From NCBI GenBank assembly GCA_947494195.1, contig CANLUC010000001.1, positions 124,001-188,000 on the forward strand: a stretch of 64,000 nucleotides of DNA, given 5' to 3'. The DNA comes from an uncultured Nesterenkonia sp. (GTDB lineage: Bacteria; Actinomycetota; Actinomycetes; Actinomycetales; Micrococcaceae). The notes under the pieces were generated by a model, which searched no databases, had not been told where the DNA came from, and saw only the letters and a program-made list of their open reading frames with translations. Below are positions 1 through 64,000 of the stretch, piece after piece. Positions within the stretch are counted from its first letter, which is position 1. Each line of letters starts with the position of its first letter. The position numbers were made by a program, and so were the translations under genes.

Positions 1-958
1 AGACCTTGCCCTTGCCCTCTTCGCGCGCCTTGGCCGCCGCCCCGGCGTAGACCTTCTCGAACACTCGAGGCACCGCCAACAGCCACGTGGGCCGGAAGCT
101 GGCGAGATCGTCGAGCAGGGTCGAGGAATCGGAGGAGTGCGCGACCTGCACGCCGCGGTGCAGGCACATCAGCTGCACCGCGCGGGCGAGCACATGGGCC
201 AGCGGCAGGAACAGCAGGGTGCGGGACTCGTTCTCGCCGAGGATCTCCTCGGCGAAGGGCAGGATGTTGGCCGCGCCCTCGGCGAGGTTGCGGTGGGTGA
301 TCTGGGCGCCCTTGGGCTCTCCGGTGGTGCCGGAGGTATAGACCAGAGTGGCGACGTCGTCGAGGGTGGCGTGGGAGCGCGCGGCTTCGAGCTGCTCATC
401 GCTGATGTGCTCTCCGGCGGCGGCGAGGTCGTCGAGCTGGCGCAGCTCCCCGATCGGCAGCACGGAGGGCCGGGCGCCGTTGAGCTTGGCTCCGGCGGCG
501 CGCAGGCGGTCATGCAGCTCAGCGCTTCCGGCGAGCGCCAGCTTCGTCTCGGCGTCCTTGAGCAGGGCGCTCACCTGGTGCGGGGAGCTGGTCTCGTAGA
601 TCGGCACAGAGATCGCGCCGGCGAACCAGATGGCCTGATCCACCACGGCCCAGCTGTAGCTGGTCGGAGCCATCACGGCCACGCGGTCCCCGGGTTCGAT
701 CCCGAGCGCGATCAGCCCCTTGCCGACGCCGCGGACCTGGTCCACGAAACTGGTGAGCGAGACGTCCACCCAGCCACCGGTGCCGTTGGGCACCGCGTAG
801 ACGGGCTGCTGGGGGCGAGCTGCCAGGAGTTCAAGCACCCCATCGGTCGAGTTCGAGTGGGGATCCAGCTGCGCCACCTGCTGGGTCGCGGCCTCGCGGA
901 TCTGATTGGTGGTGCTGATCTGGGCCGGCTGTTCGCCGCCCCTGCTGTCCTCGCTCAT
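1..958 (-). CDS. AMP-dependent acyl-CoA synthetase (long-chain fatty acid type), C-terminus cut by window edge
   Basis: The minus strand reads open from an ATG at 958 to the window edge, giving the first ~319 residues of an ANL-family adenylating enzyme. The phosphate-binding motif YTSGTTGEPKG is intact near residue 190 and is followed by ITHRN; the segment LFLPLAHVLAR and then VPRVFEKVY further on are typical of FadD15-like long-chain fatty acyl-CoA synthetases of actinobacteria. The family activates a fatty acid with ATP and transfers it to CoA. The C-terminal acyl-CoA/AMP domain lies outside the window. A possible -10 box (TAGAAT, complement of 1016-1021) lies about 58 bases upstream of the start. 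The enzyme class is secure; the exact chain-length preference is not. Confidence 0.88.
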   Translation of the reverse strand, partial: MSEDSRGGEQPAQISTTNQIREAATQQVAQLDPHSNSTDGVLELLAARPQQPVYAVPNGTGGWVDVSLTSFVDQVRGVGKGLIALGIEPGDRVAVMAPTSYSWAVVDQAIWFAGAISVPIYETSSPHQVSALLKDAETKLALAGSAELHDRLRAAGAKLNGARPSVLPIGELRQLDDLAAAGEHISDEQLEAARSHATLDDVATLVYTSGTTGEPKGAQITHRNLAEGAANILPFAEEILGENESRTLLFLPLAHVLARAVQLMCLHRGVQVAHSSDSSTLLDDLASFRPTWLLAVPRVFEKVYAGAAAKAREEGKGKV

Positions 959-1025
959 GGCCCCGCCTGCTCATCGATTCCCCTGCGGTGGAGTCCCTCA
1001 TCCGCTGTGTCGATCATTCTACTGT

Positions 1026-1952
1026 TCAACGGGGCTTTTCCGCGCGCCTCCTGGCCAGCGCCGCGTCATAGATCTCACTGGCCGGAACTGCATGCGCAGC
1101 ACCGACTTCCTTGGCCGCGGTCTTGAGCTTCGTGCCCTCCTCCACCTTCTGCAGCACGACGTCGGCGAGCTCCGGAAGGCTCAGCGCTTCAGCCCCTGCC
1201 CCGCCGGCCACCGCGCCCCCGATCACCAGGACCATCTCGCCGCGAAGATGGCGTTCGGAGGCCGCCGCGGCGAGTTCCCCGAGACCGCCGCGCAGCACCT
1301 CCTCATAGCGTTTCGTGAGCTCCCGGGCCAGCGCGGCCGGGCGGCCCTCGCCCAGCGCGGCGGCGAACTCAGTGAGCGTCGCCGCCACCCGATGCGGGGA
1401 CTCGAAGAGCACCGTCGTCCATTCCTCACCGGCGAGGCGGGCAAGCAGCTTCTTGCGCTCACCCGCCTTGCGCGGGACGAACCCGGCGAAGGTGAAGCGG
1501 TCAGTGGGCAGCCCGGAGAGCGCCAGGGCCGTGGTGACCGCAGAGGCCCCGGGGGCGACGGTGACTCCCACCCCTGCGGCGATGGCCGTCTCCACCAGGC
1601 GGAATCCGGGATCGGAGACCGAGGGCATCCCGGCGTCGGAGACCACCAGGATCCTTGTCCCGTCCGCGGCCTGCGCCACGAGCTCCTCGGACCGCGAGGC
1701 CTCGTTGTGTTCATGCAGGCTGACGAGCCGGGCGTGGGTGCTCACCTGCAGCGCTCGCGCCAGATGCCGGGCGGTGCGGGTGTCCTCGGCGGCGATGATC
1801 TCCGCACTGGCCAGCAGGCGCTTGAGCCGGTCGGTGGCGTCTCCGAGGTTGCCGATAGGCGTCGCCGCCAGCACGATCGGGGTGTCCCACAAGGTGGAGG
1901 CACCGAGCGTCTCGAGACTGTCATCGGATCCATCTGCTGCGCCTGAGTCCAT
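1026..1952 (-). CDS. rsmI: 16S rRNA (cytidine-1402 2'-O)-methyltransferase RsmI
   Basis: SAM-dependent tetrapyrrole-methylase-fold enzyme that 2'-O-methylates C1402 of 16S rRNA in the ribosomal P site. Seen: the N-terminal VLAATPIGNLGD motif, AEDTRTARHL, VVSDAGMPSVSDPG and PGASAVTTALALSGLP, all in the expected order, and the RsmI C-terminal helical extension. The ATG at 1952 gives 308 residues; an upstream in-frame ATG at 2033 would overlap the divergent mannosyltransferase start and adds sequence with no family counterpart. RsmI and a Pmt mannosyltransferase are divergently arranged here, a common actinobacterial pairing. Their promoters overlap. Confidence 0.93.
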   Translation of the reverse strand: MDSGAADGSDDSLETLGASTLWDTPIVLAATPIGNLGDATDRLKRLLASAEIIAAEDTRTARHLARALQVSTHARLVSLHEHNEASRSEELVAQAADGTRILVVSDAGMPSVSDPGFRLVETAIAAGVGVTVAPGASAVTTALALSGLPTDRFTFAGFVPRKAGERKKLLARLAGEEWTTVLFESPHRVAATLTEFAAALGEGRPAALARELTKRYEEVLRGGLGELAAAASERHLRGEMVLVIGGAVAGGAGAEALSLPELADVVLQKVEEGTKLKTAAKEVGAAHAVPASEIYDAALARRRAEKPR

Positions 1953-1969
1953 GACACGCCTGCCTCTGA

Positions 1970-1998
1970 TTGGGGATCGGCTTGCGCCAAGTAGCATA
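1970..1998. promoter_or_regulatory. Overlapping divergent promoters for rsmI and the Pmt mannosyltransferase
   Basis: On the plus strand TTGGGG (1970-1975), a 16-base spacer and TAGCAT (1992-1997) end seven bases before the GTG at 2005, so the transcript would be leaderless. On the minus strand the complement of 1993-1998 reads TATGCT, a -10 candidate for rsmI with a leader of about 30 bases. The two boxes share bases, so the promoters may exclude each other. Pattern-based call only. Confidence 0.45.
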
Positions 1999-2004
1999 CC
2001 CATA

Positions 2005-3660
2005 GTGACCTCCGCCGAGCCTGCCCGCCGCATCCCGGCCCCCGCCGGTGAGACCGCCGAGTCCGGCGCTGGCGAGTCTGCGCTGGACCGGATGCAGCGC
2101 CGGCTGGGGGCCGAGCCCTACCGCCCCGGGATCTGGGGCTGGATCCTCCCGCTGCTGGTCACCGTCTTCGCTGGCATCCTGCGGCTGCGCAACCTCTCCA
2201 CCCCGCATCTGCTCATGTTCGATGAGACCTATTACGCCAAGGACGCCTTCGCGCTGCTGACCGCGGGCTACGAGCTGGAATGGCCCGAAGACGCCGACGA
2301 GGCATGGCTCAGCGGGAACGCCCAGCCCTCCGATGAGGCGTCCTATGTGGTGCATCCTCCGCTGGGCAAGTGGCTGATCGCACTCGGGCTGCGCACCTTC
2401 GGCTATGACTCCGCCCTGGGATGGCGGATCTCCGCCGCCGTGGCGGGCACGCTGGCGGTGCTGCTGATCGCGGTGATTGCCCAGCGGATGTTCCGCTCGG
2501 TCTTCCTGGGTGCGTTCGCCGGGACGCTGACGGCCATCGAGGGACATCACCTGGTGATGAGCCGGGTCGCGCTGCTGGACATCTTCATGATGTTCTTCGT
2601 GCTGGCCGCCTTCGGCGCCCTGATGGCTGACCGATACAGCGGGCGACGGCGGCTGGCCGAGTGGGCGGTGAGGCGCAGGGGCTCCGACCCATGGTTGGCG
2701 CTGCGCCCCTGGCGTCTGCTCGCGGCCGTGCTGCTCGGCGCCGCCGTCGCGGTGAAGCTTTCCGCACTGGCGTTCTTCGCGGTCTTCGGCGTGATGGTGA
2801 TCCTGTGGGACCTGCAGGCTCGTCGTGCCGCCGGCGTGGACCGCTGGCTCCGGGTGGGACTGCTCCGCGATGCGGTCCCCGCGGTTCTCACCGTGCTGCC
2901 GGTGGCGGCCGTCGTCTATCTGACCAGCTGGTCGGGCTGGCTCTTCTCGCGCGACGGGTGGGGACGGATGTGGCACCTGAGTCACCCCGCCGAGGGCCTC
3001 GCGGGGTTGGTTCCCGGACCGATCCGTTCCCTGTGGAATTACCACGTCTCGGCCACCGATTTTCATCAGGGCCTCAGCAATGGGCACGACTACGCCTCCT
3101 CTCCGTGGACCTGGCCGTTCATGGGCCGCCCAGTGTCGATGCACTACGACTCGGTCGCTGAAGGCGAGGTGTATGCGCAGACCGGGGAGACCTGCCAAGT
3201 GCCCACGTGCTCCTCCGCGGTGCTGGATCTTGCCAATCCGCTGATCTGGTGGGCCGGGCTGATCGCTGTGGTGATCGTGCTGGCCCTGTGGGTGGGCCGG
3301 CGTGATTGGCGCTATGGCGCGATCCTCTCGGGATTTGTGGCGGGATTCCTGGTGTGGCTGCTGTTCCCGGACCGAACCATGTTCTTCTTCTACACGATCA
3401 GCTACCACCCCTTCCTGATCCTGGCGATCACGGCCGTGGCGGCCTTGGTGCTGCGCCTCGGAACCCGGTCGCAGCGCGCCGACGGCTCTCTGCGCGCCGC
3501 CGGGGCGATCGTGGCTGCCCGGCAGCGCAATACCGTGATTCTGCTGTGCTTCGTGCTGCTCTGTGTGGCGGTCTCAGTGTTCTTTCTGCCGCTCTGGACC
3601 GCCGAGATGATCCCCTACGAGCAGTGGCGGATGCGGATCTGGATCGAGTCCTGGCTCTGA
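2005..3660 (+). CDS. Polyprenyl/dolichyl-phosphate-mannose--protein mannosyltransferase (Pmt, GT39)
   Basis: Multi-pass membrane glycosyltransferase that transfers mannose from polyprenyl-phosphate-mannose to Ser/Thr of secreted proteins on the outer membrane face. Seen: the family hallmark FDETYYAKDA in the first periplasmic loop (the acidic DE pair is essential in the family), VHPPLGKW, about ten hydrophobic segments, the loop around SWNYHVSATDFHQGLS-like sequence near residue 350, and a short C-terminus ending IWIESWL. The GTG at 2005 gives 551 residues and lies seven bases downstream of TAGCAT; an ATG at 1951 would begin inside the divergent rsmI gene. It is probably transcribed as a single gene. 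Confidence 0.9.
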   Translation: MTSAEPARRIPAPAGETAESGAGESALDRMQRRLGAEPYRPGIWGWILPLLVTVFAGILRLRNLSTPHLLMFDETYYAKDAFALLTAGYELEWPEDADEAWLSGNAQPSDEASYVVHPPLGKWLIALGLRTFGYDSALGWRISAAVAGTLAVLLIAVIAQRMFRSVFLGAFAGTLTAIEGHHLVMSRVALLDIFMMFFVLAAFGALMADRYSGRRRLAEWAVRRRGSDPWLALRPWRLLAAVLLGAAVAVKLSALAFFAVFGVMVILWDLQARRAAGVDRWLRVGLLRDAVPAVLTVLPVAAVVYLTSWSGWLFSRDGWGRMWHLSHPAEGLAGLVPGPIRSLWNYHVSATDFHQGLSNGHDYASSPWTWPFMGRPVSMHYDSVAEGEVYAQTGETCQVPTCSSAVLDLANPLIWWAGLIAVVIVLALWVGRRDWRYGAILSGFVAGFLVWLLFPDRTMFFFYTISYHPFLILAITAVAALVLRLGTRSQRADGSLRAAGAIVAARQRNTVILLCFVLLCVAVSVFFLPLWTAEMIPYEQWRMRIWIESWL

Positions 3661-3751
3661 TCTGGAGCTGACCGCCCGTTCAGCGGGACGAGGCGAACCT
3701 CGGCGCATAAGCTGGAACTATCCGAATCAGTCGGAAAGGAATGTTTCGAAC

Positions 3752-4966
3752 ATGCCCCACTCTGTCTCTGCGCTGCCGTCGCGGACTCTCACCGCGGAGG
3801 GTCGCCATTGGTCGGTCGAGCGCGCCTGGCCGGTGGAGGGCGACCCTCAGATGCTCCTCGTCGAGGTGGCCGCTGTTCCCGAGGAGTACGCGAGGACCGC
3901 GGATGCGGACCCCGAGGACCCCGGTGTCGCCGCGGGCACGGACTCGCGGACCAGTGAAACCTCCGCCGGGACGCATCTGCCCCGCCGGTCGCGGCGTGCA
4001 GGCAGATTCTGGGTAGAAGACCGCGCGGATCTGGCACGACCGACCGAGCACGTGGAGCTTTTTCCCGCAGGCACTGACCCAGGCCTTCCCGCCCTGCAGG
4101 ACGCCGCCCGGGGTGGGACCGTGATCGCCCACGAGCCGGGCCAGCGCGCGGTCGTCCGGCACAGCACCCGCAGACGCAATGGCCGCGCGGACAGTGCAGA
4201 TGAGACCTACACTGTGGTGCTCCCTCCCGGTCAGGCACTCACGCTGCGTGCCGGTATGGGGCACGCGCAGGCGTTCGCCGGACCGTTCCGGCTTCCACGC
4301 ACGGTCGCCGAAGACGATTCCACGGTGACGTTCCAGGCGCTGCCGGGAGTCTCGCTGCACCGTCCGGAGCGCTTCGGACCCAGCCAGTGGGAGGATGCCT
4401 GGGACCAGGCACTCGATGCCTGGTCCACCGCCATCCAGCACCCCGGTGAGCTTCCGGCGAGCACGCCCGTGCACGACGCCACGGCAGAGATCAACCGGCT
4501 CCAGCGCTGGGAGGAGAAGACCCGGCCCTACATCATGGGCGCCGAGCTCTTCCAGGAAGCAGTGGAGGCCGCCTGCGAGGCGCTGCGGAAGCTTCCTCGG
4601 GGCCGCCTCATACCCGCCCACCGCCATCTGCGGGATGAAGACCTGCTGTGGTCCGCAGAACTCGGTCCGGCCCTGTTGAAGGTCTCCTCCGCCGGATGGG
4701 CGGACCCGGCGCTGGACCTCGGTTCGCTGCGCGCCTGCGCACGATGGAACGAGATCCGGGGCCTGTGGGACGCGCAACAGCGCTCGGTGGTGACCCAGCT
4801 GCTCAATGACACCGCCTACCGGAACGGAGTCTCGACCCGTGCTCTGGCCAGCTACGAGCACAGCGCCCTGCTGCGCCTGAGCTGCCAGTACACCTTCTCC
4901 CCCAGCCTGGCCGACGCCGCAGAGCACCTGCGCGCCGATCTCGTCCAGGCCCGGCAGCCGCACTGA
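3752..4966 (+). CDS. Aminoglycoside-phosphotransferase-fold protein lacking catalytic residues (pseudokinase-like)
   Basis: 404 residues. The C-terminal half has the outline of the APH/choline-kinase fold: HRHLRDEDLLW at 290-300 occupies the place of the catalytic HxDLHxxN/Q loop, and VSSAGWADPALDLGSL (311-326) that of the metal-binding DFD segment followed by PALDL. Both the catalytic aspartate (His instead) and the metal aspartates (LLKVSSAG instead of LLDxDxAG) are absent, so ordinary phosphotransfer looks unlikely. The N-terminal 200 residues are Arg/Ala-rich and unrecognised. AAAGGA ends 11 bases before the ATG. The downstream cyclo-ligase begins ten bases after the stop, suggesting one transcript. 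The fold assignment is my inference from motif spacing. Confidence 0.6.
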   Translation: MPHSVSALPSRTLTAEGRHWSVERAWPVEGDPQMLLVEVAAVPEEYARTADADPEDPGVAAGTDSRTSETSAGTHLPRRSRRAGRFWVEDRADLARPTEHVELFPAGTDPGLPALQDAARGGTVIAHEPGQRAVVRHSTRRRNGRADSADETYTVVLPPGQALTLRAGMGHAQAFAGPFRLPRTVAEDDSTVTFQALPGVSLHRPERFGPSQWEDAWDQALDAWSTAIQHPGELPASTPVHDATAEINRLQRWEEKTRPYIMGAELFQEAVEAACEALRKLPRGRLIPAHRHLRDEDLLWSAELGPALLKVSSAGWADPALDLGSLRACARWNEIRGLWDAQQRSVVTQLLNDTAYRNGVSTRALASYEHSALLRLSCQYTFSPSLADAAEHLRADLVQARQPH

Positions 4967-4976
4967 GACTCGCACT

Positions 4977-5648
4977 GTGACCCCAGCACCGCCACCCGCC
5001 CAGGACGCCAAGGCCGCTGTGCGGCGGAGGCTGCGCGCCCGCCGTCGCGAGCTGAATGCGCAGGAGCTTGCAGCCCGCGGCGAAGACCTGGCCCAGGTAC
5101 TCGCGGCCGAGCTCCCGGTTGGTTCTCCGGTCGCGGGCTACCTGCCTATTCCAGGCGAACCCGACGTGCGGCCGTTCCTCGGACAGCATCTGCGCCGCGG
5201 CGGTTCGGTGTTCCTGCCGGTTGTCGATCCGGCCCAGCAGCAGGACCCTCGGCTGCGCGAGCTTCAGTGGGTCCGCTGGACCGCGGAGAGCACGCTGCAA
5301 CGACACGAGACTCTGCCGATGGAAGAGCCCCTCGGGGAGCGGATCAGCACCGCGGAGCTGCGAGGTCTGCATCCTCACGGGCTCACGGTCCTTGTCCCGG
5401 GACTCGCCGTGGACCACGACGGCGCTCGGCTGGGTCAGGGTGGCGGCTTCTATGACTCGACGTTCGGACCTGGGACGGCGGGCTCGGCCCGCGCGGAGGG
5501 ACATGCCGACCTCCCATCGATTCGTTTCCTTGCGGTGGTCCACGCCGAGGAGGTCTTCGACGCAGGTTCGTTTCCGGTGGAGGCTCACGACCTTCGCGTG
5601 GACGCCATCGTGACCGAACGCGGTGCCATCACCGTGGGGCCCCTATAA
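4977..5648 (+). CDS. 5-formyltetrahydrofolate cyclo-ligase
   Basis: ATP-dependent conversion of 5-formyl-THF to 5,10-methenyl-THF in folate one-carbon metabolism. Seen: an N-terminal basic helix (KAAVRRRLRARRREL) that binds ATP phosphates in the family, PGEPDVRP in the middle, and the diagnostic C-terminal PGLAVDHDGARLGQGGGFYD loop. The 223-residue length is usual. The start is GTG, with no other start at the right length; the gene lies ten bases after the upstream pseudokinase-like gene and is probably co-transcribed with it. The FmdB promoter overlaps its stop codon. Confidence 0.92.
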   Translation: MTPAPPPAQDAKAAVRRRLRARRRELNAQELAARGEDLAQVLAAELPVGSPVAGYLPIPGEPDVRPFLGQHLRRGGSVFLPVVDPAQQQDPRLRELQWVRWTAESTLQRHETLPMEEPLGERISTAELRGLHPHGLTVLVPGLAVDHDGARLGQGGGFYDSTFGPGTAGSARAEGHADLPSIRFLAVVHAEEVFDAGSFPVEAHDLRVDAIVTERGAITVGPL

Positions 5649-5649
5649 T
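5644..5649 (+). promoter_or_regulatory. -10 box TATAAT upstream of the FmdB-family gene
   Basis: A perfect TATAAT overlaps the TAA stop of the cyclo-ligase gene and sits 75 bases before the next ATG. I see no convincing -35. It would give the zinc-ribbon gene its own transcript with a leader of about 68 bases. Confidence 0.4.
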
Positions 5650-5724
5650 CAACTGGCAGCAATGACGCATGGTGCCCGGCGATCCATTCGACCGGGCAAC
5701 ACCCTTCACCCACTGAGGAACTCG

Positions 5725-6093
5725 ATGCCCACTTACGCCTACGCCTGCAAAGACTGCGGCCACGCCTTCGACATCGTGCAGAAGTTCAGCGAGGACTCGC
5801 TGACCGTGTGCCCCGAGTGCGAGGGCACCCTGCGCAAGAAGTTCGGCTCCGTCGGCGTCTCTTTCAAGGGCTCCGGCTTCTACCGCACCGATTCCCGCGC
5901 GGCAGCCGGAGCCGGTGCAGAGTCCAGCAAGAGCTCCACGTCGGAGGGCTCCTCGTCCTCGAGCAGCTCCTCCGACTCCTCGGGATCTTCGACTCCCGCG
6001 ACTGCGCCGAGCAAGGCAACCTCCGGTGCGGGTTCCGCGAGCTCCGGAGCTTCTGGTTCAGGTTCCTCCGGATCATCGGGCTCCTCCAGCTGA
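5725..6093 (+). CDS. FmdB-family zinc-ribbon protein with a long Ser-rich tail
   Basis: 122 residues. The first 60 form the FmdB/CxxC_CxxC_SSSS domain: MPTYAYACKDCGHAFD with Cys8 and Cys11, then CPEC at 29-32, followed by KKFGSVGVSFKGSGFYRTD. Four cysteines probably bind one zinc ion. The rest is a Ser/Gly/Ala low-complexity tail, normal for actinobacterial members. The family is called regulatory from one methylotroph protein; the real role is unknown. The ATG at 5725 was chosen because the domain begins exactly there, with GAGGAA just upstream. Its last 21 bases overlap the convergent SAF-domain gene. Confidence 0.85.
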   Translation: MPTYAYACKDCGHAFDIVQKFSEDSLTVCPECEGTLRKKFGSVGVSFKGSGFYRTDSRAAAGAGAESSKSSTSEGSSSSSSSSDSSGSSTPATAPSKATSGAGSASSGASGSGSSGSSGSSS

Positions 6094-7017
6094 CGCTTCG
6101 CCTGACTCGGGAGCACCCGCCCCTGCAGCACCGGCCTCTGCACCGTCCATTCGGGCACTGCGCAGACTCAGGTGCAGCCTGCCTTCCTGGGTGGCCTGCG
6201 CGATCGACTCGGCGGTGGCGAGATCCACCGCCAGAATCACCACGCTTCCGGCTTCTCCCCCGGCGGGCAGCCAGTTCTCTGATTCATCCTTCGGGGTCCA
6301 CAGCACTGGTGCCGCGGTAGCCACCGGCTCAGAGGAGGATCCCCGCTCCGGAGAGTCGGAGGAGACCAGAACGTCCACGCGCTGACCCGGCGTGAGCACG
6401 GCGATCATCGCCGGATCTGCCGGGCGCACGGGCACCGCCACCGTGCCAGGGTCCTGACCGGCGAGCAGCCCCGGTCCGACCAGCTGGTTCGGATGAATCA
6501 AGGCCCCTGCCGGCAGCGGCACGGCCACCTGCTGCCCCAGCACCTGGTCGATGTCTGCGCTGTATCCACGCGGGACCGCCCCCGCATCGACCGGGACCTC
6601 TTCCACCACCGCGGAGCTCAGTCGCTCTCCGGCGGCGACATCGGCGTTGACACGCAGAGCAAGGGCTGTCTCCAGCTGGCCTTCCTCGCTGGTGATCAGC
6701 GCGGCTGCCGCTGCGCCCAGGCCGAGGACCAGCGCAAGGGGTATGCGGAACCGCTGGAACAACCGCGGCAGCGCGGAGCCACGCAGTCTGCGGCTGACGC
6801 GCGGAGGCTTGGTCCTTCGGCGACGCCGCGGCGCTGCTTCCCGCGCGGGGCTGCCCTGCCTCTGCATCTGGTGCCGGGGCTCTCGGGAGGAGGTCCCGCT
6901 GGGCACTGCCGAGGCGCCTCGTGCACTGCTCGAATCCGGCGGAGATCGCCGCGATCGGCGGGGGCGTTGCGGGAGGAACGGCCCGGAGGATTGCTCAAGG
7001 GACGGAAGCGTCGGCAT
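6073..7017 (-). CDS. SAF-domain membrane protein (CpaB/RcpC-like)
   Basis: 314 residues. A basic, Pro/Ser/Arg-rich cytoplasmic N-terminus (1-85) is followed by one transmembrane helix (PLALVLGLGAAAAALI, about 91-108) and an extracytoplasmic SAF domain: LRVNADVAAGERLSSAVVEEVPVDAG, then the characteristic PAGALIHPNQL segment. Related proteins (CpaB, RcpC, FlgA) act in Flp pilus or flagellar assembly, but no pilus genes are nearby, so the role here is open. The ATG at 7017 places the helix at a usual distance; an in-frame ATG at 7143 adds a poorly conserved stretch. The 3' end overlaps the FmdB gene tail to tail. Confidence 0.75.
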   Translation of the reverse strand: MPTLPSLEQSSGPFLPQRPRRSRRSPPDSSSARGASAVPSGTSSREPRHQMQRQGSPAREAAPRRRRRTKPPRVSRRLRGSALPRLFQRFRIPLALVLGLGAAAAALITSEEGQLETALALRVNADVAAGERLSSAVVEEVPVDAGAVPRGYSADIDQVLGQQVAVPLPAGALIHPNQLVGPGLLAGQDPGTVAVPVRPADPAMIAVLTPGQRVDVLVSSDSPERGSSSEPVATAAPVLWTPKDESENWLPAGGEAGSVVILAVDLATAESIAQATQEGRLHLSLRSARMDGAEAGAAGAGAPESGEASAGGAR

Positions 7018-7140
7018 GGGACCAGGATGCCCGCATCCCGCCGCCGGGCGGCCGTTGCGCCTGACACTGTGGAGAAGTCCAGCCTCTGCGCCGAGCACAG
7101 GGCGCTGGGGAAAAATCGACTCCCCAGACGCCAGCGCCTG

Positions 7141-7240
7141 CACCAGGCAGCGGGCGCAGTCCCGGGACGGTCGCCGGTTGTCACCAGTGCAGCGGGGGCT
7201 GTCCCCAGACGCTCGCGATGATCACCAGTGCGGCGGTCGC
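7141..7240. repeat. Imperfect ~40-bp-spaced repeats after the helicase-partner gene
   Basis: TCACCAGTGCAGCGG (7181-7195) and TCACCAGTGCGGCGG (7222-7236) differ at one base and are 41 bases apart; a weaker third copy (CACCAGGCAGCGGGC) starts at 7141. The 7222 copy encodes the last residues and stop of the small partner gene, so the 3' end of that gene seems to have been duplicated downstream. No hairpin or T-run is evident. Confidence 0.5.
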
Positions 7241-7602
7241 TGGCTGAGGATCCACTGTTCGTGGGCACTCAACGCAGGCTTCTGCACATCGGACTTCCCG
7301 GCACTCGTGATGGTCGGCTTCGCCGTCGTCCCACCCCGCGAACCATAGCGAGCAGACCCGGCGCCCGATCCGGCGGAGTCAGCGTCGGGGTCCTGGATGC
7401 GGAACGGATCCGAGAAGTTGGACTCGACCTCGTGAGACTGTCCGGAGGTGGGCGGGGCGACCACGCGGCGTCGACCTCTGCGCCTCACTCCGGAATCTCC
7501 CGAGGACCCGGCATCTCCTGGAGACCCGGCACCCCCAGAGGACCTGTTGCCCCCAGAGGCCCCGGCACCCCCAGTCCCCTGGCCCTCCGCTATTCCTTCC
7601 AT
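7222..7602 (-). CDS. Small hypothetical protein translationally coupled to the helicase-like ATPase
   Basis: 126 residues, Gly/Ser/Arg-rich, no transmembrane segment, ending in SAHEQWILSQRPPHW. The ATG at 7602 lies inside the end of the upstream ATPase gene, giving a 13-base overlap that suggests translational coupling. The N-terminal 50 residues are low complexity (GGAGASGGNRSSGGAGSPG) and a basic RRRGRRR patch follows. From memory, a short protein with a similar WxxxQRPPHW tail follows this ATPase in other Micrococcaceae, so it may be a dedicated partner. The function is unknown. Confidence 0.65.
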   Translation of the reverse strand: MEGIAEGQGTGGAGASGGNRSSGGAGSPGDAGSSGDSGVRRRGRRRVVAPPTSGQSHEVESNFSDPFRIQDPDADSAGSGAGSARYGSRGGTTAKPTITSAGKSDVQKPALSAHEQWILSQRPPHW

Positions 7603-10600
7603 GCCCCGCGCTCTCGCGGCGAGAGCCACTTCTTGGACTTGCGGTGCGAATCCTCGTCTTCAATGTCAGCCGCCCCGCCGAAGCGGATGCCGTCGCTGCG
7701 GGACTCGTTCTCCCGCGAGCGACGCCCACGCGGGGTGATCCCGGTGGTGTGCACCGTGATGCGACCAGATTCAGCGAACTCCGGGCCGGAGGCCAGGCCG
7801 ACCTGCTCGGCGATGGCTTCGGTGCAGCGGACCGGGTTGGAGAAGACCTCGATCGTCCAGAGCACCATGTAGATCCAGCCCAGCTCCTCGAAACCCTTCG
7901 GCCGCTGCCGCGAGCGCTCGCGCACCGACATGGCCCCATAGCTCTTGGTGCCGTCGGAGACCATCGCCACCGGGATCATCGGGGTGTCCGGTGCGGCCTT
8001 GCGCGAGCAGGCGGCGAGGTCCAGGGTTCCGCGGAACCCGTCCTCCACCCGTCCGCCGCGAGCGCGGATCCGGTCCACCAGATCCAGCACCAGCGGATCC
8101 GTCAGCTGCGCCGAGGCCGTGGGGTTGCCCGCCCCCTCCAGGCCGAGCCTGATCAGGTCATAGACGTCACGCGCACCCTCGGCGAGGGCCGGACGGTCCA
8201 TGTCCGCGCTGCTCAGCGAGGTGATCACGCGCAGATGTTCCCGCGCCCGGGTGACCGCCACGGCGAAGTGCTCGCGACCGCGCGGCTCGGAGAGCTCCCC
8301 GAAGTGGGCCGCCGCCTCACCCTTGACGGAGCGGCCGAAGCCCAGGCTGAAGATCACGTCGTCGCGGACCAGGCCGGCGGCGCGCTCCACGGGGGCCACC
8401 ACGAAGCTCTCGCCGTGGGCGCCGTCGGCGAAGAAGGGCTTGGCCCAGGCGTGGTTCGCCAGGTTCAGCCGGATCGCGTCGGCGACCCGCCGCGCATGCC
8501 ACTCCGAGCCGGTGATCACTGCCAAGGAGGAGCTGCGCCGGGACCTGACGTGTTCGAAGACCATGTCCACCACCCGGTTGACCTCCCCGGTGGGCGATTC
8601 CACGGCGTCGCGATATCCGGCCGGCACCCCGGCCACGTGCTCCACGGTGAACCGGCGATTCTGCCCGGTCAGCTGCGCGGCGTCGGGCAGGCGGGTGAGT
8701 TCGCCGTTGTACAGCGCGGTGGAGAGCAGCCCGGTGAGCTCCTGATCCACCCCGCGGTGGACCTGGCGCAGCGCGTAGAGCGGCAGCACGGCGGCCAGCT
8801 CGGCGTAGATCGACGCCGGACGGTGCTGCTCGGTCTCGCGCGCCACAGGGTCGGCGGAGACATGGAACGGAGTCGGCGAACCGGCCACCGGATCGCCGAA
8901 GGCCACCACCTGGCCCGCACGGGTGATCGCGTTCAGCGCCGTGGGCACGGCGAGGGACTCGGCGTCGAGCAGGATCACGGCGTCGGCCTTGTAGTCAGAC
9001 GGGAACTGCTCCCCCAGACCCAGCGGGGAGGTCGTCCAGATCGGCACCAGCGGCTGGGTCAGCTTGGGATTGATCGCTTCCAGGCCCTCGATGGTGGGGG
9101 CGGCGTTGCGCAGCAGCTCGCGCAGCCGGCTCGCGGCCTGGGGGTGCGCCTCCACAGCGGACTTCCAGCGCACGGACAGGGCGTGGCCCAGCCGGTGCGC
9201 GCTGGTCTCGATATGCCCGGCGTCGGCCTCGCGGAAGGTCTCCTCGATGCTGCGCAGATTCTCCCCGGTGGTCATCGCCAGATAGTCGTCCCCGGAGATC
9301 ATCGCCTCCAGCGCGGACTGCCACCAGGAGAGCTCCAGCTCGTCGGCGACCACATTCGCGCTGATCTCGCGTGCGGAGAAGTCCTCCATGAGATCGCGGA
9401 AGCCCTGTTCGCGCAGCTGCTCGCCCAGCAGCGTCCGCTCGGGCAGCGTCTCCAGCGGCTTCTCATCCCCGGCGAGGGTCTCCACGGTCTCGAGCAGCTT
9501 CTCGATCGGCATGTCCGCCAGGGATCCGGTCTCGAGCACCTCGTCGAGGCGCTGCAGCCGACCCTGCACCTCACCGAAGGTGTTGGTGAGCCGGTCCACT
9601 CGGTGGGGCACCTTGGGCGCGGAGCCGGAGATGGACCACTCGGACCACTCCTCACGCTCGCTCTGCACCTCGATGAGTGAGGAATGCAGGTCCCCGATGG
9701 CCACGGAAGGGCGCACGTATTCCTTGGCCACCCGGCGCAGCCGCGAGCGGGTCACCGAGGTCATCTCCACGTTGTTCTGTCGGCGCCACCAGCCCGGGGC
9801 GGTGGCGGCGATCAGGTCATCGACCGCACGGGCGTAGACGTCGTGGGTGAACTTGCCCAGCGACTCCTGCACGCGCTGGAAGAGCAGCACCTGACGGTTC
9901 CAGTCGCTGAAGGTGTCTCCGGTGGTGATGCCGGCCGCCTGGCAGGCCGAGACCATCATCCGGCGCAGCTGCGGCAGCTCATCGCGCAGCTCCTTGACCA
10001 GGACCATTGCGTCGCGGGTCTCCTGCCGGTTCGACAGCCGGGCGTTGTACCAGGGGCTGTCCCGGGTCTCGGCGGAGAAGGCGCCGAGCTCGGCGGCGCG
10101 CTTGAGCTTCACGGTGATCTGGGTGCGGTCCACGGTGTTGTCCAGCACCGAGCGCTTGAGCCGGACAGCGGTCGACGGCGCAGGGTTCAGGCTGGTCAGC
10201 GCGGCAAGGGCCTGCATGGCCTGGTAGGGCGAGCAGTCCCAGCGGCGGCGCACGTTGTGCAGCGACTTCACGTGATCCACCAGCTGGTGTCGGCTGGTCT
10301 TGAGCCGGGTGTGCAGCGCGGTCAGCCGCGGGGGCTCGGCGCGTTCAGCCCGGCGGATCGCGCGGATGAGCTGGTCGCGGATCTCCTCCGGGGTGGCGGC
10401 GGCGGAGATGTTTCCGGCCAGGGTGCCCAGGTGGACCTCGGAGAGGCGGTCCTTGAACTGCTCCAGGGTGGCGGTGCGCTCGGCCAGGACCAGCACCCGC
10501 TTGCCCTGCCAGGCGAGACCGGCGGCGGCGTTGATGGCGGTCTGGGTCTGCCCGGTCCCGGCCGGGGCGGAGACGACGGCGGACTGCCCGGCGAGGATCG

Positions 10601-11849
10601 CGTCCAGGGCGGCCTGCTGGTGCGGGTCGGCGTCAGCCACCAGGCGCTCGTCCCGGGGTTCGCGCTCATCCACCGGTGGCAGGTCCATGAGCGTGCGCAC
10701 CGCGCGGGTCTGGCCCAGCTGCGTGCCTGAGGCCATGGCGTGGATGACCGGGTGATCGAGCTCCAGCCCGGTGGGGTCGCCCAGGAAGGTCAGATCGGCG
10801 AAGGTGGAGACGTAGAGCTGACGCCACACCTGCACCGAGCCCAGGGACGGGACCTCGCCGGCGATGCGCGCGAGCATGTCCGCGGGCCGGTTGGGATCGA
10901 AGCGGGCGGTCACGTAGCCGGTGTTGTGGAACTCCACCGGGTCCAGGTGGGTGCTGTGCCGGGCGGCGAGGTGCCGGATGAGCGCGGGGTTCAGCCGCGC
11001 GGGGGCGCTGAACTGGATCTCGAAGTCTCCGCTGCCCTCTTCTCGGGGTCGCAACGTGATCGGGACCAGCATCACCGGTGCGGTGAAGTCTTCGGTGAAC
11101 TGCTCCCCGGAGGGTCCGCTGCCGGCGTCCTCGGTCCAGCTGGCGATGCCGGCTGCGAGGAACCCGACGTCGATGCCGCGCTCCTCGGACATCTCGCGGA
11201 TCTTGGAGCGGATGCCCTGGGCAGCCTGCTTGCCCACGGTGAACGCAGAATTGTCGTTGAGCAGGGTGGAGAGCCGGGTCTTGCGGCCCGCCATGAGCTG
11301 CATCATGCCGGAGGAGTTGGCGTCGGTGAGGTCGATGGCGTTGTGCTGGCTGGGAGCGAAGCGCAGCATGGTGTCGTTCTCGGTGCCGGAGCCCACGGAT
11401 TCCAGCCAGGCGGCGACCGGGTCGCGGCCATCGGAGGTGGTGACGGCGGCGTCGCCGACTCGTGCATCGTCACCGGCTCCTGCGTCGTCGATGTTGGAGT
11501 CCTCGCCGTCCGGGGAGCCCGCAGAAGCTGCCGAGGGCGCTGAGTCGGCGGAGTCTGCTGAGGAGGGTGAGTCGGGCGAGCCGGGAGAATCCGGTGAGTC
11601 CGGTGAACCGGGAGAATCCGGCGAACCAGCCGAACCAGCCGAATCCGTCGAGTCGGCCGAACCTGAAGCACCACCCCGCGGGGCCGCACCATCGGCCTCA
11701 CTGAAGGCCTCGGTTCCCGCAGGCTCTGCGGCACCGGGGCGGGCGGCGTCGTCGTCGGGGGTGTCCGGGCGCTGCTGCTCGGCCGCGGGGTGCGCGGCCT
11801 CATTCTCGGGCGGGCGGCCCGACTCCTCAGCGGCTGGTTCTTTGCTCAC
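7590..11849 (-). CDS. Large superfamily-I helicase-like ATPase with degenerate Walker A (DUF4011-type)
   Basis: 1419 residues. Order: acidic Ser/Pro/Asp low-complexity N-terminus (about 1-150); a DUF4011-like region with APVMLVPITLRPRE; a P-loop reading APAGTGQTQTA in which the invariant Lys is Gln434; then KRVLVLAERTATLEQF (motif Ia); a long helical insert; DAVILLDAESL in the Walker B position; and REHFAVAVTRAREHLRV (motif VI) near 1260. The family resembles UvrD/AAA nucleic-acid motor proteins, but the key Lys and DE pair are altered, so ATP hydrolysis is doubtful. The GTG at 11849 is preceded at eight bases by GGAAGG, which decides the start. It overlaps its small partner at the 3' end. 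Confidence 0.75.
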   Translation of the reverse strand: MSKEPAAEESGRPPENEAAHPAAEQQRPDTPDDDAARPGAAEPAGTEAFSEADGAAPRGGASGSADSTDSAGSAGSPDSPGSPDSPDSPGSPDSPSSADSADSAPSAASAGSPDGEDSNIDDAGAGDDARVGDAAVTTSDGRDPVAAWLESVGSGTENDTMLRFAPSQHNAIDLTDANSSGMMQLMAGRKTRLSTLLNDNSAFTVGKQAAQGIRSKIREMSEERGIDVGFLAAGIASWTEDAGSGPSGEQFTEDFTAPVMLVPITLRPREEGSGDFEIQFSAPARLNPALIRHLAARHSTHLDPVEFHNTGYVTARFDPNRPADMLARIAGEVPSLGSVQVWRQLYVSTFADLTFLGDPTGLELDHPVIHAMASGTQLGQTRAVRTLMDLPPVDEREPRDERLVADADPHQQAALDAILAGQSAVVSAPAGTGQTQTAINAAAGLAWQGKRVLVLAERTATLEQFKDRLSEVHLGTLAGNISAAATPEEIRDQLIRAIRRAERAEPPRLTALHTRLKTSRHQLVDHVKSLHNVRRRWDCSPYQAMQALAALTSLNPAPSTAVRLKRSVLDNTVDRTQITVKLKRAAELGAFSAETRDSPWYNARLSNRQETRDAMVLVKELRDELPQLRRMMVSACQAAGITTGDTFSDWNRQVLLFQRVQESLGKFTHDVYARAVDDLIAATAPGWWRRQNNVEMTSVTRSRLRRVAKEYVRPSVAIGDLHSSLIEVQSEREEWSEWSISGSAPKVPHRVDRLTNTFGEVQGRLQRLDEVLETGSLADMPIEKLLETVETLAGDEKPLETLPERTLLGEQLREQGFRDLMEDFSAREISANVVADELELSWWQSALEAMISGDDYLAMTTGENLRSIEETFREADAGHIETSAHRLGHALSVRWKSAVEAHPQAASRLRELLRNAAPTIEGLEAINPKLTQPLVPIWTTSPLGLGEQFPSDYKADAVILLDAESLAVPTALNAITRAGQVVAFGDPVAGSPTPFHVSADPVARETEQHRPASIYAELAAVLPLYALRQVHRGVDQELTGLLSTALYNGELTRLPDAAQLTGQNRRFTVEHVAGVPAGYRDAVESPTGEVNRVVDMVFEHVRSRRSSSLAVITGSEWHARRVADAIRLNLANHAWAKPFFADGAHGESFVVAPVERAAGLVRDDVIFSLGFGRSVKGEAAAHFGELSEPRGREHFAVAVTRAREHLRVITSLSSADMDRPALAEGARDVYDLIRLGLEGAGNPTASAQLTDPLVLDLVDRIRARGGRVEDGFRGTLDLAACSRKAAPDTPMIPVAMVSDGTKSYGAMSVRERSRQRPKGFEELGWIYMVLWTIEVFSNPVRCTEAIAEQVGLASGPEFAESGRITVHTTGITPRGRRSRENESRSDGIRFGGAADIEDEDSHRKSKKWLSPRERGAWKE
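11559..11660. repeat. Short in-frame repeats encoding a Ser-Pro-Asp/Gly tract
   Basis: Direct repeats of about 9 and 18 bases (variants of GAATCCGGTGAGTCCGG on the plus strand) encode SPDSPGSPDSP-type units in the N-terminal linker of the helicase-like ATPase. Such tracts vary in copy number by slippage; the linker is probably disordered. Confidence 0.7.
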
Positions 11850-12061
11850 AGACGACCTTCCAACAATCCCCACTCCGGGACGAACTCGCGCTCGCGCCCG
11901 GCCCCTCGCCTCCGTCGGGAGGTTCGAGGGTCGCCGATAATTACATGCAGTGAAGTCTAATGAGCGTGGGCGCACAAGGAGCGAGAGGTTTCACCCTGAC
12001 CTTGAAGCCGTGTCGCGCCGGTGCTCTGCAGACTCTGAGAACGTCACTTTCGCGCGCGCCC
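11850..12061 (-). promoter_or_regulatory. Upstream region of the helicase-like ATPase with AT-rich -10 candidate
   Basis: This 212-base gap lies between two minus-strand genes. The complement of 11938-11943 reads TAATTA inside a locally AT-rich patch, the best -10 candidate, giving a leader of about 80 bases before the GTG at 11849. GGAAGG (complement of 11858-11863) is the ribosome binding site. No clear -35 and no terminator were seen. Confidence 0.35.
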
Positions 12062-12574
12062 TCAGAAGACGAAGTACACCAGCGTGCCGAGCAGGAACGC
12101 GGAGATCGCCAGGCCGGCGAGCAGGAATTCCAGCAGGATCCCCAGGCCCATCGCCCGCATCGCACGCAGACTGGCGGTCCCCGCCGCGCGCCAGTCGCGG
12201 CCGCGCCGGACGTACTCGGCGCCGAAGAGCCCCGCGGCGAAGCCGATGAACAGCCCCAGCGGCGGGAGCAGGAACAGGCCGACGACGGCGGCCGCGATCC
12301 CGATCAGGATGGGCCCGCGCGGAATCTGTTGCCGGTGCAGGGACCGGCCGGTGAGCACTGCGGAGCCGCTCCACCCGGCGATCGCCAGGATCATGCCGAT
12401 CACCGCGGCGACCCACGGCACCGTTCCGCCCAGCAGGAACGCCCAGACCGGCAGGATCAGGATGATCAGCAGTGACCCGGGCAGCACCGGCAGCACGACG
12501 CCGAGCGCACCGAGAACCAGCAGCACGCCGGCGATGACGGTGGTGATCGCCTCAGCGGCGGCGGAATCGAGCAT
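12062..12574 (-). CDS. DUF456-family membrane protein
   Basis: 170 residues with five or six hydrophobic segments. Seen: VLGALGVVLPVLPGSLLI at the N-terminus (the family's GxxLPVLPG signature), a central Gly-rich PRGPILIGIAAAVVGLFLLPPLGLFIGFAAGLFGAEY segment split by short turns, and a C-terminal helix. DUF456 is widespread and has no known function. The GGAAGA just before the ATG supports the start. It ends the minus-strand run that begins with guaA, 12 bases downstream of guaA's stop, so the two are probably co-transcribed. Confidence 0.85.
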   Translation of the reverse strand: MLDSAAAEAITTVIAGVLLVLGALGVVLPVLPGSLLIILILPVWAFLLGGTVPWVAAVIGMILAIAGWSGSAVLTGRSLHRQQIPRGPILIGIAAAVVGLFLLPPLGLFIGFAAGLFGAEYVRRGRDWRAAGTASLRAMRAMGLGILLEFLLAGLAISAFLLGTLVYFVF

Positions 12575-12586
12575 GAGTCTTCCGAC

Positions 12587-14209
12587 TCACTCCCATTCGA
12601 TGGTGCCTGGCGGCTTCGAGGTGACATCCAGGGTGACCCGGTTGACCTCTTCGACCTCGTTGGTGATCCGGTTGGAGATCTTCGCGAGCAGGTCATAGGG
12701 CAGGCGCGACCAGTCAGCGGTCATGGCGTCCTCGGAGGAGACCGGGCGCAGCACGATCGGGTGGCCGTAGGTGCGGCCGTCGCCCTGCACGCCCACGGAG
12801 CGGACGTCGGCGAGCAGCACGACCGGCATCTGCCAGACCTCCTGGTCCAGGCCGGAGGCGGTGAGCTCCTCGCGGGCGATCGCGTCGGCCTTGCGCAGGA
12901 TCCGCAGCCGGTCCTCGGAGACCGAGCCGATGATCCGGATGCCCAGGCCGGGGCCGGGGAACGGCTGGCGCTGGACGATCTCGGCGGGCAGGCCCAGCTC
13001 GGCGCCGACGGCGCGGACCTCGTCCTTGAACAGCGCACGCAGCGGCTCGACCAGCTTGAAGACCATGTCCTCGGGGAGACCGCCGACATTGTGGTGGGAC
13101 TTGATGTTCGCCGCGCCCTCGCCGCCGCCGGATTCAACCACATCGGGGTAGAGCGTGCCCTGGACCAGGAACTCGACCGTGGCGCCGTCGGAGGCTGCCT
13201 CGGCGAGGACCGCCTTCTCGGCACTCTCGAAGGCGCGGATGAACTCGCGGCCGATGATCTTGCGCTTGGTCTCGGGATCGGTGACGCCCTCGAGTGCGGC
13301 GAGGAAGCGTTCGCGCTCATCGGCCACGTAGAGCTTGGCACCGGTGGCGGCGACGAAATCGCGTTCCACCTGCTCGGCTTCACCTTCGCGCAGCAGCCCG
13401 TGGTCAACGAACACGCAGGTCAGCTGGTCCCCGATGGCCTTCTGCACCAGCGCGGCGGCCACGGCGGAGTCCACGCCGCCGGAGAGGCCGCAGATCACGC
13501 GGGCGTCTCCGACCTGGGCGCGGATCGCAGCGACCTGCTCCTCGACGATGTTGCCGGTGGTCCACTCGGGCGTCAGGCCGGCGCCGTTGTAGAGGAAGTT
13601 CTCGATGACCATCTGGCCCTGGGGCGAGTGGCGCACCTCGGGGTGCCATTGCACGCCGTAGAGCTTGCGCTCCTCATCGGCGAAGGCCGCGACGGGGGCG
13701 CCCTCGGAGGAGGCCAGCACCTGGAAGCCTTCGGGGGCCTTCTGCACGGAGTCGCTGTGCGACATCCACGTGGACTGGACCTGATCGGTGCCGGTGAGCA
13801 GGGAGTGCGGGGCGTTGACGCTGCGCACCTCGGTCTTGCCGTACTCGCGATCGCCGGTGCGGGCGACCTCGCCGCCGAGGCTGTGCGCCATGGCCTGGAA
13901 TCCGTAGCAGATGCCCATCACCGGGATGCCGGCCTCGAAGAGCTCGGTCTCGACTTCGGGGGCGCCCTCGGCGTAGACCGAGGACGGCCCCCCGGAGAGG
14001 ATCACCGCGGAGGGCTTGCGCGAGATGATCTCAGAGGCCGCGAGAGTGTGCGGGACGACCTCGGAATACACGCGGGCCTCACGCACCCGGCGGGCGATGA
14101 GCTGGGCGTACTGCGCCCCGTAGTCGACCACGAGCACGGTCTGCGCCTCGGAGTTCGAGCGCTCCACGGCGGGCACGGCTGCGTCTGCGGAATCAGGCTG
14201 AGAAGTCAC
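12587..14209 (-). CDS. guaA: GMP synthase (glutamine-hydrolysing)
   Basis: Converts XMP to GMP using glutamine and ATP. The N-terminal class I glutamine amidotransferase holds the nucleophile Cys101 (GICYGFQ), His189 and Glu191 (QWHPEV). The ATP-pyrophosphatase domain has SGGVDS at 243-248, and the C-terminal dimerisation domain ends [12 protein letters not shown], the usual GuaA terminus. 540 residues, full length. The start is GTG at 14209; TAGGAT (complement of 14216-14221) lies six bases before it, so the mRNA is probably leaderless and no upstream riboswitch is possible in that transcript. Confidence 0.97.
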
Positions 14210-14215
14210 CGTCCC

Positions 14216-14221
14216 ATCCTA
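14216..14221 (-). promoter_or_regulatory. Leaderless -10 box of guaA
   Basis: The complement reads TAGGAT, six bases from the GTG start codon of guaA. No Shine-Dalgarno sequence fits between them. Confidence 0.5.
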
Positions 14222-14409
14222 GCGGCCAGCCCGGAGTGCGCGGCGTGGGCGGCGTGGGGCGGACCTGTACCCGAGGGCACGCTTCCCTCAGGATGTTTCC
14301 CTCCCGGAGCCCCTCTCAGCCCCTCCCCCACACATTCCCGCCGCCCCGGCGGTCCCGCCTAGGATGTACGGGACCACACGCGCCCCATGCAGGACAGGAA
14401 AGACTCATC

Positions 14410-15207
14410 ATGACTGCCGACCCAGCTCCGCTCCACGCCCAGCACGTCGGTGAGACAGGTGAGACCGTGGTGTTTCTGCACGGACTCTTCGGGCAGGGCA
14501 AGAATTTCACGCAGATCGCGAAGGCGCTCACGCCCGAGCTGCAATCGGTGCTGATCGATCTTCCCAACCACGGCGCCTCTGAGTGGACCGAGACGTTTGA
14601 CTACGTCGAGCAGGCAGACATCGTGGCGCAGCACCTGCGGAGCACTGTGGCCAGTGACGGTCCGGTGCATCTGCTGGGTCATTCGATGGGCGGCAAAGTT
14701 GCGATGGTGCTGGCGTTGAGGCATCCGGAGCTGGTCAGCCGCCTCGCCGTCGTCGACATCTCCCCGGTCGCTCACGAGTCCATGGCTGATTTTGACCACC
14801 TGATCAGCAGCCTGAGCCGTCTGGACCTGGATGGGCTCTCCTCCCGCGGGGAGGCTGATGAGTTCTTGCAGGAGCCGATCCCGGAGAAGATGGTCCGCGG
14901 GTTCCTGCTACAGAGCCTGGTCCGGTCTGACGACGGATTCCGCTGGCGTGTGAATCTGGATCTGCTCCATGAGTCCCTGCCGGCGATCGGGGATTTCCCA
15001 GAGTTCGACGGCGAACAGTTCGACGGCCCCGTGCTCTGGATCGCGGGAGCAGACTCCGGCTACGTGCAGGACGAACACGACTCCGCCATGCGAGAGCTCT
15101 TCCCCCGCGTGACCCAGACGACCATCAAGGACGCCGGCCACTGGGTCCACGCCGAGAAGCCCGAGGTGTTCTCCGCCGTGCTCCGGGCCTTCTTCACCGC
15201 CGACTGA
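14410..15207 (+). CDS. Alpha/beta-fold hydrolase (YbfF-like esterase)
   Basis: 265 residues. Seen: VVFLHGLFGQGKNF (oxyanion HG), LIDLPNHGASEW, the nucleophile elbow LLGHSMGGKVAM (Ser about 95), VLWIAGADSGYV with the acidic residue, and the catalytic His in AGHWVHAEKPEVF near the end. This arrangement matches YbfF-like acyl-CoA esterases and related carboxylesterases; the substrate is unknown. AGGAAAGA precedes the ATG, and TAGGAT at 14360-14365 is a possible -10. The gene lies directly upstream of the IS30 insertion region. Confidence 0.85.
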   Translation: MTADPAPLHAQHVGETGETVVFLHGLFGQGKNFTQIAKALTPELQSVLIDLPNHGASEWTETFDYVEQADIVAQHLRSTVASDGPVHLLGHSMGGKVAMVLALRHPELVSRLAVVDISPVAHESMADFDHLISSLSRLDLDGLSSRGEADEFLQEPIPEKMVRGFLLQSLVRSDDGFRWRVNLDLLHESLPAIGDFPEFDGEQFDGPVLWIAGADSGYVQDEHDSAMRELFPRVTQTTIKDAGHWVHAEKPEVFSAVLRAFFTAD

Positions 15208-15266
15208 CGGGGACCGCCCAGCGGACGAACTGTCAGCCCGAGAACGACGACGACGCCGCTCCCCAA

Positions 15267-15339
15267 CATCCCTGGGGCGCGAACGGGCGGAATAACCCTG
15301 CCCGGGGCGTCTATAATGCCCGTTTCCGCCCCAGGGATG
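15267..15339. repeat. 22-bp inverted repeat flanking a TATAAT-containing loop
   Basis: Arms at 15267-15288 and 15318-15339 pair at 20 of 22 positions (both contain CATCCCTGGGGCG when read inwards from their outer ends). The 29-base loop ends with a perfect TATAAT (15312-15317). It could be a bidirectional regulatory site, a cruciform, or a miniature repeat. A shorter version of the same CCTGGGGC motif recurs on the far side of the IS at 16891-16898. Confidence 0.65.
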
Positions 15340-15387
15340 CAGACCCACCATCGATTGGGCACTTTTCGTCGGAATACGCCGTGCGGG

Positions 15388-16828
15388 TTCTAGTGGTGGT
15401 TGCAACAACCTGAGATTCAGGAGTTGCAGTGACATCACCACCAGAACCCCGGCGCCGCGGCGGCCAGGGATACCCGTCGTGGTTCAAGGACCAGGTCCTC
15501 GACGAGTTGAATCGGAATCCGAACCTCTCCGAGGTCGCACGGGATGCCGGTGTCAGCCGCGAGATGCTGCGCCAGTGGGCCAAGGCGGCCGGGATGAATC
15601 GCAGCCAAGCTCGAGCAGGACGACCTAAACATCCAGGCAAGAACGAGTTCCACCGGCAGCGACTCCACGGCGCGAGCATCGCTCAAGCGGCAGCCGTTGC
15701 CGGTGCCGCGGAGTCTTCGGCCCGAAAATGGGATCGTGAATACAACACCGACCCGCAACGCTTCAGAAGCATGAGCAGAGTCGCCGATGACCTCGTCCCA
15801 GAAGAGCAGACCGCAGCCCGGTTCCTCTCGCTGAGAGAGCGTGAAAGGATCCTGGACCTGTTGAACCACGGGTGCTCTGCTGCGCAGATCGCCCGGGAAC
15901 TGGGTCGGGCCCGGTCCACGATCACCCGGGAACTGGCCCGGCACCGCGCTCAGGATCACCGGTACCTGCCCTACGGGGCGCACCGGGCGGCTTCTGAACG
16001 CAGAGCCCGCCCGAAGGTTCCCAAACTCGCAGCCGAGACCAGGCTGCGCCGGTGGGTGGCTGCGAAGCTGGCGCTGCGTTGGTCTCCTGCTCAGATCAGT
16101 AAGAGACTGGAGGAGGATTTCCCCCAGGATCAGGAGATGAGGGTGAGCCACGAGACGATCTACCAGGCCCTGTATTTCCAGGCCCGCGGTGGGCTGAAGC
16201 GAGAAGTTCAGGCGGCGCTGCGCACCGGCCGGGCCCGACGCAGGCCCCAGGGTGAGCAGCGCCGACCCCGGATCCTTGGGGAGGAGATGATCATGATCTC
16301 GCAACGGCCCGCCCAGATCGAGGACCGGGCGGTGCCTGGTCATTGGGAGGGTGACCTGATCATGGGTGCTTCGAATCGTTCTGCGATCGCGACTCTGGTG
16401 GAGCGCAGCACCAGGTTCACCATGCTCTGTCACTTGCCCCAGGGTCATGCTGCGAGCCCGGTCGCTGACGCGCTGACCGAGCGGATGAAGTCTCTTCCCG
16501 GTCATCTGCGGGGTTCGCTGACTTGGGACCAGGGCTCTGAGATGGCGGCTCATCAACGGATCAGTGTGGCCTCTGATCTTGCGATCTACTTTTGTGACCC
16601 GGCGTCCCCGTGGCAGCGCGGGACCAATGAGAACACCAACGGGCTGCTGCGCCAGTTCTTCCCGAAAGGCACGGATCTCTCAACGCACGGGCCCGAGGAC
16701 CTCGAACACGTGGCAGATCTTCTCAATGGACGACCCAGAAAGACCTTGGACTGGCGGACCCCAGCAGAAGCGATGAGAGACTTACTCACCACCAGTTAGA
16801 ACACCTGTTGTTGCGTCGACTGCTTGAA
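15388..16828 (+). mobile_element. IS30-family insertion sequence
   Basis: About 1.44 kb with a single transposase gene. The ends are imperfect inverted repeats: left TTCTAGTGGTGGTTGCAACA from 15388, right TTGTTGCGTCGACTGCTTGA ending about 16828; they share TTGTTGC and a scattered majority of the outer bases. Exact ends and target duplication could not be fixed because the similarity continues outward as a second, longer inverted repeat (15328-15375 with 16852-16898). Confidence 0.75.
15429..16799 (+). CDS. IS30-family transposase
   Basis: 456 residues, apparently intact. An N-terminal helix-turn-helix (LSEVARDAGVSREMLRQW, 33-50) and a second HTH (SAAQIARELGRARSTITREL, 150-169) precede the DDE catalytic core: GHWEGDLIMG with Asp309, LTWDQGSEM with Asp367, and WQRGTNENTNGLLRQFFPKG with Glu401. 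This spacing is IS30-type. The start is GTG at 15429 with CAGGAG seven bases upstream. The catalytic triad is complete and the frame unbroken, so the element may be active. Confidence 0.93.
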   Translation: MTSPPEPRRRGGQGYPSWFKDQVLDELNRNPNLSEVARDAGVSREMLRQWAKAAGMNRSQARAGRPKHPGKNEFHRQRLHGASIAQAAAVAGAAESSARKWDREYNTDPQRFRSMSRVADDLVPEEQTAARFLSLRERERILDLLNHGCSAAQIARELGRARSTITRELARHRAQDHRYLPYGAHRAASERRARPKVPKLAAETRLRRWVAAKLALRWSPAQISKRLEEDFPQDQEMRVSHETIYQALYFQARGGLKREVQAALRTGRARRRPQGEQRRPRILGEEMIMISQRPAQIEDRAVPGHWEGDLIMGASNRSAIATLVERSTRFTMLCHLPQGHAASPVADALTERMKSLPGHLRGSLTWDQGSEMAAHQRISVASDLAIYFCDPASPWQRGTNENTNGLLRQFFPKGTDLSTHGPEDLEHVADLLNGRPRKTLDWRTPAEAMRDLLTTS

Positions 16829-16903
16829 TCCGCCCCGCTCCGGAGACGCTCATTCCGACGATTTCCGCCCAATCGATGTGGGGGTGCGCGCCTGGGGCCG
16901 GTC

Positions 16904-16909
16904 TATGAT
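16904..16909 (+). promoter_or_regulatory. Leaderless -10 box of the MFS gene
   Basis: TATGAT ends six bases before the ATG at 16916. It adjoins the right arm of the inverted repeat around the IS, so that repeat may be an operator for this promoter. Confidence 0.5.
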
Positions 16910-16915
16910 GCGTGC

Positions 16916-18217
16916 ATGACTCAGGCGGGGGCGCTGCAACGGGCGCAGGTTCAGTGGCGCACGCTCGTCGTCGTCGTCTGCAGCCAGATCCTGGGTGGGG
17001 CGGGTCTCGCCGCGGGGGTCACCGTGGGGGCGCTGCTGGCTCAGGACATGCTGGGCTCGGCGAGCCTCGCCGGGCTGCCCATCGCGCTGTTCACCCTGGG
17101 ATCCGCGCTGGCGGCGTTCACCGTGGGTCGACTCAGCCAGCGCTGGGGCCGCCGGATCGGGCTGGGCATCGGGTTCAGCGCGGGCGGTCTCGGCGCACTC
17201 GGGGTGGTGGCCGCCGCCGTCGCAGATCAGGTGCCGATGCTCTTCCTCGCGCTGTTCATATACGGCGCCGGGACGGCCACGAACCTGCAGGCCCGCTATG
17301 CCGGCACCGATCTGGCCCCGGATTCCCGCCGCGCCACCGCGATCAGCATCGCCATGGTCGCCACCACGATCGGCGCCGTGGCGGGCCCGAATCTGGTGGA
17401 GCCGCTCGGAGATCTGGCCCGGAGCCTGGGGATCCCCCCGCTCGCCGGGCCGTTCCTGCTGGCCGCCGCGGCGTATCTCGCAGCAGGAATGATCCTCTTC
17501 GTCTTCCTGCGCCCCGACCCGTTTCTGCTCGCAAAGCAGCTCGCCGCTGCGGACGCCGCGGCAGAGTCCTCGCCAGAGGCAGGGCCGGCTGCCGACACCA
17601 CCTCACCAGAGGCGACACCCACCGCTGCTGCAGCGACCGCCCCCAAGCCCGGAAACGGCGCGTATATCGGGGCGACCGTCATGGTGCTGACCCAGATCGC
17701 CATGGTCGCGATCATGACCATGACCCCGATCCACATGCTCGCGCACGGTCACGGGCTCGGCTCGGTCGGATTGGTGATCGGGCTGCATGTGGGCGCCATG
17801 TGGCTGCCTTCGCTGGTCACCGGCGTGCTGGTGGACAAGCTCGGGCGGATCCCGATGAGCGTGGCGGCGGCCGTGATCCTGCTCGCCGCAGGCCTGGTCG
17901 GTGCGGCCGCTCCGGGCGACTCTCTGGGACTGCTCATCCTCGCGCTGATCCTGCTCGGAGTGGGCTGGAACGTGGGGCTGATCGCCGGCACCGCGCTGGT
18001 GGTGGATGCCACGGTCCCGGAGAACCGTCCGCGCACCCAGGGCGGGATCGACGTGCTGATCGCCCTGGCCGGGGCGGGCGGCGGCGCGATGTCGGGGATG
18101 GTGATGGCCGCGACGAGCTTCGCCTCTCTGTCGCTGGGCGGCGGGCTGCTCGCCCTGCTGCTGGTGCCCGTGCTGTTCTGGGCGCGTCGCACCCGCACAC
18201 TCACAACCGCCGGGTAG
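16916..18217 (+). CDS. MFS transporter
   Basis: 433 residues with about 12 transmembrane helices in two halves joined by a cytoplasmic Ala/Pro/Thr-rich loop (about 210-250). Seen: GRLSQRWGRRIGLGIG after helix 2 (the MFS motif A) and GVLVDKLGRIPMSV in the second half. Resembles drug/proton antiporter-type MFS exporters of actinobacteria; the substrate is unknown. The ATG at 16916 lies six bases after TATGAT. The IS30 element sits immediately upstream and may have disturbed its regulation. Confidence 0.85.
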   Translation: MTQAGALQRAQVQWRTLVVVVCSQILGGAGLAAGVTVGALLAQDMLGSASLAGLPIALFTLGSALAAFTVGRLSQRWGRRIGLGIGFSAGGLGALGVVAAAVADQVPMLFLALFIYGAGTATNLQARYAGTDLAPDSRRATAISIAMVATTIGAVAGPNLVEPLGDLARSLGIPPLAGPFLLAAAAYLAAGMILFVFLRPDPFLLAKQLAAADAAAESSPEAGPAADTTSPEATPTAAAATAPKPGNGAYIGATVMVLTQIAMVAIMTMTPIHMLAHGHGLGSVGLVIGLHVGAMWLPSLVTGVLVDKLGRIPMSVAAAVILLAAGLVGAAAPGDSLGLLILALILLGVGWNVGLIAGTALVVDATVPENRPRTQGGIDVLIALAGAGGGAMSGMVMAATSFASLSLGGGLLALLLVPVLFWARRTRTLTTAG

Positions 18218-18224
18218 AACCGGC

Positions 18225-18773
18225 TCAGTACCGCCGGACGGCCTCCGGGTTGGACTCCATGTCCAGGCGGACCTCTCGGGCGATCTTGCGCTCGACCACG
18301 AAGCTCAGGAACGGCACCACGCCGCCGAGCACGATCGTGATCAGCCGGCCGACCTTCCAGTTCATCAGGTACCAGAGCCGGAATCCGGCGATGATGTAGA
18401 TTACGTAGATCCAGCCGTGGACCACGGCGGTCCAGTAGGAGATCCCGGTCCCGTCGACCACGGATTCCTTCGGGTAAAAGCCCAGCGTGTTCTCGGCCCC
18501 CGCTGCGGTGGTTCCGCCGGCGTAGAGCTCGTAGCCGAAGCCGTAGTCCATGATCATCTTGGCCACCAGGATCAGCAGCATGATGCCGGTGGCGAAGGCG
18601 AAGAACTTGTAGAAGCTCAGCGAACCCTGGATCTGCGCGGCGGTTCCGGCGAAGCGCCGCTGCTTGGGCCGCGGCGGCGCCGGCGGAATGTCGTCAGCCG
18701 CCCCGCCGGGGCGCGCGCCAGTAGCGCCAGGGCCGGAAGAGCCGATGGAGCCGGTCGTCGAGGAATCAGTCAT
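18225..18773 (-). CDS. DUF3817 family membrane protein
   Basis: 182 residues. A Pro-rich cytoplasmic N-terminus (1-40) is followed by the DUF3817 core with three helices: SFYKFFAFATGIMLLILVAKM, WTAVVHGWIYVIYIIAGFRL and LITIVLGGVVPFLSFVVERK. DUF3817 proteins are small integral membrane proteins of unknown function, common in actinobacteria, sometimes fused to or near SURF1. The gene starts seven bases after the SURF1 stop, so they form an operon. Confidence 0.85.
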   Translation of the reverse strand: MTDSSTTGSIGSSGPGATGARPGGAADDIPPAPPRPKQRRFAGTAAQIQGSLSFYKFFAFATGIMLLILVAKMIMDYGFGYELYAGGTTAAGAENTLGFYPKESVVDGTGISYWTAVVHGWIYVIYIIAGFRLWYLMNWKVGRLITIVLGGVVPFLSFVVERKIAREVRLDMESNPEAVRRY

Positions 18774-18779
18774 GTGTCG

Positions 18780-19625
18780 TCAGTCTTTCGTCTGGTTCTG
18801 CTCGCGCAGCGCGAGCTGTTCGGCCCGCCACTGCTCCTGCCATTCGCGGTCCAGCCGCTCTTCCTCCAGCTGCTTCTCGTGAGCGTCCTTGACCAGGCGC
18901 CACCACAGGTAGAAGGCGAATCCGGCGAAGACCACCCATTCCACCCCGTAGAACAGGTTCAGCCAGTTGAAGCCCGTGGCCTCGGGCTGCGGTCCGACCT
19001 CCACCGGTTCCAGAGCCGAGGACGACGACGCCGCCCCCACCTCCTCCCCGGCAGCATTGAGCATGTCGAAGGCCACCACGAAGCCGGAATACCCGGGCTG
19101 ATCCCAGACGTTGATGAGCTCAGCCGGAGACAGCGTCGGGAAGATCTCGGTGCCGTCGGCGGCGTACTCTCGCGGACCAGGTCCCGGAGCCTCGGGCGGC
19201 AGCAGCCGGCCCTGGATGGTGAGTTCCTGCTCTGCGGGGAGGGCATCGGCGTCCGCGGGATCGGCCACCCAGCCGCGCACCACCGGGATGATGTTGTCCC
19301 CCGGTGCGTCCTCGGGACGGAAGGCGGCGATCACCCAGTAGCCGAGCTCCCCGTCCTGAAGCCGCTCATCGATGAGCACCTGGGTGCCGGGGAGGAACTC
19401 GCCGCTGAAGTCCACGATCCGGTCCGCCTCGGCCACGGTCATCGCCTGCTCGGGCTGGTGGACCTCGGTGAGCGGAACGGGGGTCTCGGTGACGGCTTCA
19501 GCGGGGACCGGTTCGGTCTCGGACTGGCTGAACTGCCAGGCACTCAGCACCACGAAGACGGAGGCCAGAACCAGCGCGAGGACTAGAGTTCCGATCCATT
19601 TGGGCTGCATGGCGGTCTTGAGCAC
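18780..19625 (-). CDS. SURF1-family cytochrome oxidase assembly protein
   Basis: 281 residues. An N-terminal helix (WIGTLVLALVLASVFVVLSAWQFSQ, with the family WQ pair) and a C-terminal helix (WVVFAGFAFYLWWRLV) enclose an extracytoplasmic domain. Seen: VIAAFRPE, VVRGWVADPADAD and QPGYSGFVVAF, matching SURF1 blocks. SURF1 helps insert haem into the aa3-type cytochrome c oxidase. The C-terminal tail is charged (EKQLEEERLDREWQEQW). The GTG at 19625 lies six bases from TATCCT (complement of 19632-19637), so a leaderless start is likely; the in-frame ATG at 19610 is the alternative. Confidence 0.88.
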   Translation of the reverse strand: MLKTAMQPKWIGTLVLALVLASVFVVLSAWQFSQSETEPVPAEAVTETPVPLTEVHQPEQAMTVAEADRIVDFSGEFLPGTQVLIDERLQDGELGYWVIAAFRPEDAPGDNIIPVVRGWVADPADADALPAEQELTIQGRLLPPEAPGPGPREYAADGTEIFPTLSPAELINVWDQPGYSGFVVAFDMLNAAGEEVGAASSSSALEPVEVGPQPEATGFNWLNLFYGVEWVVFAGFAFYLWWRLVKDAHEKQLEEERLDREWQEQWRAEQLALREQNQTKD

Positions 19626-19675
19626 CCACCAAGGATACGCGCCGTGACGGGGGCGGGGGCGCCGTCGTCGTGATA

Positions 19676-19731
19676 TTTCTACAATCGGTAGAAAAATTCG
19701 GAAAAAGTATCATTTTCTCTGCGGATTTAAT
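19676..19731 (+). promoter_or_regulatory. AT-rich operator/promoter of the glyoxalase-like gene
   Basis: In a GC-rich neighbourhood this block is AT-rich. TTTCTAC (19676-19682) and GTAGAAA (19688-19694) form a perfect 7-bp inverted repeat with a five-base spacer. TTTAAT (19726-19731) is a -10 candidate 31 bases before the ATG. GGCACC-T-GGTGCC (19739-19751) is a second perfect palindrome in the leader. Probably a repressor site; the regulator is not identifiable here. Confidence 0.45.
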
Positions 19732-19762
19732 TCTGAACGGCACCTGGTGCCATGATTGCCCC

Positions 19763-20407
19763 ATGATGCGCCTCGATCACGTCTCGTATGCAGTCGGTCC
19801 CGATGGAATGACAGCCACGGTGGAACGAATCACCGATGCTCTGGGCGTGGAACGCGTCCGTGGCGGCATGCATCCGCGGTTCGGGACCCGCAACGCGATC
19901 ATCCCGCTGGCGAACCGCCAGTACCTGGAGATCGTGGAGGTGCTGGACCACCCCAGCGCCGACAAGGCCCCCTTCGGCCAGGCAGTCCGCAACCGTTCGC
20001 AGATGGGCGGCGGCTGGATGGGCTGGTGCGTGAGCGTCGATGACCTCTCCCCCTTCGAAGAACGGCTGGGCCGCAAGGCTGTGCCGGGCAACCGCAAGTT
20101 CCCCGACGGTCAGGAGCTGACGTGGCAGCAGATCGGGATCAAGGGGCTCATCGCTGATCCCCAGGTGCCCTACCTGCTGCGCTGGAACGAGGGCACCGGG
20201 GACCTGCATCCCTCGCAGGCCTATCCCCCGGAGGCGGCACTGACCAAGCTCAGCATCGCCGGATCCCCGGACCGGGTCACCGAGTGGCTGGCCTGCCCCA
20301 ACGTGGATCCCTTCGAAGATGTCGATGTGGAGTGGATCGCCCCCTCCGGCACACCGGGCATCATGTCGGTGACGTTCGAGAGCCCCAAGGGCAGCGTCAC
20401 CATCTGA
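19763..20407 (+). CDS. Glyoxalase-like domain protein (VOC superfamily)
   Basis: 214 residues. MRLDHVSYAVGPDG opens the first VOC module with the metal-ligand-like His, and RFGTRNAIIPLANRQYLEIVEVLD closes it (Glu ligand position). The second half is more divergent (LTKLSIAGSPDRVTEWL). This matches the Glyoxalase_3 type of uncharacterised actinobacterial proteins. The in-frame ATG at 19763 (or 19766) starts the domain exactly; the nearer upstream ATG at 19752 is out of frame. The gene is single, between a divergent SURF1 operon and a convergent methyltransferase. Confidence 0.8.
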   Translation: MMRLDHVSYAVGPDGMTATVERITDALGVERVRGGMHPRFGTRNAIIPLANRQYLEIVEVLDHPSADKAPFGQAVRNRSQMGGGWMGWCVSVDDLSPFEERLGRKAVPGNRKFPDGQELTWQQIGIKGLIADPQVPYLLRWNEGTGDLHPSQAYPPEAALTKLSIAGSPDRVTEWLACPNVDPFEDVDVEWIAPSGTPGIMSVTFESPKGSVTI

Positions 20408-20417
20408 GAGCCCAGCG

Positions 20418-21488
20418 CTAGACCTCCGGCCGCCCCGCTGCGCCCCTGGTCAGCACCCCAAGCCGGCTGAGACCCTGGTCCCGTGGGATGAACTCCGGGA
20501 AGTGCGTCCGCCAGGAATCCAGGATGTCGGCCTCGTCCTTGCGGTTGGTGTCATCGAGGATGATGGTCGCCTCCGGCGAGAGCCGGTCCCGCAGCACGGG
20601 CAGTGCGGGGAACCTGGCCCGGGGACCTGTGGCCTTCGGCGGACCATCGATGAGCAGCAGGTCGACATCCTGGAGGTCCGAAAAGGCATCGATGTCGTAC
20701 CAGTTGAACGTCTCGCCCTCCACCTCGAGGGCCTGCAATGGCGCCAGCCGAAGGTCGACGGTCCCGCTCAGACCATGTCGCTCCAATCCGTCCCGCGTCT
20801 TCTTCGCATAGGACTCCAGGTGGTCGATCGAGACCATCTCGATGCCCAGCTCCTGGCAGAGATGACCCACCCAGATCGTGGACGTCCCGCTCCCGATCTC
20901 CACTATGCGGGTGGGGCGCTTGGAGCGGACGAGATGCAGCAGATGCAGCAGGGAGTGCGCATCGAGCGCAAAGCCTCCCGTCGGCGGCATGGGGATGCCG
21001 GAGGAGACGGTGCGGGGATAGAGCTGCAGCAGCGATTCCACCTGGCGCACCACATCGATGTTCCCGCGGGTGTTGCTGCTGAGGATCTTCTGCTCGGCCT
21101 CCTCCATGCGCTTGCGCAGGGCCAGGAGATGCTCGCGGTCCTGGGCTGCCGCACCAGCCCAAGCCTTGGTGCTGGATCGGAGGTCCGTGATCTGTCTCTG
21201 CACCGCGGTCAGCGCTTCATCCGAGGCCTCGTGCTTCTTCGCGGATGCGTTCATGAGGTCCTGGGTGCGCTGATCGGCCCGCTTATTGGTGATGGACAGA
21301 CGCCGCATCTCCCGGAGCAGTGCGTTCTGCACCCGAAGGACCATCACGCTCAGGGCGGCCACTGCGCCGAGCACGGCCGCTCCAGGAACCCATGCCTCCG
21401 GGCCCGCGCCTGCCAGGGCGAGCACGGTCAAAGTCGCCGCCAACACCACCAGGACGGTGATCGCCTGATTTCTCGATATTCCCAGCAA
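20418..21488 (-). CDS. Membrane-anchored, coiled-coil class I SAM-dependent methyltransferase
   Basis: 356 residues. Two N-terminal transmembrane helices (AITVLVVLAATLTVLALAG and AAVLGAVAALSVMVLRV) precede a coiled coil (about 60-135, RMEEAEQKIL) and a methyltransferase domain with motif I VEIGSGTSTIW, the acidic post-I loop VSIDHLESYAKKT, VDLLLIDGPPKATG and IILDDTNRKDE. Such O-methyltransferase_24-like proteins occur in polysaccharide loci. The TTG at 21488 is chosen because GGAGGA lies four bases upstream; GTG at 21500 is the alternative. It is divergent from the TagB/F-like gene. Confidence 0.75.
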   Translation of the reverse strand: MLGISRNQAITVLVVLAATLTVLALAGAGPEAWVPGAAVLGAVAALSVMVLRVQNALLREMRRLSITNKRADQRTQDLMNASAKKHEASDEALTAVQRQITDLRSSTKAWAGAAAQDREHLLALRKRMEEAEQKILSSNTRGNIDVVRQVESLLQLYPRTVSSGIPMPPTGGFALDAHSLLHLLHLVRSKRPTRIVEIGSGTSTIWVGHLCQELGIEMVSIDHLESYAKKTRDGLERHGLSGTVDLRLAPLQALEVEGETFNWYDIDAFSDLQDVDLLLIDGPPKATGPRARFPALPVLRDRLSPEATIILDDTNRKDEADILDSWRTHFPEFIPRDQGLSRLGVLTRGAAGRPEV

Positions 21489-21720
21489 GGATTCCTCCAC
21501 TCTCGTCCCATGACTCGGACTCTCCCGCGACTGTCCCGCGTGCTGGCGGAAGTCTCCACAATGACCGTATCCCCTCAGGGGTCCGATCAACAGAGGCCAA
21601 GATTGCACTCCAATGGGGAGCGGTAGGCTATGGTTTCCCTCGTCTGAGATATGTTTGGTGGGGAAACTGATTCGTGTTCACCCATTTCTTCCGGACGAAC
21701 CCGTCACCTCGAGGAGCAGC

Positions 21721-22857
21721 GTGATCAAAGCGGCCTTGCCCCACGCGCTGAGCGTCCTGACGCTCGGCGCTCGGGCGATCTACGCCGGTATGAAGCTGCT
21801 GCCGGTGCAGAAGAAAGTCGTGCTGATCACCCGCGAGCCGCGGCAGATCTCGGCGGACTTCGAGCTGTTGCAGGAATCACTGAAGCGCAAGCACCCCGGG
21901 CACCGGGTGATCGTGATCAAGCACAACAAACTCAGCCCCAGCTACATCGGCCGCGCGCTGCGCGAGATGTACCACCTGGCCACCTGCGACGGCTGCCTGG
22001 TGGATGGATACATCATCCCGGTGAGCATCCTCAACCACCGCAAAGACCTGAAGATCGGCCAGATCTGGCACGCGCTGGGTGCCATCAAGAAGTTCGGGCA
22101 CCTGGCGTCGGGGCGCCGCGAGGGGCTGGCACCGCGGGTCGCGAACTCCATCCGCATGCATGAGAACTACTCGTTCATCTGCGCCTCCGGCAGCTATACG
22201 GCCGCGACCTACGCCGCCGCCTTCGGCGTCCCGGCCGAGATGGTCCAGCCGCTGGGCATGCCGCGGGTGGACTACCTGCTCGACCACGCCGGCAACGCGG
22301 TCCGCCGAGCTCGCATCCTGCAGCACCATCCTCAGCTGGCCCACGGCAAGACCGTGATCTACGTGCCCACCTTCCGCCGCGGCCAGCAGGTGGCATACTT
22401 CAAGCTGGCCGAAGCGTTCGACGGCGAGCTCGGCAACCTCGTTATGCTGCCGCACCCGGCGGACCGGACCCCCGTGCCGGAGTCCAACGGGGTCATCATC
22501 GGCACCGGAGACTTCGGGATCCTGGACTGGCTCAGCGTGGCCGATGTGGTCATCACCGACTACTCAGCGATCACCTACGAGGCCACACTCCGCGACATCC
22601 CGCTGGTGTTCTGGCCCTATGACATGGACTACTACCTCAAGGCCCGAGGGCTTGCGCTGGACTACTTCACCGAGGTCCCCGGACCGATCGCCACCTCCGC
22701 TGCGGAGGCGGTCTCGCTGGCCCTGGAGCTGGAGGACACGGATTACAACGCGTTCCGCTCCCGGCACCTGGACTTCGTCACCAACCCGGACGGGTCGCTG
22801 CCGGAGGAGAACCCGCGCTGCGCGGACCGGATCGTGGACGCCCTGCAGCTCAAGTAG
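21721..22857 (+). CDS. CDP-glycerol:poly(glycerophosphate) glycerophosphotransferase (TagB/TagF family)
   Basis: 378 residues. The family transfers glycerol-phosphate from CDP-glycerol to wall teichoic acid or a linkage unit on the cytoplasmic membrane face. Seen: IGQIWHALGAIKKFG (the family HxxG with basic residues), VPTFR, LVMLPHP and the C-terminal VVITDYSAITYEATLRDIPLVFWPYDMDYY motif, which holds the conserved D-S/Y core. The GTG at 21721 follows GAGGAG; upstream in-frame starts would add unrelated sequence. The two tagD genes that could make CDP-glycerol lie 6 kb downstream, which ties this gene to them. Confidence 0.88.
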   Translation: MIKAALPHALSVLTLGARAIYAGMKLLPVQKKVVLITREPRQISADFELLQESLKRKHPGHRVIVIKHNKLSPSYIGRALREMYHLATCDGCLVDGYIIPVSILNHRKDLKIGQIWHALGAIKKFGHLASGRREGLAPRVANSIRMHENYSFICASGSYTAATYAAAFGVPAEMVQPLGMPRVDYLLDHAGNAVRRARILQHHPQLAHGKTVIYVPTFRRGQQVAYFKLAEAFDGELGNLVMLPHPADRTPVPESNGVIIGTGDFGILDWLSVADVVITDYSAITYEATLRDIPLVFWPYDMDYYLKARGLALDYFTEVPGPIATSAAEAVSLALELEDTDYNAFRSRHLDFVTNPDGSLPEENPRCADRIVDALQLK

Positions 22858-22887
22858 GCGCCACACGAGGGCACCGAGACCAGCAGC

Positions 22888-24138
22888 TCACTCCCGTGGG
22901 CGCCGAGGCGTCCCCTGCCGGACGTCGTAGCGGCCGTGGAGCAGCCAGTAGACGATCATCGCCGCGAGGATGAGTCCCGCGCAGGCGCCGTACATGAAGC
23001 GGTAGCCGCCGAGGTCGGCCAGCGGGCCCAGCAGCAGCGGGGAGAGCCCGACGCCTGAGTCCATGAAGATCAGGAACGTGGAGAGCCCGATGCTGACCCG
23101 GTGGGCTGGTACGGCGGAGGCGATGGTGGCCTGCAGCACCGGCAGCAGGGAGCCGTGTCCGAATCCGGCCAGCACTGCGGAGAGCAGCACCACGGTCTCA
23201 TTGGGAGACCAGGCCAGCAGCGCCATGGCGCCGAAGAACATCACCACCGTCGGGTAGATCACGGTGTTGTCCCCGTAGTAGTCGTGGAGGCGTCCCACGA
23301 AGAGCCGGGTGATGAGCACGACCGTGGCGAAGATGACGAAGTACAGGCTCCCCACATTGTCCATGTTCTCGCCGCGGGTGAAGCTGTCCAGGAAGGTGAT
23401 CACGGAGGCGAAGCCCACGGAGAGCATCATGCCGACCAGCGCCACCGGGATCGCTCGGCGTTCGAAGATGTCGCCGGGCTTGAGCAACAGGCGCCGTCGC
23501 AGGCTCTGGGTGTTGGCCGGCGCCTCTGGAAGCCGGATCCACAGCGCGAGGACCAGCGCCAGCGCTGCCAGCGCGGTGGCGGTGATGAACAGTGCGGGGA
23601 AGCCGAGGGACTGGCTGACCTGGATCCCCAGCAGCGGTCCCAGGGCCTGCGGCAGGGAGTTCGCCACCAGGTAGTAGCCGGCCCCCTCCCCGCGACGGGA
23701 GGGTGGGATCAGCGTGAAGACGCCCGCGTTCAGCGCCGTCTGGCCGAAGCCGAAGGCCGCGCCCTGCACCATCCGGACCAGGATGAGCACTGCGTAGCCG
23801 TCCACCACGAGGTAGGCCACCGAGGCCAGCACGAAGAAGACGAGGGTGACCAGCACGGTCCGACGGCGGCCGAGGAAGTCGACGTACTTGCCGGCGAAGA
23901 TGCGGGAGACCAGTGCCCCGACCACGAACGCGGAGGCGGCGAACCCTGCGGCGGTCTGCCCGACGGAGAACTCGCTGGCTGCGTAGACCGCCATGCCGGT
24001 GACCAGCATGAAGAAGACCATGCCGAAGCACAGGTTGATCCCGATGGCCAGCAGAAAGCTGCGGGTGAAGAGGGTCTGTGAGCCGCCGGGACCGTCGCCG
24101 GGCTCTGGGGAGGCGGAGGGGGACTTGGAGCGACTCAC
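22888..24138 (-). CDS. MFS transporter
   Basis: 416 residues with 12 predicted helices. Seen: FAGKYVDFLGRRRTVLVTLVFF (motif A) between helices 2 and 3, AAFGFGQTALNAGVFTLIPPSRRGEGAGYY (a segment typical of YfcJ/Staphylopine-type and related exporters) and a weaker repeat GRLHDYYGDNTVIYPTVVMFF in the second half. The N-terminal 25 residues are Ser/Pro/Gly-rich and cytoplasmic. Substrate unknown. Convergent with the TagB/F-like gene. Confidence 0.83.
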   Translation of the reverse strand: MSRSKSPSASPEPGDGPGGSQTLFTRSFLLAIGINLCFGMVFFMLVTGMAVYAASEFSVGQTAAGFAASAFVVGALVSRIFAGKYVDFLGRRRTVLVTLVFFVLASVAYLVVDGYAVLILVRMVQGAAFGFGQTALNAGVFTLIPPSRRGEGAGYYLVANSLPQALGPLLGIQVSQSLGFPALFITATALAALALVLALWIRLPEAPANTQSLRRRLLLKPGDIFERRAIPVALVGMMLSVGFASVITFLDSFTRGENMDNVGSLYFVIFATVVLITRLFVGRLHDYYGDNTVIYPTVVMFFGAMALLAWSPNETVVLLSAVLAGFGHGSLLPVLQATIASAVPAHRVSIGLSTFLIFMDSGVGLSPLLLGPLADLGGYRFMYGACAGLILAAMIVYWLLHGRYDVRQGTPRRPRE

Positions 24139-24235
24139 CCGGAGAGTCTGCCATGGTTCGCATGCTCAACCACAATGAGGACCACGTGTCGAGATGCCCT
24201 GGCTTCAGCCATCCCTCAACCTCGAGGCAGACGGA

Positions 24236-24658
24236 TCAGCGGCGAGGCCAGCAGATCGCGACGACGGTCGCCACCGCGCCCGCCGCCGTCACACCGAGCC
24301 AGGCGTTCTTCGTGGGCCTCCCCCGCTCGTCCGTGACGCGCCCTCGGGCCTCGGTGAGATAGGTTGCGACGTGCTCGCGCGCCTCATCCCGCTGCTCCAC
24401 GAGGCGGCTCTTGGCGACCTCCACCTGTTCACGGGCCTGCGCTTTGACGTCGAGCTTTCCGGCGAGCGCGCCGACGGTCTCGCCGAGCTCATGGCGGGTG
24501 CGCGCGAGGTCAGCCTCGAGCTCCTCCACGGAGGCGTTCTTCCCGGGTTCCGGCGGAGCCGGGACCGGGGCCGGAGTCGGGCTGTTCGCCGCACGCGGGC
24601 GGGGCGGACCTCCGGCGGCTCGTCGCAGCTGCGGGTCTTCGGGGTTAGGCGTGGTCAT
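24236..24658 (-). CDS. DUF3618 domain protein
   Basis: 140 residues. A Pro/Ala-rich N-terminus is followed by the DUF3618 helix, SVEELEADLARTRHELGETVGALAGKLDVKAQ, then a charged coiled stretch and one C-terminal transmembrane helix (AWLGVTAAGAVATVVAICW). DUF3618 is an actinobacterial membrane-associated domain of unknown function, usually encoded beside the holin-like gene as here. The ATG at 24658 has AAGGAG at ten bases; the ATG at 24667 is too close to that site. It overlaps the upstream gene by 14 bases. Confidence 0.82.
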   Translation of the reverse strand: MTTPNPEDPQLRRAAGGPPRPRAANSPTPAPVPAPPEPGKNASVEELEADLARTRHELGETVGALAGKLDVKAQAREQVEVAKSRLVEQRDEAREHVATYLTEARGRVTDERGRPTKNAWLGVTAAGAVATVVAICWPRR

Positions 24659-25055
24659 GGCGGGCATGCTCCTTCAGCTCGGCAACGTCTCGGTTCACAT
24701 TGGTGAGGGTCCGTTCAGGGGCGGGCGAGAGGTCCTTGACCTTCTTCTTGCCCAGAAGAGCCGCGATTCCTGCGCCGAGGAACAGGACTGCGGTGACGAT
24801 CAGCCCCGCAGCCCAGGCCGGCAGCACCACTGCCAGCCCCAGGATCGCCGTGGCGACGAGTGCCCCGAAGCCGAACCACGCGAGAACGCCGCCAGCCCCG
24901 AAATACCCGGCGCCGATGCCGCCCCGTTTGGCCTTCGCGGTGAGCTCGGCCTGGGCGAGCTTCAGCTCGTCCCGGATCAGCCGCGAGGATTGTTCCGAGA
25001 GACGGGTCATCAGCTCGGCGAGGGAGGGTTCGGCGGATCTCTCTGGGTGGCTCAT
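24645..25055 (-). CDS. Putative actinobacterial holin-X / phage holin family protein
   Basis: 136 residues. The N-terminal amphipathic helix LAELMTRLSEQSSRLIRDELKLAQAELTAKAKR is the signature of this family, followed by two transmembrane helices (GGVLAWFGFGALVATAILGLAV and WAAGLIVTAVLFLGAGIAAL) and a charged tail. Despite the name, chromosomal members are not phage lysis proteins; they are thought to be membrane proteins of stress or envelope maintenance. GAGGAG precedes the ATG. Middle gene of a three-gene operon. Confidence 0.85.
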   Translation of the reverse strand: MSHPERSAEPSLAELMTRLSEQSSRLIRDELKLAQAELTAKAKRGGIGAGYFGAGGVLAWFGFGALVATAILGLAVVLPAWAAGLIVTAVLFLGAGIAALLGKKKVKDLSPAPERTLTNVNRDVAELKEHARHDHA

Positions 25056-25067
25056 CGGGGGCTCCTC

Positions 25068-25610
25068 TTAGTTCGCGTCGACCGACGGGACGTCGGACCG
25101 GGTCGGTTCTGTGGAGGAGGACCCTCCGCTGACGATGCCCAGCGCGTCGAAGATGGAGACGGGCTGCTCCAGGCACCAGGTGAAGACGTCATCCTGGTGC
25201 AGGATCCCCACTGCTTGGCCGCCTTTGAGGACCAGCAGCGGCTTGACCTCTCCGTCGCGGTAGCGTCCGAGGATGCTCTCGATGGACTCCTCGGGCGTGA
25301 GGAAGTCTGCTGGCGACTGCACCAGGCAGGCGCAGCGGCGCCGCGACCAGCGTTCCGGGTCCTGGGCGGCCATCGCTGCCAGAGAGGACTCGGTGATCAG
25401 CCCCACCGGCTTGTGCGAGAGATCGAGCAGCAGGGCGGGGGCCTCGGTGCCGCTGACCAGGCCCTCGGCCTCTTCCAATGACTGGGTGACCATGATGGCC
25501 CGTTCAATCGGGGACATCAGTTCGCGAACTGTCGCCGTGGCCGCGCGCCTGCCGCGTCCACGAGATGCGGGCACGGTTGAGGAGGCAAAGTGGCGTGAGA
25601 TGGACTCCAT
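25068..25610 (-). CDS. CBS-domain protein
   Basis: 180 residues containing a degenerate CBS pair: TVRELMSPIERAIMVTQSLEEAEGL, then APALLLDLSHKPVGLITESSL, and LTPEESIESILGRY with PLLVLKGGQAVGILHQDDVFTWCL. CBS pairs bind adenosine nucleotides and regulate partner proteins. First gene of the operon with the holin-like and DUF3618 genes. The ATG at 25610 follows AAGGGA; the in-frame ATG at 25637 is possible. It is divergent from the GAF-ANTAR regulator gene, from which it is separated by about 190 bases. Confidence 0.72.
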   Translation of the reverse strand: MESISRHFASSTVPASRGRGRRAATATVRELMSPIERAIMVTQSLEEAEGLVSGTEAPALLLDLSHKPVGLITESSLAAMAAQDPERWSRRRCACLVQSPADFLTPEESIESILGRYRDGEVKPLLVLKGGQAVGILHQDDVFTWCLEQPVSIFDALGIVSGGSSSTEPTRSDVPSVDAN

Positions 25611-25798
25611 GGGTATCCCTTGCGTTGAGAAGAACAAGAGCCCTTTGGCTGGAGCTGGTCTGACCCTACCTCACCGGAACGAGCTTCGCGATCCCCCTGC
25701 GGCTCCCCGAGTTTTCAGGCGTATGACAAAATGAGATGTGGAGGACGGCCGCTTCGCGGACCCGTCCACTGGACGCCGACCACCGACGGAAGGAGCCC

Positions 25799-26533
25799 AT
25801 GATGGACTCCCCCCATGCGTCTCATGACCTTGCGGCGGAGCTGACACAGGTCCTGCTCGAGGACCACGATGTCCCCTCCGTGCTGAAGTCCATCGCCGAG
25901 CTGGCTGCCCAGCAGCTCTCCGGTGATCGGACCGTCCTCTGCGGCATCATTCTCAAGCGTGCCAAGCGCAACACCGTCGTGGCGACCAGTTCCGCCGAGG
26001 CGCAGGCCATGGACGAGCACCAGGCCGGATTCGATGAGGGCCCCTGCCTGGAGGCGCAGAAGACCAACAGCGTGATCAGCGTCCCCGATGTCCGCTACGA
26101 GCAGCGCTGGCCGCAGTACATGGAAGAGGTCCGTGACCATGGACTGCGCAGCATCCTCGCCGTCCCGCTGACCGTGGGGACCACCTCGACAGCGGCGATG
26201 AACTTCTACGCGCGGGAGACCGGAGCGTTCACCGACGCCGAGATCGAGATCGCGGAGCGTTACACCGAGGTCGCCTCCCAGATGGTGGCCATCGCGCTGC
26301 GGATCGCCCGCTACGCCGAGGACGCCGAGGATCGCCGGGTGGCGATGGAGTCTCGCACCACGATCGACCTCGCGGTAGGCATCATCATGGCGCAGAACCG
26401 GTGCAGCCAGGACGAGGCGGTGCAGATCCTCAAATCCGCCTCGAACAACCGGAACATGAAAGTACGCGAACTCGCGGAGCAGATCACGCTGGCCGTGGGC
26501 CAGATGGCACCGGCCACGGCTTTCGAACCCTGA
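25799..26533 (+). CDS. GAF-ANTAR transcription antitermination regulator
   Basis: 244 residues. An N-terminal GAF domain (about 15-160; FDEGPCLEAQKTNSVISVPD and LRSILAVPLTVGTTSTAAMNFYA) senses a small ligand or light-dark/redox cue, and the C-terminal ANTAR domain (about 185-235; LAVGIIMAQNRCSQDEAVQILKSAS) binds paired RNA hairpins to prevent termination. The two domains are typical of actinobacterial stress regulators. GGAAGGAG precedes ATGATG at 25799. No ANTAR target hairpin pair was seen nearby; its regulon is probably elsewhere. Confidence 0.9.
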   Translation: MMDSPHASHDLAAELTQVLLEDHDVPSVLKSIAELAAQQLSGDRTVLCGIILKRAKRNTVVATSSAEAQAMDEHQAGFDEGPCLEAQKTNSVISVPDVRYEQRWPQYMEEVRDHGLRSILAVPLTVGTTSTAAMNFYARETGAFTDAEIEIAERYTEVASQMVAIALRIARYAEDAEDRRVAMESRTTIDLAVGIIMAQNRCSQDEAVQILKSASNNRNMKVRELAEQITLAVGQMAPATAFEP

Positions 26534-26540
26534 TCCGCGC

Positions 26541-26561
26541 CGGCTCTCACCCTGGGAGCCG
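26541..26561. terminator. Weak hairpin between convergent genes
   Basis: CGGCTC (26541-26546) and GAGCCG (26556-26561) form a 6-bp stem with a nine-base loop in the 36-base gap between the ANTAR gene and the convergent LRV-like gene. There is no T-run, so termination is only suggested by location. Confidence 0.3.
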
Positions 26562-26569
26562 TCATCCGA

Positions 26570-28216
26570 CTATGTGGTCGGGTAGTGTCCGCGCTCGGAG
26601 ATCTCGAAGCCGTTCCCGGTCAGCGCGTTGTAGCAGGAGACGCGGTCATCCAGGGAGACGCACGCCATGAATCCGTCGGTGGCGGCCTGGTCGACTCCGA
26701 GAGTCTCGCTACCCTCGTCGTCGACCGGGTTGCCGCAGTCCAGGTTCGCCGCGGCGTCCACAGTCATCAGGTAGGTCGTGCCATCATCGCAACCCTCCGG
26801 GGCCACGTATTCGTGCTCATAGGCGGTGCAGCGCAGCCCGTCGCCGAACTCGCAGGCGATGTTGCCATCCGGGGTGACGAAGGAGGACATGGTCGTCGCA
26901 GCGGAGATCGAGATCGAGCGGTTGACCCAGTCCGTGCCCACGGAGTCCATGGTCTCGGTCGCCGCACCGGCATCGGCTCCATTGCGCGCACCCTGGAACA
27001 CCGTGGCGGCATAGACCGGGGAGCATTCGGACTGCAGGTCCGCGAAGGTCTCTTCCATCATCGCGGCGTCCTCGCCGGTGAGCGCATCACCCTCGGCGCC
27101 CAGCGCGAGGAAATCGGTCACGCGGGAGGCATCGGCGGATTCCGACTGGCAGCTGGTGTCTGCGGCGAGCGTGGACACCGAGGTCCGCGCTTCGGCGAGC
27201 GCTTCCTCTGAAGGTCCCTGCTCCGCAGTCGGTTCCTCGGAGGGCTCCTCCTCGGTGGAAGCCTCCTCCGAGGGGTCCTCTTCCGGAGCCTCCTCGGAGG
27301 CGACGGGGGCGGGCTCGGCCACAGGCTCCTCCTCGCCGCCGAGGGTGGTGAACAGCAGCGCGCCGATGCCGAGGATGGCGACCAGCGCCAGCGCGACGCC
27401 GGCCAGCACCTTGGCCCCGGCACCCTTTCGTTTGGGCCGGGGCTGAGACGTCGGCGCCGCTCCGTACTGCGGGGCGGAGTAGGACCCTGAACCGACCTCG
27501 GGGCTGGCGGGCTGCGCTGCAGGATACGCGGGAGCCGCGTCGGCCGGAGCAGCAGCGTAGGCAGGAGCGGATGCTGGCGCCGGGGCCGGCTCGGGACGTC
27601 TGCCCAACGGTTCGAATCCCTGGGCTTCCGTGGACTCTCCCAGCGGAGGTGGAGTGGGGTGATCGGCGGGCGCAGGGTTCACCGGGTAGTCATAGGACTC
27701 CGACTCACTCGTCGGTTCAGGCGTGGGTTCAGGCGTGGGTGCGGACGCTGGTGCGGCCGAGGAAGCAGCGGCGGGCACCCCGAGGATCTCGGGTCCGCGG
27801 TCTGTCTGTGACTCCTGGGGGGACCCTGGCTCCTGCGAGTCGACGGGCTCCTGCGGGACACCTGATTCGTGCTCCGGCTGTGCCGGGAGGTTCGCGGTCT
27901 CCTCCTGATGCACCGGGATGTCATCGGTGTGGGGATCCCACATCTGGTGCAATGGATCCGTCTCTGCGGGCGAGGCGACGTGAGCGGTAAAGCGCCCCTC
28001 GGCGACGTCGGGACGCTGCGCAATGGCGGCGTCGATCGCAGGGTCTCCGAGCTGGCCGAGCGCCTCGACGAGCTCGGCATAAGCGCCCGGATTCGCCGCG
28101 ACGGCGGGGCGAAGCTGGGCATGGTGTTCGGCGATCCAGTGCAGCATCTCCCAGTCGGTGCGGGGGTCTGAGGCGAGTGCTGCGAGATCATCTGGGTCAG
28201 GGGTGTTGGTGCTCAC
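26570..28216 (-). CDS. Membrane protein with variant leucine-rich repeat (LRV-like) N-terminus and extracellular Cys domain
   Basis: 548 residues. N-terminal helical repeats (DDLAALASDPRTDWEMLHWIAEHH, LRPAVAANPGAYAELVEALGQLGDPAIDAAIAQR) resemble the LRV domain found at the start of many actinobacterial proteins. A long Pro/Glu/Ala-rich cytoplasmic linker follows, then one transmembrane helix (VLAGVALALVAILGIGALLFTTL, about 255-277), a Glu-rich stalk and a C-terminal extracellular domain with several Cys (AACEF, GLRC, EGCDDG, LDCG), perhaps disulfide-bonded. Function unknown. The GTG at 28216 lies seven bases from TATGCT (complement of 28224-28229), suggesting a leaderless start. Confidence 0.75.
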   Translation of the reverse strand: MSTNTPDPDDLAALASDPRTDWEMLHWIAEHHAQLRPAVAANPGAYAELVEALGQLGDPAIDAAIAQRPDVAEGRFTAHVASPAETDPLHQMWDPHTDDIPVHQEETANLPAQPEHESGVPQEPVDSQEPGSPQESQTDRGPEILGVPAAASSAAPASAPTPEPTPEPTSESESYDYPVNPAPADHPTPPPLGESTEAQGFEPLGRRPEPAPAPASAPAYAAAPADAAPAYPAAQPASPEVGSGSYSAPQYGAAPTSQPRPKRKGAGAKVLAGVALALVAILGIGALLFTTLGGEEEPVAEPAPVASEEAPEEDPSEEASTEEEPSEEPTAEQGPSEEALAEARTSVSTLAADTSCQSESADASRVTDFLALGAEGDALTGEDAAMMEETFADLQSECSPVYAATVFQGARNGADAGAATETMDSVGTDWVNRSISISAATTMSSFVTPDGNIACEFGDGLRCTAYEHEYVAPEGCDDGTTYLMTVDAAANLDCGNPVDDEGSETLGVDQAATDGFMACVSLDDRVSCYNALTGNGFEISERGHYPTT

Positions 28217-28332
28217 CGTCCCCAGCATACGTCGAGGTTCGGCCTGCAAGCCAAGGCAGAGGACCGGCCCAGCGCACTGACCTGCATGCGAAGATCCTCA
28301 AGTGCTTCTTGAAACCTGGTGTTTCCCTGAGC

Positions 28333-28360
28333 TTGTTACTATGCGCAGGATGGTTATAAC
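28333..28360 (+). promoter_or_regulatory. Promoter of the tagD pair
   Basis: TTGTTA (28333-28338), a 16-base spacer and TATAAC (28355-28360) form the most canonical promoter in the window, with a leader of about 52 bases before the ATG at 28419. AGGAG and GCGAAG lie just upstream of that ATG. Confidence 0.6.
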
Positions 28361-28418
28361 AGCCCTGGACCACATTCGTCCGGCGGCGCGCTGAGAGGTT
28401 AGGAGAAGTGACGCGAAG

Positions 28419-28877
28419 ATGAAGCGCATTCTCACGTACGGCACCTTTGACCTGCTTCATTGGGGTCACATCAACCTGCTCAAGCGCGCGCGAGCCCAGG
28501 GCGACTACCTGATCGTCGGCGCCAGCACCGACGAGTTCAACACCGCCAAGGGCGCACGCCGGCCCAGCTACCACCAGTTCGAGGTCCGCAAGACCATGCT
28601 CGAGGCCGTCCGCTATGTGGATCTGGTCATCCCGGAAGAGAGCTGGGAGCAGAAGATCGAGGACATCCGGCGCTTCCGCATCGACACCGTCGTCATGGGC
28701 GACAACTGGAAGGGCTCCGAGCGGTTCGAGCACCTGCGCCGCTTCGCCGATGTGGAGTTCCTGCCGCGGACCCCGGGCTTCTCCACCTCACAGATCCGCC
28801 GCGACCTCCTGGTCGACGCCGTGGCCCGCCCCGCCGAGGTCACAGTCGTCGAGGACTCCCAGATGGTCTCGCTCTGA
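28419..28877 (+). CDS. tagD: Glycerol-3-phosphate cytidylyltransferase (first copy)
   Basis: Makes CDP-glycerol from CTP and glycerol-3-phosphate for teichoic acid synthesis. 152 residues. Seen: YGTFDLLHWGHINLL with His14 and His17 (HxGH catalytic motif) and RTPGFSTSQIRRDLL at 117-131 (the RTxGxSTS CTP-binding motif). The length is slightly above Bacillus TagD because of a C-terminal tail. 35 bases separate it from a second copy. The close paralogue suggests that one copy may use a different polyol phosphate such as ribitol or erythritol phosphate (inference). Confidence 0.92.
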   Translation: MKRILTYGTFDLLHWGHINLLKRARAQGDYLIVGASTDEFNTAKGARRPSYHQFEVRKTMLEAVRYVDLVIPEESWEQKIEDIRRFRIDTVVMGDNWKGSERFEHLRRFADVEFLPRTPGFSTSQIRRDLLVDAVARPAEVTVVEDSQMVSL

Positions 28878-28912
28878 TCGTGCACCTTCCCGCCGCGAAG
28901 GCCCGCTGAGCC

Positions 28913-29434
28913 ATGCGCCGCGTCCTGACCTACGGCACCTATGACCTTCTGCACTGGGGCCATATTCGCCTGCTTCAGCGAGCCAAAGATCTCGGGGACT
29001 ACCTGATCGTGGCGCTGAGCACCGATGAGTTCAACGAGCTCAAGCCCGGCAAGAAGCCCAGCTACCACTCCTACGAAGTCCGCAAGATGATGCTCGAATC
29101 CATTCGCTTCGTGGACATGGTCGTCCCCGAGACCAGCTGGTCCCAGAAGGTCAACGACGTCCACGACCTCGACATCGACCTCGTCGTGATGGGCAGCGAC
29201 TGGGAGGGCTCCCCCCGCTTCGAGCACCTGCGCGATCACTGCGAACTGGTCTACCTCCCCCGCACCGAGGGCACCTCGACCAGCCAGATCCGCCGCGACC
29301 TGCTCTTCGAGGCGATCCAGTACAAGGCGGAGGCCGAGGCGGAGGAACAGGGGCATAAGCGCCAGGAGACCGCCCGGTTCGCCCCCATCCGGGACGATCA
29401 GCCCCACTTCCCGCCGCCCCCACGCCGGCACTGA
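28913..29434 (+). CDS. tagD: Glycerol-3-phosphate cytidylyltransferase-like enzyme (second copy)
   Basis: 173 residues, closely similar to the gene before it: YGTYDLLHWGHIRLL (HxGH motif), MGSDWEGSPRFEHL and RTEGTSTSQIRRDLL. Differences: GTY in place of GTF at the CTP site, and a charged Glu/His/Pro-rich C-terminal extension of about 25 residues. Likely a cytidylyltransferase of the TagD family; substrate may be glycerol-3-phosphate or another short polyol phosphate. The pair is probably one transcript, ending at the weak hairpin at 29455. Confidence 0.9.
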   Translation: MRRVLTYGTYDLLHWGHIRLLQRAKDLGDYLIVALSTDEFNELKPGKKPSYHSYEVRKMMLESIRFVDMVVPETSWSQKVNDVHDLDIDLVVMGSDWEGSPRFEHLRDHCELVYLPRTEGTSTSQIRRDLLFEAIQYKAEAEAEEQGHKRQETARFAPIRDDQPHFPPPPRRH

Positions 29435-29454
29435 GCGGCGCTAAGCCAAGAGAT

Positions 29455-29476
29455 GCCTGGCTGGGCTACGCCAGGC
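29455..29476. terminator. Hairpin between the convergent tagD and phosphatase genes
   Basis: GCCTGGC (29455-29461) and GCCAGGC (29470-29476) make a 7-bp stem with an eight-base loop. It overlaps the last codons of the convergent phosphatase gene. No T-run follows, so this is a tentative bidirectional terminator. Confidence 0.4.
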
Positions 29477-30212
29477 TGCTGAGCACCTCCGGGGAGAGGT
29501 TGAACATGCGCAGCTTCGCATAGGCCCGGATCTGCTCATCGGTGAGCGATCGGATCCGCTCGGTCGCTTCTTCCGGTGACTCCGAATCGTCCTGCCCACC
29601 CTTGGGAAGCGAGCTACTCAGCGGCCCGCCATGCAGCGGCACATCGATCACGCTGATCGCCCCGGCGGTCACCGAGATCACCCGGGTGCGGTCGATCAGT
29701 CCCAACGCTTCCAGCAGTGCCTTGATCGAGGTCCCATGGGAGACGACGACGGCGGTGCGCAGCGGGTACTTCTCATCGGCCGAAGGCGTAGCTGGAGCTT
29801 CCGCGGCTGCACGCACCACGTGGAAGAACCCTGCCGTCAGCCGCTCCACCAGGGCCTCAGGTGTTTCTCCGCCAGGCGGTGTTCCGTCTCCGGACTTCCA
29901 CGCTTTGTACAGCTCCACGTATTCGGCTTTGGCGTGCGCTGTCTTCATCCCTTCCCACTCCCCCAGGTGCTGCTCCGCGAAATCCTCGCGCGTCTCAGGG
30001 GTGAGGTCCAGGCCGAACTCGGCGAACGTCTGCGCGGTCCGCTCCAGCGTGGAGACGTATGCCTGAGTCGGATTCTGCGAACGGACGTAGCGTCCAGCGG
30101 CCCGAGCCTGGGCTCGGCCTGTCTCGGCAAGCTGGACCTGAGACTGTCCCTGCATGCGGTAGGTCTTGTTCCATTCCGTCTCGCCGTGGCGGACCAGCAG
30201 GATTCGAATCAC
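29466..30212 (-). CDS. Histidine phosphatase (phosphoglycerate mutase-like) family protein
   Basis: 248 residues. The RHG motif (LVRHGETEWNKTYRMQGQ) carries the phospho-accepting His, with Arg partners in YVSTLERTAQTF; the second catalytic His is in VVSHGTSIKALL. These are the four conserved residues of the superfamily. Members are phosphatases for sugar phosphates, nucleotides or cofactors. The start is GTG at 30212. A short TCACT-ttc-AGTGA palindrome lies at 30222-30234. It follows the GT29-like genes by 59 bases and may belong to the same transcript, where it could act on a sugar phosphate (inference). Confidence 0.87.
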   Translation of the reverse strand: MIRILLVRHGETEWNKTYRMQGQSQVQLAETGRAQARAAGRYVRSQNPTQAYVSTLERTAQTFAEFGLDLTPETREDFAEQHLGEWEGMKTAHAKAEYVELYKAWKSGDGTPPGGETPEALVERLTAGFFHVVRAAAEAPATPSADEKYPLRTAVVVSHGTSIKALLEALGLIDRTRVISVTAGAISVIDVPLHGGPLSSSLPKGGQDDSESPEEATERIRSLTDEQIRAYAKLRMFNLSPEVLSSLA

Positions 30213-30271
30213 AGTGTCGTGTCACTTTCAGTGAGAGGGTATAAAACAGGGTCAAAGCAGCCTCGGGCTCG

Positions 30272-32029
30272 TCAGCGCAGCCCGGAGCTGTGTTCCAACC
30301 GGTCAATGTACTCGGCCTCGGAGAGATTCAGCACCTCGGCGACAACCCCCTGTGGGTTTAGAATCCCGGTGGCGCAGAACGCCTGCATCAGCCGGCGCTC
30401 GAACACCAGGTCATGGACCATGACGATGTCATTGAGCGGGGAATGCGGACCGAAGCCACTGTGGGTGCGGTACCCGGGCGGGTAGTTGCGCTCTCCCGCG
30501 TAGAAGTCTGCACCGAACAGCGCGATCTCGGCAGGCGCGAACTGCAGCAGGTCATAGACCATCCGCTGCAGGCCCAGCGAGGTCCCGCGGAAGTAGAGCC
30601 CGAACTCGCTGCGGGTGAAGCGCAGCCAGTCGGGCTGCTCCTCCACCAGGGTGGCGTAGAAGGGCCGGGCTACCGCGAGCTTCAGTGACCCTGCTGCCAC
30701 CGCCTCTGGCGCATCCGCCCACATGGACCCCAGATCGCGGCCGTTGTAATAGGCGACGTCGGTGCGAGTGCCGGTCCGCCGGGCCTCCTCTTCGGAGACT
30801 TCCCCGCGAGCGCGGGTGCGCACCACGACGTCGTAGGTGTCGATGAGTTCGCCGAACTGCTCCTCGGCGGCAGCGGGTCCGACCACGGCGACCCGCTTGC
30901 CCTGCACCAAGCCCAGCATCGCGTCATCCCCGGACAGCGGGAACTCGGCACGGCGAGCGGCGGCATGGACCTGCAAGGGGCCGGCGTCACCGGTGAAGAG
31001 GGCGACGTCGGCGCGCAGCTTCGCGAGCTGGAGCCGGCTCAGGTCTGTGGCCGCGTCCACTGGAGGCCGGGCCGCGGCCCGGCTGGCCTTCCCCAGCTTT
31101 CCCAGCTGGGCGTAGCCGCCCAGGAGGTGCTTGAACCAGAGCGGTGACTCCAGCGGGATGCCGCCGAGCTCTTTGATCCGGTTCCTTGCCATGGCGTCCC
31201 GCAAAGCTGCGGCCACGCGGAAGCGGCGCAGGAACTGCAGCCGGACGATCAGCACCTCCAGCAGCAGTTGGTGCAGCCGGTGCGCCGTCCCCGCGACAGC
31301 CTCCAATGCAGCCTCGGCCTCGGCGAGGCTCTCCGCAGAAGGCTCCTGGTCAAACAGTGGCTCCACCCGCGCCCAGAACGCAGCATCCGCGAGTGGACCG
31401 CGACTGGGCTTCAGCTGTGCGGCGCCGGTCCAGATCAGCGGCCAGTCGAAGGTGGAGCGCGCCCCGGCGTTGATGATGCCCTCCACCGCGCGCAGGTCCT
31501 GCGGGTTCAGCTCCAGCGCCTGCTGGTACAGCCCCAGGGCCGTCTCGAACTGAGCCACATAGGGTTTGCGGTAGGCGGCCGCCAGGGCGACCAGCTTCGC
31601 AGCGGTGGGCTCGGCGGTCACGGCGGCGTCCATGAGCTCGAGTCCGCGCGTGGTCTCCCCCGCGGCGAACAGCGCCCGGCCCAGGCGCCACTGGGCCGCG
31701 GGATCGGAGGGGTCCGCAGCGTGCCGGCGCTCAGCAGACGTCAGCGACTCCGCCGAGCTGACCGGCCCGTAGATCAGTCCCGCAATCGGGTCATAGACCA
31801 GCCCGTGGTCGGCGCCGTCGTCGTCGGTGTTCACGGACTCGCGCAGCATCTGCGCCAGCAGTCCGCGGTAGGAGCCGGACTCCTCATCCTGCGCGCTCGG
31901 CTGGATCCTGCCGGCGGCACCCAGCACGCCACGCTGGCCACCGGGCAGCTCGGACACCCGACGCGCCCCGTATTTGATCACGGCGGCTGCGGCGATCTTC
32001 ACCCGCAGCCCATGCAGACTCAGCGCCAT
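30272..32029 (-). CDS. TPR protein with a GT29-like (sialyltransferase-fold) C-terminal domain, copy 1
   Basis: 585 residues. Positions 105-260 form TPR-like helical repeats (AQWRLGRALFAAGETTRGLELMDAA, TALGLYQQALELNPQDLRAV). The C-terminal ~210 residues show the GT29 order of motifs: an L-motif-like GKRVAVVGPA (377-386) followed by FGELIDTYDVVVRTR; TGTRTDVAYYNGRDL; an S-motif-like SLGLQRMVYDLLQFAPAEIA followed by LFGADFY; and HDLVFE (539-544), an HxxxxE as in the sialyltransferase VS motif. GT29 enzymes use CMP-sialic acid donors. No signal peptide or helix anchor is clear. The gene begins four bases after its paralogue's stop, so they are co-transcribed. Transferase activity is inferred, not shown. 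Confidence 0.7.
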   Translation of the reverse strand: MALSLHGLRVKIAAAAVIKYGARRVSELPGGQRGVLGAAGRIQPSAQDEESGSYRGLLAQMLRESVNTDDDGADHGLVYDPIAGLIYGPVSSAESLTSAERRHAADPSDPAAQWRLGRALFAAGETTRGLELMDAAVTAEPTAAKLVALAAAYRKPYVAQFETALGLYQQALELNPQDLRAVEGIINAGARSTFDWPLIWTGAAQLKPSRGPLADAAFWARVEPLFDQEPSAESLAEAEAALEAVAGTAHRLHQLLLEVLIVRLQFLRRFRVAAALRDAMARNRIKELGGIPLESPLWFKHLLGGYAQLGKLGKASRAAARPPVDAATDLSRLQLAKLRADVALFTGDAGPLQVHAAARRAEFPLSGDDAMLGLVQGKRVAVVGPAAAEEQFGELIDTYDVVVRTRARGEVSEEEARRTGTRTDVAYYNGRDLGSMWADAPEAVAAGSLKLAVARPFYATLVEEQPDWLRFTRSEFGLYFRGTSLGLQRMVYDLLQFAPAEIALFGADFYAGERNYPPGYRTHSGFGPHSPLNDIVMVHDLVFERRLMQAFCATGILNPQGVVAEVLNLSEAEYIDRLEHSSGLR

Positions 32030-32033
32030 GGGG

Positions 32034-34013
32034 TCACGCGCTCCGGGTGGTCAGCGCCGAGGAGGTCTCCAAACGCTGGATGTACTGCTCCTCGGTCAGC
32101 CCGAGCACCTCGCCGGCCACACCCTGCGCGTCGAGCACGCCGCTGGCGGCCATGGCCTTGGTGAGCCGGTGCTCGAAGGCGAGATCGTGGGCGAGCACCA
32201 CCTCGTTGACGATCGAGTACGGTCCCATCTGCTGGTCCTTCGCCGGGCGGTAGCCCTTGCCGAAGGCCTTCTGTCCGCTGAAGAAGTCGATGTTGAACAG
32301 GCTGACCTGCGCGGGGTGGAACTGCAGCACGTCGTAGAGGATCCGTCCGATCCCCATCGGCGGGCCGTGGAAGCCCAGCGAGTAGTCGTGGCTGTAGAAG
32401 CGCAGCCAGTCCGGCAGGTCCTCCCCGGCCGAGGCCATGCTCAGCCCGCGTCCGATCACCATCTGCAGCCGGCCTGCGTCCACGGCGGCGGAGGCCTCGT
32501 CGCGGAAGTCGTCGATGTCGCGTCCAGAGAAGTAGGCGATGTCGGTGCGGCTGCCCAGCCGGGCGCGCTGTTCCTCGTCGAACTCGGTCATCAGCCGGGG
32601 CCGGATGATGATGTCGTAGCCGTCGATCATCTCCCCGAGCCGGTCACCGGTATCGGCGGGGCCGACGACGGCGATCCGCTTGTCCCGGATGAGCGTCTCC
32701 ATCTGGGACTCCCCCGGCAGGGGCAGCTCGGCGCGGCGCTGCGCGGAGTAGTCCTGGTAGGGCGTGAGGTTGCCGCGGATCAGGTGGGTGTCGGCGGCCA
32801 TCTTCTCCAGCCGCTGGCGGTCCACCTCCTGGTAGGGCGTCCAGGGCATGGGGTCGATGAGCTTCAGCGCCTCGTCCTCGCGGCCGAGGTAGATCAGCGC
32901 GGAGAGCAGCTTTTGCCGGTGCCGGCTGTGTCCGGCGGAGCTGGTCCCCAACCAGGTCACGCTGCGTTGGGCGAGCTCGCGGCGCAGCGCGAAGGAGCTT
33001 TGCATCCGTTGCAGGAACTGGAGCCGGTAGACGATCAGTGAGGTGGTCGGCCAGGAGAGCCGCAGTCCGACGGCGTGGGCGGCGTCCAGCGCGGCGAGCG
33101 CCTCGTCGATCTGCTGCTCTTCGGGGGCGGCAGTGAAGAGTTCGCGCAGAGTGCGTGCCAGGTCCAGCTTCGCGGCGGTGTTGCGGCCGCGGGCGGATTC
33201 GAAGAGTTCGGCGCTGTGCCAGAGCCGCGGCCAGTCCTGGTCGGCGCGGCAGCCCATGATGATGACGCCGCGGAAGGCGGTGGGGCTGGTGGGTTTGAGC
33301 TTCAGCGCCTTCTCATAGGCGTCCAGCGAGCGGTCGTAGTCGGCGATGTGCGGCTTGCGGTAGGCCGAGCCCAGGTCGGTCCACCAGGTGGCGCGGTTCT
33401 GTCGCTCCAGCGCGCGCCCCATGAGGTCCAGGCCGACGGCGGCGTCGCCGTGCTCGAACTCCAGCTCGCCGCGCTCATGCAGGACGAAGGGGTTCTCCGG
33501 GTCCAGCTGCTCGGCGCGCGCCAGCGCCTCCCGGGCCTCCTCGGTGCGCGGCAGGGGTCCTTCGACCAGACCGGCCACCGGGTCATGGACGATGTGCCCG
33601 CCGGTGGCGCGCAGCAGGGAGCGGGCCAGGGCGACCCAGCGCAGCGAGGACTGCGGCTCCAGTTCCACGGCCCGCTGGCGCATGGCGAGCGCGGCGTCGT
33701 ACTTCTTGAGTTTGAAGTATTGCCCGGCGAGCCGCTCGAGCTTCTCGGCGTCCTGGGCGGTGTCGATGTCCAGGCGGGCCAGCAGAGCCGAGGCTCCACG
33801 CGGGTTGGCCTCCAGCAGCACGGTGGCCGCCTTGTCCTGGAAGCTGCCCACCGCCGAGCGCTCCCCCGTCATGGCCGTCTCCAGCTGGGAGGGGCCGAGG
33901 CGGGAGGTGGCAAGGACCGCCCGGGCCAGCGCGAGGTCAACTCCGGGGACGGCGGTGGCGGCACCGACGGTGCGTCGGCCGAGCTCAGCGGCGAAGACTA
34001 GTGGTTTCAGCAT
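32034..34013 (-). CDS. TPR protein with a GT29-like C-terminal domain, copy 2
   Basis: 659 residues from the ATG at 34013, a clear paralogue of the gene downstream. TPR-like helices run from about 90 to 340 (AGQYFKLKKYDAALAMRQRA, LDAYEKALKLKPTSPTAFRG). The GT29-like domain holds KRIAVVGPADTGDRLGEMID, GSRTDIAYFSGRDI, GPPMGIGRILYDVLQFHPAQ and HDLAFE (H610 and E615 counted from the in-frame GTG at 34016). TAGACT (complement of 34022-34027) ends eight bases before the ATG, giving a probable leaderless start. The coupled pair suggests a polymerase with two specificities, or two linkage types; this is inference. Confidence 0.7.
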   Translation of the reverse strand: MLKPLVFAAELGRRTVGAATAVPGVDLALARAVLATSRLGPSQLETAMTGERSAVGSFQDKAATVLLEANPRGASALLARLDIDTAQDAEKLERLAGQYFKLKKYDAALAMRQRAVELEPQSSLRWVALARSLLRATGGHIVHDPVAGLVEGPLPRTEEAREALARAEQLDPENPFVLHERGELEFEHGDAAVGLDLMGRALERQNRATWWTDLGSAYRKPHIADYDRSLDAYEKALKLKPTSPTAFRGVIIMGCRADQDWPRLWHSAELFESARGRNTAAKLDLARTLRELFTAAPEEQQIDEALAALDAAHAVGLRLSWPTTSLIVYRLQFLQRMQSSFALRRELAQRSVTWLGTSSAGHSRHRQKLLSALIYLGREDEALKLIDPMPWTPYQEVDRQRLEKMAADTHLIRGNLTPYQDYSAQRRAELPLPGESQMETLIRDKRIAVVGPADTGDRLGEMIDGYDIIIRPRLMTEFDEEQRARLGSRTDIAYFSGRDIDDFRDEASAAVDAGRLQMVIGRGLSMASAGEDLPDWLRFYSHDYSLGFHGPPMGIGRILYDVLQFHPAQVSLFNIDFFSGQKAFGKGYRPAKDQQMGPYSIVNEVVLAHDLAFEHRLTKAMAASGVLDAQGVAGEVLGLTEEQYIQRLETSSALTTRSA

Positions 34014-34188
34014 CACTTGCGAGTCTACTCAGCACAGGCTTCCACGCGAGGCGACACGGGAGGTCAGCGTGGGAGGTCAGCCCTGTAACCTGGGGTGAGT
34101 CCTCACCAGCGCCGGTGCCAGCTCCCGATCCCCTGCCCGCCAGCTCGCAGAGCTGACTCATGACGATGTGGAAAGACCGGAAGACGCC

Positions 34189-35385
34189 ATGACACTCGAG
34201 AAATCCGCCCGTGAGTCGCCGTTTCTGAGATTCGCCAATGCCGAGTACCAGCGGCGCGGGACGCAGCTCCGCCGGGACCTGTCGAATAAGACCTACGTGC
34301 ACAGCCTGCTGGAGAACAAGACCCTGGGCGGAGCCCGGCTCGGTCTGCCCACCCAGCACGCTGTCCTGCATTCCACCGAGGAGATCACCGCCGAGGTGCT
34401 CGGAGACCGGGTCGCGCTGAAGTTTGCGCACGGGTGGTCCGCCAAGGGGGTCATGCTGCTCGAGCGGGTCGGCGAGGACCAGTACTTCGACAACATGGCA
34501 CTGCGCGAGTGGACCCTGGAGGAGATCCGGGAGAAGCAAGAGGCGGTGGCCGCGAAGTTCCGCCGCAAGGACCCGGCCTGGATCGTGGAGGAGTTCCTCC
34601 ACGGGGCGCAGCCCGGGACGGTCCCCTTCGATTACAAGTTCTATGTGTTTCAGGGTCAGATCGCGATGGTCGCGCAGATCGACAGGAACACGTCACCGCC
34701 GCGGATGGTGAAGCTCGACGGCGATCTGAAGCCCTTCACCGTGGGACGCGACTACTTCCTCCGGCTCAAGGACATTCAGCCCGGGGCGCCGGTGGTGCCG
34801 CGCTCCGCGGTGATGCTCTCCCGCTGGGCCATCGAACTCTCGAAGATGACCGATGCGCCCTTCGTCCGGGTGGATCTCTACGACACGGTGGACGGGCCCT
34901 ACTTCGGCGAGTTCACCTTCTCCTCCGGGGCCGAGGTGCGCGGAACCGTCACCTACAGCGAGGAGATGCTCACCCGGTTCGATCACCTCTTCATCGAAGC
35001 GCGGAAGCGGCTCAACGGCGAGGACAGCGAACCGCTCACGGGGTGGAGCAAGGCTCTGCAGGACACCAAGGATGAGGAGCTGGCGTCCTATCCGCTGATC
35101 GGTCTGACGGCGTATCAGCGCTTCGCCCACTTCCTCTACAACCGCGGCAGCCTCGGCGGAGCCCGGTTGGCGGAGGCACAGAAGGCGCTGCGCGACAACC
35201 GGGATGACGGCGAGGAGGAAGACGCCATCACCACGTTCCTGCGTCAAGCCCACCTGGCGGCGGCACGCCGGGCCAGGGCGAAGACCGCTCCCCTGGCGCC
35301 AGCACTGCTGAGAGTCGGCCGCAAGGCGTACCGGAAGCTCCGGCAGGCACGGGCACAGAACAGTGCAGAAGCCAGCGAGGCCTAG
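34189..35385 (+). CDS. TupA-like ATP-grasp protein
   Basis: 398 residues. The core matches the TupA-like ATP-grasp family: VALKFAHGWSAKGVMLLERV, WIVEEFLHG, FDYKFYVFQGQIAMVAQIDR and FVRVDLYDTVDGPYFGEFTF, which hold the nucleotide- and metal-binding acidic residues. TupA is encoded in Bacillus teichuronic acid operons; ATP-grasp enzymes usually ligate a carboxylate to an amine, so it may amidate or decorate a uronic or ulosonic acid (inference). The C-terminal 100 residues are helical and basic. The ATG at 34189 with GGAAGA upstream is preferred over the GTG at 34168. It runs divergently from the GT29-like operon. Confidence 0.8.
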   Translation: MTLEKSARESPFLRFANAEYQRRGTQLRRDLSNKTYVHSLLENKTLGGARLGLPTQHAVLHSTEEITAEVLGDRVALKFAHGWSAKGVMLLERVGEDQYFDNMALREWTLEEIREKQEAVAAKFRRKDPAWIVEEFLHGAQPGTVPFDYKFYVFQGQIAMVAQIDRNTSPPRMVKLDGDLKPFTVGRDYFLRLKDIQPGAPVVPRSAVMLSRWAIELSKMTDAPFVRVDLYDTVDGPYFGEFTFSSGAEVRGTVTYSEEMLTRFDHLFIEARKRLNGEDSEPLTGWSKALQDTKDEELASYPLIGLTAYQRFAHFLYNRGSLGGARLAEAQKALRDNRDDGEEEDAITTFLRQAHLAAARRARAKTAPLAPALLRVGRKAYRKLRQARAQNSAEASEA

Positions 35386-35442
35386 AGGCTCAGAGGTCTA
35401 GAGGCCTCGAGGCTCAGAGGTCTAGAGGCCTCGAGGCTCAGA
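35385..35442. repeat. 24-bp tandem repeat between convergent genes
   Basis: Two full 24-base copies (35385-35408 and 35409-35432) and a ten-base partial copy (35433-35442) begin GAGGCTCAGAGG. Each contains the palindromes TCTAGA, AGGCCT and CCTCGAGG at its junctions, so the block can fold into several hairpins. It fills the gap between the convergent ATP-grasp and cytidylyltransferase genes and may act as a bidirectional terminator. Confidence 0.75.
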
Positions 35443-35445
35443 ACC

Positions 35446-36192
35446 TCAGAGCAGGCTCGCCCCGCGGTGGACCCGCGCCAGCGCCATGTCCTCGAGCAGC
35501 TGGAACTGCTCGGGCCAGTCGATGTCCAGCACCGCGTTCTCGGGGAGCTCGTACATCTTCGGGTTCGTCCCGACGCGGTCGCCGACCTCTCGCATGCGCG
35601 CGAAGGGAATGAAGTAGGCGCCGTGGTTGATCTCGTAGAGCGGCTTGATGTCCTGGCTGCGGGGCCATTTCTCCGCGGTCGGGTCATAGTTGAACGGCCC
35701 GTTCTCATCCCAGAGGAAGGTCTGCAGCTTGGTGACGGTGAGCAGGCTGTCGTGGCCGGCGTCGGCTGCCTCGCGCCAGGCACGGATGAGTTCCCGGAAG
35801 TACTCTGCCCGCAGGAACGGGTGGGTCACGTGGGTCATGCACATGGTCCCGGTGGGCTCCAGGGTGGCCACGTAGTCGATGAACTCGCTCATCGGCGTGG
35901 AGGAGCGGCCCAGCTCATCCGGGCGCTCCAGCGGGACGAATCGGCTGCCGCCAGCGGTCTTGGCGAACTCCTCGGTCACGCTGAGCACCAGCGGATCATT
36001 CGAGGAGACGATGATCTTGTCGATCTCCTGCACCTGGGCCAGCTGCTGCAGCTTCAGCTGCAGGAGCCCGCCGGGGATCTCCGCGAAGGGCTTGGTGTTC
36101 TTCTGCGGCACCCGTTCGCTGCCGGCACGGGCGGGGATGACCACGGTGATCGGGTCGAGGGTCTCTGCTGAGGTCTTCTCTGAGCTGCTCAC
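35446..36192 (-). CDS. CMP-acylneuraminate / CMP-ulosonic acid cytidylyltransferase, copy 1
   Basis: 248 residues. VVIPARAGSERVPQKNTKPFAEI is the nucleotide-binding motif of NeuA/KdsB-type enzymes (Arg, Ser and Lys contact CTP), followed by IIVSSNDPLV, HVTHPFLRAEYFRELI and INHGAYFIPFARM and a final metal-binding Asp in AVLDIDWPEQF. The family activates sialic or related 3-deoxy-ulosonic acids to CMP derivatives. The start is GTG, eight bases from TAGACT (complement of 36201-36206). Its neighbours (GT29-like pair, ATP-grasp, second copy at 44.2 kb) place it in the same pathway. The exact acid is unknown. Confidence 0.85.
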   Translation of the reverse strand: MSSSEKTSAETLDPITVVIPARAGSERVPQKNTKPFAEIPGGLLQLKLQQLAQVQEIDKIIVSSNDPLVLSVTEEFAKTAGGSRFVPLERPDELGRSSTPMSEFIDYVATLEPTGTMCMTHVTHPFLRAEYFRELIRAWREAADAGHDSLLTVTKLQTFLWDENGPFNYDPTAEKWPRSQDIKPLYEINHGAYFIPFARMREVGDRVGTNPKMYELPENAVLDIDWPEQFQLLEDMALARVHRGASLL

Positions 36193-36288
36193 AGCGGTCG
36201 AGTCTACCCAGATCGACGTTTCGTCACGCTGTCACGCTCCCCACCTGGGGACTCTCAGGTCCAGGCCTGGAGGCCACCTGATGTCGAG

Positions 36289-36347
36289 GTTTACTAAGTT
36301 TAGGAAGGTTTACTTCCAAGGACTAAACTCACCTAAACTTGATAAAC
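36289..36347. promoter_or_regulatory. Helically phased GTTTA inverted-repeat operator over a leaderless promoter
   Basis: Two 25-base arms (36289-36313 and 36323-36347, 19 of 25 bases pairing) flank a nine-base loop. Each arm holds three GTTTA pentamers about one helical turn apart: starts 36289, 36298 and 36308 on the plus strand, with their mirror TAAAC copies at 36324, 36334 and 36343. TAAACT at 36343-36348 is also a -10 candidate six bases before the ATG at 36355, so protein bound to the array would block transcription. Probably autoregulatory for the ATPase gene. Confidence 0.65.
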
Positions 36348-36354
36348 TTCCGCC

Positions 36355-37566
36355 ATGGATTCTCTGCGTAACCCGTATACCCCGAACGCAGGCGCTGAAC
36401 CGCAGGCCATCGTGGGCCGTGCAGATGAGCTGCGCTCCTTCGACATTCTGTTGGCGCGTCTTTCCAGAGGTCGGACAGAGCAATCAATGATCATTACGGG
36501 GCTTCGCGGAGTCGGAAAGACCGTGCTGCTGCACCAGTTCCGGGAAAAGGCGGTGGCAAAAAATTGGGTCGTGGCGGAACTAGAGATCAGCAAGCACGAT
36601 GAGAATACGTTCAGACGACTCATCGCAGCTCGCTTGAGAACCGCTCTGCATGAACTTTCACCCCGGACACGTTGGACGGACAAGTTCAAGCATGCGGCAT
36701 CAGTCCTTCGGTCTTTCACCCTGGCCGTAGACCCTGAGGGTCGTGTCACAGCGGGCATCGACCTCGAGGCTGCAGAAGGTTATGCCGACCACGGTGACCT
36801 CACCTTGGACCTCACGGATCTGTTCATCGCGGTAGGCGAAGCGGCTGCGGACAGGGAGAGGGGGCTGGTGCTTCTCGTAGACGAAGTTCAGTTTCTGAAT
36901 CAGGGTGCGCTGGAAGCACTTATCGCAGCGCTCCACAAGACCATTCAGCGGAAGCTCCCCATCACCATGGTTGGAGCGGGTCTACCGCAGATCGCAGAGC
37001 TCGCCGGTGACGCCAAGTCTTACGCGGAGCGCCTGTTCAAGTTTCCCCGGATTCAGAATCTGTCACCTGAGGATGCCCGGGTGGCCCTTAGCCAACCAGC
37101 GGCAGAAGAGGATGCTGAATTTGAGGAGGCCGCGCTCTCGCGAGCTGTCGAGATAACTGCGGGTTATCCCTATTTCATCCAAGAGCTTGGATATGCAGTC
37201 TGGGAGCTGGCAGAGGGCCCACTGATCACCGAAACTGACGTCGTCGACGCAGTCGCTGACTACGAGGCGAAGCTGGACAGTTCTTTCTTCCGAGTACGGT
37301 TCGACCGCTCGACGGAACTTCAGAAGGCCTACCTCCGCGCCATGGCAGAGCTTGGACCGGAACCTCAGCGCGCGTCCGACGTTGCGGAGGTCATGGGCAG
37401 AGTCAGCGCGAATGTCGCCCCGGTACGGGCTCAACTGATCGATATGGGACTCCTCTACACACCCGATCATGGATATGCCGCCTTCACGGTGCCCCACTTT
37501 GATCAGTATCTCCTGAGGGAAATGCCGAAGCTCTCTGTACCGCCGTTGAAGAAGAGGAACAAGTAA
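36355..37566 (+). CDS. AAA-type P-loop ATPase with C-terminal winged helix
   Basis: 403 residues. Walker A ITGLRGVGKTVLLHQF (about 43-58), Walker B GLVLLVDEVQFL (about 172-183), a sensor-like TMVGAGLPQ, and a C-terminal helix-turn-helix-like segment (QRASDVAEVMGRVSANVAPVRAQLIDMGLLY, then a beta wing) typical of the archaeal-ATPase/STAND-like family. The winged helix could bind the GTTTA array before the gene. Base composition looks lower in GC than the neighbours, hinting at lateral acquisition. It is followed after three bases by a GT2 glycosyltransferase, so they share a transcript. Function unknown. Confidence 0.8.
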   Translation: MDSLRNPYTPNAGAEPQAIVGRADELRSFDILLARLSRGRTEQSMIITGLRGVGKTVLLHQFREKAVAKNWVVAELEISKHDENTFRRLIAARLRTALHELSPRTRWTDKFKHAASVLRSFTLAVDPEGRVTAGIDLEAAEGYADHGDLTLDLTDLFIAVGEAAADRERGLVLLVDEVQFLNQGALEALIAALHKTIQRKLPITMVGAGLPQIAELAGDAKSYAERLFKFPRIQNLSPEDARVALSQPAAEEDAEFEEAALSRAVEITAGYPYFIQELGYAVWELAEGPLITETDVVDAVADYEAKLDSSFFRVRFDRSTELQKAYLRAMAELGPEPQRASDVAEVMGRVSANVAPVRAQLIDMGLLYTPDHGYAAFTVPHFDQYLLREMPKLSVPPLKKRNK

Positions 37567-37569
37567 GAC

Positions 37570-38700
37570 GTGAAACGACTGCTCAGAAGGCCTCGCCCCT
37601 ACCCTGCCCGGTACACCGCGTACACCCGCGATCCTAACGGGCCGCTGGTCACGGTCGGGATCACCAGCTACAACGACGCGGAGAAGATCTCTCGCTGCCT
37701 GGAGAGCATCGCCGCGCAGACCCTGGGTGCCGAGCACATCGAGGTGCTGGTCGTGGACGATGGCTCGACGGACAAGACCGCGTCCATCGCCCGCCGCCAC
37801 GAGCACAGCGCCTCCTGGGCATGTTTCTCAGTGCAGCGGCACCGCGCCTCGGGCAGTCCGTCCAAGGGGCGGAACATCATCATGGATCAGGCACTCGGCG
37901 AGTTCGTGTTCTTCGTGGACGCCGATGACTACCTGGGCCCCGAGGCTCTGCGCGCGATGACCCAGGCAGCCAAGAAGAAGCGAGCGGACATCGTGGTGGG
38001 CCGCTACGTCGGGGTGAACCGCTCGGCTCCCAATGTGCTGGAACCCCGCGACGCCAAACCCGGCAAGGATTACCACGCGGGCTGGCTGAATAGCCTGCAT
38101 GTGCAGAAGCTGTTCCGGACTGATTTCATCCGGGGACTGGACTATCGGTTCAACGAATCACTGATCTACGCCAGCGACCATCCCTTCATGATCAGCGCCT
38201 TCCTGCACGCCCGCAGCGTCGCGATGGTCTATGACGTGGACTGCTACTTCCTCACCATGGACGCGCCCGAGCTGGAGTCCGAAGCTGGGACCGCCGCAGC
38301 CAAGAGCCGGGTAAACGTCTCGCGCGCCGAGATCCCCGCCAAGCGACAGCTGCAGTTCCTCCACGACTGCTTCGGCATCCTCGCGCTCGGGCGTGGTCAG
38401 GGCGGGCGGATCAGCACCCGCGCCGGCAAGATGCGCGCCGATTACTGGAACCGCCTGCTGAAGCTGCACCTGCCCATGCTGGTGCTGCGCAAAAACGACG
38501 ACGACGCCGCCATTGTCGAACTGGCTCACCAGGCACGGGGCATCGCCGAGCTCTACGGGGCGGAGACCTCCAGGGCGCGGTTGGCCGAGGGTGCCCGGCG
38601 GATGCTCGAGGTCTTCCGTGAGGCTGACGGTCCCGGCGGTGGCGCAGCCGTGACCGCAGCAGCCGAGCAGGTTCGCGCAGACGTCCGTGGATCGTCCTGA
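37570..38700 (+). CDS. GT2-family glycosyltransferase
   Basis: 376 residues. The GT-A domain shows LVTVGITSYNDAEKISRCLESI, VLVVDDGSTDKTASI and the DxD-type VFFVDADDYLGPEAL (metal-nucleotide site about 115-125), with SLIYASDHPFMISAFL later. The C-terminal 150 residues are helical. GT2 enzymes of this kind (similar to WfgS/teichoic acid or capsule transferases) add sugars to lipid-linked or polymer acceptors. The start is GTG, three bases after the ATPase stop codon; translation is probably coupled. Confidence 0.85.
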   Translation: MKRLLRRPRPYPARYTAYTRDPNGPLVTVGITSYNDAEKISRCLESIAAQTLGAEHIEVLVVDDGSTDKTASIARRHEHSASWACFSVQRHRASGSPSKGRNIIMDQALGEFVFFVDADDYLGPEALRAMTQAAKKKRADIVVGRYVGVNRSAPNVLEPRDAKPGKDYHAGWLNSLHVQKLFRTDFIRGLDYRFNESLIYASDHPFMISAFLHARSVAMVYDVDCYFLTMDAPELESEAGTAAAKSRVNVSRAEIPAKRQLQFLHDCFGILALGRGQGGRISTRAGKMRADYWNRLLKLHLPMLVLRKNDDDAAIVELAHQARGIAELYGAETSRARLAEGARRMLEVFREADGPGGGAAVTAAAEQVRADVRGSS

Positions 38701-38733
38701 CCCCTGCCCCTCTGATTCGGACAGGAACCGCTC

Positions 38734-39624
38734 GTGCTCCCGTACCTGATGATGCTGCTGGTGGTGGTCTTCTACGCCGGCAACATCCTGGTGGGGGAAT
38801 CCCTCAATGACCTCCCTCCGCTGACCATCGCGTTTTGCCGCTTGGTCATCGCTTTCCTCTGCCTCGCGCCGTTGGCGGGCAAGGCCGCCTGGCGGGCACG
38901 GGAAGTGTTCCGTGCCCAATGGAAACCCTTGCTGCTGCTCACGCTCACCGGAGTCGCCTTCTTCAACACGTTCATCTATGGTGCTCTGCAGTTCACCTCA
39001 TCTACCAACGTGTCAGTCCTAGAGTCTCTGATTCCGGCACTGACCTTGGCGCTGAGCGCGCTGCTGCTCCGAGAAAGGCTGCACTCTGTCCAATGGTGGG
39101 GAGTCGCACTGTCCCTCTTCGGCGCTCTCTGGGTCATCACCGATGGCCAGCTCCTGCGGCTTGCTGAACTCTCGTGGAACGTGGGCGACGGCATCATGGT
39201 CGGGGCCATCATCTCCTGGTCGGTGTACTCCATCGCGGTGACGCGGTACCTGCACCTGTTCCCCACCTTCAGCGTCGTCCTCGTCATGACAGGGCTTGGG
39301 GCTCTCGTGCTGGCGCCATTGGTCGCCATCGAGTGGTTGGCGTTGGGCGTGCCCACCTTCACGCTGGTCGAGCACGTGCCGGGACTGCTCTACCTGGGGG
39401 TGTTCCCGAGCGTGGTGGCGCTGTTGTTCTACAACCGTGCGGTGCAGCGCCTGGGGGCCGCTCGAGCGTCGGTGTTTCTGAACTTTCTGCCGGTGGTGAC
39501 CATGGCGGGAGCCGTCCTGTGGCTGGGCGCGGAGCTCACTGCCGCAAAGATCATCGGGGCGCTCGTAGTCGTACTCGGAGTGCTGGTGGCGACTCGCGCC
39601 GGCAGTGCCCGGGCGACGAGCTAG
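38734..39624 (+). CDS. EamA-family (DMT) transporter
   Basis: 296 residues with ten transmembrane helices in two EamA repeats (MMLLVVVFYAGNILVGESLNDLPP begins the first; GDGIMVGAIISWSVYSIAVTRY the second). The family exports metabolites such as amino acids or sugars. AGGAA precedes the GTG at 38734. The gene lies in the surface polymer locus but could serve an unrelated purpose. It converges on the minus-strand glycosyltransferase operon. Confidence 0.88.
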   Translation: MLPYLMMLLVVVFYAGNILVGESLNDLPPLTIAFCRLVIAFLCLAPLAGKAAWRAREVFRAQWKPLLLLTLTGVAFFNTFIYGALQFTSSTNVSVLESLIPALTLALSALLLRERLHSVQWWGVALSLFGALWVITDGQLLRLAELSWNVGDGIMVGAIISWSVYSIAVTRYLHLFPTFSVVLVMTGLGALVLAPLVAIEWLALGVPTFTLVEHVPGLLYLGVFPSVVALLFYNRAVQRLGAARASVFLNFLPVVTMAGAVLWLGAELTAAKIIGALVVVLGVLVATRAGSARATS

Positions 39625-39669
39625 CGCTTGTGAGCAGAGGACTTGTTACTGCGACCAGTCCGGCGCGCC

Positions 39670-40098
39670 TTATCGGTGGTTGCGATCCTCGCTGGCGGAC
39701 TCCGCCCGGAGCCGAGCGATCTCGTCCTCGAGGTGCTGACGGTGGTCTTCGAACCCCGCCAGAGTGCGTGCCTCGCTCGCGCGCAGCCGAGCCTCGGTGG
39801 CGTCGAGGGTGCGATTGATCTGGATGGTGCGCTCATCGATGCGCCTGAACATGGCGGTGGTGCGCGCAGGCCTGACGCTTGCTTCCAGGTCCGTGAGTCT
39901 TCCGCGAATCCCGGAGGCAACGTGGGTCATCGCGGCAAGGGTCAGGATCACCAGCGCAGAGAAGAGACCGAAGCTCACGATCGCTGCGACGGCGGCGAAG
40001 ACCCACAGCTGCAGGAGCACCGCGACCACCGTGACCAGCAGAGAGACGCCGTAGAGCGCGATCAGGGCGAGTTGTTCTTTGGAGAGTCCGCGAGTCAT
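39670..40098 (-). CDS. Small membrane protein with coiled coil, coupled to a glycosyltransferase
   Basis: 142 residues. Two transmembrane helices (LALIALYGVSLLVTVVAVLLQLWVFA and AAIVSFGLFSALVILTLAAM) are followed by a long, charged coiled coil (LTDLEASVRPARTTAMFRRIDERTIQINRTLDATEARLRASEAR). Its ATG overlaps the stop of the giant glycosyltransferase by ATGA, so they are translated together. A membrane anchor or scaffold for the transferase is plausible (inference). The coiled coil echoes that of the methyltransferase at 20.4 kb. Not recognised as any known family. Confidence 0.65.
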   Translation of the reverse strand: MTRGLSKEQLALIALYGVSLLVTVVAVLLQLWVFAAVAAIVSFGLFSALVILTLAAMTHVASGIRGRLTDLEASVRPARTTAMFRRIDERTIQINRTLDATEARLRASEARTLAGFEDHRQHLEDEIARLRAESASEDRNHR

Positions 40099-42593
40099 AG
40101 GGCCAGTGTCTCCCGATCTAGAGTGGTCTTGGGCTGCCCGGCCAGCTGGCCGATGAGGTCTGGGTATGCGGTCCAGGCGTGCTGCTGGGCGAACGCCACC
40201 CCGCGTGCGGCCTGCGCCGCGAACAGCTCCTCCTCGGCGCTATAGCGCCGAATCAGCAGCTGCACGGCATCTGCGTCCGCGTAGAGGGCGGCGTTCCCAT
40301 AGACGGTTTCAAAGGCCGGAGGGAGGATCGCTACGCTGCCACTCGCCATCGCTTCAAGGACCGCCCGCTCGGGCTGGCTGGGTGGCGTCTGCGCGTAGTG
40401 CAGGAAGAAGTCCACTCCCCGGTAGAACCCTGAACGGGAGGCGTCCACGGGTTCGAAGACCACCCAGTTTGCGGGCAGATGCCGCACTCCCAGGGCACGT
40501 TGCGCGGCGGCCGGATCCCCGTAAAGACGAACATCGGTCGCTTCATCGGCGGGCCAGCGCAGGAGCGTCTCTGCGGCCTGGGTCGGCCAGTCTTCGCGGG
40601 TGACTCCGGCCCAGCGGCCCAGGACGGGACCGCGGGAGGCCAGGCTGCGGCGCCGGCGTGAGGCGCCTGGAATGAAGGGACTGGTGTAGGTGAGCGGGCT
40701 GATGTCTTCAGCCGGCAGGAGCTGCTCCAAGGCGCTGCGGACCCCGGCGGTACTCGGCACCCACTGGGCACGGCGTCCGAAATAGGCCTCGGCGTGCCGG
40801 GCGCACTCCCCCGGCAGGTATTTGACCTTGGATGCGGCGTCGCGGGGTGCCGCTTCCGCGGCGACTGCTACCTGGTCAGGGATGAATGCTGTGGATCCGG
40901 CGGGCATGAATTGGAGCAGCTCGGGATTGCGCACCAGCAGCAACCCCACCTCGTGGAAGTCTTCGTCGGCGAGCACCAGCTGCACCTGACCGGTGGAGAT
41001 GAGCTCCTCAATCGGGGCGCAGTGCGTCCTGGCGTAGCGAGCCAGATGCAGCGCGTTGTCCAGGTGCAGCACGCCCACGCGTTGACCGGCCTGCAACAGC
41101 TGATGGATCTCTTCCAGAGCGCTGATCTGTTCGGGGCCGTATTCACACCAATCCGCAGCGATCACGACGTCCAGCCTCGGGCCGGGAGCCGGGGGTTCGG
41201 TGAAGCGCGGCGGGACATGGACGGGTGCGGCGTCCCCATCGGTGAGCCGGAGCTGCTCGGGGGTAGCCCGAGCATGCCAGGTCTTATAGGCGCTCCAGAA
41301 CGCGCGCCGGGCGGGGTGCTGCCAGCCGGGCCGGAAATCGGCGCGGGAGAGCGAGTCAGGCAGGATCCGCATGAAGATGAGCGGCTCTTTGATCAGCCCC
41401 ACGGGCTTGCGGGCGTAAGCCGCCAGTCGGTTGCGCAGTTCGTTATCAGCAGCCTTGCGGGCCGGCAGATATCCACCAAGCTCGCGCAGCAGCCGGGTGG
41501 GCGCCATGAGCGTGGGGGCGCTGGGGATATACGGCAGGTAACCGCGGCGGATGCGCACCAGGTCCTCGGTCATGTTCACCGTGTAGACCTGGTTGCCGGG
41601 CTGGTCCGGGTGCCGCAACAGGTCCCAGACCTGCTTTTCAATCCGCTGCGGGTGGGACCAGTCATCGGCGTCCTGGCCGGTGACGTACTCCCCCCGCGCC
41701 TGGGCGATCCCGATGTTGCGCGCGGCATAGGTCCCGCCGTTGGTCTCCAACCGGATCACGCGCACCCGCTGATCCAGGGTTTCAAGCTCATCAAGGATCG
41801 GCGCATAGTCCGCAGGAGAGGCGTCATCGAGGATGAGCAGCTCCAGGTTCTGCCAGGTCTGCTCCAGAATGGACCGCGCTGACTGGAGCACATCCTCGCG
41901 CTCGGGCTGGAAGGCCGTCATGATCACGGTGACCAAAGGATCCCCGGGCTCCTCCCCCACACCGTGCGCGTCAGCCCCTGGGGCGGAGGTGAGCCGGTTG
42001 AACGGGATCCCGTCGCCGGGACGCAGCGAGACCGGAGCCAGGTCATAGTCGTCGAACTGCCGGTTGAACCGTTCAAGCCAGCGCTGGAGCGGCAGTCCGT
42101 GACTGCCTCGGAGGAAGGGGCTTCGGGAGTCGGTGACCAGGTAGTCGAAATGGAAAGACCGCACCTCGGGGTGATCAGCGAACAGCCTCTCGAGCTCGTC
42201 GAAGCGCTCCTGTTCGAAGAGCAGCTCGGCCTCGAGCTTGAGCAGCTGCCGCCGGTTGGTCGGCCAGTCCCTGGGCCGGTGGTTGATCAGCTGCAGCGCG
42301 GCCGTCGCGAATTCTGTATCGGTGTGCTCGGTGTTCTGCAGGGCGCAGACACCAGCAAGCCGGGCGAGCCAGTCCACGCTGAGCGAGTAGCTGGAGACAG
42401 AGCCGTCGAGCACCTTCCGGACGATCTCCGCATACCCCAGGGTCCCGTGAGAGGCGCCCGAGGCGAGGATCTCGCGCATGTGCACCGAGGCACCGCGCAG
42501 TGCGGTGCTCTCCAGCTCTGCGATGCGCCCTGCTCCGCGAGAGATGTATCCCTGGATCATGCCGGCGCGCCACAGGTCCTCGGTGCTGCTCAT
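40095..42593 (-). CDS. Two-domain glycosyltransferase (GT2 plus GT-B-like C-terminus), copy 1
   Basis: 832 residues. About 1-200 are helical; 218-360 is a GT-A domain with PLVTVIMTAFQP, LELLILDDASPADY, NGGTYAARNIGIAQARGEYVTGQDADDW (DxDD site at about 308-311). From about 475 a GT-B-like Rossmann domain follows (LDVVIAADWCEYGPEQ, ERAVLEAMASGSVAILPPAFETVYGNAALYA). A very similar layout occurs in the large protein at the right edge of the window. It probably adds two sugars, or a repeat unit, to a wall polymer (inference). It is encoded downstream of a paralogous alpha/beta hydrolase; 51 bases separate them. Confidence 0.8.
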   Translation of the reverse strand: MSSTEDLWRAGMIQGYISRGAGRIAELESTALRGASVHMREILASGASHGTLGYAEIVRKVLDGSVSSYSLSVDWLARLAGVCALQNTEHTDTEFATAALQLINHRPRDWPTNRRQLLKLEAELLFEQERFDELERLFADHPEVRSFHFDYLVTDSRSPFLRGSHGLPLQRWLERFNRQFDDYDLAPVSLRPGDGIPFNRLTSAPGADAHGVGEEPGDPLVTVIMTAFQPEREDVLQSARSILEQTWQNLELLILDDASPADYAPILDELETLDQRVRVIRLETNGGTYAARNIGIAQARGEYVTGQDADDWSHPQRIEKQVWDLLRHPDQPGNQVYTVNMTEDLVRIRRGYLPYIPSAPTLMAPTRLLRELGGYLPARKAADNELRNRLAAYARKPVGLIKEPLIFMRILPDSLSRADFRPGWQHPARRAFWSAYKTWHARATPEQLRLTDGDAAPVHVPPRFTEPPAPGPRLDVVIAADWCEYGPEQISALEEIHQLLQAGQRVGVLHLDNALHLARYARTHCAPIEELISTGQVQLVLADEDFHEVGLLLVRNPELLQFMPAGSTAFIPDQVAVAAEAAPRDAASKVKYLPGECARHAEAYFGRRAQWVPSTAGVRSALEQLLPAEDISPLTYTSPFIPGASRRRRSLASRGPVLGRWAGVTREDWPTQAAETLLRWPADEATDVRLYGDPAAAQRALGVRHLPANWVVFEPVDASRSGFYRGVDFFLHYAQTPPSQPERAVLEAMASGSVAILPPAFETVYGNAALYADADAVQLLIRRYSAEEELFAAQAARGVAFAQQHAWTAYPDLIGQLAGQPKTTLDRETLAL

Positions 42594-42644
42594 CTGTGCC
42601 CTCTCATCTGCTGCCCCTACAGCTGCGTGACGTCCCGCAGCACT

Positions 42645-43517
42645 CTACGCGGTCCAGTCCTCAAGCATCGTGAGGCCTCGGTCAATGGTCTCCACGAAAC
42701 GGCCCCGCCCGGGCGGCTCGTGGAACGGCGCAGCGGAGTACTCCTCGAACCTGACTCGCTGCGCGTTGGGGCCACCCTGGACGGAGTCTTTGAAGGGGAG
42801 GTAGTGCTTCGCGTAATGGTGTTCGTCGCGGACATTCTGCACGACCAGTGCATGGTTCCGAACCGGCCCAGAGTAGGTCTGGACGGCGGACACCCGGCTG
42901 CCGAGCGCAGGAAGCCACTTGCGGCGAGACTTTCCTCTGTCCTCGAGAGCCGGCATGATGCGCCGGATGTAGCTGGCCTGCGCCTTCCAGTGATACCTGT
43001 TCAGGGCAGTCTGCGCGTTGAACGCGATCGCCAGACTCCCGGGGAGATGGGGCGCTACCTGAAGAGCTGCGAAGCCCCCTCCGGAGGATCCGACCAAGAC
43101 GATCTGTTCGGCACCGACTGCTCGCGCCGCCTTGGTGATGACCTCCCCCAACAGTGGATACAGCTCCACCCCCTCCCACCCGAGATACCAGCCGAGCAAC
43201 AACTTGGAATCCACGCTGAGAGTGGGGTCAGACAAGAAGAGACACGAGTACCTAGTTCGCTCATCCAGCGTCCGGAGCCACTCGAAACGCGGTAGGTGAT
43301 GGCGTCCGTTCAGCATCGCCCCGTGAAAGACGACGACGAGCGCGCGGCTGCCCTTGTTGAGCATCAACGCGTCCAGGCTCCCGCGGTCGTCCAGGGGGAC
43401 GGTGTACCGAAGAGCACCGCGCTGGGGGTTGAACACCAGCTCATCAGCGGATTCAACTCGCACCACCGGGACGGAGATTCCGCCACGGTCTGGGGCGGCT
43501 ATGGGTTCAGGGTTCAT
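42645..43517 (-). CDS. Alpha/beta-fold serine hydrolase, copy 1
   Basis: 290 residues. Seen: LVVVFHGAML (oxyanion region), CLFLSDPTL, IVLVGSSGGGFAALQVA (GxSxG with Ser about 145), and FNAQTALNRYHWKAQASYIRR. A clear paralogue sits at 59.5 kb (CLYFSDPAL, YGSSGGGFAALRFA), also next to a giant glycosyltransferase. Such a fixed partnership suggests an acyl esterase or acyltransferase acting on the same polymer (inference). The ATG at 43517 begins just upstream of the conserved part; TTATCT with a six-base gap may be a -10. Confidence 0.75.
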   Translation of the reverse strand: MNPEPIAAPDRGGISVPVVRVESADELVFNPQRGALRYTVPLDDRGSLDALMLNKGSRALVVVFHGAMLNGRHHLPRFEWLRTLDERTRYSCLFLSDPTLSVDSKLLLGWYLGWEGVELYPLLGEVITKAARAVGAEQIVLVGSSGGGFAALQVAPHLPGSLAIAFNAQTALNRYHWKAQASYIRRIMPALEDRGKSRRKWLPALGSRVSAVQTYSGPVRNHALVVQNVRDEHHYAKHYLPFKDSVQGGPNAQRVRFEEYSAAPFHEPPGRGRFVETIDRGLTMLEDWTA

Positions 43518-43561
43518 AATCGGAGATAAGTATGCCACCGAAGAATGGCAGCGCCGCAGGG

Positions 43562-44218
43562 TCAGAGAAGCTGCTGAAGATCCTCGACGTTGGCGATGCC
43601 TTGTTGGTGGCACCAGGTGTCCCATCCCGGCACCTCGGTCCACGCGGAAACGAAGATGAAGTCAAGGCCCGCCTGCGTGGAGGCCTGGTGATCATAGGTG
43701 CTGTCGCCCAGGAACAGAGCGGAACCAGAGATGTTCGTCCGCGCCAACTCTCTAGCGAGGATCTCGTCTTTGGTATCGGGACTGCCGAAGATCCCCCCGT
43801 CGAAATGGCTGCTGATGCCTCGAGCGTGGAAGATCTCCCGGAGTTCCTGCTGGTCACCGCCAGAGACGATCAGCCACCGGGACTCTTGAGTGGTCTGCCG
43901 CAGCTGATCCAGCCCAGGCGCGATCTCACAGGCCATGAGGCCCGCTCGAACTTGCGTGGCGTAGGCAGCGAGGAGGGAGTCCAGTCCGGGCCCTTCGGTG
44001 CCGTCCACCATCTCCTCGAGAAACAGCGCGAACTTTTTGTATCGCGAGATCCCACCATGGCTCACGTGGTAATCGACCAGGCGCTGGGCTGCCGCTTCCC
44101 CGTAGGGCAGCGCTGCCTCGTAGAAGGCCCGCGTCTTGACCCGGTTGGAGTCGAGGACGACCCCATCGCAGTCAAAGACCAGCGTCTGGTATCGCGAGAA
44201 GTCCGTCGACGCACTCAC
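43562..44218 (-). CDS. HAD-superfamily phosphatase
   Basis: 218 residues. Motif I LVFDCDGVVLDSN (the nucleophile Asp and the second acid), motif II LIVSGGDQQ, motif III Lys in DTKDEILAREL and motif IV LFLGDSTYDHQAS are all present; the cap domain lies between I and II (phosphoglycolate-phosphatase type). In ulosonic acid pathways a HAD enzyme (KDN-9-P or Neu5Ac-9-P phosphatase, KdsC) removes a phosphate before CMP activation; this gene lies directly after a cytidylyltransferase (GTGA overlap) and suits that role. The start is GTG at 44218. Confidence 0.85.
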   Translation of the reverse strand: MSASTDFSRYQTLVFDCDGVVLDSNRVKTRAFYEAALPYGEAAAQRLVDYHVSHGGISRYKKFALFLEEMVDGTEGPGLDSLLAAYATQVRAGLMACEIAPGLDQLRQTTQESRWLIVSGGDQQELREIFHARGISSHFDGGIFGSPDTKDEILARELARTNISGSALFLGDSTYDHQASTQAGLDFIFVSAWTEVPGWDTWCHQQGIANVEDLQQLL

Positions 44219-44907
44219 AGCTGCACGAGGCCCTTTTGCAGGAGCGTCTCCCCCACAATGAAGTCTTCGTTCCAGTCAATGTCGTGGCTGACCAGCTTGT
44301 CCAGGGGGTACAGGTAGGGGCGCTCCCCGATGCGGTCGTCCAGGGCCCGGTACACCTCGGCAGGCGCCAGGAACACTCCGCTGTTGACCTCGTGGACGGG
44401 TTCCAGTGTCTGGGTGCGTGGCCACTTCTCCACTGTTCTGTCGTAGTTCATGGGACGCTCGTGCTGCCAGAGGAAGCCATGGATCTCTGTGGTGGTCATC
44501 AAAGAGTCGTATCCGGCGATGAGCTGCTCTTGATATGCGGCGATGATCATGTCGTACTGCGCCGCACTGATGAACGGGCTGGTGACGTGCGTCCAGAGAA
44601 TATGACCCTTCCCGATGAGCTCTAGGGCGTGAGCCACTAGCTGATCGGTGCTGGTCTCGCTGGAGGAGAGCTCCTCAGCACGGCGGTGCACCCTGAGCTT
44701 GGGATCATCCAGGGTGGCTGCGTAGTCGAGTATCTCTTCGTCGTTGGTGGAGAGAACCACCTCGTCCACACCCTCGCTGGCAAAGAGCTGCTTCAGCTTG
44801 ATCTCGATCAGCCCGTGCTGCACATCCGCGAAGGGTTTGATGTTCTTTCGCGGAACCCGCTGGCTGCCGGCCCGGCAAGGGAGAAACGCAGTGACGCGCT
44901 CGCTCAT
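44215..44907 (-). CDS. CMP-acylneuraminate / CMP-ulosonic acid cytidylyltransferase, copy 2
   Basis: 230 residues. VTAFLPCRAGSQRVPRKNIKPFADV is the CTP-binding motif with the Arg/Ser/Lys contacts; VVLSTNDEEILDYAA, HILWTHVTSPFISAAQYDMII and VNSGVFLAPAEVYRAL follow, ending with the metal Asp in HDIDWNEDF. It shares the same layout with the copy at 35.4 kb, including the KPFAD and DIDW motifs. Its ATG overlaps the stop of the aldolase gene and its stop overlaps the start of the HAD gene. Aldolase, activator and phosphatase thus form one translation-coupled unit. Confidence 0.88.
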   Translation of the reverse strand: MSERVTAFLPCRAGSQRVPRKNIKPFADVQHGLIEIKLKQLFASEGVDEVVLSTNDEEILDYAATLDDPKLRVHRRAEELSSSETSTDQLVAHALELIGKGHILWTHVTSPFISAAQYDMIIAAYQEQLIAGYDSLMTTTEIHGFLWQHERPMNYDRTVEKWPRTQTLEPVHEVNSGVFLAPAEVYRALDDRIGERPYLYPLDKLVSHDIDWNEDFIVGETLLQKGLVQL

Positions 44908-46511
44908 GAGATCATCCCGTAGACGCTCTTCTGGACGTCCACGTCGTACTTAGTCGGGGTGATCGAGGTGAGCTGCACTGCGCTTCCCTCCTCGGTGTAC
45001 CGGCGCACCACGTGGTTCATCTCCTCGTTGCGGACATCCTCCCCGGGGTATCCGTCGAATCCGGCGAGATAGAGGCCCTTCGCTTTGCCGCTTGCGATCA
45101 CGGCAAAGGCGTAGGCCATCACCAACGATGTCGGTGCGACGCAGTGCGTATCACCGAAGCTAAACGTGTCGGACTGTACGCGAAGTCCAAAGTCCAAAAC
45201 TTCTTTCTCCCCCAGGGCGTCCTTGGCATCCCGCGGCAACATCGAATACGGCGCAATGAGCGGTTGTGGCAGCCGCACATGCTGCTCGGCGTCAGCCAGC
45301 AGCCGGATGGGGTGGGAGGCCACTCGCACATCGATGAGGTCGGACGAGACTGAGGTCTGCGTGTTCAGCGCGACGACGAGCGGCTTGTGCTCTTTGATGA
45401 AGGACTCGAGGGCAAGCTGGTGGTGAGCGACGCCGGGTCCGGTTCCCAGCAGCAGGACGTCGCGATCCTTGAAGAGGCTCTGCGGGCTCCAGCTGCCCTG
45501 CGCGTCCTCGCCGTAGAACTGCCTGGCTGCGTCCATGGTCTGGACGTCGAACTTGGCTCCACCTTCAACGCGAAGGTGCTCGATCACGGAGAGGACATCT
45601 TCCTCGTCGTACCGGGCATCATTGAGCATGAACTGGATGTAGGTCGGGTGAATGCTGTACTTGCCGGCCAGATAATAGAAGGGGTTGGTTCCCCAGCCGT
45701 AGTGCGCCTGCATCGGCTTGAAGTGCTTGCGCAGCAGGTTCATCAGCGGCACGAAGTTGGCGGACTTATCGCGGCGGGCGGCCATTTCGATGGCCAGCTC
45801 TTCGGTGCGGGCATTGCCGGGGCCACGGCCCATACCGGTGACCGTCGAATCGATCCACTCGACGCCCTCGTCCATCGCTCGAAGCGAGTTGGACAGGGCG
45901 AGCCCCATGTTGTCGTGGGTGTGGATGCCCATAGGACCGGACCACTCGGTGCGAATCCACTGAATGATCTGGGCGGCCTGATCTGGGGACATGCCACCGA
46001 AGCTGTCGGCGAAGTAGAGGACGTCGAGCGGGTACTGAGCGGCGGTGCGCGCGAGACGTTTGATGTCGTCTTCGCTGCGGTCAGCGACCTGCATGAGGTT
46101 GAAGCCCACTTTGTAGCCGCGCTCTTTCAACCAGTTCGTGGCGGGAACGGCGGCTTCGAACTCGTGGACGTGGCAGGCCACACGAACGAGCTCCACCGGA
46201 GAGTCTGCGGCGGATACGGGGAAGAGCCGTTCCAGCGCTTCTACCTGGGGCATAGTCTTGCCGGTCAGCTCGCCTCCGTTGACCATGACGCCGATCATGA
46301 CGGAGTCGGGCAGGGGCAATCCGCGGAGGAAGTCGTCGGTGGTAAACGCGCAGGGCCCCTGATAACCAGAGTCCTTAAGCGTTCGGAATCCAAGTTCCAG
46401 CACATCCACGCCTGCGGCGGGCAGCGCATTCAGATAGTCCAGGATGAGCTCACGGGAGAAGTCCCAGGAGTTGTAGTATCCGCCATCTCTAAAAGTACAG
46501 TCGAGGAACAT
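44904..46511 (-). CDS. HMGL-type aldolase fused to a second Rossmann-like (DUF115-like) domain
   Basis: 535 residues from ATG 46511. Residues 1-290 are a DRE-TIM barrel: MFLDCTFRDGGYYNSW (catalytic Arg8 and metal-ligand Asp9), VLELGFRTL, MGIHTHDNMGLALSN (HxH metal ligands about 197-199) and GMGRGPGNART, as in 4-hydroxy-2-oxovalerate aldolase and HMG-CoA lyase. The C-terminal ~180 residues (VLLLGTGPGVAHHQLALE, VVALNTQTSVSSDLIDVRVAS) look like a DUF115/MptE-like domain. Such aldolases join pyruvate or similar units to aldehydes, so this may build the carbon skeleton of an ulosonic acid; no neuB-type gene is seen. First gene of the unit at 46.5-43.5 kb. Confidence 0.78.
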   Translation of the reverse strand: MFLDCTFRDGGYYNSWDFSRELILDYLNALPAAGVDVLELGFRTLKDSGYQGPCAFTTDDFLRGLPLPDSVMIGVMVNGGELTGKTMPQVEALERLFPVSAADSPVELVRVACHVHEFEAAVPATNWLKERGYKVGFNLMQVADRSEDDIKRLARTAAQYPLDVLYFADSFGGMSPDQAAQIIQWIRTEWSGPMGIHTHDNMGLALSNSLRAMDEGVEWIDSTVTGMGRGPGNARTEELAIEMAARRDKSANFVPLMNLLRKHFKPMQAHYGWGTNPFYYLAGKYSIHPTYIQFMLNDARYDEEDVLSVIEHLRVEGGAKFDVQTMDAARQFYGEDAQGSWSPQSLFKDRDVLLLGTGPGVAHHQLALESFIKEHKPLVVALNTQTSVSSDLIDVRVASHPIRLLADAEQHVRLPQPLIAPYSMLPRDAKDALGEKEVLDFGLRVQSDTFSFGDTHCVAPTSLVMAYAFAVIASGKAKGLYLAGFDGYPGEDVRNEEMNHVVRRYTEEGSAVQLTSITPTKYDVDVQKSVYGMIS

Positions 46512-46642
46512 TTCGGCAAGTCTCCAGCCCACTCATCAACGTCAGGGATCCGTACAGAACCTAGCACGGTGACTACTCCACGGTCAGTTCACGTCGGACT
46601 GTAGAGTGATCACGACTCGAATCTCCGGCAACAGGAAGACGT

Positions 46643-47656
46643 ATGAGCATTCAATCAAGCGGCGTAGAAATCTGCGATCTTAGGAACGGTCGTATCGAGT
46701 TCAACCCCGACGTAGTCGGCAGTCTCCACGGTGAGGATCTAATCCACGTGACAGTCACGGACACCCGGGACGTCCCCCACCAGGTCCTCACGAGCGCCGT
46801 GAACAACACAGTGCACGTAGACATCGCGACACAGGTACGCCCAATTAGAAACTTGCGCCTATCGCGGTCGGGTGGGGGCGAGGTTCTTTTCGAGGCGCAG
46901 AACCTTTTCCCCTCCACTGATCAAGAGTTCGAGACTCATTTCAAATCTCACCGAGATCGAAGCGGGGATCGCTATGTCGACTACTTTGTCGCCAGCCAGA
47001 TCTTCAATCACTTCGCCGGTGAAGAAGGATATCGCATTTCTGCGGCGGTGGCAGCAGCGTACAAAGCCATTGAGATACTAGATGATTCATACCTGGCTGA
47101 AGCAGAGAACATGCTCGTGGGCTCTCTGTCCTCGATACCCAGCGTGAAACTCGCACGCAGTACCAGAAACAACCGCGAGCATCTCCATATCTCAGTCCTC
47201 TGCGCGCTCTATCATGTGTATCTTGCACGCGGGAATTCGGAGGAATTCCTCCGAACGTTGCAAGCGCTGAGAGGACTACTCAAGGATCACAGTTTCGAGT
47301 CCTATTACAACCTTGCCTACAACGGCGCATTGTCGCTCAGGCTTTTCACGTTGCTTCAGCTGATGGCCGAGAAGCACGCTGATGCGCGACGCACTTCCAC
47401 GTTGAGTTTCAAGATCTTCAAGCTGGCTGCCCGCGACGCTGACGAGAACCTCGCTCACTTTAAGGAGCTCCGCGCAGTGCATGACAACGCCTACGAAAGC
47501 ATGCGCATTGCCCGAAGGGTTAAAGAAGTCACCGACTCACTAGTGGACAAGACGCTGAAGGGGTGTCTCCGTGTTCCCGCAAACGAGCATCCGCAAAGCT
47601 ACGACAAGATGAGAAGAACCTTCCTAGAAAGCAGCAAGGCGCTAGCTCGCGATTAA
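46643..47656 (+). CDS. Hypothetical helical-repeat protein in the polymer locus
   Basis: 337 residues, no transmembrane segment and no signal peptide. After a beta-rich ~80-residue N-terminus (VEICDLRNGRIEFNPDVVG) the rest is helical with TPR-like pairs (ISVLCALYHVYLARGNSEEFLRTLQALRGLL). The N-terminal layout (an Ig-like or beta-sandwich domain) recalls the beginnings of the GT4 protein at 57.1 kb. AGGAAG precedes the ATG. GC is clearly lower than in the flanking core genes. I do not recognise the family; the position, divergent from the aldolase, suggests a part of the polymer machinery. Confidence 0.65.
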   Translation: MSIQSSGVEICDLRNGRIEFNPDVVGSLHGEDLIHVTVTDTRDVPHQVLTSAVNNTVHVDIATQVRPIRNLRLSRSGGGEVLFEAQNLFPSTDQEFETHFKSHRDRSGDRYVDYFVASQIFNHFAGEEGYRISAAVAAAYKAIEILDDSYLAEAENMLVGSLSSIPSVKLARSTRNNREHLHISVLCALYHVYLARGNSEEFLRTLQALRGLLKDHSFESYYNLAYNGALSLRLFTLLQLMAEKHADARRTSTLSFKIFKLAARDADENLAHFKELRAVHDNAYESMRIARRVKEVTDSLVDKTLKGCLRVPANEHPQSYDKMRRTFLESSKALARD

Positions 47657-47672
47657 ACCGAAAAGCCGACGG

Positions 47673-48911
47673 TCACCGCCAGATTCCTCGGGTGTCGATG
47701 ACGGTTGCGCTGCCCAGCCGGGAGGACGGAACTGCTTTGAACACATCATGGTCCACCAGCAGCACCACCACATCTGCCTGGTCCAAGGCCGCGTCCAGAC
47801 TGGTCAGGGCGACGTTGCTGACCCCTTGCAGGCCGCGAGGGAGCTCTTCGACGTGGGGCTCCACCGCGAGGATCTCCGCACCCGGAGCGCGCTGCGCGAG
47901 CTTCTCCGCGATGCGCAGCGAGGGCGACTCACGCAGGTCATCGATGTTGGCCTTGAACGCCAGGCCCAGCAGCGCCACCCTCGGGTTCTCCCCGGCGGCC
48001 TCGAGTGCCTGTTCGATCCGGCCCAGCACCCATTCGGGCTTGGCATCATTGGTCTGCCGGGCGGTGCGGATCAGATTGGCCTGCTCCGGTGCGGCGTCGA
48101 CGATGAACCAGGGATCCACCGCGATGCAGTGCCCACCCACACCGGGACCTGGCTGCAGGATGTTCACCCGCGGGTGGTGATTGGCCAGCTCGATGAGCTC
48201 CCACACGTCGATGCCCAGCTTGTGGCTGATCACGGAGAGTTCGTTGGCGAAGGCGATGTTGACATCGCGGAAGCTGTTCTCGGTGAGCTTGGCCATCTCC
48301 GCGGTCCGCGCGTCGGTGAGCAGAAACTCCCCGGTGCAGAACGCCGAATAGAGGTCACGGGCCGCCTCGGCGGCGCGCCGGGTGAGTCCGCCGATGATCC
48401 GGTCGTTGGTGATCATCTCCTCCATGATCTTGCCCGGGAGCACCCGTTCGGGGCAGTGGGCGACCAGGATGTCCTCGGCGGTGAGGTCCGGGCGTGCGCT
48501 GAGGATGCGGGCGGCCATGTGCTCGGTGGCCCCTGGAGGAGAGGTGGATTCCAGGATGATCAGTTCCTCGCCGGTGAGCTTCGCGGCGATCCCGTCGGCG
48601 GCGGCCTCGATGTAGCTCAGATCAGCCGAGTGGGTGTCGGTGAAGGGGGTGGGGACCGCGACGATGTAGGCGTCGGCGGTGGGGGTCTGCGTGGTCGCGG
48701 TGAGGGTGCCGCTGTTCACGGCGCGTTCGAGGACTTCGCGCAGTCCGGGTTCCACGAAGGGGACCTCGCCGTTGTTCACGGCAGCGACGTTGCGTTCGGA
48801 GACGTCCATGCCGATGGTTCTCACGCCGTGATCTGCCAGGATGGCCGCGGTGGGCAGTCCGATGTAGCCGAGCCCGATGACACCAACAGTAGAGAATTCA
48901 GTCGACAACAT
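47673..48911 (-). CDS. wecC: UDP-N-acetyl-D-mannosamine/UDP-glucose-type dehydrogenase
   Basis: 412 residues. NAD-binding VGVIGLGYIGLPTAAILADHG (9-29), Lys208 in EMAKLTEN, and the catalytic Cys262 in PGPGVGGHCIAVDPWF, the WecC-type variant of the UDP-hexose 6-dehydrogenase family. It oxidises a UDP-sugar to the UDP-uronic acid. HCPERVLPGKI is also typical. An AAAGGA site lies eight bases before the ATG, and a clear promoter is upstream. The product could be UDP-ManNAcA for a teichuronic-type polymer. WecC is a likely but not certain name. Confidence 0.92.
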   Translation of the reverse strand: MLSTEFSTVGVIGLGYIGLPTAAILADHGVRTIGMDVSERNVAAVNNGEVPFVEPGLREVLERAVNSGTLTATTQTPTADAYIVAVPTPFTDTHSADLSYIEAAADGIAAKLTGEELIILESTSPPGATEHMAARILSARPDLTAEDILVAHCPERVLPGKIMEEMITNDRIIGGLTRRAAEAARDLYSAFCTGEFLLTDARTAEMAKLTENSFRDVNIAFANELSVISHKLGIDVWELIELANHHPRVNILQPGPGVGGHCIAVDPWFIVDAAPEQANLIRTARQTNDAKPEWVLGRIEQALEAAGENPRVALLGLAFKANIDDLRESPSLRIAEKLAQRAPGAEILAVEPHVEELPRGLQGVSNVALTSLDAALDQADVVVLLVDHDVFKAVPSSRLGSATVIDTRGIWR

Positions 48912-48973
48912 TACATCCTTTGCGAAACGGCATTAAAAGAACAGCGCGAAAATAAGCTACTTTAATCTCAAAG

Positions 48974-49003
48974 ATAATAGACAGCATTTGTTTATCGAGG
49001 CAA
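48974..49003 (-). promoter_or_regulatory. Promoter of the UDP-sugar dehydrogenase gene
   Basis: On the minus strand TTGCCT (complement of 48998-49003), an 18-base spacer and TATTAT (complement of 48974-48979) lie in an AT-rich segment, with a leader of about 55 bases before the ATG at 48911. Confidence 0.5.
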
Positions 49004-49010
49004 TCTGCAG

Positions 49011-49766
49011 TTAATTTTGACCAAAATAATCATGTATCAGGCCAATAATTACCGATCCCCACGCGAGGTTTCCGTGATAAAAATCCCCTCTAGAGTATGC
49101 TGACCCAGCGGTGACATCATCAGGGTTTCCAAGAGTGTAGTCGGTGAGTGTGTAAATGCTGTTCGTGACAGTTTCACTCGGCGCAGGAAGCACCTCGATA
49201 CGATTACCCATGTCACACAGAGCCCTCTCGTAATCCCTCAGGAGAGTCAAGGCATCTCGATTTTTTTCGATTTCACGATAAAGCTGTCCGGACTCATCGT
49301 GGTATTCACGAATCCACTCTGCTGAGTGAGGCTGGGGAATCAGGGCAATGGGTACATCCGTAGCGACTTCCAAAGCTTGAGCGACCCTGACAGCTTTCGT
49401 TTGATACAGAAGGTCTTTAACTGTCTGCTCGAAGCAAGAATCCGACACGAGGAAGCAATCGTCTTTCAACGAATGATGGTCAGACCTCACACGCCTGTAA
49501 GTGCTCGCAACGGGATGAAATCCAACGCCCAGTCCCACGACGACAAAAGCATCGAAGTCGGCTACTTTGAGCACCGGGTCGGGAAGGATCTTGATGTCCG
49601 GAAATTCCGTGATAACTCCATCAGAGGAACTGAGTATCAACGGCTCCGTTCCCGCGCTTCGCTCTATAAAGAACGATGCGTCCAGCTGTCCTCCACCCTT
49701 TCGGTACTTCTTCCACGCGGTGTAAATAGGCCCTGCGTGAGAGTTCCCAATAACCGCAATTTTCAT
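49011..49766 (-). CDS. SGNH-hydrolase-like protein coupled to the GSCFA protein
   Basis: 251 residues. It opens MKIAVIGNSHAGPIYTAWKKY, in which GNSH corresponds to the GDSH block of SGNH-type esterases and polysaccharide-modifying proteins. DFDAFVVVGLGVGFHP, IALIPQPHSAEW and DFYHGNLAWG near the C-terminus hold further conserved-looking His and Asp. Its ATG at 49766 overlaps the stop of the GSCFA gene by ATGA. It could work with it to acylate or deacylate the polymer (inference). No transmembrane segment, so a cytoplasmic substrate (nucleotide sugar or lipid-linked unit) is likely. The gene is low in GC. Confidence 0.65.
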   Translation of the reverse strand: MKIAVIGNSHAGPIYTAWKKYRKGGGQLDASFFIERSAGTEPLILSSSDGVITEFPDIKILPDPVLKVADFDAFVVVGLGVGFHPVASTYRRVRSDHHSLKDDCFLVSDSCFEQTVKDLLYQTKAVRVAQALEVATDVPIALIPQPHSAEWIREYHDESGQLYREIEKNRDALTLLRDYERALCDMGNRIEVLPAPSETVTNSIYTLTDYTLGNPDDVTAGSAYSRGDFYHGNLAWGSVIIGLIHDYFGQN

Positions 49767-50830
49767 GGACCGAATGCCTCGAGCAGGACATCCTCGCATA
49801 CGAGGGCGTCTGGTTCTTCGTCCCCTACGATCACCGGATCTTGCGAGGGGAGTACCTGCGCTGTTGAGTTTTTAGCTGACTCACCGAAGAAGTGCCGCAT
49901 TACGCAATCTACGCCTTCCTGTGTGACTTCACGTCCAGTTGAATCGAAAAAAGAATTGCCGGCGGCCACACCTGTGACGATCTCATATGACGGAAAATAG
50001 TCAATATCGTCAAATTCGTCGGCCAGCTCACCAGCAACACTTCTGAGCACTGCCTTAGAGTATGAAGACGCCACTAGTACGTGTCCCCCTGTCGCGGTGG
50101 CAGCGAGTGCTACTGGGCTTACCGTGAGCAAGAAATTCATCCTAGGGTTTACCCGGCGAACAATTTTACGGAATTCTAGAAAGTCTTCAAGTAACTTGGA
50201 CTGCTTAAAGTTTACGAACTCATACTTTTCCGGGTCGTAGTCACCTGCGACAGTCCCCGGTGCCGTTGGATATACTGTTCCATCCACGCGGCTCACCCAA
50301 GCTTCCGTCAACCCTAGGGTGAAAACCAGGACATCGCAGCTACGGAAAAGCTTCTCAACCTTCTTTACGTGTCGGTCACGATGCAAATGCACCAGGTCTG
50401 GACTTGCGAGTCCAAGAGGCTCCACGCTGGGCCGTAGTGCATCGTAATACCGCCCGTTCTTCTCCCACACTCCATCCGCTATGCCTCGCCCCTCAAAAGC
50501 TTCCTTGGCAAGCTGGAGCAACTGCCGAACGTGATACAAGTTACCGTACCTAGCCGAGTAGGTCTCATATCCGTAGCGCCTAGCATGGTCTTGGGCCAGT
50601 CCGGGAGGAGCCGGCTCGACGTCAAGAACCGAGTAGCCGTGCTTTCTGAGATTGCGTGCTATGTGCTGGGCGAAGCAACTACCCGCGGTTGCAATCTTGG
50701 TACTCGGCGTGATCGGGAACTTGGCTACATGCAGATCATCAAGCTGATCCGGGCCGCGACCCGTTACCGCGGACTTCCAATAGGTTCTCTCTGCATTTCC
50801 ACGATAGGGTGACCGCGCATTTTCACTCAT
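49763..50830 (-). CDS. GSCFA family protein
   Basis: 355 residues from the ATG at 50830. The name-giving motif is TAGSCFAQHIARNLRKHGY near residue 48, followed by VFTLGLTEAWVSR (the GLTExW block), NFLLTVSPVAL and VLVASSYSKAVLR with the family's Ser, His and Tyr residues. GSCFA proteins belong to the SGNH-hydrolase-like group and are found in polysaccharide loci, where they are thought to modify acyl groups. The ATG at 50866 is also in frame. Its partner begins within its last codon. The gene is low in GC relative to the core. Confidence 0.85.
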   Translation of the reverse strand: MSENARSPYRGNAERTYWKSAVTGRGPDQLDDLHVAKFPITPSTKIATAGSCFAQHIARNLRKHGYSVLDVEPAPPGLAQDHARRYGYETYSARYGNLYHVRQLLQLAKEAFEGRGIADGVWEKNGRYYDALRPSVEPLGLASPDLVHLHRDRHVKKVEKLFRSCDVLVFTLGLTEAWVSRVDGTVYPTAPGTVAGDYDPEKYEFVNFKQSKLLEDFLEFRKIVRRVNPRMNFLLTVSPVALAATATGGHVLVASSYSKAVLRSVAGELADEFDDIDYFPSYEIVTGVAAGNSFFDSTGREVTQEGVDCVMRHFFGESAKNSTAQVLPSQDPVIVGDEEPDALVCEDVLLEAFGP

Positions 50831-51007
50831 AAGACCCCAGCTTAAGTAGCTCTGCCAATTGGACACTTTGGGAACCTACTACCCACACTGTCCCCCAAGA
50901 GCATACCAAAGCTACATAGGTGAGCGATTCAGTTCTCTTCGATGGTTAGCCATCTCACCTCTGTGCGCCAAGACCCGATCTGTGGGACTCCGGTAGCCTG
51001 AAAAAAA

Positions 51008-52804
51008 ATGACTCGAGGACGGAAGTACAACACCGTGTCCAGTTCGACCGCATTTCTTGCATACGCCTTACGTAAACCTGAACCACGCGCTGCAACAGAG
51101 CTTCGTATGGAGCACGCTCACCGACACTTGCGTCGGCGGTACCAAAGCACCCTCAGCAGAACCGCGGCCGGTGATACGTCCAGCGGGTTCGTGGGTTTCA
51201 CCCCAGACGACGAAGGTGTGGACTGGAACCACTTCTCCGTCCGGGAAGATGGCGCGTTGGCTTGGTTGCATATTCCTAGCCTGGCGGGCAGTTCGGATAG
51301 CGGAACCGACGAGTGGTCACTGGCGAAGGGGCTCTTCGAGGGGGACGTCCAAGCCAGCGAACTTGGCGCTCCGTTTGCAGCCATCCGCTGGTCACCCGGA
51401 AAACTGGAGATAGCCAATGACGTCCTGGGACTGGTCCGCCTGTTTCATTATTCCTTCGACAGCGGTGATGTGTGGACCACCCGCATGGGCCTAGCCCATG
51501 TGTTCATGGGGGAAGCGCCCGTGCGCAACGCCCTAGCCTGGCAAGGCATGGCCACCATTGGATGGGCTCCTGGTGGCTCCACCCAACTTGGGTCCGGGAG
51601 GCAGGTCGCTGGGGCGTCCCGAGTGGTCGTTAGAACCGGAGCGCACGGCACCATCGTCGACGCCCAGAACGAACTGGGCCAATGGCTCAACGACGCGAAA
51701 ACGGGCCCTGAGCCCTCGGCCGCCACCAATGTCTCAGACATGGAACAGCTCATGACGACCGCCAAGCGATGGCCCGTACCTGCAATCTCGGATCTTAGCG
51801 GCGGGAAAGACTCCCGGCTCATAGCCGCCATTGGCATATTGAGTAGGTCCATCAAGTCAGTCAGAACCATTGCCAACGACACAGGTGAAGTTGCTACCGC
51901 TCAGGCACTGATGGCGAGCATCGATACAGACATTGAACACATGATTGTCCAAAAGCCTAATAGGTCCTCAGTAGCGGGTGACGGCGTGTTTCATCGACTA
52001 GCTACGCAGCATGAGGCATTTGAAGGTAGATATCTTCCTGCAACCGCCTTCCACGCAGCCGCATTCGCAGGGTTCAAATCACCCAAGCAAGCGCGATTCA
52101 ACGGGCTCGGTGGGGAGGTAATGAACGGTGGCAGCTTTACAAGAGGAACCTGGGGTAAAAGGTTAGACGGAGCTCCCCTATCTCGCGCAGGTGACCGTAT
52201 AGCCAGCTTAGTCTCTAACGGAAGCCTCGGCGTATCTACGCAAGCCATTGAATCTGTAAATGATTTCGCTCACGAGTATCCAGCTATTATCGCTGAGGCT
52301 TCGGGGATCGATACGCCGAATGGAGTACTGGATCTTTTCTACAATACAGACCGCATGCCCAACTGGTCTAATGTTTTCGCCGAAACAGATAAGGTTTGCC
52401 CGTTATTCGCATCCAGTATATTGTCTTTAGGTGCCCGCAACATTGGTTCGCCAGTCCCTGACGGAGAGTTGCATAAAAAATTTCTTTCAGAAGCAATGCC
52501 TAGTTGGTTGGATGTTCCTTTCTATAAAGCGACAGGGACCTCAAAACGAGTACTTCCAATGGTGTGGGAAAATCCTGATTGGATGCAAATTCGTCGCTAT
52601 ATTTTGCAAAACGCCGACCGCCTCGAATCCTTCAGTGCGGACGGCCTTTCTTCTATAGTCCGAGACATCGACGATACGAGAGAGGTGTCGTCGAGACACG
52701 AGGTGGCGATCCATCGATTCCTGTGGAATGCGACCTTCGACTCTTACGAAGCAGATATCGTTACCGCCGCCACCGAAGTCAGAACGGCACTCTCGAGTGC
52801 CTAG
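51008..52804 (+). CDS. Asparagine-synthetase-like protein without the usual glutaminase nucleophile
   Basis: 598 residues. A PP-loop ATP-pyrophosphatase domain begins near residue 262 with ISDLSGGKDSRLIAAIGIL (SGGKDS at 264-269), then VATAQALMASIDTDIEHM and GGEVMNGGSF. The N-terminal ~230 residues have beta strands in the glutaminase-domain style but begin with Thr rather than Cys2, so free ammonia or another donor may be used. Such AsnB-like enzymes amidate carboxylates, including uronic acids of surface polymers. TAGCCT at 50994-50999 ends eight bases before the ATG with a run of A between, suggesting leaderless expression. GC is lower than in the core genes. Confidence 0.8.
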   Translation: MTRGRKYNTVSSSTAFLAYALRKPEPRAATELRMEHAHRHLRRRYQSTLSRTAAGDTSSGFVGFTPDDEGVDWNHFSVREDGALAWLHIPSLAGSSDSGTDEWSLAKGLFEGDVQASELGAPFAAIRWSPGKLEIANDVLGLVRLFHYSFDSGDVWTTRMGLAHVFMGEAPVRNALAWQGMATIGWAPGGSTQLGSGRQVAGASRVVVRTGAHGTIVDAQNELGQWLNDAKTGPEPSAATNVSDMEQLMTTAKRWPVPAISDLSGGKDSRLIAAIGILSRSIKSVRTIANDTGEVATAQALMASIDTDIEHMIVQKPNRSSVAGDGVFHRLATQHEAFEGRYLPATAFHAAAFAGFKSPKQARFNGLGGEVMNGGSFTRGTWGKRLDGAPLSRAGDRIASLVSNGSLGVSTQAIESVNDFAHEYPAIIAEASGIDTPNGVLDLFYNTDRMPNWSNVFAETDKVCPLFASSILSLGARNIGSPVPDGELHKKFLSEAMPSWLDVPFYKATGTSKRVLPMVWENPDWMQIRRYILQNADRLESFSADGLSSIVRDIDDTREVSSRHEVAIHRFLWNATFDSYEADIVTAATEVRTALSSA

Positions 52805-53514
52805 CCAAGTTGGGACAAGTGTGCGGTAGATGGAAGCCGCTTGCGCACAACTGAAACTTTATGGCGTGAGCAACGCCCAACCAATATCAGAGGTCAACGC
52901 GGAGCAGCGGTGGCCTCAGATTATCGTCATGTTGAGTCTTTCCCGGAGGTGGGCGTAAGTGTGCCTGTTGATGATCTGTTCGCAGATGAGGGTGCAATTG
53001 ACTGAAGGGCAGGAGCAGCCTGGGCTTGCCCAGACAGGCGTCGATGCCTTCCGAAGATGGGGGTTGCCACACTGCCCATATAGAGGGCCTCGACGTGGCC
53101 AGGCCCACCTTCACCACCCCAAGTCTGTGGTGTCCGTCTGGTCGGCCAGCTCGGACTGCTGAAGCCCCAAAACACCTCGAACCGCTCCAGACTGTATTCG
53201 AACGTCGCGACATTGAAGACGAATAGCGGCGCCAGACCTGCTGTCCGATAGCTGTGCCCGTCCGTATCGCGGTGCCCCAACTCGCATACGTGCTGCTGGG
53301 ATTGCGCCCGACCATGCCTTGCATAGCGGTTGCCGCTCCTAGTGTGCTGGTTCTGCTCGGGTTTACCGCCCAGAGCATCATCGAGCCGACGCACCACGAG
53401 CAAGAATTTAGCGCTACGCGGCAATCTTTGGGTGCTTTATCCTCGTTCTCGACCGCATGTCAGCCCCCAGGAGCGTCGCAAAGCTACGTACTGCTTGTCC
53501 TACTCTTAGACAAG
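52805..53514. other. Gene-poor segment between the AsnB-like gene and the ISL3 remnant
   Basis: I see no intact gene here. Several open frames on both strands (for example 52927-53424 minus) are Ser/Arg-rich, without recognisable domains. The start of the decayed ISL3 transposase is probably within the last part. No hairpin with a T-run was noticed. Confidence 0.5.
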
Positions 53515-54099
53515 GCCCCCGTGACGGTCCGACAACTTCTGATCAACGACCCGGCCCACTTCGCGGAGCTTGAAGTCTTGGGGGTCGATGAGAACTGGCA
53601 TCGGCAGCCACTTCGTCTCTGTGGCCATCGACCCGGTCCAGATCCGGGCTACACCAGACGCTAACGCCTACTGGACATGGCCGAACTCCGCATCAAGCAG
53701 GTTTTTGATGCTTGTTTCGACGCCCACACCAAAGTCTCACGGGGTGGGATAGGTGTGTGGGCATGACAAATTTACAGGGCTCAAGACGCCTGCCCCGATG
53801 AGCACGATGAGGTGCAAACAGGCCTGAGAATCGATCAAGAAGTCATCGCAATCTACCGCAACACTTGCAGGCGCCAAGGCAGGAAACGGGTGGAAGTCTT
53901 GATCGAGTCAACGCGCCGAGCGACGCACCTCTTCGCCCATTTCGACAGTCCGCGCGCTTCAACCGGCTCCACCGCTGCGAGCAATGGCAGGTTTAGGCAC
54001 CTGGGGGATGTTGTGGGTTTTCGAACCTTGTCCAGGTATGTCGCTAGAACACAGGACAAAAAGACTCTAAAAAAACCTTACTTCCGCCATCTGCGATGA
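53515..54099 (+). pseudogene. ISL3-family transposase remnant, frameshifted and deleted
   Basis: Three frames carry recognisable pieces of one ISL3 transposase. VTVRQLLINDPAHFAELEVLGVDEN (from about 53524) is the region before the first catalytic Asp (GVDExxW in intact copies); a frameshift then gives GSHFVSVAIDPVQI (53586 on) and LDMAELRIKQVFDACF; after a deletion RASTGSTAASNGRFRHLGDV and GFRTLSRYVARTQ match the C-terminus (STSNGPTEAINGRLEHLRG-like), ending with TGA at 54099. It is inactive and marks past transposition in the polymer locus. Confidence 0.75.
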
Positions 54100-54302
54100 C
54101 TCTTAAATTTAACATTAAACTAGCACCATTTAATTTATACGTCTTTTAGGCTAAAATAAAACTTTTCTCGACCTAAAGAACTCGGGGTAAAAAGGTCAAA
54201 ACACTGCATGCCTTGGAATTCAAACCACCGCTGCAGGGCAGCGGCAGCTGCGCATCTATCACGTCAGGACCGTCTTCAACTAAATGTCTCGTTGCCTGAC
54301 GG
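54100..54302. other. AT-rich segment downstream of the ISL3 remnant
   Basis: The first ~80 bases (to about 54180) are strikingly AT-rich for this genome (for example TTTAATTTATACG at 54128-54140), then the composition returns to normal. No gene, no RNA structure and no terminator identified. Confidence 0.6.
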
Positions 54303-57083
54303 CTAGATCTCTCCGGCCTCGCCGGTAATTTGAAATATGCTCTCATGGCGCAAGGTGCCTCTGAATGTCCCGTGAAATCCAACAAACCAACTCGGTTCCA
54401 ACTTACGGTCCACGATTGATCTCCACCCTCTAAATGGTGTCTCGCTTCCTCTGAGGGTGGTGATGCTCGCGTTCGCATGGTTGTTACTTAGACCAACTGC
54501 ACGCTGGTCCCCGAGAGAGATGCATAGCGAATTATTGGGAGCTCGGGTAAGGTCCAGGGACCCGTTGATGTTGAAGTGCACTGAATACTCGTGCTCTTGC
54601 TCGTCATCCGCTACCACTGTATCGATCACGGTCAAGACCTCTCCAGGTGTATACAACAACTCGCGGGTGTGCCTCCAACCATTATGTGGACTTATTCCAC
54701 TGATTAGGAACCCACTACCGTCGGTGGTCGCTGAAATAATTCCCGATCCGTACGGCTTTCTCCTGCGGTCGTGGTTCCGACCGTCAATCGCGACAGTATT
54801 GTGCGCCCACACCGATTCAACAAACTGGCGTACAGGGTCCGCGTAGTAAAAGCCCTCCGCTCTCAATGGTGATCCCGATGGTAGCTGGGGGCCGTACCCG
54901 TACCGACCTCCATCAACGAGAATCTCCACTCCTTGGTCCCACCAAACCAAGGAAAGGTCGTCGCAGTGTTTGTGAGCTCGGGAATGGAAACCGGCGGCTA
55001 AAGCTAAGTAGGAAGATCTCGCCAGCTCGCCCTTTTCTCTTGGCGAGGGTGACCGACATACGACGTACCCTGTGCTCTTCAGCACGAAGAGTTCTTCACT
55101 ACTGGCCGCCCCTTGCGAACCGTCAGTAGTGATGAAACGAGTGAGTGGGTTTAGCGCTTTGGACTTTCCAAGGACCATATTCCTCCCAGGAGAGTCGCCG
55201 AACTGCAGCATGTTGCCATTTGGCTGTACGAACCAACCCAACGCCTCTGACGCTTTTTCTATGCGTTTCTGAACCTCAGGGTCCGTGATCACGCCTTGAG
55301 TAATGGCCTGCTGAAAGGATCCAAGCAACATCCGGTGGTAGTCCGGAGAATGTTCGACGTGGCCGCCGTCGTCGTGGAACTGCTGTTCCGCCATAAACCT
55401 CATACGGTTTTCGCCTTGCGCCAGAAGACTGTCCATGTTTGGCACACACTGAGTGGATTGTGCCAGGACTATCTGACCCAGTGCCGCGTAGAAACCGTGG
55501 TTGTTGCGAGATACAAACGACTCTTCGGACTCATGCGCATCTTGATGGGCCAGAATGAGTTCCAGGAGGGTCCTTAGACGTACGTGAGAAATCCCGGCCT
55601 GTACCGCCAGATGGAGAATGCCCACAAGCCGGGGGGATCGCAGGGCGAGCGCCATGTCATACCACGCCATGGACTTTTCGGCGGCCGGAGAGGTCGCTGC
55701 AGCCTTCCAGGAAATCGCAACTTCGAGCAACCAGTTGAGCAAGGACTCATCACCAGTGCTGAGGTACTCCCGAACCACCGGGTCCATAAACTCCCACGTG
55801 TGGAGTGTAAATGACCAAGTTCGATTCGCCTCCGCTACGTCAAGCCAGCTCGTCGTCGAAGATAGAGGAATCGGAGGAAACTCTTCGAACTTCCATCCAA
55901 CGTCGATGATCTCCTCGGCCGACTGCCCTTTAGTGTAGAACCACTCCGCCACGCCCTCAGCAGGGTTCCCCTTGAGCCACTCCGTCCAGTGTTCCACCTG
56001 GGCACCGGTGACGTTTGTTACCGAAGGGTGTTGAGATCTCCTCTTTTTTCGTATGTCACTAACGCGGGTGAGCTGTGTTCCGTAGAACCCATCGAGGCCC
56101 GCCGACCCCAGACTGACCTCCCCCCCCTGGACTGAGAAGTCGGACGCCAGTACAACTTTTTCCATGGCGCTGGGCGGAATGGCTGCGACATCCAGCCACG
56201 ACTTCGAAGGGGCCAAGACTAGATCGGCGAGCTGAATGCTCTCCAACAGAACGTCACTCGCCCACTCAGCTCGATCTGGAGAGTGTTGGTGGCACGCGAC
56301 CGCAACCATCGACCTAGCCCGAATCAACCAAGAGTCTTTCTCCGTATCGCGCGCAATCCACCGGGCTTTGGTGCCAGTAGAAGCGGCGGCTCTGAGTAAC
56401 GTGTGTGCGGAATAGATGTCTGTCTCTATCTCCACAAGATGCGGCTTTACCTCCTGCAGGTACTCCACTGCTGCCGAGAACAGGCCGGGGATCCCGTCTC
56501 TTACCGAGTCGAAACTATCTATCGCTGGCAGTACCGCAGCGTTCAGCGAGCCCTGTTTCAAAGCACCAGTGTCGCTAAGCCAAACGTACTCCACCGAGTA
56601 GCCGAGCTTCTCTCTCACATCCGTGTGTGTATCGGAGCCTTCAGAATCAGCGAAGCGCTCGCCATTTTGGCGGATGTGAACAATTCGCGCGCTTAGGCGC
56701 GGCTCTCGAGCCTTGGCCAGTTCAAGGAAGTTTCCACCCGGGCTTCCGCGAAGGACCGAGATGTCTTGGCGAACTTCTTCTAGGACAGACAGGTCAGACT
56801 GCTTTTCCGTCAGTTCATGGATTTGGGAAATGACAACCTCTGTCATTGCGAGGTGTCCTGACCTTCTGAGAAGTCTAAAGAGCCTTCGCCATGAAGCTAG
56901 AGGGTAAGCGCCTGGGTTTGCCAAGTGTGCTAAATAGGCGGGTACGGGGCAATCGTCAGTGGCGCCCCTCCATGCTGCTTCTTCAGCTTCCAGTTCACTC
57001 TCTACGGCCGAAATAAGATCCATCTTATCGAATAAATCAGTATGCCGCTTATCCATAAACGCTCGAAGACTGTCTTTATCCAC
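54303..57083 (-). CDS. Heparinase II/III-family lyase with a GT-like N-terminal half
   Basis: 926 residues. The C-terminal ~600 residues form the heparinase II/III layout: an (alpha/alpha) toroid with HDDGGHVEHSPDYHRMLLGS near 575-590 (His/Tyr acid-base) and a beta-sandwich with HKHCDDLSLVWWDQG near 705 (metal and catalytic His). These cleave uronic-acid polysaccharides by beta-elimination. The N-terminal ~320 residues contain GT4-like strands (LGYSVEYVWL, VKPHLVEIETDIYSAHTLLRAA, LADLVLAPSKSWL), perhaps a binding or transferase module. The start is GTG at 57083; ATG codons follow at residues 10 and 21. No signal peptide is apparent, so it may act inside or use a non-classical route; it lies 67 bases after the GT4 gene. 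Confidence 0.78.
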   Translation of the reverse strand: MDKDSLRAFMDKRHTDLFDKMDLISAVESELEAEEAAWRGATDDCPVPAYLAHLANPGAYPLASWRRLFRLLRRSGHLAMTEVVISQIHELTEKQSDLSVLEEVRQDISVLRGSPGGNFLELAKAREPRLSARIVHIRQNGERFADSEGSDTHTDVREKLGYSVEYVWLSDTGALKQGSLNAAVLPAIDSFDSVRDGIPGLFSAAVEYLQEVKPHLVEIETDIYSAHTLLRAAASTGTKARWIARDTEKDSWLIRARSMVAVACHQHSPDRAEWASDVLLESIQLADLVLAPSKSWLDVAAIPPSAMEKVVLASDFSVQGGEVSLGSAGLDGFYGTQLTRVSDIRKKRRSQHPSVTNVTGAQVEHWTEWLKGNPAEGVAEWFYTKGQSAEEIIDVGWKFEEFPPIPLSSTTSWLDVAEANRTWSFTLHTWEFMDPVVREYLSTGDESLLNWLLEVAISWKAAATSPAAEKSMAWYDMALALRSPRLVGILHLAVQAGISHVRLRTLLELILAHQDAHESEESFVSRNNHGFYAALGQIVLAQSTQCVPNMDSLLAQGENRMRFMAEQQFHDDGGHVEHSPDYHRMLLGSFQQAITQGVITDPEVQKRIEKASEALGWFVQPNGNMLQFGDSPGRNMVLGKSKALNPLTRFITTDGSQGAASSEELFVLKSTGYVVCRSPSPREKGELARSSYLALAAGFHSRAHKHCDDLSLVWWDQGVEILVDGGRYGYGPQLPSGSPLRAEGFYYADPVRQFVESVWAHNTVAIDGRNHDRRRKPYGSGIISATTDGSGFLISGISPHNGWRHTRELLYTPGEVLTVIDTVVADDEQEHEYSVHFNINGSLDLTRAPNNSLCISLGDQRAVGLSNNHANASITTLRGSETPFRGWRSIVDRKLEPSWFVGFHGTFRGTLRHESIFQITGEAGEI

Positions 57084-57150
57084 GTCAGAAGACCCCTAGA
57101 GTTTTTCTTGGCAAAGTTATATAGCTGGAAGGTAAGTAATGCTTATTAGT

Positions 57151-59340
57151 TCACCTGTCAACTCTTGCTTTAACCTCCTGCGCCAGTTCTCGATAAACCC
57201 TTTGGTAAGCGGGAACGTTTGACGACCATGAGCGCTCCTTACGAACCCATTTTGCGCCGGATTCCCCCATCTTCTTTCTCTGCTCAGGATCTTTCACTAA
57301 TTCGTCAAGCACCACTGCGAGGGAACTTGCATCATCTGCTATGAATGTGCGCGCCGCGCCACCCGAGTCATTCGCGATCTCAACCAGTGCAGCCACATCA
57401 GACATCACGACGGCTCTCCCTGTGGAGAACGCTTCAAAGGGCTTCAGCGGAGTGACCAGTTCAGTAACACGGGTTTTCCTGCGAGGAACTACGAAGATAT
57501 CGATTGCATGGTAATAGGCAAGTATGTCCTCATGAGGAACCCTCCCAGTGAATATGACGTTCGCAATATTGCTTCGCTCAGCTTGTGTCTTAAGTCGATT
57601 CAGATGGGGGCCGTCTCCAACGATTAGGAGGTGTACGTTTCCCCTCTTTTTCGAAAGCTCATGATAGCCGGCAAGTAGCGTATCGATTCCCTCATACTCG
57701 ACAATTGATGAAATGTAACCTACAACGACTTCATCAGCCGGGATTCCCAGCGCACTGCGAGCTGAAGGAAGATCTGTGAGCGACGGGAAGTCTTCTGGAT
57801 CTACAGCATTGCGAGCCAGAGTAATATTGCTGGCCTCTACAGCGCCATCAGGACTCTCTTGCAGAATGAAGTCCTTCATCGTCTCCGCCAGGGTGACAAC
57901 TCGGTCAGCTCGTTCTCGGACGCGTCGCTCACTTTGGCGTCGTAAATCATAGAGTTCCGGGGCCCCGTACATCCGGATGTGCAATTCGACATCTTCCCAG
58001 CCCTGCGCCTTTGAGATCCTCGACAGCCACGTCTCCTCCCAGAACCCTCTCGACTCATAGACGACTGGGACACCAGTGGCTTCACCTACGTGAGTTGCCA
58101 GAGCTCCATTCGTGAAGTCCGAGTGTGCGTGGATGGCACTGGGATTCAACTGTTGAACAAGACCGTAAAGCTCTTCCGCGTTGCCCCGCATCCACTCAGA
58201 ACGCACAGCATCTCTCTTCACCGGACCGGGGAGGAGCACCGTGCGGATACCACCAACGTTGTGTTCTACAGCCTGTTCAAGACCTTCTTCGCTGTTTCCT
58301 CCCACCTGCACTGCAATCACGCACTCAGTTCCACCCGTAGCCAGCGCCTCGGTCGTATACCGTGTGCGAACGGTGTATCCGGTCTGCTTTTCAGGCAACG
58401 CTTTCCCGACGAAATGAAGAACGGGGCCATCTGGGTTGCAAACATTAATCGGGGGAAGCTCTGGAAGCATTCCCCAAGGATCGCGATGGAACTCATACTC
58501 TGCGTTCAAAAGCGTCCGAGCAGCAATGTCTTTTTCGTTTCCTGTCCGGAACACAACTTCATCTTGGGCGCTAAGGGCGTGACGCAAGTAGCCAGCTCTT
58601 CGCCCATGCCAGAAAACTCGTCTCAACTGTGAAGTGGTCAGCTCCGGATAGAGGTCAAACTGCCGGACAACCTCTTTGGCTTCCAACATGAATCTGCCCT
58701 CAAGAAAAAGTCCCACTGCCCCTAGAGCCTCTTTGCGGTTGAAAAGCACAGGCAACGGGGTCCCGTCATATAGTGCCCTTCGCACTGGCAGTAGCCACAC
58801 GTAGACGTCACGTTCGGGAACCTTCGGTCTGGTGCCAGGCTCAACGAACGTTCCATTTTTGTGGACCCCTGGGGGCGCTTTAGCGCTCGATGCGGGATTA
58901 AACTCGAGTCCCCGCACCGTGACTGAGCCCTGACCCGTTGTCCTGAGGGAGATGACAAGGGAACTTGTGCCTGGGCTTGGAACGTAGAGAACGCGTTCGA
59001 GGTTTTCAATCACTAACCTCGCTAGTTTTGCTCCCGTAGCATCGAACTCATTCACGACGAGCTGCGCTCGAACGCGATCCTTGCTGTCGGCGTTCAACGC
59101 AACCGTGTAGGACGCTCCTTTGGGTACGCGCACCCCATGGCCCTGGGCGAGTTTGTCAAGATCCGAACCCTCGGCGTTCAACACGGTATGCAAGGTGAAT
59201 TTTGCTGCCTTTGTGAGGGACAGGTTCCCTGACTCGTCGACGTAGACGGTCACCGCCTGGTTGTCCCCAATGTTCCACCGGTTACCCCACTCAGGGTCGG
59301 CAACGAAGCCTGGGATGGGGAGATTCTCTAACATCTTCAT
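57151..59340 (-). CDS. GT4-family glycosyltransferase with beta-rich N-terminal domain
   Basis: 729 residues. About 1-170 is a beta-sandwich-like module (AVTVYVDESGNLSLTKAAKFTLHTVLNAEGSD, VTVRGLEFNPAS); the rest is GT-B. The GT4 signs are IHAHSDFTNGALATHVGEATGVP, the donor-site VVGYISSIVEYEGIDTLLAG, VIFTGRVPHEDILAYYHAIDIFVVPR and TPLKPFEAFSTGRAVVMSD (the E-x7-E). The N-terminal module is unusual in GT4 enzymes and could recognise the polymer. It is encoded between a heparinase-like gene and the alpha/beta hydrolase, all on the minus strand. Donor unknown. Confidence 0.83.
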   Translation of the reverse strand: MKMLENLPIPGFVADPEWGNRWNIGDNQAVTVYVDESGNLSLTKAAKFTLHTVLNAEGSDLDKLAQGHGVRVPKGASYTVALNADSKDRVRAQLVVNEFDATGAKLARLVIENLERVLYVPSPGTSSLVISLRTTGQGSVTVRGLEFNPASSAKAPPGVHKNGTFVEPGTRPKVPERDVYVWLLPVRRALYDGTPLPVLFNRKEALGAVGLFLEGRFMLEAKEVVRQFDLYPELTTSQLRRVFWHGRRAGYLRHALSAQDEVVFRTGNEKDIAARTLLNAEYEFHRDPWGMLPELPPINVCNPDGPVLHFVGKALPEKQTGYTVRTRYTTEALATGGTECVIAVQVGGNSEEGLEQAVEHNVGGIRTVLLPGPVKRDAVRSEWMRGNAEELYGLVQQLNPSAIHAHSDFTNGALATHVGEATGVPVVYESRGFWEETWLSRISKAQGWEDVELHIRMYGAPELYDLRRQSERRVRERADRVVTLAETMKDFILQESPDGAVEASNITLARNAVDPEDFPSLTDLPSARSALGIPADEVVVGYISSIVEYEGIDTLLAGYHELSKKRGNVHLLIVGDGPHLNRLKTQAERSNIANVIFTGRVPHEDILAYYHAIDIFVVPRRKTRVTELVTPLKPFEAFSTGRAVVMSDVAALVEIANDSGGAARTFIADDASSLAVVLDELVKDPEQRKKMGESGAKWVRKERSWSSNVPAYQRVYRELAQEVKARVDR

Positions 59341-59531
59341 TCTCGCGCGTTGCTCCTTGCTATCATTCGAACGCCTATTCCCAGGATCAGCAAGACCGGC
59401 AGCTGCGCGATTCCGCTATCAACCGTGGTCACACTCTACGTCCCAGTCCCTAAGGAAGCTGGACTTCGGTGCTCCCGCATTCACTGAGCCATCTACTAGT
59501 AGTACAGGCCGCGCCTAGTTTCCTCATGAAT

Positions 59532-60359
59532 TTATTCCTCTAAGAAACTAAGGATTTCGTCAAAAGTCTCTTGGTTCTCGGCTCCCGCATGACCCGACCC
59601 GTCTGAGAATTCACGGACAGTCAGCTTGTCGCCGTGACCAGTTGATTCCACGAACTTTACAAAAGGCGTGAAGTGATTCTGGTAGTGGTCGGTATCCTGT
59701 ACGTTTTGGGCCAAAAAGAAACTCCGTGCTTTCGAAAGGATTTCAGGATCGAGCCCGGTGAACTTGTAGCGATGACTCTTCGCGATTCCCTCGAGATCCT
59801 TCGCTCCATAGCAGACCCTGGACATGCGGTCGGTCCATTTGGTTGGGTACTTCCAGAGGTCAGTTTGTGGGTTAACGGCGATGACGTGAAGACCTTCGTA
59901 GTATCGGGCGAAGCGCAGCGCCGCGAACCCTCCTCCGCTTGAGCCGTAGGAGAAGACCTGACCCTCAGCCGCACCGATGGTCTCCGCCACCGACCCCACG
60001 ATGTGGGCGATGTGCTCGAGGTAGTCTCCGTGGCTGTTTCCTGCGTACCAGGCGAGCCCGAGGTTGTTGTGGTGGTACAGCGCGGGATCAGAAAAGTATA
60101 GGCAGCTGGCGGGGAACTTGGAAGCCCAACTCCACCTCTGAAATACCGGCGGCTGGAAAGTGCTGCGTCTAGCGTCTCCTGAAAAGAACACAATGAGGCG
60201 GCCCGTTTCAGGCTTCGGAGCAAAGATGAAATCGTACTGCTCACCGTCAAAGTCCTGTGTGTACAGGCCTCGCTCCTGAACGTCGAGGTCGCCAGGTCCT
60301 CCCCAGGTGTGGCGCGGCACGCTATCCAGATGCTTGATCGACGTCTTCTTAGCCTTCAT
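59532..60359 (-). CDS. Alpha/beta-fold serine hydrolase, copy 2
   Basis: 275 residues, a paralogue of the gene at 42.6 kb: CLYFSDPALYHHNNLGLAWYAG, VFSYGSSGGGFAALRFARYYEG (nucleophile Ser about 140 within GSSGGG), NPQTDLWKYPTKWTDRMSRVCYG, and TVREFSDGSGHAGAEN with a candidate catalytic His. Its start overlaps the end of the giant glycosyltransferase gene by 11 bases, so the two are coupled. Presumably edits acyl groups on the polymer or on its lipid carrier (inference). Confidence 0.78.
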   Translation of the reverse strand: MKAKKTSIKHLDSVPRHTWGGPGDLDVQERGLYTQDFDGEQYDFIFAPKPETGRLIVFFSGDARRSTFQPPVFQRWSWASKFPASCLYFSDPALYHHNNLGLAWYAGNSHGDYLEHIAHIVGSVAETIGAAEGQVFSYGSSGGGFAALRFARYYEGLHVIAVNPQTDLWKYPTKWTDRMSRVCYGAKDLEGIAKSHRYKFTGLDPEILSKARSFFLAQNVQDTDHYQNHFTPFVKFVESTGHGDKLTVREFSDGSGHAGAENQETFDEILSFLEE

Positions 60360-63300
60360 GGTTCTTCACCTCTACACCTAGACCGGACAGCCGTCGCAGG
60401 TAGGCGTCCGGAGTACATTCCTGCTCGATGAATCTCACAGCGCGCTGTTGCTGCTCTGCGTACCGCCGCGAGTCCCACAGCTCGTTGATGACGTCAGTGA
60501 CTTGGTCTGGTTCCGCGTAGACCGCCGCGTCCTTGAACACTGGTTCGAAGTGCCGTGGCAGCACGCAGACCACGCCATAGCTCATCGCCTCCAGGATCGC
60601 CATGCCGAATGCCTCAAGCCAACCGTCACTGTGGAAGTACACGAAGAAGTCCAGCTTCTCCGCCAAGTACTCGTCCACGGTGATCTCGTTGAACGCGTAG
60701 ACCTCCCAGGAGGGCGGGTTCTTTGAGAGGAAGCCCTTTTGCACGGGCACCTTGGTACCACCGAGGATGCAGACGTTGGCTGACCCATCGGCTGGGTACA
60801 CCTGTTTGAAGACTTTTCGATCCGAGGGCCACTTCGCTGCGTCGTCGCGTGCGTGCCGCCCAATGGTTGGCCGACCTGCCCTGAACCGGTTGCGGGTCGC
60901 CTGCTCTTTGAGCTCGATGATCCCCTTCCAGGAAAAGCTCGTCAGATCTGAGGCGGGCATGAGCGGGGAGATCATGGCTCCAATCTGCTCGCTCTGCGGA
61001 GCCCAGAGAGGGCGCACGCCGAAAAGCCTTTCGATATTTCGAGTGACGACTCCGATGTCGTAGCTGCGCCGTTCCCCGCTCGGCTCGAATGGCGGGTGAT
61101 TGGACACGATGACCGCTCGTTGGGGCTTGAGGCCGGCAACCATATCGGGAACCATCTGCACAGCCGTGGGCCACCGCACTACAAGAAGGTCAGCTTCAGC
61201 AGCAGTGTCCAGGGACAGTCGCTCCACCTGTCCGGTGAGAATCAGGTCGTCGATTTTGCGGCTGAACTGCCGCTTGGACGCGGAGGGGATCAGTCCGTTC
61301 TGGAACGGGATCACGCCCACCCGCAATCCCGCGTTCAGACAGACCGAGATCTCATTGAAGAGAGAGGTGGAGTTTCCGGCGAGGAAGCCGAACTCCGAAG
61401 CGAAGACCACATCGTACTCCGCCGGACCTTCCCGCCGGGTTCCCGGCAAATACGGAGCAGGCGCGACGAAGCGACGCTCCTGGGGCGCCTTCGGCATGTA
61501 GGGCGACTCATCAGACTCTCGGATCTCTCGATGCCAGCTCTTGTAACCACGAAGGTACGCCCGGCGTTCTGGTGCGAGGTAACCGACTCCCATGTCATCT
61601 CGGGTGAGGTTTGCCCCGTCCATTAAGGCGAAGGCCAGGGGTGCCCTAGTGATGGGCTCCACGTTGATTCCGTAGTAGTTCTCGATGCGGCTCTTGAACT
61701 CAGAGTCCCCAGACTTTCGAACTGTGTCCCAGTAGCCAAGGTCGGCCAGCACCGGGTCGCGTCGGAACATCAGCGAGGCCATGGAGGGGTAGACCACGCG
61801 TCCCGTCGCGGAACGGAGCACGAAGCTGAGCTGTTCATCCACCCGGACCCAGTTGGTCATGTTGGCCACACGCTCCGGGGACGCCTGGAAGTCTCGAACC
61901 TGCAGCTCAACCTGCTGCGGGTGGTGCCAGTCGTCCTTGTCCGCCACGGTGATCAAATCGCCCGTGGCGAGGTCCAGTGCTTCGTTGCGAACGGAGTAGG
62001 ACCCGCGGTTGACATCATTGAGAACCAGTCGGATTCGGGGATCTCGGGCTGCGAGGTCCTCCAGCTGCTGACGGTATGCCGTGGGCCGGCCGTGTTCGTC
62101 CTGCTCAGGGGAGCAATCGTCGATCATGATGATCTCGAGGTTTCGCCAGGTCTGACGCAGCAGGGAGTCTACGGCGACGTTGGTGGCCGCGCTAGGTTCG
62201 TAGATCGGCATTATGACGGTGACCAATGGCGCGTCATCGCCCGTGGGCGCCGGTGGCAGATCGGTGGCGACGTTGTAGAAGCTGATGTGGTCGTCCCGGA
62301 TTGAGATCGGGGCGACCCCGTCCTCCTCCAGAAGCTCATTGAAGCCAGCCAGCCAGGCATCGGCGTAGCTGGAAATTCCTGTGACGTGCGGATTCACCGC
62401 GTTGAGAGCTAAGAGGTTCTGGGAGTAGTCATGTTGCGTGTCACGGTCTTCGGCGGTGAGGACTCGCGCCGATTCCTCGAATTCGCCGCGCCAGCGGAGC
62501 AGGTCACCATAGAAGGCGCGGTCCGCGCCCTTGATATCTCCCACTCCACGCCACTCCTCGATCATGGAGTAGAGCGTCAGCGCGTCGAGCTGGTCCGTCT
62601 CGTCTCGGGGAGCAGCGAAGAGGAACTGGGCCATGGCCAACATGCCCGACTTCCAGTGCTCGTCAACGAGCATCTGCCCAGCCGCATCCTTGAAGAGACC
62701 GGCGCGGTAGGACTCGAGGATCCCATGAAGCTGGCCGAACTCGTAGCGGCCCTTGGAGGCTGCGTAGGCAAGCACGTCTCGGGCGCCACCATTGCGGTTG
62801 CGGATGGCATTGGTGGTGAACCACTTGAGTCGGCCTGGGTTGGTGCGAAGCTCATGGACCCAATACCAGATCGCGCCGTGAGCTGGTTCAAGCGTCGCAC
62901 CGGCACTCTGCTTCTGCTCCGCTATCGCCGTCTCCAGCTGTTCGAGGGTGATATCGACCCGAGAATGCTTATAGGTTCCAAGGAATGATTCCACGAAGTT
63001 CTTACGTCCCGCCCTACGGGCGTTGCCCAGGAGCTCAAGGGCGTGAGCAGAGGAGGACGCCTGGAGGGCCTGAGCCAGCAAGAAATGGTTAGTGGCGTAG
63101 AAGGCGCGGTCTTCCCATAGGACCCGTTCGCCTCGGGCGTGGACCGCCAGGAGCTGCAGGTGGGCACTTCGCCGAACTAGAACCGACGATGGCAGCGCCA
63201 ACGCGTAGCCAGCCTCTCGAATCCCATGCTGCAGCTTTGCATGCTTGTTCTTCAGCGTGGCGGACGTGCGGTGCACCTCGGTCTGCCCGGCATCGGTGAT

Positions 63301-64000
63301 CTCGCGGAGGACCAGTTCCACGGGGAAATCAAGTCCCGCCGTGTGGAAGGCCCAGCCGGTGAAGACCCCACCATCGAGCACGGTCTCAGAGAGCAGGAAG
63401 TCACCTCTGGTGTCCTGCACGAGAGTCTCAGGGAGACCCGCCGGCCGGCGGCCTGTGGTGTCCCCCAACCGGACGTCATAGGTACTGACGACATCCGCGC
63501 CTGGCGTGAACAGCGGAACAGACTCGGAGAACCGTCCTTCAAGGGGGATCTCACCCGCGTACCGTTGGGTACCCGCAGCTTCCGGATCCCCCTCGGGAGG
63601 CTCTGTCACGGATGTCAGGATCACTTCCGCCTCACCCAAACGCAGGACAAGCCTCCGGTGCTGGATCTCACCCGTCAAGGTGATGGACGCGTAGCACTCT
63701 GTCAGCGCGAGGCGGTCAACGCGGATCTCTTCGCGAACCCGGGGGGACTTCAGCCAGGTCGAAGATGTGTCGGGAGCGTCTTGCTGGAGCCGCTGGGCCT
63801 CTCGAGCCGCGGCGTCGCTATGTTCTGCCCCAAGTTCGAGCGTGAAGTCCAGAACCGGCACGAACGCGTGGGGCTCATTTCCAACGAAGACCTGCACGCG
63901 GTGCATCTGGTTGTCGAAGAAGGTGGAAGGAATCTGGGTGGCGTGCATAAACCCAAACGGCGCATCAAATTTCAGGGAGCCACGCTTCCACGGGAGCTCT
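60349..64000 (-). CDS. Giant two-domain glycosyltransferase (GT2 plus GT-B-like), copy 2, 5' end outside the window
   Basis: The frame is open to the window edge (reading upstream of the ATG at 63948 gives ELPWKRGSLKFDAPFGF with no stop), so at least 1216 residues are encoded and the real start may lie beyond 64000. A beta-rich N-terminal region (about 1-320) is followed by helices, then a GT-A domain: APLVTVIMPIYEPS, LEIIMIDDCSP, RGSYSVRNEALDLATGDLITV and ADKDDWHHPQQ as the DxDD-type site. A GT-B-like C-terminus (YDVVFASEFGFLAGNSTSLF, AFGMAILEAMSYGVVCVLPRHF) completes it. Similar to the 832-residue protein at 40.1 kb but longer at the N-terminus. First known gene of a minus-strand operon with the hydrolase, the GT4 and the heparinase-like gene. 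Confidence 0.8.
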   Translation of the reverse strand, partial: ELPWKRGSLKFDAPFGFMHATQIPSTFFDNQMHRVQVFVGNEPHAFVPVLDFTLELGAEHSDAAAREAQRLQQDAPDTSSTWLKSPRVREEIRVDRLALTECYASITLTGEIQHRRLVLRLGEAEVILTSVTEPPEGDPEAAGTQRYAGEIPLEGRFSESVPLFTPGADVVSTYDVRLGDTTGRRPAGLPETLVQDTRGDFLLSETVLDGGVFTGWAFHTAGLDFPVELVLREITDAGQTEVHRTSATLKNKHAKLQHGIREAGYALALPSSVLVRRSAHLQLLAVHARGERVLWEDRAFYATNHFLLAQALQASSSAHALELLGNARRAGRKNFVESFLGTYKHSRVDITLEQLETAIAEQKQSAGATLEPAHGAIWYWVHELRTNPGRLKWFTTNAIRNRNGGARDVLAYAASKGRYEFGQLHGILESYRAGLFKDAAGQMLVDEHWKSGMLAMAQFLFAAPRDETDQLDALTLYSMIEEWRGVGDIKGADRAFYGDLLRWRGEFEESARVLTAEDRDTQHDYSQNLLALNAVNPHVTGISSYADAWLAGFNELLEEDGVAPISIRDDHISFYNVATDLPPAPTGDDAPLVTVIMPIYEPSAATNVAVDSLLRQTWRNLEIIMIDDCSPEQDEHGRPTAYRQQLEDLAARDPRIRLVLNDVNRGSYSVRNEALDLATGDLITVADKDDWHHPQQVELQVRDFQASPERVANMTNWVRVDEQLSFVLRSATGRVVYPSMASLMFRRDPVLADLGYWDTVRKSGDSEFKSRIENYYGINVEPITRAPLAFALMDGANLTRDDMGVGYLAPERRAYLRGYKSWHREIRESDESPYMPKAPQERRFVAPAPYLPGTRREGPAEYDVVFASEFGFLAGNSTSLFNEISVCLNAGLRVGVIPFQNGLIPSASKRQFSRKIDDLILTGQVERLSLDTAAEADLLVVRWPTAVQMVPDMVAGLKPQRAVIVSNHPPFEPSGERRSYDIGVVTRNIERLFGVRPLWAPQSEQIGAMISPLMPASDLTSFSWKGIIELKEQATRNRFRAGRPTIGRHARDDAAKWPSDRKVFKQVYPADGSANVCILGGTKVPVQKGFLSKNPPSWEVYAFNEITVDEYLAEKLDFFVYFHSDGWLEAFGMAILEAMSYGVVCVLPRHFEPVFKDAAVYAEPDQVTDVINELWDSRRYAEQQQRAVRFIEQECTPDAYLRRLSGLGVEVKNHEG

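Follow-up and report, generated by a model that had tools for sequence, protein, structure and literature searches.

Sialic acids and Kdo, acidic sugars of nine and eight carbons respectively, are credited to synthases of the phosphoenolpyruvate (PEP)-dependent NeuB and KdsA families, and nonulosonic acid pathways that combine NeuB and NeuA with a HAD phosphatase follow a route of the Kdn/Neu5Ac-9-phosphate type. Among related systems, excerpts of the published accounts document a Kdn teichulosonic acid in the actinobacterium Streptomyces coelicolor (PMC7831098), report bacterial sialyltransferases of family GT29 (PMC5811610) and describe a resemblance between the PF01973 domain of Maf and CstII (PMC11339370).

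The stretch of DNA analysed here (the window; 64,000 nucleotides from an uncultured Nesterenkonia sp.) carries a three-gene cassette on the reverse strand (43562-46532), encoding an aldolase fusion of 542 amino acids (44904-46532), a NeuA/PseF-type CMP-acid cytidylyltransferase, CT1 (44215-44907; Pfam CTP_transf_3, 45.9 bits, cut-off 22.6), and a HAD phosphatase (43562-44218; Pfam Hydrolase, 43.8 bits, cut-off 26.4). All three genes are as a first-pass annotation of the window had described them, with Pfam scores above cut-offs, and the frames overlap by 4 bases at the aldolase/CT1 and CT1/HAD junctions alike, which makes translational coupling plausible. As in the NeuB/NeuA pathways with HAD, a synthase, a HAD phosphatase and a CMP-acid cytidylyltransferase (CT) are encoded together, but where those pathways have PEP-dependent NeuB the cassette has an HMGL-like aldolase joined to a Maf-like domain. 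CT1 has PpNeuA as its best PDB relative (2.8e-12); neither it (60.4 bits) nor a second such enzyme in the window, CT2 (62.9 bits), reaches the cut-off of 205.7 bits for the NCBIfam PseF equivalog TIGR03584, both falling far below it. The HAD phosphatase, whose sole PDB match was 2hdo, a ‘phosphoglycolate phosphatase’ (1.2e-4), is 64-66% identical to those of three Leisingera cassettes. Next on the same strand comes a weak alpha/beta-hydrolase-like protein (42645-43643; Pfam Abhydrolase_6, E 0.043, 14.9 bits against a cut-off of 26.3), whose start as used here overlaps the HAD gene and is probably too early.

The cassette synthase is neither PF03102 (NeuB) nor PF00793, the aldolase’s sole Pfam match being HMGL-like (100.7 bits, above the curated cut-off of 29). 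This DRE-TIM domain (residues ~9-316) has 3dxi, a ‘putative aldolase’, as its best PDB relative (1.1e-46), with 4-hydroxy-2-oxovalerate aldolases next. It shares with 3dxi and that family the same domain and aligned D-x-x-x-R-D, H-x-H and G-x-G-x-x-x-G-N stretches, and residues D11, R15, D16, H204, H206 and N240, which we take to be metal-binding or catalytic positions, are invariant across eight aldolase relatives. Unlike members of the 4-hydroxy-2-oxovalerate aldolase family, however, the window protein falls short of the equivalog TIGR03217 (100.1 bits, cut-off 286), is fused to another domain and lies beside CMP-acid cytidylyltransferases. The alignment also places a tyrosine where 4-hydroxy-2-oxovalerate aldolase has a histidine of presumed functional role, so the reaction may differ.

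The remainder of the aldolase fusion (residues 338-542; 44904-45521, reverse strand) is predicted to fold like the nonulosonate-transferase domain of Maf and MptE. Its AlphaFold2 model (pLDDT 95.3, pTM 0.92) found the Maf glycosyltransferase 5mu5 as its best PDB match in Foldseek (E 1.8e-5, TMq 0.67). The window sequence did not match Pfam PF01973, which weakly matched 11 of 55 relatives of the domain (best 3.3e-4). The predicted fold is that of the Maf flagellin nonulosonate transferases (PF01973), but the window domain is fused to an aldolase and the other two Maf domains, as given in an excerpt of PMC11339370, were not seen there. Taken by itself, this C-terminal domain could instead be no CMP-sugar transferase but a kinase or pyrophosphokinase for the substrate, of the same type as MptE or thiamine pyrophosphokinase, since SteA and MptE follow Maf among the Foldseek matches (E 4.4e-5 to 4.5e-4) and a profile search of PDB sequences returned MptE chains only (best E 0.0074). 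We treat this as a serious but less favoured possibility, compatible with our reading of the cassette, given that the best structural match is a Maf glycosyltransferase, that a gene for making a CMP donor lies alongside in 77 of the best 80 of 244 loci and that the PF01973 domain of Maf resembles CstII in the excerpted account (PMC11339370). The extra domain is absent from the first-pass annotation, as is a NeuB-domain protein beyond the window edge.

For comparison we used the 80 best of 244 relatives of the aldolase fusion; the search patterns were derived from fusion proteins and many of the species are close to one another, so the 80 loci are not independent samples and cover only part of the family. 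Hosts among these 80 include Nesterenkonia, Halomonas, Marinobacter, Pseudomonas, Psychrobacter, Idiomarina, Rhodobacterales, cyanobacteria and Bacillales, among others. All open frames were searched to obtain the counts, because the gene caller placed some starts too far upstream and overlooked genes (CTs in L044 and L045, for example). Within the best 80 of 244, aldolase and Maf-like domains share one frame in every locus, and a same-strand CT adjoins the fusion in 77, the other three lying at contig ends. The adjoining CT is downstream in most (39 KdsB-type, 33 NeuA/PseF-type) and just upstream in five (NeuA/PseF-type); queries of the two types share no cassette CT (phmmer, 1e-4), the three doubly found frames lying elsewhere. 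The pairing of two CT types with one aldolase suggests that the product is an acid that can be CMP-activated, and a catabolic role for the aldolase was rejected on the strength of the adjoining CMP-acid cytidylyltransferases. Both CT and HAD are present in 73 of the 80; G378 (L045), L043, L044, L064, L078 and L091 gave no HAD match, L043 and others among them ending soon after. NeuB was discarded as a fixed neighbour of the cassette, a relative lying within only three of the 80 loci, and GT29 as a fixed part of it, relatives of the window’s GT29-type proteins occurring in just ten, all Marinobacter by title.

Single-domain aldolase relatives on Priestia, Mesorhizobium and Paraburkholderia plasmids had no CT annotated within 8 kb in gene tables that are themselves incomplete. 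Phage records gave two partial matches, and no relative was confirmed on viral contigs. We found no description of an aldolase-CT-HAD cassette in our searches of an open-access library, and three Leisingera records name the cassette aldolase merely ‘aldolase catalytic domain-containing protein’. Widespread among Gram-negative genomes, known from some Gram-positive ones and found without NeuB in 27 of 50 genomes, the conserved cassette points to another entry route to ulosonates, and to surface sugars that would escape annotation.

From the genes and their domains, the two folds predicted and the conservation of the set in different phyla, we consider it likely that the cassette makes a CMP-activated 2-keto-3-deoxy sugar acid (an ulosonic acid) and needs neither NeuB nor KdsA to do so. 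The HMGL-like domain, as a metal-dependent pyruvate aldolase, would join pyruvate to a sugar aldehyde or phosphosugar aldehyde, the HAD enzyme would remove the phosphate, CT1 would activate the acid with CTP, and a transferase, possibly the aldolase’s own Maf-like domain, would draw on the CMP donor in making a surface glycan. More tentatively, this may be a third, widespread CMP-ulosonate route, in which one polypeptide is both pyruvate aldolase and Maf-type transferase and is served by a NeuA/PseF- or KdsB-type activator, with a chain length that is possibly neither that of NeuB products nor that of KdsA products.

The first-pass annotation had seen no neuB, kdsA or neuC in the window, which holds in Pfam scans of its 40 called proteins, and had let the aldolase take the synthase step if the rest of the genome lacked them too. 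No PF00793/KdsA was found in the genome, and another contig carries a single PF02350 (NeuC/WecB-type) epimerase; a single NeuB domain, however, lies 575 bases beyond the window end (C1:188575-189303), within a 528-aa protein. For the cassette, the case that an aldolase stands in for NeuB is well supported, even though the window’s own genome also has NeuB. NeuB is absent from 27 of the 50 cassette genomes searched, 17 of these 27 having a NeuA/PseF-type CT in the cassette, and G378, an actinobacterial draft of 100% estimated completeness, has the aldolase and a KdsB-type CT with neither NeuB nor PF00793. These absences, together with the adjoining CT in 77 of the best 80 of 244 loci, support a NeuB-independent ulosonate route. 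Counting against it are NeuB matches in 23 of the 50 genomes (two of them weak and coinciding with the genome’s single PF00793 gene) and an extra HpcH/HpaI aldolase in seven of the best 80 of 244 cassettes.

That second aldolase could mean that the carbon skeleton is made otherwise and that the HMGL-like domain acts on a Kdo or nonulosonate product, altering or lengthening it or attaching a side group, either ahead of CMP activation or following it; the five Gram-negative cassette genomes tested do have one to four PF00793 matches each, so a KdsA product is possible in them. We regard this as quite improbable, however, since the search used found no HpcH relative in 73 of those 80 cassettes and G378 lacks both NeuB and PF00793, and hence any other known ulosonate synthase.

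The NeuB fusion sits in the same locus as the cassette and accompanies it in Nesterenkonia Act20, N. salmonea and Garicola, as would be expected if a single pathway used the NeuB fusion as its ulosonic acid synthase, together with both CTs and the GT29-type pair, and if the aldolase served only to prepare a precursor or recycle it, say by supplying or cleaving an aldehyde. We think this unlikely: aldolase-CT pairing is kept in the 27 of 50 cassette genomes without NeuB and in G378, which also lacks PF00793, whereas G071, of the same genus as the window, keeps the NeuB fusion, CT2 and the GT29-type pair without an aldolase. The arrangement in G071 likewise goes against the first-pass proposal that all these genes make one polymer and, in addition to the aldolase route, makes a second CMP-sugar acid likely in the window’s genome. 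The GT29-type pair, CT2 and the NeuB fusion appear to form a distinct and better conserved pathway that, together with an inositol-phosphatase-like protein, probably makes and transfers another ulosonic acid.

G071 also has a stand-alone NeuB close to a fused CT-HAD protein, as does G103, and this NeuB version of the set is predicted to provide the same three activities as the cassette. For G071, the idea that NeuB occupies the site of the aldolase was not borne out, NeuB lying elsewhere within the same 36-kb contig. The N-terminal domain of the NeuB fusion had no convincing Pfam or PDB match, and its alignment to the Maf-like domain of the aldolase (hhalign E 0.0019, probability 14%; E 0.01, 4% in another run) is only suggestive of homology.

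CT2 (35446-36192, reverse strand; CTP_transf_3, 46.4 bits, cut-off 22.6) bears out the second cytidylyltransferase of the first-pass annotation; a copy 64% identical to it adjoins the GT29-type pair in G071, and by inference it belongs to the NeuB-fusion pathway. The tandem TPR proteins on the same strand (32034-34016 and 30272-32029), noted earlier for sialyltransferase-type motifs, are 38% identical over residues 141-658 of the former. For 32034-34016 a C-terminal domain of GT29-type fold is predicted by an AlphaFold2 model of residues 418-660 (pLDDT 80.0, pTM 0.85), whose 30 best PDB matches in Foldseek were mammalian sialyltransferases, presumably GT29 (best 8.6e-7, TMq 0.27-0.50), 29 of them by title and 5cxy titled just ‘a Glycosyltransferase’. 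For 30272-32029, with the same motifs, the assignment comes from alignment to that modelled domain alone (46%). A PDB profile search with the domain gave five sequences, all sialyltransferases (best E 0.033), while Pfam PF00777 matched one of 15 GT29-type members (0.0028) and not the window protein; a search of plasmids for the GT29 protein gave no match. The window proteins share their predicted fold and sialyl-motif-like positions with the bacterial GT29 sialyltransferases of the excerpted report (PMC5811610), but have an N-terminal TPR domain and are barely detectable by Pfam. At this locus, the bacterial GT29 group lies next to the genes that probably supply its donor.

Teichoic acid genes lie nearby on the forward strand: a TagF-type CDP-glycerol glycerophosphotransferase (21613-22857; Glyphos_transf, 5.1e-38) and, confirming the tagD genes reported earlier, two TagD-type (CTP_transf_like) cytidylyltransferases (28419-28877 and 28913-29434; PF01467, 9.4e-21 and 1.6e-20). 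As in S. coelicolor with its teichulosonic acid, so far as the excerpt of PMC7831098 describes it, the host is an actinobacterium, here with ulosonate-type genes near TagD- and TagF-type genes; unlike in that system, the cassette synthase is not NeuB. A branch 1 histidine phosphatase (29466-30212, reverse strand; His_Phos_1, 5.9e-41), 66% identical to its G071 copy, follows the GT29-type pair, and a TupA-like ATP-grasp protein (34168-35385, forward strand; ATPgrasp_TupA, 3.5e-13) lies between the pair and CT2. There are also two GT2 glycosyltransferases, one on the forward strand (37570-38700; Glycos_transf_2, 3.1e-26) and one downstream on the cassette strand (40095-42593, reverse; Glycos_transf_2, 1.8e-25), the latter with counterparts (51-88%) in G071, Nesterenkonia Act20 and Garicola.

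Gene coordinates and domain matches bore out the gene listing of the first-pass annotation (an aldolase, two cytidylyltransferases, a HAD phosphatase, a TPR pair and tagD genes) for this part of the 2.78 Mb, 27-contig assembly (the window covers C1:124001–188000). Three minus-strand genes (46532–43562) form a cassette encoding an HMGL-like aldolase (44904–46532), a CTP_transf_3 CMP-acid cytidylyltransferase, CT1 (44215–44907), and a HAD phosphatase (43562–44218), with successive overlaps of 4 bases each. Further along the same strand lie a second cytidylyltransferase, CT2 (36192–35446), and, beyond it, two tandem TPR proteins (34016–30272), with two TagD-type genes and one TagF-type gene nearby. 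Only CT1 and CT2 exceeded the PF02348 cut-off in this genome.

The closest named relative of the aldolase (94% identical) comes from Nesterenkonia sp. Act20. The protein is rare in its own order, with matches in two of 248 genomes (this one and a distant one), and matches occur in 26 of 396 genomes of its phylum, four of them (ours included) near full length at ≥43% identity, plus one more distant. It is common outside the phylum; across the genome collection as a whole, 244 relatives could be confirmed. The best 80 of these 244, the closest relatives, retrieved with patterns derived from the fusion proteins, were kept and studied; they include many related species and are therefore not 80 independent cases. 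All 80 hold both aldolase domains in a single frame and 77 have an adjoining same-strand cytidylyltransferase (its start falling between 400 bases ahead of the aldolase stop and 3 kb beyond it, or its end lying ≤400 bases from the aldolase start); the other three (L100, L105 and L115) have 0–203 bases remaining to the locus end. Both cytidylyltransferase and HAD occur in 73 of the best 80; no HAD was found in L064, L078 or L091, and that of L051 lies on the opposite strand. On three Leisingera plasmids the aldolase is colinear with a ‘3-deoxy-manno-octulosonate cytidylyltransferase’ and a HAD, the latter 64–66% identical to ours. Halomonas alkaliantarctica FS-N4 has the cassette twice on one scaffold (L053 and L056, ~16 kb apart).

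The 77 cytidylyltransferases comprise 39 of KdsB type downstream, 33 of NeuA/PseF type downstream and five of NeuA/PseF type immediately upstream; in 63 of the 80 loci the cytidylyltransferase starts ≤120 bases from the aldolase stop. No cassette cytidylyltransferase in the 80 loci was matched by both NeuA/PseF-type and KdsB-type queries, and the frames matched by both (three at phmmer 1e-4, four by both profiles at 1e-5) sit elsewhere in the loci. As both types belong to PF02348, they are distinct branches of it and not unrelated families. That one aldolase pairs with either of two kinds of ulosonate activator provides, at the level of sequence, the best evidence for the product class.

The first-pass annotation saw no neuB, kdsA or neuC homologue in the window and proposed that the aldolase takes the place of a NeuB-type synthase. 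A whole-genome search revealed a PF03102 (NeuB) match at C1:188575–189303, 575 bases past the window end; profile searches of the genome found no PF00793 (KdsA) and a single PF02350 epimerase, on another contig. The NeuB part forms residues 270–512 of a 528-residue fusion protein (L002:1525–3111, minus strand; C1 about 188524–190110), whose first 245 residues matched no Pfam family. This N-terminal domain (~250 residues) contains a GKGPS motif and appears weakly similar to the Maf-like domain of the aldolase. An inositol-monophosphatase-like gene overlaps the fusion gene, and the fusion also aligned in Nesterenkonia Act20, N. salmonea, Garicola, G071 (same genus) and G103 (another family).

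G071, in which no aldolase match was found, retains the NeuB fusion, the TPR pair (67% and 51%), CT2 (64%) and relatives of two neighbouring glycosyltransferases, and has a stand-alone NeuB adjoining a CTP_transf_3–HAD fusion protein. In G103 an inositol-phosphatase-like gene shares its strand with the NeuB fusion, two CTP_transf_3 genes and a GT29/TPR gene; a different contig has a NeuB that lies one gene away from a cytidylyltransferase–HAD fusion. Cytidylyltransferase–HAD fusions close to a stand-alone NeuB lie at L148:5442–6686 and L149:6965–8200. Because of these gene sets, we propose two pathways. Pathway A would comprise the NeuB fusion, the inositol-phosphatase-like protein, CT2 and the GT29-type pair; pathway B would comprise a synthase, HAD and cytidylyltransferase, the synthase being the aldolase in our genome and Act20, and NeuB in G071 and G103. 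The aldolase is read as replacing NeuB in function, not in map position. Act20 and Garicola have cassette and NeuB fusion on one contig. Against a strict split between pathways, GT29 relatives occur near the cassette in 10 of the best 80 of 244 loci, all Marinobacter, and enzymes of this type may therefore accept the donor of either pathway. In five Marinobacter loci (L076, L077, L098, L101 and L103) cassette and GT29-like gene sit amid lipopolysaccharide-core-like genes, with a WaaP-type kinase confirmed in L077 and weakly in L101.

For 50 of the 80 loci the host genome, in many cases a draft, was searched for NeuB; 27 had no match, and in these the cassette cytidylyltransferase is of NeuA/PseF type in 17 and KdsB type in 10. 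Two of the 23 positives are weak (G672, Metabacillus; G680, Rossellomorea), each coinciding with the genome's single PF00793 gene, which we take for a DAHP synthase. In G378, an actinobacterial draft of 100% estimated completeness with a KdsB-type cytidylyltransferase directly after the aldolase fusion, neither NeuB nor PF00793 was found; the other two phylum relatives with the aldolase, G458 and G308, have NeuB matches. PF00793 matches occurred in 10 of 14 genomes searched. The five Gram-negative genomes among the 14 (those of L078, L049, L063, L076 and L090) have one to four each, so they may encode a Kdo synthase, which weakens the NeuB-free argument for them.

By alignment, the aldolase retains D, R, D, H, H and N at metal/catalytic positions of its superfamily, but has a tyrosine where 4-hydroxy-2-oxovalerate aldolase has a histidine. 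Pyruvate would be the donor, judging from family membership, and the presence of HAD suggests a phosphorylated product. An HpcH/HpaI aldolase gene directly follows the fusion, giving two aldolases per operon, in seven of the 80 loci (L118, L109, L091, L123, L057, L070 and L112) and in the distant L046; the proposed scheme leaves it unexplained. The aldolase's C-terminal domain, unlisted in the first-pass annotation, gave a high-confidence model (pLDDT 95.3) matching Maf glycosyltransferase 5mu5 (E 1.8e-5, TMq 0.67), then SteA and MptE. PF01973 matched weakly in 11 of 55 relatives of this domain and not in the domain itself. The corresponding domain of Maf is stated to resemble the sialyltransferase CstII (PMC11339370).

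The GT29-like character proposed for the TPR proteins was examined in one of the two, by modelling the C-terminal 243 residues of 32034–34016 from 15 sequences (pLDDT 80.0, pTM 0.85). Mammalian sialyltransferases account for its 30 best PDB matches (29 by title; 5cxy bears only the title ‘a Glycosyltransferase’), and CstII and CstI come next. TM-scores against the sialyltransferases are modest (TMq 0.27–0.50), and just one of the 15 sequences has a Pfam match to GT29. These matches support a GT29 fold for the predicted domain. Bacterial GT29 sequences have been reported earlier (PMC5811610).

Literature searches confined to an open-access library yielded no description of the aldolase–cytidylyltransferase–HAD cassette. 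Synthesis of Neu5Ac and Kdn follows a three-activity logic. What we rate as new is a putatively different synthase within a logic of that kind, together with the unusual synthase–Maf fusion. From gene context, ‘teichulosonic acid’ is a guess at the window's product; a Kdn-containing teichulosonic acid is described in Streptomyces (PMC7831098).

GC content drops from ~0.67 to 0.53–0.58 in window positions 46001–60000, where genes of glycosyltransferase, heparinase II/III-like and GSCFA types form a block that looks as if acquired. Clusters of heparinase-like genes occur in four of the best 80 of 244 aldolase loci. An AAA_16 ATPase gene with low third-position GC (36355–37566, plus strand) lies amid the polysaccharide genes and also matches BrxC/D, barely over the cut-off.
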